Assembly: GCA_900316025.1 (NCBI GenBank)
Contig: ONBJ01000025.1
Location: forward strand, 1 to 33,476
Direction of reading: 5' to 3'
DNA from: an uncultured Eubacteriales bacterium
Lineage (GTDB): Bacteria > Bacillota > Clostridia > Oscillospirales > Acutalibacteraceae
DNA: 33,476 nt
Every line of letters starts with the position of its first letter. Within the stretch, counting starts at the first letter, position 1. Of the stretch, positions 1 to 33,476 are shown piece by piece. A model generated the notes under the pieces. That model made no database searches. It was not told the DNA's origin and worked only from the letters and a program-made list of their open reading frames with translations. The position numbers and the translations under genes were made by a program.

Positions 1-52
1 GTATTTTAAATTTATATTCTTATTTTGTTAATCTTGCAGAAGTCTGCTTATG

Positions 53-834
53 TTATTCTTTGCCGAGCGAAAGGAACATTTCAAGAAAATCGCTGAAAAT
101 TGGTGTCCAGGCGGTTTCGTGGTGCTTATATTCGGGAATGACTACCTTTTTGAGCATATCTGAAGGATAATTTTCCGTCAAAATGCCGTATGTCTGTTCA
201 ACGCTCTCACAGATTTGCTTTTCGAGTTCATCGGCAGCACCCGTATATATGTAGAGGTAGGGCATACTTCCGCTGAGTTTTGAAACAATCCATTTTTTCA
301 TATCTTCTTTTGAGTATAAGAAAAACACAGGCGAGAACACTCCCGAAGCACAGAATATTTCAGGGTTGTTTACAGCTATGAAAAATGCCTCAAGTCCTCC
401 GCACGAGCTTCCGCAGAATGCAGTATTGTTTCTGCTTCAATTACAGGCTTCAGCGTATTGACAACAAAATCGTCAAAAATTTCACCTGCGGGCTTGAGCA
501 TTTTTTTAACCTCCTCGGGAGCATCATCAAAAACAGGACCCTCGCCGATACCTGCGGGCGTAAGCTCACAGGTACGCTGCAAGTCGCTTTCATCGTTGTG
601 AATGCCCACTATGACAGCCGCTTTTCCGCTTTTCTGACGTTCGCTTCTTACAGCTTCACGGGTGTACCAGCAGCCGAATTGCACAGTATCATCTTCAAAC
701 AGATTTTGTCCGTCTGTCATATATATAACAGGGAATTTTTCGCCCTCTTCGTGTTCGGGAATGTATACACGTACCTTTTTGCTTCCGCCTATGGGGTAGG
801 GCAGCGACATAGTAACAAGTTCTTCTTTTATCAT
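53..834 (-). pseudogene. Alpha/beta-hydrolase esterase, split by a one-base frameshift
   Basis: The N-terminal part (start ATG at 834, well-placed AGGAGAG ribosome site just upstream) has the PEHEEGEKFPVIYMTDGQNL stretch typical of esterase-D/enterochelin-esterase-like serine hydrolases. That frame stops at 376. The protein plainly continues in another frame through AFCGSSCGG, the GxSxGG nucleophile elbow, and on to the stop at 53. The switch is near 424-432, where one extra A in an AA run (minus strand) would restore a single frame of 260 residues. The total span of 782 nt is one short of a multiple of three. No signal peptide is visible, so it would be cytoplasmic. The substrate is unknown. 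It is either a recent pseudogene or a sequencing error; the rest of the frame is clean, which favours a very recent event or an error. Confidence 0.75.
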
Positions 835-886
835 AACTCTCTCTCCTTTGATTTGACTTTCAGAATTTTTTGTTTCTACAGCAAAA

Positions 887-916
887 ATTGTAATACAAAC
901 CAATATATTTTGTCAA
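887..916 (-). promoter_or_regulatory. Sigma-A-type promoter of the esterase gene
   Basis: On the minus strand a perfect TTGACA (911-916) is followed after 18 bp by TACAAT (887-892), about 50 bp upstream of the esterase ATG. Confidence 0.6.
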
Positions 917-970
917 TATTAATATATAATTTTGTGCATTATATCCTTATAATAGTTTTCTGTCAAGCAT

Positions 971-1105
971 TCTGCGGCTACACTCAGGCGGCGATTGCAG
1001 ACGAAAAAAAGCAATATATTGCTTTTTTTCAAATTAAAGCGTGAACGCTTTAATTTTCACGGCAGCTATGCTGCCGTGGTCTGCAATCGCCCGTAAACGC
1101 ACAGA
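971..1105 (-). repeat. Cloverleaf multi-hairpin repeat, copy 1 (reverse orientation)
   Basis: The outer stem GGCGATTGCAGAC (990-1002) pairs with GTCTGCAATCGCC (1079-1091). Between them lie three palindromic arms: 1003-1030 (perfect 28-base palindrome), 1031-1056, and 1058-1078. They are joined with only one unpaired base. A weak distal stem (971-976 with 1100-1105) encloses the whole. Orientation is set by the conserved flank, which reads TGAGTG on the minus strand. It lies between the divergent esterase and DHHW genes, and no ORF is associated with it. Confidence 0.85.
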
Positions 1106-1149
1106 CTTTGATTTTTTGACAAACAAATTTTAATTAATTTGCAATTCTA

Positions 1150-1178
1150 TTGAAAAACACCTTGAATTAAGTTATAAT
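1150..1178 (+). promoter_or_regulatory. Sigma-A-type promoter of the DHHW-protein gene
   Basis: TTGAAA (1150-1155), a 17-bp spacer and a perfect TATAAT (1173-1178) lie about 50 bp upstream of the TTG start at 1232. Confidence 0.75.
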
Positions 1179-1231
1179 CAACCTGTATATAATTAACAGC
1201 TAACATAAAACAAGTGACGGAGGGACATATT

Positions 1232-2464
1232 TTGAGTGATACAAACTATAATAATGATGATGAAATAATCAGAAGACGTCAGGAGCAAAGACGCATGAAA
1301 AAGCGTGAGGAACGTATAAAGAAACAGAAAAGAAACAGAATAATACTTTTGGCAACAGGAGTAGCTGTTCTGTTATTTATTGTTTTCGGAATATCTTCCT
1401 GTGTATCGAGCTGTTCTTCCAGAAACAAGAAAAACGGTAATGTTGAATCCACAGAGGTTGTGGAGCAGACCACATCGGACGAACAAACAGCGGCAACTCA
1501 GGAGCAGCCTGTTCAGGAGGCTACGCTTATGGAAATGGGAGCAGATGTTCCTGACAACGGTCAGGACGGCTACACCACGGATTCAGGAGTGTACATATGG
1601 AACGGTCAGGCATTTGAGCTTTTCTACGGCGACAGCGACCTTGCAAGAACATATGCTGCTACGGTTTCAAATTGCCGACAGAAGATTGACAATTCCATAA
1701 ATGTTTATAATATAGTAGTTCCGATACATATTGCATTCGGACTTCCCGAAAGACTTGAAAAAACTGTTGACAGTTTAAGTCAGAGTGATTACCTTAACAA
1801 TGTCTATACAAACTATACGGCAGACGGAATAAAGGCAGTAAACATTTTCGGCAGCCTTAAACAGCACAGAGCCGAATATACATTCTTCAATACGGATCAT
1901 CACTGGACAAGCTTAGGTTCTTACTATGCGTATCAGGAGTTCTGTAATGCGGCAGGCGAAACGCCTGTAGATATAAACACACTCCAGTCCAAAGAGATAG
2001 GCGGATTTGTAGGTTCTCTTTACAACGCAACCGAAGTTGAGGAACTGAAAAACCATGCTGATACCGTAAAATACTATGAAATGCCTATTACCTACACTAT
2101 GGACGTAATGATGGAGGACAGTACCGAGTTTACAAGACTTGACAGTATGTACTACGATGATGCAGGTTCGGGCGGAAATTCCTACGGAGTGTTCATATGG
2201 GGAGATAACCCTGTTACAAAGATAGTAAACGAGCAGCCTAAAAACGGAAGAAAGGTTCTTGTTATAAAGGAATCCTACGGAAACGCATTTGTACCTTGGC
2301 TTGCAAATAACTATGACGAGGTTCACGCTATAGACTTCAGACATTATACAGGAAATGTTCCGTCATATTGCAGTGAAAACGGAATTACCGATATTATTTT
2401 CATAAACGGAGTTATGAGTTCTGCAAGTGCTTTTCAGCTTGAAAGTATGGAGTCTCTGTTTTAA
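1232..2464 (+). CDS. Membrane-anchored DHHW-family (SGNH-like) protein
   Basis: The start is taken as TTG at 1232 because GGAGGG (1219-1224) sits 7 bases upstream. The in-frame GTG at 1214 overlaps that ribosome site. This gives 410 residues: a short, highly basic cytoplasmic segment, one membrane segment at about 36-56, a Thr/Gln/Glu-rich spacer, then an extracellular domain. The domain carries the defining DHHW motif (D222-W225) and ESYGNAF (S348). In DHHW and AlgX/AlgJ-type families such Ser and Asp-His residues form an SGNH-hydrolase-like active site acting on cell-surface polysaccharide, often O-acetylation. That role is an inference; no polysaccharide or acyltransferase partner gene lies nearby. 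The gene has its own promoter and ends in IS-derived sequence that supplies a strong terminator. Confidence 0.8.
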   Translation: MSDTNYNNDDEIIRRRQEQRRMKKREERIKKQKRNRIILLATGVAVLLFIVFGISSCVSSCSSRNKKNGNVESTEVVEQTTSDEQTAATQEQPVQEATLMEMGADVPDNGQDGYTTDSGVYIWNGQAFELFYGDSDLARTYAATVSNCRQKIDNSINVYNIVVPIHIAFGLPERLEKTVDSLSQSDYLNNVYTNYTADGIKAVNIFGSLKQHRAEYTFFNTDHHWTSLGSYYAYQEFCNAAGETPVDINTLQSKEIGGFVGSLYNATEVEELKNHADTVKYYEMPITYTMDVMMEDSTEFTRLDSMYYDDAGSGGNSYGVFIWGDNPVTKIVNEQPKNGRKVLVIKESYGNAFVPWLANNYDEVHAIDFRHYTGNVPSYCSENGITDIIFINGVMSSASAFQLESMESLF

Positions 2465-2465
2465 C

Positions 2466-2617
2466 CTAAATGGGCAAGAAGTCCCCCACCTCTTAGGTGG
2501 AGGGATGAATTGCCCGTCAGCCGCAAGGCTGACTTTTTCCTTGACAATATAAATATGCTTTGCAAGGTTGGGCGGATTAAAGGAAGCTCCCGCCTCTATA
2601 GGCGGTGAGTACTTCAC
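2466..2617 (+). mobile_element. IS200/IS605-type relict lacking any transposon gene
   Basis: The first ~80 bp match the left end of the tnpB element at 6307 closely, including the preceding TTTAAC (2460-2465). They contain a hairpin whose loop-proximal bases differ compensatorily from the other copy (ACCTCTTAGGT here, GCCTCTAAGGC there). After CCTTGAC the sequence diverges, and at 2581-2617 it has a second end-type hairpin (CTCCCGCC/GGCGGTGAG, then TACTTCAC) of the kind seen at right ends of TnpB-only elements. It therefore looks like an internally deleted, MITE-like derivative keeping both ends. The exact boundaries are inferred. Confidence 0.6.
2516..2538 (+). terminator. Intrinsic terminator after the DHHW gene, carried by the IS relict
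   Basis: A perfect 7-bp stem GTCAGCC/GGCTGAC with a GCAA tetraloop is followed directly by TTTTT. The same terminator is found in the second IS copy at 6356-6378. Confidence 0.8.
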
Positions 2618-2649
2618 CATAAGCTTCGCAGAAAAAACATGAAATTTTC

Positions 2650-2726
2650 GGTCAAGCCTTTTTAAAGGCTTGCGGTTTCCAAAGGCAGAGCCTTTGGTCA
2701 GGATTTTTAAGGGCGAAGCTCTTAAA
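2650..2726 (+). repeat. Three-hairpin intergenic repeat, copy A
   Basis: Three consecutive hairpins are present: AAGCCTTTTTAAAGGCTT (2654-2671), CCAAAGGC/GCCTTTGG (2679-2697) and TTTAAGGGC/GCTCTTAAA (2706-2726). The linkers TTGCGG and TCAGGATT are shared with copy B at 10679-10752. The middle hairpin differs in sequence but stays paired. Confidence 0.75.
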
Positions 2727-2729
2727 TGA

Positions 2730-2766
2730 CAAATGCCCTGTTCTTTATTTAAGAGCAGGGCATTTG
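2730..2766 (-). terminator. Hairpin at the end of the 280-residue gene
   Basis: An 11-bp perfect stem CAAATGCCCTG/CAGGGCATTTG encloses the stop codon of the minus-strand gene ending at 2749. Only a weak T run follows on the minus strand, so terminator activity is likely but not certain. Confidence 0.5.
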
Positions 2767-3591
2767 ATTCACAATCTTTCGGCTGAGAAGCTGACTGAGT
2801 TCATTTACAGTAGAGTTTATTCCGTTTGAAATGCAGAGTACGGGCAGCATTGAGCCAAGTCTGTACTGCCTTCCTTTGTCATAAAGAGCCTGTGCGAAAT
2901 ATTCATCACTCAGAGAGTGCGGCTTTATCTCCTTATAGCTGTTGCTCAACGCTATAATATATTTGCTGTACACTATTCCCCTCTGGCACACAGATGGTTC
3001 TTCCGATGTGAAAATAAGGGTGTCGTCATCAACAGGAAGCAATTTGTCAAGCTTCTGAGGAGCAATAATCAGTCCGCAGCCTTTGAACGCTGATATATCA
3101 CTTCTTATATTAAGCACTGCACCCGTATTGCTAAGCGTCTGCTTGTAAACACGGTAATATTCCTCAGATGCCGATGTCACTACAGTAAGCCTGCCCGTAT
3201 ATTTTATAATACTGCTTACAATTTCGGATTTTTTTCCGCTTTCGTCATAAAGACCTGCTGAAAGCTCCTCAACGTGAGCCTTACATCTTTTCATAACCTC
3301 AAGTGCAGTATTTTCGGCAATTCTTTCCTTTAGAAGATTTGTAGTGTACCTTTTAAGTCCGCTTTCGGGCGGAAAGCTTATATCTGAGTCACAAAGTATA
3401 TTTTTGCTTTCACTGCCTGCAAGCTCACGGATTTTTTTCCAGTTTATTTCCTTTCCGTATTTTCGGTATATGATGTGTACAAGCTGTATGCCGCCGTATT
3501 TTATAACTTCAAGCTCAGTTTTGTCTTTTTTAAAAAAATGCCGTTTTTTTCTTCCTGCGGAATAATCCTTTACAGTCAAAGCTGTGAGCAT
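2749..3591 (-). CDS. Hypothetical protein, 280 residues
   Basis: I do not recognise this protein. It has no signal peptide or membrane segment. The N-terminus is lysine/arginine-rich. The centre contains a possible alpha/beta segment (RLTVVTSASEEYYRVY, then LNIRSDISAFKGCGLIIAPQ) that alternates beta-like hydrophobic runs with charged helices. A GGAGG lies 13 bases before the ATG at 3591, a long but usable spacing. It is 87 bp downstream of the ZIP transporter on the same strand and may be cotranscribed with it. The stop codon lies inside a hairpin. Codon use resembles its neighbours, so it is probably a real, lineage-restricted gene. Confidence 0.65.
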   Translation of the reverse strand: MLTALTVKDYSAGRKKRHFFKKDKTELEVIKYGGIQLVHIIYRKYGKEINWKKIRELAGSESKNILCDSDISFPPESGLKRYTTNLLKERIAENTALEVMKRCKAHVEELSAGLYDESGKKSEIVSSIIKYTGRLTVVTSASEEYYRVYKQTLSNTGAVLNIRSDISAFKGCGLIIAPQKLDKLLPVDDDTLIFTSEEPSVCQRGIVYSKYIIALSNSYKEIKPHSLSDEYFAQALYDKGRQYRLGSMLPVLCISNGINSTVNELSQLLSRKIVNQMPCS

Positions 3592-3678
3592 ATATATGCA
3601 GTTCCTCCCTGAACGGTGATTTTAGGTTGTTTTTGTTATATATACTTATGCCTTAGCCGATGATTTTATTCATATTAT

Positions 3679-4461
3679 CTATCCCAGAAGTACGTCAAGA
3701 GCCATCATAACCGAAAATCCCGATGAAAATGATATTATACCCGTCCTGCCCGATTTCTCTGACGAAGCCTCCGGAACAAGCTCGCCGACCACCACATAAA
3801 ACATAGCACCTGCGGCAAAGCTGAGCATATAAGGCATTACATTTATAAATATCTCAGCCGCACATATTGCCGCCAAAGCACCGGCAGTTTCCACAGCAGC
3901 CGAAAAAACACCGAAAAGAAATGCTTTCAGCTTACTTTCACCGTCTGCGTGGAGCGGCATTGATATTATAGCACCTTCGGGAAAATTCTGTACGGCTATT
4001 CCAAGAGCAAGCACAAAAGCACCTGCGGCAGTTATATTTTCATTTCCGCTCAGAAGTCCTGCGTAAACTATACCTACAGCCATACCTTCAGGAATGTTGT
4101 GAACGGTTACTGCAAGAATAAGCATTGTGTTTTCCTTTTTCTTACCTGTTCTGCGGCAGAAATAAGTTTTTTTGCCGCTGCTTATATGAGTAATAAAAAT
4201 ATCCGCAGCCAGTAAAAAGAATATACCTGTCCAGAAGCCAATCAAAACGGGAACACAGTTAAAACTGCTTACAGGCTTCTGCTCCAGAGCAGGAATTATC
4301 AGACTCCATATTGATGCGGCGGTCATAACTCCTGCGGCAAAGCCCGTAAGAATTGTATTTATAACAGAACTGAGATTTTTTTTCAGAAAAAACACGCAGG
4401 CAGCTCCCGAAACCGTGCCTAAAAACGGAACACCTATCCCTGCGACAACATCTTCAAGCAT
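3679..4461 (-). CDS. ZIP-family divalent metal transporter
   Basis: 260 residues, almost entirely hydrophobic, with about eight predicted membrane segments. The two signature metal-binding helices are visible: HNIPEGMAVGIVYAG and, further on, NFPEGAIISMPL. These are the transmembrane-4 and -5 motifs of ZIP (ZupT/GufA-like) carriers that move zinc, iron or related divalent ions across the cytoplasmic membrane. In the second motif the usual leading residue pair is QN. A hydrophilic lysine-rich loop (around residues 95-110) precedes the HNIPEG helix. An AGGAG sits 8 bases before the ATG. No metal-responsive operator is evident, so the substrate cannot be fixed. Confidence 0.85.
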   Translation of the reverse strand: MLEDVVAGIGVPFLGTVSGAACVFFLKKNLSSVINTILTGFAAGVMTAASIWSLIIPALEQKPVSSFNCVPVLIGFWTGIFFLLAADIFITHISSGKKTYFCRRTGKKKENTMLILAVTVHNIPEGMAVGIVYAGLLSGNENITAAGAFVLALGIAVQNFPEGAIISMPLHADGESKLKAFLFGVFSAAVETAGALAAICAAEIFINVMPYMLSFAAGAMFYVVVGELVPEASSEKSGRTGIISFSSGFSVMMALDVLLG

Positions 4462-4593
4462 ATTGAATCACTCCTGAAAGATTCCGAATCCCTTGATTTT
4501 GGGATTTTCGATATTAACAGACTGTATGCTGTCGAAACTTTTGAAGCCTCATATTATTTTATGCACGGATTTATATATTTGTTAAAAATATAT

Positions 4594-4622
4594 TTGCTAT
4601 TTTATGAGTGTACTGTTATAAT
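4594..4622 (+). promoter_or_regulatory. Sigma-A-type promoter of the SseB-like gene
   Basis: TTGCTA (4594-4599), a 17-bp spacer and a perfect TATAAT (4617-4622) lie upstream of an AGAAGGAGA ribosome site and the ATG at 4657. Confidence 0.7.
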
Positions 4623-4656
4623 AAATATACATATTATTTAGAAGGAGAAAAGAAAT

Positions 4657-6270
4657 ATGAAAATAGATTTTGAAAGAGTATATTTTGATGAGGAATCCAA
4701 ATATCTGCTGTTCAGGTCGAAGCCCGAGAGATTTTATATGCTCAGGGTTATGGATTTTGACGGAGGTCTGCGTTTCGGCAAAACGATAAAGAACCCCGAA
4801 ATAATAGAAAGCGGAAGCGGAGTAATAGGCGAATATCTGCTCACGAAGAAAGAGTTTGATCTCTGGGATACAGACGAAGAGGCTTTCAATGCTCTTGTTG
4901 CCAGCATAAGCAAGAATGCTCCTGCCGACAGAGTGCTTAAAATATATTATCAGCTTTCACCCGATGCACCTCAGAATGATTTGGAGATAAATCCCGGACA
5001 GCCTACCGAAACCAAAACAAACCTTGTGGAAGAAATGAAGGATATGTTTCAGAAGGAACGCAGTGCCAGCGTAAAGAAGTTTATGGATTTCATCTACGGC
5101 AGAGAGGACGATGACATATACTTCATATATTCAGGCAATATGAACCCTATGTTCCCTGCAATAGACTTTGAGGGAAAAATGTTTCTTGCACAGGGCGAGA
5201 AGCAGGCAAAGTTAATAACCGACTCTACAAAGATATTCAACAACAAGTACCGTAAGGTAAGCTCCGAAGAAGCAAAAGACATCATAGAAAACTGCAAAAG
5301 ATACGGAGTATACAAAATTCTGTTCTGCCGTGAGGACGGCGAAGCTTTCCTGCTCGACAGGGACGAGGTTCTCGGACAGCCTACGGAAAACAAGTGGAAT
5401 ACATACAATTCCAACATATATAACCTCATTATAAGATGTATTGAGTGTGCAAATGTTGACAATCCCAATATCAAGGCTAATCAGATGACACTTACAAGTG
5501 AGCTGAGCCACAGTATTTTCAAAAGCATATTCCTTGTTGCAATAGGAATGTCATCTGAGGGACACGAAAAAAACATACTGTTTTCAAACAATGCAAAAGC
5601 CATATACGATGAGGAAAACTTTGTTTTCAGCGGCGGCGAGGATTATGCGGTTGAAAATGCACCTGAGGATAAGCTTATGATAAGAACACTTGTCAATACT
5701 CAGGACAATACTTACGCACTGCCTGTATTTACGGATATGACGGAATTTACAAAGATATTCCCTGAGGGTTCGTCAATACCGCTTGCAGTTACCGCAGAGG
5801 AATTTTACTCTATGAAAAACGAGCAGTGCAACGTCATTATACTGAACCCTCCTACACTGGGCTTCCTGTTTACGGACGAGGCTATGAACCAGCTCAGGGA
5901 TTTAAGCCAGAAGCCGCTCACTATGTTCAGACCTCAGGAAGCAGAACAAAATGAGGAAAAAAAGACTACAATAAATCTTCCTCAGATGCCTCAGCCTTCA
6001 TCAACAGAGGATATTCTCAATATCGTTGCAAACCAGATTAACAGAGCCGATGCAGTGAAAAAAGAAAATATAGTGAAGTCTGATTCCTCTCAGAAAACGG
6101 TTGAGCAGTCCGATGAACAGGAATACGGCGAAGAAGATGAGATTACGGAAACAGAGGAAATTACCGAAGCAGCGGACAATACCGCAGAGGAAAACTCGTC
6201 AAATGATGATACCTCCCGTAAAAAAGGCGGATTTTTCATTTTCAGCAGATTTAAAAAGAAAAATAAATAA
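4657..6270 (+). CDS. SseB-like domain protein with acidic tail
   Basis: 537 residues, no signal peptide or membrane segment. Two regions resemble the SseB N-terminal fold: around 165-245 (PMFPAIDFEGKMFLAQGEKQ through ILFCREDGEAFLLDRDEVL) and around 350-420 (YALPVFTDMTEFTKIFPEG through VIILNPPTLGFLF). In that family a short beta-rich domain is often repeated in cytoplasmic proteins of unknown role. The C-terminal ~90 residues are low-complexity and acidic (EEDEITETEE), ending in a basic, aromatic tip rich in Lys and Phe (FFIFSRFKKKNK) that could touch membrane or nucleic acid. It is monocistronic: it has its own promoter, and an IS terminator follows. The family assignment rests on motif resemblance only. 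Confidence 0.65.
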   Translation: MKIDFERVYFDEESKYLLFRSKPERFYMLRVMDFDGGLRFGKTIKNPEIIESGSGVIGEYLLTKKEFDLWDTDEEAFNALVASISKNAPADRVLKIYYQLSPDAPQNDLEINPGQPTETKTNLVEEMKDMFQKERSASVKKFMDFIYGREDDDIYFIYSGNMNPMFPAIDFEGKMFLAQGEKQAKLITDSTKIFNNKYRKVSSEEAKDIIENCKRYGVYKILFCREDGEAFLLDRDEVLGQPTENKWNTYNSNIYNLIIRCIECANVDNPNIKANQMTLTSELSHSIFKSIFLVAIGMSSEGHEKNILFSNNAKAIYDEENFVFSGGEDYAVENAPEDKLMIRTLVNTQDNTYALPVFTDMTEFTKIFPEGSSIPLAVTAEEFYSMKNEQCNVIILNPPTLGFLFTDEAMNQLRDLSQKPLTMFRPQEAEQNEEKKTTINLPQMPQPSSTEDILNIVANQINRADAVKKENIVKSDSSQKTVEQSDEQEYGEEDEITETEEITEAADNTAEENSSNDDTSRKKGGFFIFSRFKKKNK

Positions 6271-6355
6271 TTCTGAAAAAATTAGTTTATAAAATAGTTT
6301 TTTAACCTAACGGGCAAGAAGTCCCCCGCCTCTAAGGCGGGGGGATGAATTGCAC

Positions 6356-6378
6356 GTCAGCCGTAAGGCTGACTTTTT
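6356..6378 (+). terminator. Intrinsic terminator in the IS left end
   Basis: Stem GTCAGCC/GGCTGAC with GTAA loop followed by TTTTT. It would terminate transcription from the SseB-like gene and insulate the tnpB promoter 3 bp downstream. Confidence 0.8.
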
Positions 6379-6380
6379 CC

Positions 6381-6409
6381 TTGACTTACGGCTTTGTTTA
6401 TGCTATGTT
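6381..6409 (+). promoter_or_regulatory. tnpB promoter
   Basis: TTGACT (6381-6386), a 17-bp spacer and TATGTT (6404-6409) with an extended -10 TGC. An AGAGGTGAG ribosome site and ATG at 6433 follow. Confidence 0.6.
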
Positions 6410-6432
6410 TGAGATAAAGAGGTGAGAACAAG

Positions 6433-7348
6433 ATGAACAAAGCCTACAAATTCTTATATACAATAAAATGTTAGGTGACAAAATAGAATACTATCATCAA
6501 ACGCAGAAAAAGCTGAATAATACTCCTGCACAGTATAAGACTGAATTTGAGTGGCTGAAAGAAGTAGATAGTCTTGCCCTTGCTAATGCACAGATAAATT
6601 TGCAGGATGCGTATAATAACTTTTTCAGAGATAAGAGAGTTGGCTTTCCTAAGTTCAAATCAAAAAAAGACAGTAAAAGAAGTTATACAACGAATTGTGT
6701 CAATGGAAATATCATTGTTCGTGATGGTATGATAAGACTTCCGAAATTAGGTTTTGTCAAAATGAAACAGCATAGAAACATACCTGATGATTACAAACTG
6801 AAATCTGTTACTGTTAGTCAGACAGCAAGTGGAAAATATTATGTGAGTATCCTGTTTGAGTACGAAAACCAAGTACAGAAAACAGAACCACAGAAATGTC
6901 AAAAATGGAAAAGGGTTCAAAAAACAGAGAAAAACAGCGTATCAAAGTTGCTAAACTGCACGAAAAGGTTGCCAACCAAAGAAAGGATTTTTTACATAAA
7001 CAGTCAAGACAGATAGCCAATGCCTATGATTGTGTGTGCATTGAAAATCTGAATATGCAGGCAATTGCACAGTCGCTGAATTTCGGTAAATCTGTTTCAG
7101 ACAATGGTTGGGGAATGTTCACGGCATTTTTGCAATACAAACTTGAAGAAACAGGGAAACGGCTTGTAAAAGTAGACAAGTTCTTTGCCAGTTCACAGTT
7201 TTGCAGTGTCTGTGGATATCAGAACAGTGGTACAAAAGATTTGTCTGTCAGAGAATGGACTTGTCCTTGCTGTCAGACATATCACGACCGTGATATAAAT
7301 GCCGCCGTAAACATACGAAATGAAGGTATGCGAATAATGTTGGCATAA
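6433..7348 (+). pseudogene. tnpB: tnpB, RNA-guided nuclease remnant with two internal deletions
   Basis: The gene starts MNKAYKF at 6433. It then jumps, near 6455-6465, to the IYNKMLGDKIEYY segment in another frame, losing roughly 20 residues. The second segment (to ~6890) ends in YVSILFEYENQV. A second, larger deletion then shifts the frame into KMEKGSKNREKQR. That deletion removes the region that should carry the first RuvC aspartate (the GLD motif). Kept in the last segment are the RuvC-II glutamate (CIENLNM), a CxxC...CxxC zinc finger (CSVCGY and CPCCQT) and the RuvC-III aspartate (HDRDINAAVNI). With the first catalytic Asp absent, no nuclease activity is expected. It is a normal TnpB family member in decay. 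Confidence 0.85.
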
Positions 7349-7352
7349 AAAA

Positions 7353-7416
7353 TAAAACCGTGGGACACACGGGGTTAGCTCGCTGATACTGTACAGGTTG
7401 CTGTACTTGAACGAGC
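7353..7416 (+). ncRNA. Truncated omega-RNA-like structure downstream of tnpB
   Basis: Hairpin CCGTG/CACGG (7358-7372) is followed by a two-part stem: GCTCG (7378-7382) pairs with CGAGC (7412-7416), enclosing GTACAG/CTGTAC (7391-7406). Structured RNA overlapping the 3' end of tnpB is the usual guide-RNA scaffold of such elements. The terminal hairpin and guide segment that should follow are absent. Confidence 0.55.
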
Positions 7417-8721
7417 GTTATATCTTGTTTCAAAATGAAGATGTGCCCCTGTCGAATCGCCTGTAGAGCCTACAAAGCCCAGAAGCTGACCTGCTTCTAT
7501 ACTTTGTCCGTTATATACTGTTATTGAACTCATATGTGCGTATACAGTCATATGTCCGTCGCCGTGGTCTAGCATAACATAATTTCCGTATCCGCCACCG
7601 CAGCCGCAGCTTGATGATTTTCCGACATTGTGTATACATTCATTTTCGCAGTACATAACAGTTCCCGAATGAGCCGCAAGTACGTTCTGACCGTCTATGC
7701 CATAGCTTGCTATATCTATTGCTCCGTGGTTGTATGAGCCTCTGTCCTCGTTCCACATTGAGGTAAGGTTATAGAAGCCCGTTACAGGCCATATAAATCC
7801 GCTTGACGAAACCTCTGCATCAGGCATTACTATATCGGGAGTATCGTTATCATTGTCGTTATCATAATCATAATCAGTATTACTGCTGCCACCGTTTGAT
7901 GTTATCACCGAAGGACGTGTGGCTGCTGTTTTTGAAGATGATGACGATGATGAAGACGATGATGATTTGCTTTTATCCTTTTCGGACGAGCTTTTTTTCT
8001 TTTCTGTAGACGGCTCTGTTGCTGTCTGTTTTTTATAATAATCTGAAATTTTCTTTTCAATATTATTCTTATCGGAAGATTTATTTGCTTCTGCACTTTC
8101 GCTGTACAGAATATCCAGAGCTGCCTTATTTTCTTCTATTGTAGCAAGAAGCTCCTTACGCTTTTTTTCAAGCTCCTTGTTTTTATTTTCGAGTTCCTTT
8201 TTATAGTTATCAAGTTCTTTCATTGTTTTTTTATTTGATTTGACATCACCCGAAAGCGAAGATATTATATTGCTGTCGTGTTCTGATATAAGGGCAGCAT
8301 ATTCCATTTTATCAATAAATTCACTGAAACTTTTTGCTCCGAGAATAATCTCCAGATTGCTTGTCGAACCTGACATATAAATAGCTCTGAGCCTTTTTTT
8401 AAGTCTTTCTTTATTGTAGCCTATGCTTCCGCTTAAATTTTCCAGAGTTTTTCCAGAATTTTTTATATCCTGCTGTAATATTGCAGTATCAAGTCTTGTC
8501 TGTTCTATTTCCTTGTTAAGTTTTGAAAGCTTTTTATTAAGTTCTGATATTTCGTTTTCCTTTTCGGCAATTTTGCTTGAATTATCGGGTTTCTTCGTTG
8601 CCGCCTCCGTACTTTGAGTGCTTTCCTCATCAGACAAATCAGTGCCGAGTGCTGTCGGTACGGAAAAAGTCTGAACGAATATCAACGCCGCCGCTATAAC
8701 AATAAGAAATTTCTTTTTCAT
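7375..8721 (-). CDS. Secreted coiled-coil M23 murein endopeptidase, 3' end replaced by IS sequence
   Basis: 448 residues: signal peptide (1-26), a long coiled coil (about 40-215, EKENEISELNKKLSKLNKEI onward), a serine-rich linker (about 240-265), then an M23/LytM domain. Zinc and catalytic residues are present: H332 and D336 (NHGAIDI), H396 (YAHMSS), H427 and H429 (HLHFE). An insert with cysteines at about 358, 362, 371 and 373 precedes GGYGNYV. The build matches PcsB/CwlO/EnvC-type hydrolases that FtsEX activates, and ftsEX is directly upstream. After RYN435 the last 13 codons and the stop lie in the omega-RNA-like hairpin of the adjoining IS, so the usual NPxxY-type C-terminus has been replaced. 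The core site is intact. The ribosome site is weak (GGTGAAG). Confidence 0.88.
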   Translation of the reverse strand: MKKKFLIVIAAALIFVQTFSVPTALGTDLSDEESTQSTEAATKKPDNSSKIAEKENEISELNKKLSKLNKEIEQTRLDTAILQQDIKNSGKTLENLSGSIGYNKERLKKRLRAIYMSGSTSNLEIILGAKSFSEFIDKMEYAALISEHDSNIISSLSGDVKSNKKTMKELDNYKKELENKNKELEKKRKELLATIEENKAALDILYSESAEANKSSDKNNIEKKISDYYKKQTATEPSTEKKKSSSEKDKSKSSSSSSSSSSSKTAATRPSVITSNGGSSNTDYDYDNDNDNDTPDIVMPDAEVSSSGFIWPVTGFYNLTSMWNEDRGSYNHGAIDIASYGIDGQNVLAAHSGTVMYCENECIHNVGKSSSCGCGGGYGNYVMLDHGDGHMTVYAHMSSITVYNGQSIEAGQLLGFVGSTGDSTGAHLHFETRYNARSSTATCTVSAS

Positions 8722-8754
8722 TTTACTTCACCGCCATAAAATTTAAGACCAATT

Positions 8755-8887
8755 CCTGCTGCCGTCAACGCTGCGGCGATTGCGGATATTCGAGGATTAA
8801 TCCTCGAATAAATGAAAGGTTACACCTTTCATTTGTCAAAAGCGTAGCTTTTGACGGACGCAATCGCCGCCTGAGCGAAGCCGCAGG
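8755..8887 (+). repeat. Cloverleaf multi-hairpin repeat, copy 2
   Basis: Outer stem GCGGCGATTGCG (8773-8784) with CGCAATCGCCGC (8859-8870). Arms: 8787-8810 (perfect 24-base palindrome), 8811-8833 and 8835-8855 (GTCAAAAGC/GCTTTTGAC). Only a few unpaired bases separate them. A distal stem CCTGCTGC/GCCGCAGG (7 of 8 pairs) flanks it, with TGAGCG in the right internal loop. It fills the ftsX-M23 gap, so it would be transcribed if the three genes share an mRNA. Confidence 0.85.
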
Positions 8888-8898
8888 CTTTTTATTTT

Positions 8899-9798
8899 TC
8901 ACATAAGAGCCTCGTTTCCCTCAAGCCTCAGATATTTTCCCATAGAAACAACCGAGCCTGATATACCGAGAACCGCACCGAATACCATACTTATAACAAA
9001 CACCGGAAAAGCTACAGATGAAAAGCTTATTATTTCAACGTTACTTACAGACTTTATTTGAAAAGCATTAAGAAGTACCTCATACAGAAATTTCAGCAGT
9101 ACCGAGCTTATAAATCCCGAAACCATTCCCAGAAGAACTCCCTCTATTATAAAAGGTGTACGTACAAAGGCATTTGTAGCTCCAACGGATTTCATTATAC
9201 TTATTTCCGCACGTCTTGCATATATATTGGTTCTTATCGCAGTTGATACAATGAACACAGATATAAGAATAAGTATTGATACCACCCATAAACCCATTGT
9301 AGCTACCATATTGCTTACTTCAGTAAGCATTCCTGCTATACCGCTTCTGTTGCTGACCTTATAAACTCCGTCTATTTTCTTTATCCTTGCAACTGTATCA
9401 TTATATTCCGACAAATCCTCAAGAGTTATTTTATACGCATCAGGCAAGGGATTATCCTCTCCGTCAAATTCACTGTAAAGCTCCCCCAGAGCCTTGCTGA
9501 ACTCCTTAATGCCCTGCTCCTTTGAATAAAAAACAACATTTCTGACATTATCCGTTTTTTTTAGTTCAGCCTCTACATTTTTAATCTCTTTTTTTGAAAT
9601 TCCATCATTCAGGAACACGGATATATTATTATTATCCTCTACCTTGTCGATAAGAGCGTTCAGATTCATACAGAAAAGCACTGCCGCTCCCGTGAGCAAA
9701 AGACAGCACACGAGTATTCCCACACAAGCTATAGAAAGAAGTCTGTTTTTCCATATTCCTCTTAAACTTTCCTTAAACAAATATACAAAACTTTCCAT
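8899..9798 (-). CDS. ftsX: Cell division protein FtsX
   Basis: 299 residues with the FtsX plan: short cytoplasmic N-terminus, first membrane helix at about 19-45, a large extracellular domain (about 46-165, including VEAELKKTDNVRNVVFYSKE), then three more membrane helices near 170-190, 212-240 and 260-285. It is the membrane partner of FtsE and passes ATP-driven conformational change to a murein hydrolase outside the cell. AAGGAG is 7 bases before the ATG and overlaps the ftsE stop (11-bp gap), indicating coupled translation. The M23 hydrolase downstream is the likely effector. Confidence 0.93.
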   Translation of the reverse strand: MESFVYLFKESLRGIWKNRLLSIACVGILVCCLLLTGAAVLFCMNLNALIDKVEDNNNISVFLNDGISKKEIKNVEAELKKTDNVRNVVFYSKEQGIKEFSKALGELYSEFDGEDNPLPDAYKITLEDLSEYNDTVARIKKIDGVYKVSNRSGIAGMLTEVSNMVATMGLWVVSILILISVFIVSTAIRTNIYARRAEISIMKSVGATNAFVRTPFIIEGVLLGMVSGFISSVLLKFLYEVLLNAFQIKSVSNVEIISFSSVAFPVFVISMVFGAVLGISGSVVSMGKYLRLEGNEALM

Positions 9799-9809
9799 AA
9801 CAAACTCCT

Positions 9810-10634
9810 TTAATCTGTTTTATCCGAATCAGATATTTCCAAATCCGAAATTTTAAATTCCTGTGTGATTTCATATATCAGAGCGTCAAATGCCGATGAA
9901 TCGAGATTTTCCTCTTCGCTGCCGTCATATTCCTCATTCTTCTTTTTTGGAAACGACCTTTCTATACTCTCTCCGTTATCGCTTACAATACTGCCCTGTG
10001 AAAGTTCTATAACTCTCCCTCCGAAAAGCTCCACTAAATTTTTATCGTGAGTTACCACAATAACCGTTGTTCCGTTTTCGTTTATACTTTTAAGTATCTT
10101 TATAATCTCAACCGACATATCATAATCTACATTTGCTGTAGGCTCATCGGCTATTAAAATCTCAGGATTATTCACCAAAGCTCTTGCAAGACTTACTCGC
10201 TGCTGTTCACCGCCTGAAAGCTGAGATGGTCTTTCCTCCATTTTATTTTCAAGTCCGACCATTTTTATTACCTCAGGCACTCTTTTTTCTATATCCTCCA
10301 GGCTTCCTCCCACGGCACGTACTGCAAAAGCTACATTATTGAATACACTCATTCTTTCTATAAGTCTGAAATCCTGATACACCATACCCATTTTACGTCT
10401 TAAATACGGAATACGCCGTCTTTTAAGCTTGTTTATGACATCTCCGTCTATTATAATATCTCCTTCCGACGGTATCTGCTCCCGCATAATCAGCTTAAGT
10501 ATTGTACTTTTTCCCGAGCCCGATACTCCTGTCAGAAACACAAATTCACCGTCATCTATCTTCATTGAAACGTTTCTTACAGCGTGTGTATTATTATCCT
10601 CATATGTTTTTGAAACATTTACAAACTCTATCAT
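9810..10634 (-). CDS. ftsE: Cell division ATPase FtsE with acidic C-terminal extension
   Basis: The start is ATG at 10634 (MIEFVNVSKTYED), preceded by GGAGG 5 bases away. A longer open frame upstream runs through a repeat and is not coding. 274 residues: Walker A GVSGSGKST, Q-loop YQDF, signature LSGGEQQR, Walker B ILIADEP and switch VVTHD. FtsE is normally about 225-230 residues. Here about 45 extra residues follow, acidic and serine-rich (EEYDGSEEENLDSSAFD), with a possible short helix near the end (ALIYEITQEF). It forms the FtsEX complex with the next gene. The tail's role is unknown. Confidence 0.93.
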   Translation of the reverse strand: MIEFVNVSKTYEDNNTHAVRNVSMKIDDGEFVFLTGVSGSGKSTILKLIMREQIPSEGDIIIDGDVINKLKRRRIPYLRRKMGMVYQDFRLIERMSVFNNVAFAVRAVGGSLEDIEKRVPEVIKMVGLENKMEERPSQLSGGEQQRVSLARALVNNPEILIADEPTANVDYDMSVEIIKILKSINENGTTVIVVTHDKNLVELFGGRVIELSQGSIVSDNGESIERSFPKKKNEEYDGSEEENLDSSAFDALIYEITQEFKISDLEISDSDKTD

Positions 10635-10678
10635 TTTTACCTCCATGTGATTTCCGACATCAAAAGCCGTAAAGTTTA

Positions 10679-10752
10679 GGTCAAGCCTTTTCAAAGGCTT
10701 GCGGGACGAGGGCAGAGCCCTCGTCAGGATTTTTAAGGGTGAAACCCTTAAA
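10679..10752 (+). repeat. Three-hairpin intergenic repeat, copy B
   Basis: Same layout as copy A at 2650: AAGCCTTTTCAAAGGCTT, then ACGAGGGC/GCCCTCGT, then TTTAAGGGT/ACCCTTAAA, with TTGCGG and TCAGGATT between. The first-hairpin loop and the whole middle hairpin differ from copy A, but pairing is preserved. It sits between ftsE and the regulator gene upstream. Confidence 0.75.
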
Positions 10753-10758
10753 CAGAAA

Positions 10759-10790
10759 CCGCCGTGCAATAATATAAAACTGCACGGCGG
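10759..10790 (-). terminator. Terminator of the CdaR/PucR-type regulator gene
   Basis: Ten-base-pair perfect stem CCGCCGTGCA/TGCACGGCGG with an A/T loop, followed on the minus strand by TTTCTGTTT, 20 bp past the regulator's stop. Confidence 0.7.
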
Positions 10791-10810
10791 TCTTAAAAAC
10801 TTAATTCAGA

Positions 10811-11896
10811 TTAATACTTTGTAGGACTGGCTGAAAGATATTTTTTAACCATCAATGCAACCTTGAACACTATAGCGTCTTCAAACTCCCTCAAATCAAG
10901 ACCTGTAAGCTTCTTGATTTTTTCAAGTCTGTAAACAAGAGTGTTTCTGTGAACAAACAGCTTTCTGGAAGTTTCAGAAACATTAAGACTGTTTTCAAAA
11001 AACTTCTGAATAGTAAACAATGTTTCCTGATCCAACGACTCTATGGAGCTTTTCTTGAAAACTTCCTTCAGGAACATCTCACAGAGTGTTGTGGGAAGCT
11101 GATATATAAGTCTTGCAATACCAAGATTGTCATAGCTTATTACAGCACGCTCGGTATCGAAAACCTTGCCTACTTCAAGTGCAGACTGAGCTTCTTTGAA
11201 TGAACGTGACAAATCCTTTATTCCCGTAACTACCGTTCCTATACCTACAGTACAATGCGTATAAAATTCGCTGGAAAGCGTATCCACTATAGAGCTTGCA
11301 AGCTTTTCTAAATCCTTGGACTCTATTCCTGCCTTTATTTCCTTTACAAGTGCTATGTCATTCTCATTTATATTTATTACAAAATCCTTTGTCTTGTCGG
11401 GGAAGAAGTTCTGAACGACATCATAAGCCGATATATCTGTCTTTGACGTTATCTTTATGAGCATACAAACCCTTGTAACCTCAGAGTTGAACCTCAGCTC
11501 CCTTGCCTTGAGATAAATATCACCGGGAAGAATATTGTCAAGAATAACATTCTTGATAAAATTAGCCCTGTCATACTTTTCATCGTAATACTGCTTTATG
11601 CTTCCCAGAGAAACAGCAAGAAGCTGCACATACCTCTGAGCAATACTGTCATTACCGCTGACAAAAACAGCATATTCTCCGTTTGCACCGCTTCCGAATG
11701 ATTTGAAGGTCTGTCCGTTTATAACAAACGGAGCTGTAGAACTCAAAGTTTCAGGAGTTATATTGTCGATAACCTCGCCTATCCTTCCAAGCTCGCTGCA
11801 TGCTATAACAACAGAAGTATCATCAACAACACCTATTGCCCTGTCTATTGCGTCCTTCATCTGATGAATTACACCCTGAAATAATCTATTAGACAT
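10811..11896 (-). CDS. CdaR/PucR-family transcriptional regulator
   Basis: The start is set at ATG 11896 (MSNRLF) because a GAGGT lies 8 bases upstream. The in-frame GTG at 11911 overlaps that site. 361 residues. The N-terminal ~130 residues resemble a sugar-diacid/GAF-like sensory region. A central GGDEF-like domain of the PucR kind follows (around 140-250). The C-terminal PucR helix-turn-helix is clear: FFENSLNVSETSRKLFVHRN then TLVYRLEKIKKLTG. Relatives sense small metabolites such as carbohydrate diacids or purine products and control nearby catabolic genes. None is adjacent here, so the target is unknown. It is monocistronic, with a terminator just downstream. Confidence 0.88.
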   Translation of the reverse strand: MSNRLFQGVIHQMKDAIDRAIGVVDDTSVVIACSELGRIGEVIDNITPETLSSTAPFVINGQTFKSFGSGANGEYAVFVSGNDSIAQRYVQLLAVSLGSIKQYYDEKYDRANFIKNVILDNILPGDIYLKARELRFNSEVTRVCMLIKITSKTDISAYDVVQNFFPDKTKDFVININENDIALVKEIKAGIESKDLEKLASSIVDTLSSEFYTHCTVGIGTVVTGIKDLSRSFKEAQSALEVGKVFDTERAVISYDNLGIARLIYQLPTTLCEMFLKEVFKKSSIESLDQETLFTIQKFFENSLNVSETSRKLFVHRNTLVYRLEKIKKLTGLDLREFEDAIVFKVALMVKKYLSASPTKY

Positions 11897-12122
11897 AATA
11901 CCATACCTCACAATTTCTTTTTATTATAAACTTAAAATATTACTCTTTGATAAAATGAGAATGCACGATTTCCAACAAGCAATTTTAACCAAAAACACAT
12001 ATATACAATAACTCATTATTTCTATAGTATCTATTTTACACAAATTTTTCTGAAATTGCAACAGTTTTAGCAATAAAAAGAATGAAAATATATAAAATTT
12101 TTAATGATATTATTCAGGATAA

Positions 12123-14057
12123 TCAGATTTTTTCAATTTCTTCAAGTTCAATCTGGGTCATTTCCCAGCATTCGTAAATTTCGTCCTTGTTTTTCTGACA
12201 TTTTTCAAGCTCAGAGGTAAGGCTCATAAGCTTTTCAAAATCCGCCGCCGTGCTTTCATCGGAAATTTCAGCCTGTAATTTTTCTTCAAGCTCATCAAGA
12301 GCATTCATTTCATTCTCGCATTTCTGTATTTTTGTTCTGAGCTTTCGTATATTAGACTGCAATTCCTTTTTTTTTCTGTATTCCTCAGCATTGACGCTCT
12401 CATTCTTCTTTACGGAAGCTGTTTCAGACTCTTTTTCAAAAGTTTTCGACTTTTCAACATAATAATCATAATTTCCCGTGTACTCTCTTATACCGCTTTC
12501 GTCAAGATATAAAATCCTGTCTGCAAGCTTGTTTATAAAATACCTGTCGTGCGAAATTATAAGCAGAGTTCCCTCATAATCATTCAGCGTATTTTCCAGT
12601 GCTTCTCTGGAATTTGTATCAAGATGGTTTGTCGGCTCGTCCAGCAAAAGAAAATTGCTGCCCTCAAGCATAAGCTTGAGCAGTGCTATTCTTGCTCTTT
12701 CTCCTCCGCTGAAGCCTGACATCTTCTTGAACACATCATCACCTTTGAACAGAAACGAACCCAGTGCCGTTCTTACCTGCGTCTGCGTCATAAAAGGGAA
12801 CATATCCCATACTTCATCAAGGGCGGTATTTTCAAGATTGAGATTTTCCTGAACCTGATCAAAATATCCTGTATCCACATTTACTCCGAACTCAATTCTT
12901 CCGCTGTCGCTGCTTATTTTGTTAAGTATTATCTTAAACAGAGTAGTTTTTCCGCAGCCGTTCGCTCCCAGAATAAACACTCTTTCTTTCCGCTTTATAT
13001 CAAAGCTTACATTTTCAAAAAGCTTCTTATTTCCGAAGCTCTTTGAAAGCCTTTCAGCTTTCAGAACATCGTTTCCGCTTGTTCTCTTAGGCTCAAATCT
13101 GAATTTTATACCCTCCAGCTCCTTATCGTCAGGTTCAACAAGATTTTCCCTCAGTCTGTCAGCCTGCTTCTGCTTGCTCTGTGCGGTTATAAAATTATGT
13201 GCCTGTCCCCATCTTTTCTGCTGTTCTACTATGCCCTCTATCCTTTTTATTTCCTTTAAATCATTTTCATACCTCTTTCTCATATCTTCAAGAATTTTCT
13301 TCTTCTTTTCGATAAATTCAGTATATCCGCCCTTATAGCATACCGTTTTGCAATGCTCCAGTTCTATCGTCTTATTCGTGACTGAATCAAGAAAATATCT
13401 GTCGTGGGAAATGATTATTACCGCTCCGTTAAAATCCTTTATAAAGCTTTCCAGCCACTCAACAGATGCTATATCAAGATGGTTTGTAGGTTCATCAAGC
13501 AACAGAAAATTTGCTCCGCTCAACAGAAGCTTCGCCAGACAAAGCTTTGAACGCTGTCCTCCGCTTAGCTTTCCTGTTTCCATAGAAAATTCTTCATCGC
13601 TGAACCCCAGTCCGAGCAGCGTTGAGCGTGTTCTGCTTGCATATGTAAGACCTCCGTTTCTTTCAAATTCTTCCTGAAGCCTTATATTTCTCTCTATCAG
13701 CCTGTCACGCTCTTTTTCATCTTCTTCAAGCTCTATCATCACGGGAAGCTCTTCAAGCTCCTTTTCCTGCTGTATAAGCTTATCAAATACCGACAAAAGC
13801 TCATCATAAATATTTCTGTTCGGATATTTGCAGGCGTGCTGTTCAAGATACCCCAAAACCGTATCACCCGAAAATACTGCCTCTCCGCCTGTCTGTTCAA
13901 GCTGACCGCTCAGAATTTTGAATATAGTTGTTTTTCCTGTTCCGTTTGCACCTACAAAACCGATTTTATCCTTTGCTTCAATCTCAAAAGAAACTCCCCT
14001 GAAAAGAGTTCTTTCAACAAATGTCATTTCTAAATTTCTGACGCTCAATACCGACAT
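12123..14057 (-). CDS. ABC-F family ATPase (ribosome-associated)
   Basis: The start is ATG at 14057 (MSVLSVRN). The open frame reaches 14096, but that stretch lies in the terminator of the upstream gene. 644 residues with two ABC domains and no membrane segments. First: Walker A GANGTGKTT (36-44), signature LSGGQRSK, LLDEPTNHLD. Second: GANGCGKTT, FSGGERAR, LLDEPTNHLD. A long charged linker between the domains (KKKKILEDMRKRYENDLKEI) is the P-site tRNA-interaction motif region of ABC-F proteins. A coiled coil ends the protein (about 555-640). It resembles housekeeping YdiF/Uup types more than antibiotic-resistance members, but resistance cannot be excluded by eye. No leader peptide or attenuator is visible. 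Confidence 0.9.
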   Translation of the reverse strand: MSVLSVRNLEMTFVERTLFRGVSFEIEAKDKIGFVGANGTGKTTIFKILSGQLEQTGGEAVFSGDTVLGYLEQHACKYPNRNIYDELLSVFDKLIQQEKELEELPVMIELEEDEKERDRLIERNIRLQEEFERNGGLTYASRTRSTLLGLGFSDEEFSMETGKLSGGQRSKLCLAKLLLSGANFLLLDEPTNHLDIASVEWLESFIKDFNGAVIIISHDRYFLDSVTNKTIELEHCKTVCYKGGYTEFIEKKKKILEDMRKRYENDLKEIKRIEGIVEQQKRWGQAHNFITAQSKQKQADRLRENLVEPDDKELEGIKFRFEPKRTSGNDVLKAERLSKSFGNKKLFENVSFDIKRKERVFILGANGCGKTTLFKIILNKISSDSGRIEFGVNVDTGYFDQVQENLNLENTALDEVWDMFPFMTQTQVRTALGSFLFKGDDVFKKMSGFSGGERARIALLKLMLEGSNFLLLDEPTNHLDTNSREALENTLNDYEGTLLIISHDRYFINKLADRILYLDESGIREYTGNYDYYVEKSKTFEKESETASVKKNESVNAEEYRKKKELQSNIRKLRTKIQKCENEMNALDELEEKLQAEISDESTAADFEKLMSLTSELEKCQKNKDEIYECWEMTQIELEEIEKI

Positions 14058-14081
14058 AACATACTCGCTTTCTTTATTTAC

Positions 14082-14128
14082 AAAAAGGATAAACATTCCG
14101 CTTTTACAGCTTAATGTTTATCCTTTTT
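14082..14128 (-). terminator. Terminator of citrate synthase gene
   Basis: Sixteen-base-pair perfect stem (14082-14097 with 14113-14128), ending in AAAAAGG/CCTTTTT so that both strands have a T run. It begins 4 bp after the citrate synthase stop and may act in both directions. Confidence 0.85.
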
Positions 14129-14132
14129 TATT

Positions 14133-15479
14133 TTAACCTCTTTTTTCTATGTCTATATACTCACGCTCTTCCACAAGGCTCTTATATGCAGGACGTATTA
14201 TTTTATCAACGTTTATAAGCTCCTCTATTCTGTGAGCACTCCAGCCTACAATTCTTGCTATCGCAAATATAGGAGTGTAAAGCTCCAGCGGAATATCAAG
14301 CATACTGTAAACAAAACCGCTGTAAAAATCAACATTCGCACTTACACCCTTATACATCTTTCTTCTCTGAGATATAAGCTCGGGTGCCATTTCCTCTATC
14401 ATAGAAAAAAGCTTGAAATCCTTGTCCATATGCTTTTCTTCCGCAAGTCCTCTTACAAACTTCTTGAATACCTGAGCTCTGGGGTCGGATACCGAATATA
14501 TAGCATGTCCCATACCATATATCAGTCCCTTTCCGTCAAAAGCCCTGCCGTCAAGAATAGCTTCAAGATAAGCCCTTACCTGCTCACGGTCTGAAATATC
14601 GCTGACATTTTTCTTGAGGTCATTCATCATCTGAACTACTTTGAGGTTTGCTCCGCCGTGTTTAGGGCCTTTCAGCGATGAAAGTGCGGCTGCTATTACC
14701 GAATAAGTATCCGAACCTGCCGAAGAAACAACGTGAGTTGTAAATGTGGAGTTATTTCCTCCGCCATGTTCCATATGTAAAATCAATGCTGCATCAAGAA
14801 CCCTTGCTTCAAGGTCTGTATACTTCATATCGGCTCTGAGCATTCTCAGTATATTTTCTGCGGTTGAAAGCTCAGGGTCGGGACGGTGTATGAACAGACT
14901 GTCATTACATTCATAATGGTTGTATGCCTGATAACCGTACACCGCAAGCATAGGAAATACCGCTATAAGATAAATGCACTGTCTGAGTACGTTCTCAATG
15001 GAAATATCATCGGCTCTGTCATCATATGCCGAAAGAGTAAGCACACTCTTTGTCATAGAATTCATTATATCCCTGCTGGGGGCTTTCATTATAACGTCCC
15101 TCGTAAAGCTTACGGGAAGAACCATATTTTCTCCGAGTACCTTCTTGAACTCATCATACTGCTGCTTTGTCGGAAGCTCTCCGAAAAGCAGCAGATACAT
15201 AGCCTCTTCAAATCCGAAATGCTCATATTTACTGGAATTTTTAACCAAATCCTTTATGGAATATCCTCTGAACAAAAGCTTTCCTGCACACGGAACTCTT
15301 TTTCCGTTTACCTCTTTTGAAGCTATTACGCTTGATATATTTGTAAGTCCTGCAAGTACTCCTACTCCGTTTTTATCACGAAGTCCCTTCTGTACATCAT
15401 ATTTTGAAAAGAGAGCAGTATCTATTGTACTGTTTTCAATACATTTTTTCGCAGCAATGCTTATATATGAATTATCCAT
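14133..15479 (-). CDS. gltA: Citrate synthase
   Basis: The start is ATG at 15479 (MDNSYIS), with GGAGGT 9 bases upstream. The preceding in-frame ATG abuts that site. 448 residues. Typical motifs include CAGKLLFRGYSIKDLV near the N-terminus, LHMEHGGGNNSTFTTHVVSS, LKGPKHGGAN, MGHAIYSVSDPRA and NVDFYSG, which carry the substrate-binding and catalytic His and Asp residues. The enzyme condenses acetyl-CoA and oxaloacetate to citrate in the cytoplasm, feeding 2-oxoglutarate and glutamate synthesis in an anaerobe with an incomplete cycle. No aconitase or isocitrate dehydrogenase lies next to it. A near relative, 2-methylcitrate synthase, is less likely without prp genes. Confidence 0.93.
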   Translation of the reverse strand: MDNSYISIAAKKCIENSTIDTALFSKYDVQKGLRDKNGVGVLAGLTNISSVIASKEVNGKRVPCAGKLLFRGYSIKDLVKNSSKYEHFGFEEAMYLLLFGELPTKQQYDEFKKVLGENMVLPVSFTRDVIMKAPSRDIMNSMTKSVLTLSAYDDRADDISIENVLRQCIYLIAVFPMLAVYGYQAYNHYECNDSLFIHRPDPELSTAENILRMLRADMKYTDLEARVLDAALILHMEHGGGNNSTFTTHVVSSAGSDTYSVIAAALSSLKGPKHGGANLKVVQMMNDLKKNVSDISDREQVRAYLEAILDGRAFDGKGLIYGMGHAIYSVSDPRAQVFKKFVRGLAEEKHMDKDFKLFSMIEEMAPELISQRRKMYKGVSANVDFYSGFVYSMLDIPLELYTPIFAIARIVGWSAHRIEELINVDKIIRPAYKSLVEEREYIDIEKRG

Positions 15480-15517
15480 ATAATCCATACCTCCATAAAC
15501 AACTGTTAATATTGTCA

Positions 15518-15547
15518 ATGATAACATTTTTATAAGTTATTTGTCAA
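15518..15547 (-). promoter_or_regulatory. Promoter of citrate synthase
   Basis: On the minus strand: perfect TTGACA (15542-15547), an 18-bp spacer and TATCAT (15518-15523), about 40 bp upstream of the start. Confidence 0.65.
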
Positions 15548-15607
15548 TTTTATTATATACAAATTAATGTATTGTTAATAAATCATACAATTTGTACAAA
15601 ATTATAT

Positions 15608-15635
15608 AAAAAAACGACTGCCCACCGGACAGCCG
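15608..15635 (-). terminator. Terminator of the 5S rRNA gene
   Basis: On the minus strand a CGGCTGTCC/GGGCAGTCG stem (two wobbles) with a GGT loop is followed by seven T, 8 bp after the 5S 3' end. Confidence 0.85.
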
Positions 15636-15642
15636 CTCAAAT

Positions 15643-15758
15643 GTTGGCATCTCCCTATTTTTCCAGACCGTCACCAGTCAAGTATCTTTGGCACGACTGA
15701 GCTTAACTTCTGTGTTCGGGATGGGAACAGGTGTACCCTCAGCGTAATCAACACCAAC
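15643..15758 (-). rRNA. rrf: 5S ribosomal RNA, stand-alone gene
   Basis: About 116 nt. The minus strand contains the conserved 5S core CCCGAACACAGAAGTTAAGC and the pairing ends GTTGG (5') and CCAAC (3'). No 23S or 16S sequence lies upstream; the next 500 bp hold only a small broken gene and a tRNA. With its own promoter (15802-15830) and terminator (15608-15635), it forms a monocistronic 5S unit. Confidence 0.95.
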
Positions 15759-15801
15759 TTTTTATTTACTCTTCATTGTCGTATCTCTCAACAACAACGT
15801 T

Positions 15802-15830
15802 ATTATATCACCTTGTTTTATAAAATGCAA
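15802..15830 (-). promoter_or_regulatory. Promoter of the stand-alone 5S rRNA
   Basis: On the minus strand a perfect TATAAT (15802-15807) with extended TGA sits 17 bp from a weak TTGCAT (15825-15830), leaving a short precursor leader before the 5S 5' end. Confidence 0.6.
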
Positions 15831-15930
15831 GCATTTTTTTTATATTTTTTCATTTCGTGAAATAAGCATTGTTTTTTTTATCAATGATTTATTCTTTTTG
15901 ATAATTCACACAACTATATAACAGATAAAG

Positions 15931-16241
15931 TCAGGATTTGTTTCTGTTTTTTATTTTTATAACATTTACCGTTACTGCAATAAACAGTACAAGGAAGAAA
16001 AATGATACAAGTGCTGCGGCAAATCCTGCAGTCGTGTTTTCCTGCGAAAACAGATAAACCGAAGCAAATCCCAGACCGACAATAATTCCCAAAATCAGCA
16101 GTACACTCAGTATTATGATTACAATTCCAGATACCGAGCCTTTAGCCTTAATTTTGCCATCGACATTTTCTGCAACCGTAACGCCTATCAGTTCGGCAGC
16201 ACTTCCTCAATCCATATAAAGATTTCTCCCAATAATTCCAT
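15931..16241 (-). pseudogene. Small two-helix membrane protein gene, frameshifted
   Basis: The minus strand encodes MELLGEIFIWIEE from ATG 16241. After a one-base frame change near 16200 it continues SAAELIGVTVAENVDGKIKA, then two hydrophobic helices (GIVIIILSVLLILGIIVGLG and AALVSFFFLVLFIAVTVNVI), and ends basic (KIKNRNKS) at 15931. The span of 311 nt is one short of 104 codons, so a single missing base explains it. The ribosome site is poor. I do not recognise the family; a small integral membrane protein of ~103 residues is all that can be said. It is either a pseudogene or an assembly error. Confidence 0.5.
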
Positions 16242-16299
16242 TATGATACCCACTTTCCCAAAATTATTACTATATTGCCGAAAATCAATCATCTATAAC

Positions 16300-16325
16300 A
16301 AAAACTGCCGGTAACAACCGACAGT
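16300..16325 (-). terminator. Terminator of tRNA-Pro
   Basis: On the minus strand a CTGTCGG/CCGGCAG hairpin is followed by TTTTT, about 10 bp downstream of the tRNA CCA end. Confidence 0.75.
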
Positions 16326-16335
16326 CCGTGATAAA

Positions 16336-16412
16336 TGGTCGAGGTGACAGGACTTGAACCTGCGGCATCTACGTCCCGAACGTAGCACTCTACCAAACTG
16401 AGTTACACCTCG
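16336..16412 (-). tRNA. tRNA-Pro (anticodon CGG)
   Basis: 77 nt with encoded CCA. Acceptor stem CGAGGTG/CACCTCG with discriminator A. The anticodon stem CTACG/CGTAG encloses loop TTCGGGA, so the anticodon is CGG. The T arm has the usual GTTCAAGTC. Confidence 0.95.
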
Positions 16413-16536
16413 TTTTATTTTCCGTTGATTAGTATATCACATAACAAATTATAAGTCAAACTATTTTTTCAGAAAAAACATTATCCGATATCTCTTTACA
16501 ACGCATAAAAGAAGCCGTATAAACTTACAGTAATGC

Positions 16537-16564
16537 TTGAAAAACTTTTCATATTCGATATAAT
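16537..16564 (+). promoter_or_regulatory. Promoter of the phosphohexomutase gene
   Basis: TTGAAA (16537-16542), a 16-bp spacer and a perfect TATAAT (16559-16564), about 45 bp before the AGGAG ribosome site. Confidence 0.65.
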
Positions 16565-16618
16565 TAATATTGTAATACTTATTGAATTAATGTCAAAAAT
16601 CTTTTTAGGAGTGTAGTT

Positions 16619-18121
16619 ATGAACAGTTATTGGAGTCAGTTTAAGAGCGGAACAGATATAAGAGGTGTTGCGGTTGACGGTGTGGAGGGGCAGAAAGTTA
16701 ATCTTACAGATGAAAGTATAGGTGCTATTACGGACGGCTTTGTGAAGTGGCTTTGTGATAAAACCTCGAAAAAAGCCTGTGAGCTTACTGTGGCAGTAGG
16801 CCGTGACAGCAGAATATCAGGGCCGCATATTATGGAAATCGTTGAAAATGTCCTGAAAAGCTATGGCATAAAAGTTTTTGAGTGCGGACTTGCATCTACC
16901 CCTTCGATGTTTATGGCTGTTATTGATATGAAGTGTGACGGCTCTGTACAGATTACCGCAAGCCATCACCCTTTTTACAGAAACGGACTTAAATTCTTTA
17001 CAAAAGACGGAGGTCTTGAATCGGAGGATATTACGGCAATTCTTGAAAATGCAGAAAATAAAAGTCTTGCGGAAAAATATGCAGGCGGTGTTATAGAAAC
17101 TGTTGATTATATGTCGCAGTACTGCAAACATCTTAGAGATATGATATGCAGGGAGGTAAATGCCGATAACTACGAAAAGCCTCTGGAGGGCTTTAAAATT
17201 GTTGTTGACGCAGGAAACGGTGCAGGCGGTTTCTACGCTGATGAAGTTCTTGAAAAGCTTGGTGCGGATACATCGGGAAGTCAGTTTTTAGAGCCTGACG
17301 GAATGTTTCCCAATCATATTCCCAACCCTGAGGATAAAACGGCAATGAAGTTTATAACAGAAGCTGTTCTGCGTAACAATGCCGACTTAGGTGTTATATT
17401 TGATACTGACGTTGACCGTGGCGGTGCTGTAGACAGCAAGGGCAACGAGATAAACCGTAACCGACTTGTTGCTATCGCCTCAGCCATAGCACTTGAAAAT
17501 ATAAGAGGCGGAACTATAGTTACGGATTCGACAACATCGGCAGGTCTGAAAATATTTATTGAAAATGAACTTGGCGGAAAGCATCACCGCTTTAAAAGAG
17601 GCTACAAGAACGTTATAAACGAAGCCATACGTCTTAACAAAGAGGGTGTGGACTGTCCTCTTGCAATAGAAACATCCGGACATGCGGCTATGCGTGAAAA
17701 CTATTTTCTTGATGACGGAGCGTACCTCTGCACAAAAATCATTATAAAAATGGCACAGCTCCGCAAGGAAGGCAAGGATATATCCGACCTTACCGCAAGT
17801 CTTAAAGAGCCTGTGGAAAGCAGGGAAATACGCTTTAAAATAACAGATGAGGATTTCAAAGCTACAGGGAACAGAATTATCGCAGAGCTTGAAGAATATG
17901 CCGCAAATCAGAAAGGCTGGATTCTGGCTGATGATAGCAGAGAGGGTGTCAGGGTATCGTTCGGCGAAAATGACGGCAACGGCTGGTTTCTTCTCAGACT
18001 CAGCGTACATGACCCGATTATGCCGCTCAATATAGAAAGCGACTCGGCAGGCGGTGTTGATATTATACTGAGCAAGCTTATGACGTTCCTGAAAGGTTGC
18101 AGCGGTATCGAGGTAAAATGA
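16619..18121 (+). CDS. Phosphomannomutase/phosphoglucomutase
   Basis: 500 residues of the alpha-D-phosphohexomutase superfamily. The phosphoserine loop is ITASHHPFYRNG (Ser115) rather than the commoner TASHNP. The metal loop is DTDVDRGG (D262, D264, D266). The sugar-specificity loop is ETSGHAAMREN, and the C-terminal phosphate-binding loop lies in the SREGVRVSF region. It interconverts hexose 1- and 6-phosphates in the cytoplasm for glycolysis, glycogen or nucleotide-sugar supply. Mannose versus glucose preference cannot be decided by eye. AGGAG lies 7 bases before the ATG. It has its own promoter and is separated from uvrC by a cloverleaf repeat. Confidence 0.92.
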   Translation: MNSYWSQFKSGTDIRGVAVDGVEGQKVNLTDESIGAITDGFVKWLCDKTSKKACELTVAVGRDSRISGPHIMEIVENVLKSYGIKVFECGLASTPSMFMAVIDMKCDGSVQITASHHPFYRNGLKFFTKDGGLESEDITAILENAENKSLAEKYAGGVIETVDYMSQYCKHLRDMICREVNADNYEKPLEGFKIVVDAGNGAGGFYADEVLEKLGADTSGSQFLEPDGMFPNHIPNPEDKTAMKFITEAVLRNNADLGVIFDTDVDRGGAVDSKGNEINRNRLVAIASAIALENIRGGTIVTDSTTSAGLKIFIENELGGKHHRFKRGYKNVINEAIRLNKEGVDCPLAIETSGHAAMRENYFLDDGAYLCTKIIIKMAQLRKEGKDISDLTASLKEPVESREIRFKITDEDFKATGNRIIAELEEYAANQKGWILADDSREGVRVSFGENDGNGWFLLRLSVHDPIMPLNIESDSAGGVDIILSKLMTFLKGCSGIEVK

Positions 18122-18124
18122 TTT

Positions 18125-18253
18125 CTGCGGCAAAGTGTGCGATTGCAGCCAACGGCAGACTTAAGTCTGCCGTTGAAATTAAAGCAAAAGCTTTAATTTC
18201 GTCAAAAGCGTTCGCTTTTGACGGCTGCAATCGCAGTATGAGCGTTGCCACAG
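18125..18253 (+). repeat. Cloverleaf multi-hairpin repeat, copy 3
   Basis: Outer stem TGCGATTGCAGCC (18138-18150) with GGCTGCAATCGCA (18223-18235). Three hairpins (18151-18174, 18175-18200, 18201-18222) tile the interior with no unpaired base between arms. Distal stem CTGCGGCAA/TTGCCACAG (8 of 9 pairs), with GTATGAGCG in the right internal loop. It begins 4 bp after the phosphohexomutase stop. Confidence 0.88.
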
Positions 18254-18273
18254 GTTCTGATATACGATAAAAT
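18245..18273 (+). promoter_or_regulatory. Probable uvrC promoter overlapping the repeat edge
   Basis: TTGCCA (18245-18250), a 17-bp spacer and TAAAAT (18268-18273). The -35 box lies within the distal stem of the cloverleaf repeat, so the element could affect access to it. Confidence 0.5.
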
Positions 18274-18324
18274 CATAGTGTCCGAAAATATACACATTAA
18301 GCAGAAAACTTTCCGGTGATGATA

Positions 18325-20172
18325 ATGGAAGAAAAAATCAGAGAGTTGAGAAAAAAAGCTATGTCGCTTCCGCTTAGCCCTGGAGTTTACATTATGCGTG
18401 ATTCAGGCGGAAGAGTAATATATGTAGGTAAGGCAAAGGCTTTAAAAAACAGAGTAAGCCAGTATTTCGGCTCGCATACAAACCATACCCAAAAGGTAAT
18501 AAATATGGTTGAAAACGTTGACACCTTTGACTATATAGTTACGGACAGCGAATTTGAAGCTCTTGTTCTTGAATGCAGTCTTATAAAGCAGTATCTTCCG
18601 AGATACAATATTCTGCTTAAAGACGACAAGGGTTACAACTATATAAAAATAACAAATGAGGCATATCCTACTATAACTGCCGTAAATAAAACAGAAAATG
18701 ACGGTGCAACATATATAGGCCCTTATATGAGCGGATACTATGTAAGTAATGCTGTAAGTCAGGCTTTGAAGCTTTTCAGACTGCCGACCTGCGGTAAAAA
18801 ATTTCCGACTGATACGGTCAAGGGACGGCCTTGCCTGAATTATCATATAAAGCAGTGCAACGCTCCATGCGTGGGAAAAATCTCCGAGGAAGAATATCGT
18901 GAAAGCGTAGCGGAAGCAGTGGAGTTTCTCAAGGGCGGCAACAAACCTGATATACAGAAAATGACCGAGGATATGGAAAAAGCCGCAGAAAATCTGGAAT
19001 TTGAACGTGCGGCAAAAATAAGGGACAGAATTAAGGCTTTGAAAAAGATGACAGAAAAGCAGAAGGTAGTCTGTTCAAAGATAGAGGAACAGGATATTAT
19101 AGCCGTCATAACGGAAGACGACAAAGCCTGCTTTGAGGTTTTTCTTTTCAGAAACGGAGCATTGTTTGACAGGGAGAATTTTATAGTAAACAATATTTAC
19201 GATTTGCCACAGGCAAGAAGTGAGTTTATAAGCAGCTACTATTATATGAGGGATTTTGTTCCGTGCAGGATTTCCGTTGACGGCGAAGTATCGGATAAGG
19301 AACTTCTTGAAAACTGGCTGAGTGAAAAAAGAGGAAAAAAAGTATCGGTTGTTATGCCGAAGAGAGGTGAACAGCTTATGCTTGTTGAAATGTGCAAAAA
19401 AAATGCGGCTGAGCATCTGGCACATCAGCGTGGAGCTGTCGGCAGGGAGCTTATGGCTCTTAATGAGCTGGGCAAGCTTCTTGGATTGCAGAAGCCGCCG
19501 AAATATATAGAGTCCTATGATATTTCAAATCAGAACGGAACTGCCAATGTAGCAGGTATGGTTGTTTTTGAAAACGGAAAGCCACTTAAAAGTGCATACA
19601 GAAAATTTGAAATAAAAACGGTTGTCGGACAGGACGACTACGCTTCAATGGCAGAGGTTATCCGCAGACGCATTGATGAATATGAAAAGCATAAGGACGA
19701 GGAAACAGGCTTCGGCAGACTGCCCGACCTTATTCTTCTGGACGGAGGAAAGGGACAGGTCAGCAGTGTAGCCGTTGTATTGTACGAAATGGGCTACGGT
19801 CATATTCCTCTTTTCGGTATGGTAAAGGATAACAAGCATAAGACAAGGGCAATCACCGATTCAGGAAAGGAAATATCCATAGCGAATAAAAGAAATGTAT
19901 TTACGCTTGTTTCCTCTATACAGGAAGAGGTTCACCGCTTCGCCATAGGCTATCACAGACAAAAACGCAAATCAAACACATTCAGAAGCTCACTTACCGA
20001 AATTACCGGAGTTGGGGAAAAACGTGCAGTTCTGCTTATAAAGCATTTCGGTACAATAGCAAATATAAAGGAAGCAGAAATTGAAGAACTTGAAAATACT
20101 CCGTTCTTAAATAAAGCCGTTGCACAGAATATCTACAGCTATTTCCATAAGGAAGATGATTATGACGGTTAA
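18325..20172 (+). CDS. uvrC: Excinuclease ABC subunit C
   Basis: The start is taken as ATG at 18325 (MEEKIREL), with GGTGA 5 bases upstream; ATG or GTG codons at 18319 and 18316 are alternatives. About 615 residues, normal length. N-terminal GIY-YIG nuclease (PGVYIMRDSGGRVIYVGKAK) makes the 3' incision. A cysteine cluster follows (CGKKFP, CLNYHIKQCNAPC), then the UVR/UvrB-binding segment (EKAAENLEFERAAKIRDRI). The RNase H-like domain making the 5' incision has YDISNQNG and LDGGKGQ. The tandem helix-hairpin-helix at the C-terminus has ITGVGEKRA. It works with UvrA and UvrB in nucleotide excision repair; neither is in the window. Confidence 0.97.
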   Translation: MEEKIRELRKKAMSLPLSPGVYIMRDSGGRVIYVGKAKALKNRVSQYFGSHTNHTQKVINMVENVDTFDYIVTDSEFEALVLECSLIKQYLPRYNILLKDDKGYNYIKITNEAYPTITAVNKTENDGATYIGPYMSGYYVSNAVSQALKLFRLPTCGKKFPTDTVKGRPCLNYHIKQCNAPCVGKISEEEYRESVAEAVEFLKGGNKPDIQKMTEDMEKAAENLEFERAAKIRDRIKALKKMTEKQKVVCSKIEEQDIIAVITEDDKACFEVFLFRNGALFDRENFIVNNIYDLPQARSEFISSYYYMRDFVPCRISVDGEVSDKELLENWLSEKRGKKVSVVMPKRGEQLMLVEMCKKNAAEHLAHQRGAVGRELMALNELGKLLGLQKPPKYIESYDISNQNGTANVAGMVVFENGKPLKSAYRKFEIKTVVGQDDYASMAEVIRRRIDEYEKHKDEETGFGRLPDLILLDGGKGQVSSVAVVLYEMGYGHIPLFGMVKDNKHKTRAITDSGKEISIANKRNVFTLVSSIQEEVHRFAIGYHRQKRKSNTFRSSLTEITGVGEKRAVLLIKHFGTIANIKEAEIEELENTPFLNKAVAQNIYSYFHKEDDYDG

Positions 20173-20231
20173 TTTCTGCCGAAGCTTTTATTTAAATTTT
20201 TGACGGATATTTTAATTATGACAAAAAACAC

Positions 20232-20260
20232 TTGATTTTTATTGAATTTTATAGTATACT
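20232..20260 (+). promoter_or_regulatory. Promoter of the SRP RNA gene
   Basis: TTGATT (20232-20237), a 17-bp spacer and TATACT (20255-20260). Transcription would begin near 20267. It may also supply dnaX by read-through. Confidence 0.65.
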
Positions 20261-20266
20261 TTGATT

Positions 20267-20468
20267 ACAATCGCATTTTGGCGGTTAGCTGAGCAAGTCA
20301 GAGTTAAAAAGTCCTATGTAAATGTGAACGGCAGGCCCTGTACGATTGGGTGCTGTGAACCATGTCAGGCGGGGAACCGAGCAGCATTAAGCAGATTTCC
20401 TGATGCGATGCAGTAAGTCTGCCGTTCTCATTTGCATAGGAAAGCCGTCTGCCTTGCTCTTTTAATTT
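20267..20468 (+). ncRNA. ffs: Signal recognition particle RNA (scRNA)
   Basis: The universal SRP domain is clear: CATGTCAGG, then CGG-GGAA-CCG, then AGCAGCA. The GGAA tetraloop stem differs from the common TCC/GGA but is fully paired. A long central helix joins TCCTATGTAAATGTGAACGG with CCGTTCTCATTTGCATAGGA. About 70 further nt in the 5' and 3' arms, with GAGCAAG/CTTGCTC pairing, suggest an Alu-type domain as in Bacillus scRNA. The 3' end falls near the T-rich 20460-20468; both ends are approximate. It lies upstream of dnaX as in Bacillus. The RNA binds Ffh for membrane targeting of proteins. Confidence 0.9.
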
Positions 20469-20514
20469 AGAGTAAGTTCGGCAGGTCATGCCGAAGGTTT
20501 CAGCCCGAGCTTTT

Positions 20515-20610
20515 GCGATTGCAGCCCGTTACGGACAGAATGTCCGTAACGAACCTTCACTTGATAAGTGAAGGTTGTCAAAAGCAGAAGCTTTTGACGG
20601 CTGCAATCGC
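20515..20610 (+). repeat. Cloverleaf multi-hairpin repeat, copy 4
   Basis: Outer stem GCGATTGCAGCC (20515-20526) with GGCTGCAATCGC (20599-20610). Three hairpins at 20527-20551, 20552-20576 and 20577-20598 fill the interior with no spacer bases at all. The right flank reads CGTATGAGC as in copy 3. The distal stem is weak in this copy. It separates the SRP RNA from dnaX. Confidence 0.88.
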
Positions 20611-20668
20611 CGTATGAGCAGAACCAAGGGCAGGTATGGTCACGGTGACGGGAGGGTAACTGTAATAT

Positions 20669-22303
20669 ATGTATCAGGTCTTATATCGCAAATGGCGGCC
20701 TGCTGTGTTTGAAGATGTATCGGGTCAGCCGCAGGTTACCGTTACCCTGAAAAATGAGCTTAAACTGGGACGAATTAATCATGCATATCTTTTTACAGGT
20801 TCAAGAGGTACAGGAAAAACCACGTGTGCCAAAATTATGGCTAAGGCGGTAAACTGTCTGAATCCCAAGGACGGAAATCCCTGCTGTGAATGTGATATAT
20901 GCAAAGGTATCGATAACGGCTCTGTAATGGATATTGCCGAGATAGATGCAGCCAGCAATAATGGTGTTGACAATATACGTGCTATTATAGAGGAAGCCGC
21001 CTTTGCTCCCGCAAAAGCTAAGTACAGAGTTTATATAATAGATGAGGTTCATATGCTTTCACCAGGGGCATTCAACGCATTGCTTAAAACTCTGGAAGAA
21101 CCGCCTGCACACGTTATCTTTATACTTGCTACCACCGAAGTACACAAGATACCTGCAACTATTCTGTCAAGATGTCAAAGACTGGATTTTCACAGAATAG
21201 CATTAAAGGATATAGCCGACAGACTTTGCTTTGTCGCAGAAAGAGAAAACGTGGTTCTTGACAGAGAAGCGGCGATGATAATAGCTGCCGTTTCCGATGG
21301 TGCTATGAGAGATGCACTTTCTTTGCTGGACAGATGTATAAGTGAGGATACGCATATAACCGCAAAGCTTGTTCAGAGTACGGCAGGCTTGCTGGGACGT
21401 AAGCATATTTTTGAGCTTGCCGACTGCATAATTGACAGAAATACAGGACGTTCCCTTGAAATTACCGAAAAGCTCTACAGCGAAAGCAAGGATATGGGCA
21501 GACTGTGCGAGGAACTTATAGAGCATTTCAGATGTCTTATGCTTACAAAGACCATGAAGAATGCGGATACGCTTGTAACTTTTTCTTCCGATGAAAAGGA
21601 AAGAGCATTACTTCAGGCTGACAGGCTGTCGGTTGAGGATATTATATATGTGATTGATGTTTTGCAGAACGGATATGACCGGATATCAAAGGGGCTGACG
21701 AAGAAAAGCGATATGGAGCTTATGCTGATTAAGCTTACATCGCCTAAACTTAATATTTCGGCAGAAGCAATTCTGTCAAGAGTTGCCGCTTTGGAAAGAG
21801 CTGTAAAAAGAGGATTGTCGTTCAGACCTCAGGACGATGCTCCGTCAGATAAAAATACAGACAAAAGTATAACGGCAGAAGATGAAGCCAATGTCAGCGT
21901 TGTGTCAGACGGCACAGCAAAAGAGGAAACCTCAGTTTCCCAAAAAAATACATCGGCAGATTATGACGAAATCATAAAAAATGCAGTTCCTATGGAGGAC
22001 TGGCAAGAGGTTCTGGATATTTTAAAATCATATTCCATGACCATTGCAACTTCATTTAAAAATACAGAGGCTTATATCAGCGGAGATTATATACTGATAG
22101 ATTCCCGTAATGAGCTTGCATTCAGGCTTTTGAAACAACCTGCTCACAGAGAGAGAATGAGAAGAGCAGTAAAAGAGGTAACAGGAAGAACGTATAAGCT
22201 CGGTCCTTACAGGAAAGCCGCTGAGAAAGCTCAGAAGAATGACCCTATGCAGGAGCTTCTGAATAAAGCAAAGCAGTCTGGAGTCATTGTTGAAGAAGAT
22301 TAA
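20669..22303 (+). CDS. dnaX: DNA polymerase III gamma/tau subunit
   Basis: 544 residues. The N-terminal AAA+ clamp-loader ATPase has Walker [10 protein letters not shown] (44-52), a zinc site built from NCLNP and CCECDIC, Walker B IDEVHML, and the SRC sensor (LSRCQRLDF). Domain III follows to about residue 370, then a charged linker and a short tau-like C-terminal domain. It forms the clamp loader with HolA/HolB and links the polymerase cores. GGAGGG lies 12 bases before ATG, a little far. It heads dnaX-ebfC-recR, an order conserved in Firmicutes. No internal slippery A run that would suggest a programmed gamma product was noted. Confidence 0.96.
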
Positions 22304-22323
22304 AAACTGAAAGGATGATAATT

Positions 22324-22665
22324 GTGAAAGCAAGAATACCCAGAGGCGGAACACCCGCTAACTTGCAGCAGATAGCAAAACAGGCACAGAAAATGCAGGA
22401 GGAAATGGACGCAGCAAGCAGTGAGCTTGAGGTTAAAGAATATACCGCTTCATCAGGCGGCGGAGCAGTAGAAGTTGTTGTAACAGGAAAAATGGAGATA
22501 ACAAGCATAAATATAAAGCCTGAGGTTGTTGACCCTGAAGACGTTGAAATGCTGGGAGATCTCATAAAGGCAGCAGTAAACGAGGCTCTGAGAAAAGCTG
22601 CCGAGGATAAGGCAAGTACAATGGAAAAAATTTCCGGCGGACTTAATATCCCCGGATTGTTCTGA
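22324..22665 (+). CDS. ebfC: YbaB/EbfC nucleoid-associated protein
   Basis: The start is set at GTG 22324 (VKARIPRGG). The AAAGGA ribosome site is 8-9 bases upstream and directly abuts the in-frame ATG at 22315, which is therefore unlikely to be used. 113 residues: a Gly/Pro-rich start, a helix [17 protein letters not shown], a central beta sheet ([18 protein letters not shown]), and a C-terminal helix ([17 protein letters not shown]). EbfC dimers bind DNA with loose sequence preference and are linked to recombination repair through RecR. It lies 20 bp after dnaX and 7 bp before recR. Confidence 0.94.
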
Positions 22666-22672
22666 ATATAAT

Positions 22673-23275
22673 ATGTCATCATACAACGCAGCTCCTCTTG
22701 CAAAGCTTGCGGAGCAGTTTGAAAGACTGCCCGGTATAGGAAACAAAACGGCACAGCGTCTTGCATATTACGTTCTGAAAATGCCTCGTGAAAAAGCGTT
22801 GGAATTTTCTCAGGCGATTATGTCGGCACACGACAGCATTCATTATTGTAAGGAATGCTGTAACCTTACCGATAAAGAAAAATGTTCGGTATGCGAAAAC
22901 AGCAAACGTGATCATTCTACTATATGTGTGGTTGAAGACCCCAGAGATGTTATGGCTATAGAAAGAACTCAGGAGTATAACGGAGTCTATCATGTTTTGC
23001 ACGGAGCTATGTCACCGCTCAACGGAATAGGCCCAGAACAGCTTACTATAAAAGAGTTACTTGCCCGTATACAGAAATCTCAGGTTGACGAGGTTATTAT
23101 GGCAACTAATCCCACAATAGAGGGTGAAACCACTTCTATGTATATAAGCAAGCTGCTGAAACCACTGGGGGTAAAGGTTACCCGTCTGGCATACGGAATA
23201 CCTGTAGGCGGAGATTTGGAGTATGCAGATGAGGTTACATTACTCAGGGCACTTGAAGGTAGATGCGAAATGTAA
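22673..23275 (+). CDS. recR: Recombination mediator RecR
   Basis: 200 residues, normal length. It has a helix-hairpin-helix ([18 protein letters not shown]), a four-cysteine zinc finger ([16 protein letters not shown]), a Toprim domain ([16 protein letters not shown]) and a C-terminal [17 protein letters not shown] Walker-like motif. With RecO (and RecF) it loads RecA onto SSB-coated single-stranded DNA. No Shine-Dalgarno is visible before its ATG. It starts 7 bp after the ebfC stop, so translation probably depends on coupling. Confidence 0.97.
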
Positions 23276-23304
23276 AATAAACATTCAGGGAGGGATAATA
23301 CTTT

Positions 23305-23769
23305 ATGACAAAGTCTGATACTAAAACAATCGCACAGAACAAAAAAGCTTATCATGACTATTTCATAATAGAAAGTATGGAAGCAGGTATCGAGCTTAAA
23401 GGTACAGAAGTAAAATCCCTCCGTGCAGGCAGGGTAAATCTCAAGGATTCATGGTGTTCGATAGTCGATGGCGAAATATTTATCAATGGTATGCACATAA
23501 GTCCGTATGAACAGGGAAATATATTCAACAAAGACCCTATGCGTGTAAAAAAGCTGCTTATGCACAAACGGGAAATTATGCGTCTGTTCGGACTTGTTAA
23601 ACAGGACGGATATTCTCTGATACCTGTTTCAGTTTATTTTAAAAAGTCAAGAATAAAGGTTCAGGTTGGTCTTTGCAAGGGCAAGAAGCTCTATGACAAG
23701 CGTGCCGATATTGCCGCAAAAGATGCTAAAAGAAATATCGAAAGACATATGAAAGAACAGTTTAAGTAA
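23305..23769 (+). CDS. smpB: tmRNA-binding protein SmpB
   Basis: 154 residues with the SmpB core: [50 protein letters not shown] and the basic tail [20 protein letters not shown]. SmpB binds the tRNA-like end of tmRNA and places it in the A site of stalled ribosomes. The C-terminal tail occupies the decoding centre. GGGAGGG precedes the ATG. The tmRNA gene begins 18 bp after the stop codon, so the two partners are adjacent. Confidence 0.97.
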
Positions 23770-23787
23770 CAGACTGTAAAAATATAC

Positions 23788-24138
23788 GGGGGTGTAAAGG
23801 CTTCGACAGGGATTGTAAGTCTTGGTAAGCGAGTAGTGGTGCGGAACCACTTTAAAATCCGTAACTTTAAATAATAAACGACAACGATAACGTAGTTGCA
23901 ATGGCTGCCTGAGTGCAGCTCGTCACATTAAGAAGTACCACGGTCTTTTTGTTGGCGTGAAGAAGTGGTGAACGTGAACAGAGCAGTGTCTTGAGCTTTG
24001 TCATGAATTAAAGACTACCGTAGTAATAAGCCTGTTGACTGGCGTGTTATAAGGGGAATCACAAAACATCAACTACACTCGTAGAAAGCCTTGATAAGCG
24101 ATTTCTGGACAGGGGTTCGACTCCCCTCACCTCCACCA
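23788..24138 (+). ncRNA. ssrA: tmRNA (ssrA)
   Basis: 351 nt. The 5' acceptor GGGGGTG pairs with 3' CACCTCC, followed by encoded ACCA. The conserved TGTAAAGGCTTCGACAGGG and GGACAGGGGTTCGACTCCCC ends mark the tRNA-like domain. The tag reading frame gives NDNDNVVAMAA then TGA (23922-23924 region). The codon before it is ATA, and whether this or the following AAC is the resume codon cannot be settled by eye. The tag ends MAA rather than the commoner LAA. Several pseudoknot-type pairings follow the tag. Confidence 0.95.
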
Positions 24139-24168
24139 TCTTTCTCGTATAAAAAAGATATCAGCTAA

Positions 24169-24205
24169 AAAACCCGAAATTCAGGAAAACTGGATTTCGG
24201 GTTTT
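24169..24205 (+). terminator. Terminator of tmRNA
   Basis: A 12-bp perfect stem AAAACCCGAAAT/ATTTCGGGTTTT, with a further CCAG-like pairing at the apex, lies 30 bp past the tmRNA end. Confidence 0.8.
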
Positions 24206-24215
24206 CGACAGTCTG

Positions 24216-24239
24216 AGGCGGTTCATATTTGAACCGCCT
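24216..24239 (+). terminator. Second hairpin downstream of tmRNA
   Basis: Nine-base-pair perfect stem AGGCGGTTC/GAACCGCCT followed by GTTAATTT. It probably backs up the terminator just before it. Confidence 0.5.
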
Positions 24240-24291
24240 GTTAATTTGTATATAATTTTATAAAAATTTTATATTTGTGAATAAAATAAGG

Positions 24292-24320
24292 TTGAAAACA
24301 CACATAAGGTATGTTATAAT
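24292..24320 (+). promoter_or_regulatory. Distal promoter of the giant surface-protein gene
   Basis: TTGAAA (24292-24297), a 17-bp spacer and a perfect TATAAT (24315-24320). This would give a leader of about 360 nt before the ATG at 24689. Confidence 0.65.
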
Positions 24321-24400
24321 CCTGCCATATTTTGAATTTTTAATAAAAACTTTCCTAAAATTCAGAAAAAGGGTTAATAAATGTATAAGAGGTTTTTATG

Positions 24401-24517
24401 ATTCAACAGACAAAAATAAATGATAATTATACCCTTTATTTCTGTTGAATATTGTTTTTTATTGAAAGCACACTTTCGCAGGAAAGAAATTCTATGAGGT
24501 GTGCTTTTATGTTTTTT
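24401..24517 (+). promoter_or_regulatory. Two tandem hairpins with T runs in the leader
   Basis: Hairpin one: ATTCAACAG (24401-24409) with CTGTTGAAT (24442-24450), an inner AAATAAA/TTTATTT stem, then ATTGTTTTTT. Hairpin two: AAAGCACAC (24465-24473) with GTGTGCTTT (24499-24507), an inner CTTTC/GAAAG hairpin, then TTATGTTTTTT. Both look like terminators lying between two promoters, which would suit attenuation of the long leader. They may instead simply end an upstream transcript. No known riboswitch core was recognised. Confidence 0.5.
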
Positions 24518-24522
24518 ATAAA

Positions 24523-24550
24523 TTGACTGCTTGACAGAAACGGTTATACA
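24523..24550 (+). promoter_or_regulatory. Proximal promoter of the giant surface-protein gene
   Basis: TTGACT (24523-24528), a 16-bp spacer and TATACA (24545-24550), downstream of both leader hairpins. About 130 bp of leader remains before the ATG. Confidence 0.5.
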
Positions 24551-24688
24551 GACCGATTCATACATAAAACACAAAAGAGGGTGATATTAACCGTCGGAAA
24601 GAATTATTGAGATGTTACGGAGGTGAAAACAAAAAATATAACATTTTTGAAACGAAAACAGATACTTTAAGAGAGGTGTATCCCCAAA

Positions 24689-27600
24689 ATGAAAAAAAGA
24701 CTGTTAAGTACCTTTCTGATTTTCTCTATGCTGCTGACAATGGTTCCGATAAATGCCGGTGCAACAGAAGAAACCGCCACAGAACTTGCTGAACAGACAG
24801 CAGCCAGTTTACCGCAAGTGGAATTTACAGAAGGGTTGCCATATGTCGGATTTACCAGCGAACAAGGGAAAATACCTGAAAACAGTGTTTATTCGCTGAC
24901 ATTGAGCCGTACAGGTGATACAAGTGTCGGTTCTGATGTAGTTGTAAGTACTGTTGATATTTCGGCAGCTTACGGCAAGGATTATGTTATAGAAGGCACA
25001 GAATTTACCACTGTCACTAATGATACCAACGGCACAGTGCTTGAACAATCCGCAGATGAAGAAAACCGAATTGAGGCACAGGAGGAGCTGGAAAAAATTT
25101 ATGACCAGCTTTCCAACAGTTCCTCCGAAGTGGGAGAAAGTACAAGAACACAGCAGATTGATACCAATCATGACGGCGAACTTTCCCTTGCAGAGATGAA
25201 AGCTCTCCAAAGTGGTAAAAATGTCCGTAATCTTTCAGAAAGCGACTTCCATTCCCTGAAAGAAGAATTTCTGGATAAACTTGATGTGGATATTCCGAAA
25301 AATGTCGAAGCAAGTTCCCAGACACATATTACTTTTCTTCCGAATGAACAGACAAAAACACTTACTTTCCGTGTTTTAGAGGACAAGGAAAGTGAGGGCG
25401 AAGAAATATTCAATTTCCTGCTTTCCGCAGATGACGACCATACCGCAATCATTGAAGCGAATACATCGGTAAGCTTCATTATTGAAGATGATGAACCGAT
25501 AGAACACTCGGTTGTCACGCTTACGGCTGAGCAGTTTACAGCAGATGACGGTATTCTTACCGTTACCGCTTCCCGTGAGAATGCAGAATATTCCTATACA
25601 ACCGTTGGCTTGAAACTTACGGGTAATGGAAGTAATTCAGACGAAAACAGGTCATATGAACTGGCATTCCAGCCCTATCAGACAGAAGTTTCGGCGGACA
25701 TACCTGTCACACAGGACAGCGAGGAACATACGCTTACTCTCGAACTTTACGACCTTAAAGGTTGTAACGAGGGTAAAACGATGAAAGCACAGGCGGTTAT
25801 CCCCGTTGCCAAGACAAAGACAGACACAAACGAACCGTCCGACAGCTATCTTAAGGATTTTGTGAGCAAATCCAAATCCACTGCCCCCCTGACCAGCGGT
25901 GCAGGACCCAGCAGTATCAATATTGCAGGAATAGACTGTACTATTGAATATGACAGTTCAGGAAAAACAGGCAAAATTATTAATAGTCAATCTCAGGAAA
26001 TTGGCGAATATATCGTTGCAGACGATATAAATGATTTCAGAGTCTCACGAGTAGGTTCTGGAGATTTTACAGCAATAGCTACTGATGATAATGGAGCATC
26101 ACCAAAACATATTCAGCTTAAGTATTATTCGAGCTGGCCGTGGAACAAAGGGTATACATCCATTGAACGGGATATTAACAACCCTTATCGTTATCGTGCA
26201 GTCATGGCAGATATAAGTACAGCTTCAGGCTATCCTTCGGCTAAGGCAGGAGCAAAGGTTTCGATATGGCAGGAAAAAATAATTCCAGGTCTGCGTAGTC
26301 TTTCAGGTGGTGATAGTAGTTCAAGCAGCGTGGTTCGTCTGTCTGAGGTGAGTTCTTTCCAAATAGGAGATAAAAACCCCAGAGCAGCACGGCTTGGTTT
26401 AACTATGTTCAACAAGCAAGGTAACGACTATATTCCTTGCAAAAGTATCGATGATAAGGCGGCTGTCATTACTTATTATGTAGAACGCACTGAAAGTGGT
26501 TTTACAGAACCAGATGCCAATATTTACGGATATGCTTTGTTATACCGTGAATACCGCATAAAAGTGGAACAACCCGACAAACTTTCTTTCCGTAACGGTG
26601 TCCTGAATGCGGACGGCACACCCAAAAAAGAAGACCGTTTGCCTGCATCTGTATCGTCAGCTACTTCGGAAACACGCTATTACGGAGAACCTATTCAGTT
26701 TGAAGAAGCTCCTGCAAGCGGAAACAGCTGTATTTACGGTGAACTCAAGGGGTATAATATAACACCTCTCAACGGAAAGACTTTCTTCTATGAAACAAAT
26801 GAGAAAAGCCTCGTTCTTGACGATAATCTGATTAAGAAGATTGATGAAAACACCAACACCATTCAAAAGGGTGCAAAAATGGACAGCAACGACTATCTGG
26901 GCTATACCACGCTGACCATTAAACCCGTCTATGGTTACAAAAATGTCAGAATGACACTGTCAGAACCTCAGAATCTTCCCGAAAATATAAAGTATCAGTA
27001 TCTTGACAAAGACCTTGAATCTATGCATAAAAACAAAATTAAAACGACCGATACTTTATTCCATATAGGAGATGTGATTAACCTCAGTATGGAACTTGAA
27101 GATAAGGCATATTATGTTTCAGGTTACGACAGAAAACAATATGCTAATCTTGGCGATGCCGATTCGGCATTTGACAGAAACTGTAGTGGCGAAATTACTA
27201 TCGGAGAAACATCTCCTGTTCTGGAAATTGTACGCCCGAAATGTACCGTAGGAGCTACCGTTTCCAATGTACCAAACCACATTTCCATAGAAATGGATTC
27301 ACTGGCTAAGAAATACTTTACGGTAAGTAATCTGCTTCCTCAGGAGGAACTTAAAAAATTAACTTTTGCCAAAGGAAAAGATATACTTGCCATTTCAGAC
27401 ACTAATGGCGGTACAGGCAATAAAATAACGCCCGTTACCGACAGAGTTTACACCATTGAACTGAATCCCACAGGTGAAAATGACGGAACATGGCGACCTG
27501 TCTTTACTTTAGCTCCCACAGGTCAGAAAGTAAACGGTTTTGTCGCAGATATTATGGCTCATAATAATTATAAGAGTAATATCGTCAAAATATCCGCAGA

Positions 27601-30600
27601 AAAATATGACCCATCAAAGTATGAATATTTCAGTATTGACGGTTCAGCCTGCTACTCGTCCTATAGTCTGCGTCCGGGTTCAGAATCTGTCAGACGTTCT
27701 CCTGCAATGCAGTGTGAAGTAAGTGCAGGCGGTTCTGTCCGTGAACTGTACAAAGGCAGCGGCGACAGTGCAACGCTTGGTTATAGTACCATACGCCATA
27801 GTGCCGCTACCAACAGTGAAGGTAAATTTTCTATTAAAGGTATCCGTGCCATAGACGGAGATGTTATTTCGGTTATTGTTGACAATAACGATATACAGCA
27901 GGTAAAATATATCGAACTGCAAAAACCCGTCAATGAAGCACAGGAAGAACATCAGGACAGTTGTCTGCGTACAGATTCATTTGATGAACTGGTTGCCGAT
28001 AAGAATACACACAAAAATGTCAACAAGCGTGTAAAAACAGAATGTTCACTCATCAATGCTGCGGAAATTGATATGCCTATCCGTACACAGTACAGTCCGT
28101 ATATCAAAGATGTCACTTTTGGCTATCGTGATACCTATGTTTCTCCTTATGCAACACAGATTCCGATTTATGAAAACGATGAGTTGTCATTTGGTTTCAA
28201 TGTTGTCAAAAACGGCTGTGATATTGTTGGTGTCGTAGTGGAAAAAATAGCTTCTAACGGCAGAATCACAGAATACGATGCCACAAAATACAGTGCTGAC
28301 AGCGACAGTAACGAACAGAAGTTTTTGGTTACTGTCAACGGTTCGGAACTTTCTGCCCTTGACAAGTTCTATGTCAGACTGAACGCTGTTCCGCAGGGAA
28401 AAACTACTACAGTTGCCTATCCGTCCCTCTATACAGGCTTTGAAATGTATAGTCCGACAGAAATACCGCCCGCACAATATCTTGATTATGAAATTCCGAG
28501 TCCATATGACGATTTACCCATACTTGGTGATATGACAGGAGATTTGAATGCGGGAACACTCAACTGGACAAAAGTCTATGCCGATGAGGAAAATAAGGGA
28601 ACAAGTCCTTATGCCCATATCGTTACTCTTTCCGTATCATATAAAGATGCCAAAGAAAAGAGTGAAAAACTGCGTACATACTCAGGTGGTGTAGAAAATG
28701 AAGGTTCAAAGACATGGGACGGCATGATAAAAGATAGTGAAAGCGATGTCTATAAGTACCTTGACAGTGCTACGCAACAGCAGGTGTATGAAAAATATAA
28801 GGAAAAACATCCTAAGGCTACAAAAGAAGAGGCAATCGAATATCTTAACACACATAAAGAAGCAAAGAAATCGTATAAGGAGCAAATAAAGGAAGGTCTG
28901 AAAAAAGACGGTCTTTCCAAACTCGGAGAAAAAGAAATTGATTTCCGTGTCAGTGTTCTTGTACAGCTGGAATATAATTATAATCCTGAAAAGAATACCC
29001 ATTATTATTCAGGCGGACAATATGTTATCAATACGCTGTTCAGTGTCGATAAGACATTTTACTGGACTGTATTTGGATTACCCGTTTATCTGAATGTCAA
29101 AGGTGAAATCACTCTTCAGTTTGACGGACGCTATACCACAGACGAAGAAGAAATCACCGCTCAGGAAATGGGATATTATGAAAACCTTGCCGACAAAGTC
29201 AAGACCGAATGGCCTTATGTACAGATAGGTGTAGGAGTTACTCTCCAGCCGGGTATAGGTTTATGCGGTATTTTGGGAGCAAGGGGAATGTTTAAATTTG
29301 CTTTTGTCGGTCGCTTTAATACCGATGTCCATGATTTCGGTGCAAAAGGCGGTTCGATGGGTACATTTACAGGCGGCGTTGCGGTTGACCTTGCGTTGAT
29401 AAGTTTTGAATACGATTTAGGCAGTGCCGATTTATGGCCGCCTACGGGTTGCTTTAAGAAAGAAAATAAAAGTGCCAGACAAAGTTCGGCATCAAGTTCC
29501 GCAAAAAGCTCCTCAGAAGAAAACATCTCACTAAGAGCCTTTGACAACGGAGAAGAATACAGAAGTATGATGCTTCGCAGTACATTTGTTCCCAGTGCAA
29601 AGACAACACTCATAAACGGAGCAATGGAATATGTCCGCCCGCAGCTTGTCGAACTCGGTGACGGACGCACAATGTTCCTGTTCCTCAGAAATATGAGCGG
29701 TGCGGCAGACCGTGACAAGAGCAATGCTTCCACTCTGGTTTATGCTATTCGTAAGGCAGACGGCACATGGGACAAGGATTTCAACAACAATATTGCTTCC
29801 GCTGTCGTTGAAAACGATAATATGGCAGACAGTACATTTGCTGCAATGAAATCAGGCGATAAAGTCTATATTGCATGGACTAACGCAAATGTCACAGAAG
29901 GTTTTGAAAACAATATCGAAAGTGCCAAAGCCATACTCCAGTCAAGTAATATCCATATGGCTGTATTTGATATACCGACAGAAACTATGGGTACACCTTT
30001 TGAAGTGACAAATGATAAATTTGTCAACTCTGATGTTATACTTGCACAGGAAGAAAATAATATCGCTCTCTACTACTTCAAGAAAGACATCAGCACTACC
30101 GAAGAACTCAAAGATATTGCAGGACTTAGCAACAACTACAACACATGGGCGAGAAAAGTCTATGACCCTGCCCAAAGTAAATTTATCGCTGTTGCCAAAG
30201 GAAAGACAAATCCCGAAGAAGAACTGATTATGATAGACCACCCGCTGATTGAAGATGCGATGGTCACAGACCTTTCCGTAGCAGATTACCGCTACACAGA
30301 TAAGAAAAATCAGACAAAGGATTATCGTTTTTACAGTTATACCGTTGACCGTGACGGTAATCTGGAAACAGCCAATGACCGTGAACTCTGGCTGCGTGTA
30401 ACCAATCTCACCGATAACAGAGATCACTATCCGATACCGATAGACGCAGGCAAAAAGAGTATCCTCAGTCCCAAACTGACAAAAATTGAAGATGATGTCT
30501 ATCTCACATGGCTGAGCAACGGCTGTATTTACAATGCCATAAGTGCAAACACAATTTTCGGAGGACTTGATGAAGTAAGAGGCACAGGTATCTATGCTGA

Positions 30601-31207
30601 AAACAGCGGTCTGGATATGATATATTCACTTTCCGCAGAACAAATCGCACAAAGCGGCTGGTATAAAATGCCGTATGCGGCATTGGAAAATGCTTCTTCC
30701 GAAACACAGGGAGCATTGTATAAACTTTCCCGCTGCGATTTTGAAAACAATCAGAAGAACTTTGGCGAAATCGGTGCAGACGGTGAACCCGAAGGTTCAA
30801 CACTCACTGACCATCAGCTTGTAGCAGGCGGTGACGGCAATCTGTATCTTTTCTGGACAGAACAGCCTAACAATGATGTCAAATATGATACAGGGCGTGA
30901 ACTTTACGGTGCGGCACTGTATCGTGGAGAAATCACGGAGAGTGCGTCTTCCCAGAATTATTCAGGCTGGAGTGATGCCGTTCAGCTTACAGAATACAAC
31001 AAGGTGATTGACGAACTTACCGTAAGCGTAAACAGTAACAAGGGTGCTGTTCTTATCGGCAATATCTATTCTCAGGAAATAGACGAAAACGGTTCGGTAG
31101 TTTACGGCAACCACGAACTTGCCGAAATCGTATTTGTACCTGGCGACAGTCTGAAATTTTCCAATGAGGGAATTGTCCTTTCTGACGAATATCCTGTTGA
31201 GGGTTAA
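24689..31207 (+). CDS. Giant secreted multidomain surface protein, ending at an in-frame TAA
   Basis: 2172 residues from ATG 24689 (AGAGAGGTG about 10 bases upstream). Signal peptide 1-25 ends NAGA. Residues ~45-270 form a Calx-beta-like domain interrupted by a helical insert carrying an EF-hand loop (D158 to E169, DTNHDGELSLAE). A second Calx-beta-like unit follows (~275-370). Long beta-rich regions with a carboxypeptidase-regulatory-like unit near 1010-1075 come next. A lysine-rich helical stretch (~1350-1430) precedes a Gly-rich beta region (~1445-1590). Residues ~1635-2090 are repetitive beta strands resembling a propeller. No enzymatic motif was recognised; adhesion or a carbohydrate-related surface role is a guess. 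The frame remains open and sensible beyond the TAA at 31205, so this is probably the N-terminal part of a larger protein. Confidence 0.8.
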   Translation: MKKRLLSTFLIFSMLLTMVPINAGATEETATELAEQTAASLPQVEFTEGLPYVGFTSEQGKIPENSVYSLTLSRTGDTSVGSDVVVSTVDISAAYGKDYVIEGTEFTTVTNDTNGTVLEQSADEENRIEAQEELEKIYDQLSNSSSEVGESTRTQQIDTNHDGELSLAEMKALQSGKNVRNLSESDFHSLKEEFLDKLDVDIPKNVEASSQTHITFLPNEQTKTLTFRVLEDKESEGEEIFNFLLSADDDHTAIIEANTSVSFIIEDDEPIEHSVVTLTAEQFTADDGILTVTASRENAEYSYTTVGLKLTGNGSNSDENRSYELAFQPYQTEVSADIPVTQDSEEHTLTLELYDLKGCNEGKTMKAQAVIPVAKTKTDTNEPSDSYLKDFVSKSKSTAPLTSGAGPSSINIAGIDCTIEYDSSGKTGKIINSQSQEIGEYIVADDINDFRVSRVGSGDFTAIATDDNGASPKHIQLKYYSSWPWNKGYTSIERDINNPYRYRAVMADISTASGYPSAKAGAKVSIWQEKIIPGLRSLSGGDSSSSSVVRLSEVSSFQIGDKNPRAARLGLTMFNKQGNDYIPCKSIDDKAAVITYYVERTESGFTEPDANIYGYALLYREYRIKVEQPDKLSFRNGVLNADGTPKKEDRLPASVSSATSETRYYGEPIQFEEAPASGNSCIYGELKGYNITPLNGKTFFYETNEKSLVLDDNLIKKIDENTNTIQKGAKMDSNDYLGYTTLTIKPVYGYKNVRMTLSEPQNLPENIKYQYLDKDLESMHKNKIKTTDTLFHIGDVINLSMELEDKAYYVSGYDRKQYANLGDADSAFDRNCSGEITIGETSPVLEIVRPKCTVGATVSNVPNHISIEMDSLAKKYFTVSNLLPQEELKKLTFAKGKDILAISDTNGGTGNKITPVTDRVYTIELNPTGENDGTWRPVFTLAPTGQKVNGFVADIMAHNNYKSNIVKISAEKYDPSKYEYFSIDGSACYSSYSLRPGSESVRRSPAMQCEVSAGGSVRELYKGSGDSATLGYSTIRHSAATNSEGKFSIKGIRAIDGDVISVIVDNNDIQQVKYIELQKPVNEAQEEHQDSCLRTDSFDELVADKNTHKNVNKRVKTECSLINAAEIDMPIRTQYSPYIKDVTFGYRDTYVSPYATQIPIYENDELSFGFNVVKNGCDIVGVVVEKIASNGRITEYDATKYSADSDSNEQKFLVTVNGSELSALDKFYVRLNAVPQGKTTTVAYPSLYTGFEMYSPTEIPPAQYLDYEIPSPYDDLPILGDMTGDLNAGTLNWTKVYADEENKGTSPYAHIVTLSVSYKDAKEKSEKLRTYSGGVENEGSKTWDGMIKDSESDVYKYLDSATQQQVYEKYKEKHPKATKEEAIEYLNTHKEAKKSYKEQIKEGLKKDGLSKLGEKEIDFRVSVLVQLEYNYNPEKNTHYYSGGQYVINTLFSVDKTFYWTVFGLPVYLNVKGEITLQFDGRYTTDEEEITAQEMGYYENLADKVKTEWPYVQIGVGVTLQPGIGLCGILGARGMFKFAFVGRFNTDVHDFGAKGGSMGTFTGGVAVDLALISFEYDLGSADLWPPTGCFKKENKSARQSSASSSAKSSSEENISLRAFDNGEEYRSMMLRSTFVPSAKTTLINGAMEYVRPQLVELGDGRTMFLFLRNMSGAADRDKSNASTLVYAIRKADGTWDKDFNNNIASAVVENDNMADSTFAAMKSGDKVYIAWTNANVTEGFENNIESAKAILQSSNIHMAVFDIPTETMGTPFEVTNDKFVNSDVILAQEENNIALYYFKKDISTTEELKDIAGLSNNYNTWARKVYDPAQSKFIAVAKGKTNPEEELIMIDHPLIEDAMVTDLSVADYRYTDKKNQTKDYRFYSYTVDRDGNLETANDRELWLRVTNLTDNRDHYPIPIDAGKKSILSPKLTKIEDDVYLTWLSNGCIYNAISANTIFGGLDEVRGTGIYAENSGLDMIYSLSAEQIAQSGWYKMPYAALENASSETQGALYKLSRCDFENNQKNFGEIGADGEPEGSTLTDHQLVAGGDGNLYLFWTEQPNNDVKYDTGRELYGAALYRGEITESASSQNYSGWSDAVQLTEYNKVIDELTVSVNSNKGAVLIGNIYSQEIDENGSVVYGNHELAEIVFVPGDSLKFSNEGIVLSDEYPVEG

Positions 31208-33476
31208 AAAGTAAGGGCTTCCTTTGCTGTTACCAACAACGGTCTTTTGCCCGCAGAAAAGTATAATCTCACTGTCAACGACAAGACAGCAACCATAGAA
31301 GAACAGTCTGTCTATCCCGGAGGAAGTGCGGATTTCAGTACAGAATTTATTGTCGGCAAAGACGGCAGTCTGACATTATCGGCAGAAGTAGAAGAACTGG
31401 ATAATTCGCAGAAACTTGCCGTTAATGACTATCAGAGTAAAAGAACAGAAGTTTCTACAAAGAGCGGAGCGGTTCTGGAGTTTGGTTCGCCGGCTATCTA
31501 TACCATCGAAGATGTTTGTGAATATCTTGATGCCAATTCCGTTTCTCTGCTCCCTGACCTTACAGAAAAAGAAAACATAGACAAAACACTTGAAAGCCTG
31601 TTTGCTGTTTCAGAACCGAAAGACGAACGATTGAAAGCCGTTATTGCGGATTGTGTAACAACTACCGTTAAATATATGGATAACAGCGAATATTATGTCT
31701 GTGTTCCTGTTACCAACATAGGCAATCTGCCTGCAAAAAACCTTGAGGTATATGCTGATTCCGATAAAAACACATACGGTGCGATTGTAAACGGAGAGTG
31801 TTCACTTGTTCCCGTCAAAACGGTTGACAGTGAGGGTAATACCGTTACCGAAACTGTTTACTTGGTGGCACGTTCCAATCTGTATTCCACTCTGACAGAT
31901 GCAATGAATGACAAGGGTGTTTTCCATTTTGACCTTCATTTCAGACTTGATGGACAAGAACTTGATGAAACTGTCGTTGCTGAAAAACAGATTCTGAACA
32001 ATCAACTGCTGGAATTTGATAATATCGAAAACAATTCCTGTACCATCAAACAAGGCGAAACTTTACAGATTGAAACAACAGCTTATCCTTGGAACGGATT
32101 AAAGAAACTTGTCTATGACGCAGTTCCTTATAATGAAGAGGATAAAGAAAGTTCTGTTACCGTTACAAGTGACGGACTGATTTCAGGTGTAAAAGTGGGA
32201 GAAAGTGTAGTCTATGTCACGGATACATCATCGGGAACAGAAAACCGTATCTATGTAGATGTTGTAGACCCCGACTCATCTAAGGTTACCTTCGACAGCG
32301 GTGAATATGGCATAGCCTATGGAATGGAAACTAAAGATATCTATGTCAAAAACGGAAAAACAGTGTCTGAACCTGATATACCACTTATGAGTATGTATGC
32401 TTTTGAAGGTTGGTATACGGATAAGAAATTTACAAAGCCTTTTGATTTCAATACGCCGATTACAGAAAATATTACCCTCTATGCAAAGTGGTGGAAGGAA
32501 AATCCTGTGGATATTGAAGTCGGCAAAACATTTTATGAGGGCGATTTGGTAAACTTTGGTGAGTACTATATTGTTTCCGATGACGAAAATGGTACAATAT
32601 CTCAGATACCCGATAAATTCTCTGTGATTAGAAAACCGTCATACTATCCTGAATATGGACAGTATGACATAATGGACATCAAATATAATACTATTGCGTT
32701 TGTCACTTCCGAAGATTATGGTGAAGATGTCGGCTTAAAAGTAACAGGCGGTGACGGTACAAAGGAAAATCCGTTTACCTTTGAAATAGTGAAGTCTGAA
32801 TATGCAAAAGTTATACATACTGTCACATTTGAGTATGGTGAATACAACACAGTATATGGAGTAACAACATCTGAAAGTATCTATGTCAGAGATGGTCAGA
32901 CTGTGTCTGCCTATAAGTTTGATATACCATCTTTGAGTATGCGTTATTTCGGAGGCTGGTACACAGATAAGAAATTCACAAAGCCTTTTGACTTGAATAC
33001 ACCAATTACAGAAGATATTACCCTCTATGCAAAATGGACAGGAACACCTATGAATCTTGAAGTCGGTAAGATTTTCTATACGGGCGATTTGGTGAACTTC
33101 GGTAATTCCTATATTGTCACCAATGACCAAGATGGAAATATTGAGATTTCTACGACATACGAAGAATTATATATAATTGGCAAACCGTTTTACGATTCTG
33201 AGTATGGACAATATGCAATGATATCCGCAAACGATGATTATATTGCCTATGTAACTTCCGAAAATTACGGTGAAGATGTCGGCTTCAAGGTAACAGGCGG
33301 TGACGGTACAATAGACAATCCGTTTACCTTTGCCGTTGTGAAATCTGAAAAGGTTATGCATACCGTTGCCTTTAACACGAACGGACACGGAACAGCTCCC
33401 GCAACGCTGAATGTTGAAGAGGGCAAAACCATTTCGGAAAAACCTGTACTGTCAGAAAGTGGCTGGATATTCGGTG
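31208..33476 (+). pseudogene. Continuation of the giant surface protein after the in-frame stop (partial)
   Basis: The frame of the preceding gene continues from 31208 without another stop for 756 codons to the window edge. It begins KVRASFAVTNNGLLPAEKYN, a CARDB-like beta domain, with another such domain at about 31650-31990. A Big_2-like Ig domain follows (about 32000-32270, ITTAYPW-type strands then DGLISGVKVGESVVYV). Then come two InlB/Listeria-Bacteroides-type repeats (GWYTDKKFTKPFD, ITLYAKW), each followed by a ~105-residue module ending VTGGDGT..NPFTF, and the start of a third repeat. No ribosome site or start codon suited to independent expression lies near 31208. A GAA to TAA change would explain the break. 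Any wall anchor lies beyond the window. Confidence 0.75.
32282..33360 (+). repeat. Tandem ~540-bp coding repeats (InlB-type repeat plus VTGGDGT module)
   Basis: Unit 1 (about 32282-32818) and unit 2 (about 32819-33360) align through GWYTDKKFTKPFD, ITLYAKW, EVGKxFYxGDLVNFG, EYGQY, VTSExYGEDVG and KVTGGDGT. DNA identity is highest around the KKFTKPFD and GEDVG segments. A third unit starts at about 33361. Confidence 0.8.

What the first reader, a model, noticed from the sequence alone, without database searches (positions are those of the whole stretch)
971..20620. Four copies of a cloverleaf (four-way-junction) intergenic repeat with fully covarying arms
Seen: at 971-1105 (reversed), 8755-8887, 18125-18253 and 20515-20610 an outer 12-13 bp stem with a GCGATTGC/GCAATCGC core encloses exactly three palindromic hairpins. 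In copies 3 and 4 these tile the interior with no unpaired base. Arms 1 and 2 differ wholly between some copies yet stay perfectly paired. Arm 3 (GTCAAAAGC/GCTTTTGAC) is conserved in copies 2-4. A conserved right flank (CAATCGC, four bases, TGAG[CT]) and, in three copies, a distal CTG/CAG-type stem complete the element. Known: REP, BOX and MITE-type repeats usually have one or two hairpins. Inference: such an exact junction with wholesale arm replacement suggests selection on shape, either a structured RNA or a DNA junction recognised by a protein, or an active palindrome-correcting process. No transposase of its own is in the window.
Basis: partly seen in the sequence, partly recalled or inferred. 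Interest (0 to 1): 0.78.

Follow-up and report, generated by a model that had tools for sequence, protein, structure and literature searches.

The report
Shape-defined four-way-junction DNA repeat
A gut-type bacterium carries a DNA repeat at well over a hundred places, mostly just after a gene ends, in which each copy can fold into the same three-armed cloverleaf although the letters differ from copy to copy; bacteria of at least two other genera carry the same shape with largely different letters, which points to a repeat kept by its shape as DNA rather than as RNA.

Summary
The four copies are real: 4 of 156 exact-core copies in this 2.08 Mb draft genome; sister species RUG213 has 165. A motif-free, mismatch-tolerant detector finds 82 three-arm junctions in 624 kb of it and 0 in one shuffle. 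At 27 orthologous sites 45 stem pairs changed on both sides, 9 are mismatched. In 169 oriented elements 21 of 5,302 arm pairs are mismatched: 7 G·T, 7 A·C, 7 other. No G·U excess, no preferred orientation to genes and no terminator signature make a structured RNA unlikely. Loop inversions (8 of 52 changed loops) fit replication template switching, known to homogenise hairpin arms. Genus G096 has 51 junctions in 237 kb and G034 at least three, with other sequences; 39 other genera, one stretch each, had none. Copies follow stop codons and avoid divergent regions. RAYT is absent from the two copy-rich sister genomes; integron integrase and IS110 are below cut-off wherever tested. Best reading: a shape-defined, probably formerly mobile DNA palindromic repeat; partner protein unknown.

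The parts
991..1090 (-). Copy 1: outer stem 991-1002/1079-1090; arms 1003-1030 (A class), 1031-1056 (M class), 1058-1078 (C class), + coordinates
971..997 (-). Copy 1 flank CAATCGC-N4-TGAG and the outer GTAGCCGCAG part
8776..8867 (+). Copy 2: outer stem core 8776-8784/8859-8867; arms 8787-8810, 8811-8833, 8835-8855
8861..8887 (+). Copy 2 flank CAATCGCCGCCTGAGCGAAGCCGCAGG
18139..18234 (+). Copy 3: outer stem 18139-18149/18224-18234; arms 18150-18175, 18176-18199, 18200-18223; no unpaired base
18228..18253 (+). Copy 3 flank CAATCGCAGTATGAGC...
20515..20610 (+). Copy 4: outer stem 20515-20526/20599-20610; arms 20527-20551, 20552-20576, 20577-20598; no unpaired base
20604..20619 (+). Copy 4 flank CAATCGCCGTATGAGC

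Best explanation
The copies are members of a dispersed, non-coding DNA repeat about 80-145 bp long (median 98), defined by its shape: one closing stem plus exactly three hairpin arms of about 10 bp, meeting in a nearly or fully paired four-way junction. SHOWN: high copy number, strand-symmetric near-perfect pairing, paired substitutions at orthologous sites, placement just after stop codons, and recurrence of the same shape with other sequences in two other genera. INFERRED: (1) the arms are kept perfect mainly at DNA level, by polymerase template switching across each hairpin, which copies one arm onto the other and can flip the loop; (2) the family spread as a non-autonomous mobile element whose cruciform or single-stranded fold was recognised by a protein, more for its junction shape than for its letters; (3) much of the spread predates the split of the two species, and what remains is tolerated or used at 3' ends of genes. 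The protein is not identified.
For: Copy number: 156 and 165 exact-core matches in two sister species, reversed-pattern control 0. Motif-free detection: 82 in 624 kb, 0 in one shuffle of each stretch. Exactly three arms: in G000 no 4- or 5-arm version and 4 two-arm hits (1 in shuffles); in G096 none, none and 3 two-arm hits (0 in shuffles). Covariation in 29 copies (28 distinct) picked for gap-free junctions and similar arm lengths out of 169 oriented: 98.1% of 1,120 cells paired, 27 of 40 pairs changed on both sides, 151 both-side cells against 38.6 in shuffles, 6 one-side (G·U) cells. Orthologs: 24 of 24 mapped own sites and 22 of 26 mapped RUG213 sites hold the element in the other species (biased towards presence by how stretches were chosen); 761 pairs the same, 45 changed on both sides, 9 mismatched, 74 whole-pair indels; 23 of the 45 are transversions, which no G·U intermediate can bridge. 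Stem 5' strands are 87% identical between orthologs, 60-nt flanks 79%, loops 48%, so arms evolve but stay paired. Mismatches: 21 of 5,302 arm pairs in 169 oriented elements, G·T 7, A·C 7, other 7. Loop inversions: 8 of 52 changed loops are exact reverse complements, baseline 5.4%, P = 0.006; complement control 4, reverse control 1. Template switching with arm homogenisation and spacer inversion is described in PMC8604942 and PMC8794818 (passages). Placement: G000 58 tandem, 11 convergent, 3 divergent, 1 in a long ORF (P = 0.0006 for so few divergent); G096 32, 11, 3 (P = 0.003); median stop-to-element 39 and 44 nt in tandem pairs. Other genera: G096 51 in 237 kb, G034 three copies.
Against: No partner protein or autonomous copy was found, and an autonomous copy was not searched for systematically. 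The four presence/absence sites show no clean target duplication, so mobility is inferred from dispersal only. Loop inversion is only moderately above baseline, and changed loops are not clearly closer to the inverted form (23 against 16, 13 ties). 9 of 38 differing arms differ at five or more aligned positions, which single template switches do not explain. Conserved letters remain (GCGATTGC core; an A-tract at 90-93% in three positions of the A arm), so sequence matters too. Ascertainment: the detectors require good pairing, so decayed copies are missed; many G000 stretches were chosen around known copies. Junctions are gap-free in only 88 of 169 oriented elements. G096 has a higher mismatch rate (22 of 1,517: G·T 1, A·C 3, other 18) and some of its 51 look like chance AT-rich hits.
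Confidence: 0.6

Rival explanations
1. A structured RNA (cis-acting 3' UTR element or small RNA) whose cloverleaf is selected at RNA level.
For: Copies lie just 3' of stop codons, mostly in tandem gene pairs, so most are probably transcribed; covariation is very strong.
Against: G·T and A·C mismatches are equal, 7 and 7 of 5,302 pairs; 23 of 45 paired changes are transversions; orientation to the upstream gene is 22 same, 31 opposite of 53 tandem cases; no Rfam hit on a copy in the stretches searched.
Confidence: 0.12
2. Bidirectional intrinsic terminators or mRNA-end stabilisers, kept as hairpins for transcription.
For: In tandem pairs the element starts a median 39 nt after the stop codon (quartiles 24 and 68), near the +50 to +80 peak of bacterial inverted repeats (PMC13155455, passages); few divergent sites; copy 2 is followed by a T-rich run.
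Against: No T-run excess 3' of the element on the sense strand: G000 20 of 53 against 18 of 53; G096 fewer, 10 of 33 against 22 of 33, P = 0.006. Termination needs one hairpin, not a junction of exactly three arms. mRNA stabilisation itself was not tested.
Confidence: 0.12
3. Ectopic gene conversion among the many copies, not template switching, moves ready-paired arms between copies.
For: Among 38 ortholog arms whose inner 8 bp differ, the RUG213 version occurs elsewhere in the RUG213 sample in 20 and the own version elsewhere in the own sample in 12; the RUG213 ortholog of copy 4 carries an arm identical to that of another RUG213 copy, L132.
Against: 24 of the 38 differ at only 1-2 aligned positions; unchanged arms are also often shared with other copies (15 of 37); tracts under 30 bp are short for RecA-type conversion (general knowledge).
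Confidence: 0.2
4. REP/REPIN-like element moved by a Y1 (RAYT) transposase.
For: High copy number, extragenic, palindromic, 3' of genes, as REPs are.
Against: PF01797 not found in the two copy-rich sister genomes, G000 (100% complete) and G001 (90%) (not tested in G096 or G034); three arms plus a closing stem instead of one or two imperfect hairpins.
Confidence: 0.06

Closest known systems
REP / BIME / REPIN (bacterial extragenic palindromes; PMC3733652 passages read, PMC3116915 search listing only)
   Same: High-copy, extragenic, palindromic, located after genes, alternative complementary stem residues between subfamilies.
   Different: Four-way junction with exactly three arms; no G·T tolerance, whereas GT pairing is said to be often observed in GTAG REP stems; no RAYT in the two copy-rich sister genomes.
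Mitochondrial repetitive hairpin-forming and double-hairpin elements (PMC2800124, passages read)
   Same: Dispersed DNA hairpin elements, some copies differing by few complementary substitutions; stems more conserved than loops; no known adaptive function.
   Different: Organelle genomes; single or double hairpins, multiples by tandem insertion; no closing stem described in the passages seen.
Integron attC sites (PMC2727003, PMC6393395, search listing only)
   Same: DNA sites reported to be recognised by fold with little sequence conservation.
   Different: No integron integrase above cut-off in any of 6 genomes; perfect hairpins; dispersed in both orientations rather than a cassette array.
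Template-switch-maintained inverted repeats (PMC8604942, PMC8794818, passages read)
   Same: Arm homogenisation and spacer inversion, both signatures seen here.
   Different: There a mutational process at scattered loci; here over a hundred copies of one element with three arms each.

Membership tests
REP/REPIN | RAYT (Y1) transposase in the genome | tested here: not met
   PF01797: 0 matches in G000 and G001; not tested in G096, G034
REP/REPIN | High copy, extragenic, palindromic | tested here: met
REP/REPIN | One or two short hairpins | tested here: not met
   Three arms plus closing stem
REP/REPIN | GTAG or CGTC tag at the foot | tested here: not met
   Right foot of 144 copies: GTAG within 2 nt of the core 0, CGTC 2; GTAG within 25 nt in 16. 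Only the right side was counted
Classical MITE | Terminal inverted repeats | tested here: met
   Outer stem, 6 bp (detector minimum) to 33 bp
Classical MITE | Target-site duplication at empty/filled sites | tested here: inconclusive
   Four presence/absence sites, ends not sharp, no clean duplication
Classical MITE | Parent transposon with matching ends | not tested
   No systematic search was made
Integron attC | Integron integrase | tested here: not met
   TIGR02249: 0 of 6 genomes above cut-off; sub-threshold matches in all 6
IS110-associated element | DEDD (IS110) transposase | tested here: not met
   PF01548: 0 of 7 genomes above cut-off; weak sub-threshold hits in G000, G002, G003
Structured RNA family | Covariation with one-sided (G·U) intermediates on one strand | tested here: not met
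   G·T 7, A·C 7, other 7 of 5,302 pairs
Rfam catalogue | Match of a copy to a curated family | tested here: not met
   Window at gathering threshold; stretches L085, L088, L146 at E 0.5: no hit overlaps a copy
Intrinsic terminator | T-run after the hairpin on the sense strand | tested here: not met
   20 of 53 sense against 18 of 53 antisense in G000; 10 against 22 of 33 in G096

The most novel reading that the evidence does not exclude
A class of mobile DNA whose identity is a shape, a fully paired four-way junction with exactly three arms of about one helical turn, recognised by an unknown junction-specific protein that moved or copied it, while template switching keeps the arms perfect and lets the letters drift until relatives in other genera share little but the fold.
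Probability: 0.3. Interest if true: 0.88.

Novelty: new variant of a known kind. Interest (0 to 1): 0.74.

Why it matters
It offers over a hundred natural replicates, most of those I could map shared by two species, for measuring how hairpin arms stay complementary at DNA level without RNA selection, a question usually confounded with RNA function. It also suggests a repeat class that sequence-based repeat finders would split or miss, because its conserved feature is a junction geometry.

Tried and rejected
An apparent inversion of copy 1 between species came from using the wrong strand in a rearranged region; one search showed this and I dropped it. The terminator idea was tested by T-runs and not supported. 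RAYT (genus only), integron integrase and IS110 partners were tested and not found above cut-off in the copy-rich genomes searched; RAYT matches do occur in G002 and G004, which lack the exact-core repeat. The 15 hits in unrelated taxa from the pattern scan do not form cloverleafs: 14 failed decomposition and one scored -6 with 6 mismatches. Four single hits elsewhere in the family read as ordinary sequence, judged by eye from the printed letters. G365 and G022, weak model hits, gave no three-arm junction by the strict detector. A viral-collection contig with copies is 99.7-99.8% identical to this genome, so it is not evidence of phage carriage. One plasmid search (G034 copy) and one phage search (copy 4) found nothing. 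The two flanks of the G003 copy hit different contigs in G000 and in G001, so orthology could not be judged. The model search of order (394 genomes) and class (391) gave one weak new hit, G638, E = 6.6e-4, not followed up; the tool scored 10 candidates per genome, so sequence-divergent families could be missed. Of 30 copies selected for the alignment 29 were aligned; L132, near-identical to L085, was left out.

Full report
OBSERVATION. Decomposed, each has a closing stem around a GCGATTGC/GCAATCGC core and exactly three perfect hairpins; copies 3 and 4 have no unpaired base, copy 1 has one and copy 2 has six. Their DNA folds are 10 to 14 standard deviations better than shuffles.

ABUNDANCE. 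The pattern GCGATTGC-N60-90-GCAATCGC occurs 156 times in the window's genome (2,084,495 bases, 98 contigs); the reversed control occurs 0 times. Of the 6 genomes of the genus, G001 has 165, G003 one and three have none; the G003 match is a real cloverleaf. In 300 genomes of the family 6 matched: G000, G001 and four single hits that read as ordinary sequence by eye. The 15 hits in other taxa do not form cloverleafs.

MOTIF-FREE TEST. A strict detector that asks only for three adjacent perfect hairpins closed by a stem found 55 in 332 kb of this genome and 0 in three shuffles of each stretch, 12 of them without the GCGATTGC core; it found none in 100 kb of G002, 100 kb of G005 and 37 kb of G004. 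Outer stems reach 33 bp. A mismatch-tolerant version found 82 in 624 kb against 0 in one shuffle; lengths run from 82 to 143 bp, median 98. Four- and five-arm versions were not found in G000 or G096; two-arm versions gave 4 hits in G000 (1 in shuffles) and 3 in G096 (0 in shuffles). Many stretches were chosen around known copies, so densities are biased upward; as an extrapolation, about 200 copies per genome are likely.

COVARIATION. In 28 distinct copies chosen for similar shape, 27 of 40 pairs changed on both sides, with 151 both-side cells against 38.6 in shuffles and 6 cells changed on one side. Arms fall into three classes by position: GC-rich, TTCAAGG-type and A-tract; 88 of 169 oriented elements have no unpaired junction base. 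Outside the core the right flank is less conserved than the window suggests: TGAG within 15 nt in 57 of 144.

ORTHOLOGS. Of 81 own elements, 24 had both flanks mapped in held RUG213 sequence and all 24 sites hold the element; of 90 RUG213 elements, 26 were mapped and 22 are present, 4 absent. Much of the held sequence on both sides was fetched because it held copies, so both figures are biased towards presence; the four absences show turnover without a clean target duplication. In 27 unique pairs (81 arms) 761 stem pairs are the same, 45 changed on both sides, 9 are mismatched and 74 are whole-pair indels, some of them boundary shifts. 23 of the 45 are transversions. Stem strands are 87% identical, 60-nt flanks 79% under a permissive alignment, loops 48%.

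DNA, NOT RNA. Of 176 elements found in the two species 169 could be oriented; in these 21 of 5,302 arm pairs are mismatched: 7 G·T, 7 A·C and 7 other. An RNA under selection should tolerate G·U on its own strand far more than A·C (established knowledge), and GT pairing is said to be often observed in REP stems (PMC3733652, passage). Orientation relative to the upstream gene is 22 same, 31 opposite. T-runs are not enriched on the sense side.

MECHANISM. Paired change with few intermediates, and loops that are exact reverse complements in the other species (8 of 52 changed loops; baseline 5.4%, P = 0.006; complement control 4, reverse control 1), match template switching as described in PMC8604942 and PMC8794818 (passages). 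The loop signal is moderate: by edit distance 23 changed loops are closer to the inverted form, 16 to the forward form, 13 tie. Ectopic conversion between copies remains a real rival, above all for the 9 of 38 differing arms with five or more differences.

PLACEMENT. G000: 58 copies between tandem genes, 11 convergent, 3 divergent, 1 inside a long ORF; divergent is under-represented against length (P = 0.0006), and in tandem pairs the median distance from the upstream stop is 39 nt. G096: 32, 11, 3 (P = 0.003), 44 nt. Genes were called by a simple longest-ORF rule, and short ORFs running through a copy were dropped. An earlier count without that filter gave 53 tandem, 10 convergent, 4 divergent, 6 inside ORFs and 6 at stretch edges. 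In the window the neighbours are ordinary: esterase-like, DHHW protein, M23 peptidase, FtsX, phosphomannomutase, UvrC, DnaX.

OTHER GENERA. A covariance model searched in 398 genomes of the family matched 5: G000, G001, G096 (another genus) and, weakly, G365 and G022. Sampled stretches of G096 hold 38 perfect or 51 mismatch-tolerant junctions with other outer stems (GGCGGCGAGCC type); 0 in shuffles. A survey of 40 further genomes of 40 genera, one stretch each (1.0 to 20 kb, five under 5 kb, 589 kb in all), gave 0 by the strict detector and two by the tolerant one, both in G034; a third G034 copy followed, and none was found in a further 30 kb of G034. Three other genomes of G034's genus had no match to its copy. 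G034's middle arm CTTTCAAGGGCG resembles the CTTTCAAG arms here (by eye), so distant homology is likely but not proved.

PARTNER. Y1 transposase (RAYT) was searched in the genus: absent from G000, G001, G003 and G005, matched in G002 and G004. Integron integrase has no match above cut-off in 6 genomes and IS110 transposase none in 7. The mover, if any, is unknown or lost.

PRIOR ART. No Rfam hit on a copy in the stretches searched. The listings of nine paper searches showed no such repeat; most subscription papers and all bioRxiv preprints are missing from that library, so this is weak evidence of novelty. Closest kinds are REP/REPIN elements and mitochondrial hairpin elements (PMC2800124, passages).

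Noticed in passing
window 2459-2545 and 6299-6385; 2633-2726 and 10662-10752: Two other short intergenic repeat families with hairpins, 84-90% alike between copies. By eye, sequence of the second family lies in L148 at a site where RUG213 has a cloverleaf.
   Followed up: partly
window 24689-31207 and 32374-33349: A 2,172-aa ORF without a Pfam match at E 1e-5, and beyond it tandem repeats of about 546 nt.
   Followed up: no
L077 (IMGVR_UViG_3300032007_004071): A contig in the viral collection that is 99.7-99.8% identical to G000 contig C24 over its whole length, with three cloverleafs; probably host DNA.
   Followed up: partly
L218 about 12016-12283 and 15111-15378: In G034 two cloverleafs are followed by a shared tail of about 140 bp, so the repeated unit there is longer.
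   Followed up: partly
L150 (G000:C44), L153 (G000:C50): 20-kb stretches of this genome with no (L150) or one (L153) cloverleaf; possibly acquired DNA, foreign contigs or chance.
   Followed up: no
L146 1270-1383: FMN riboswitch close to a cloverleaf at about 1500.
   Followed up: no
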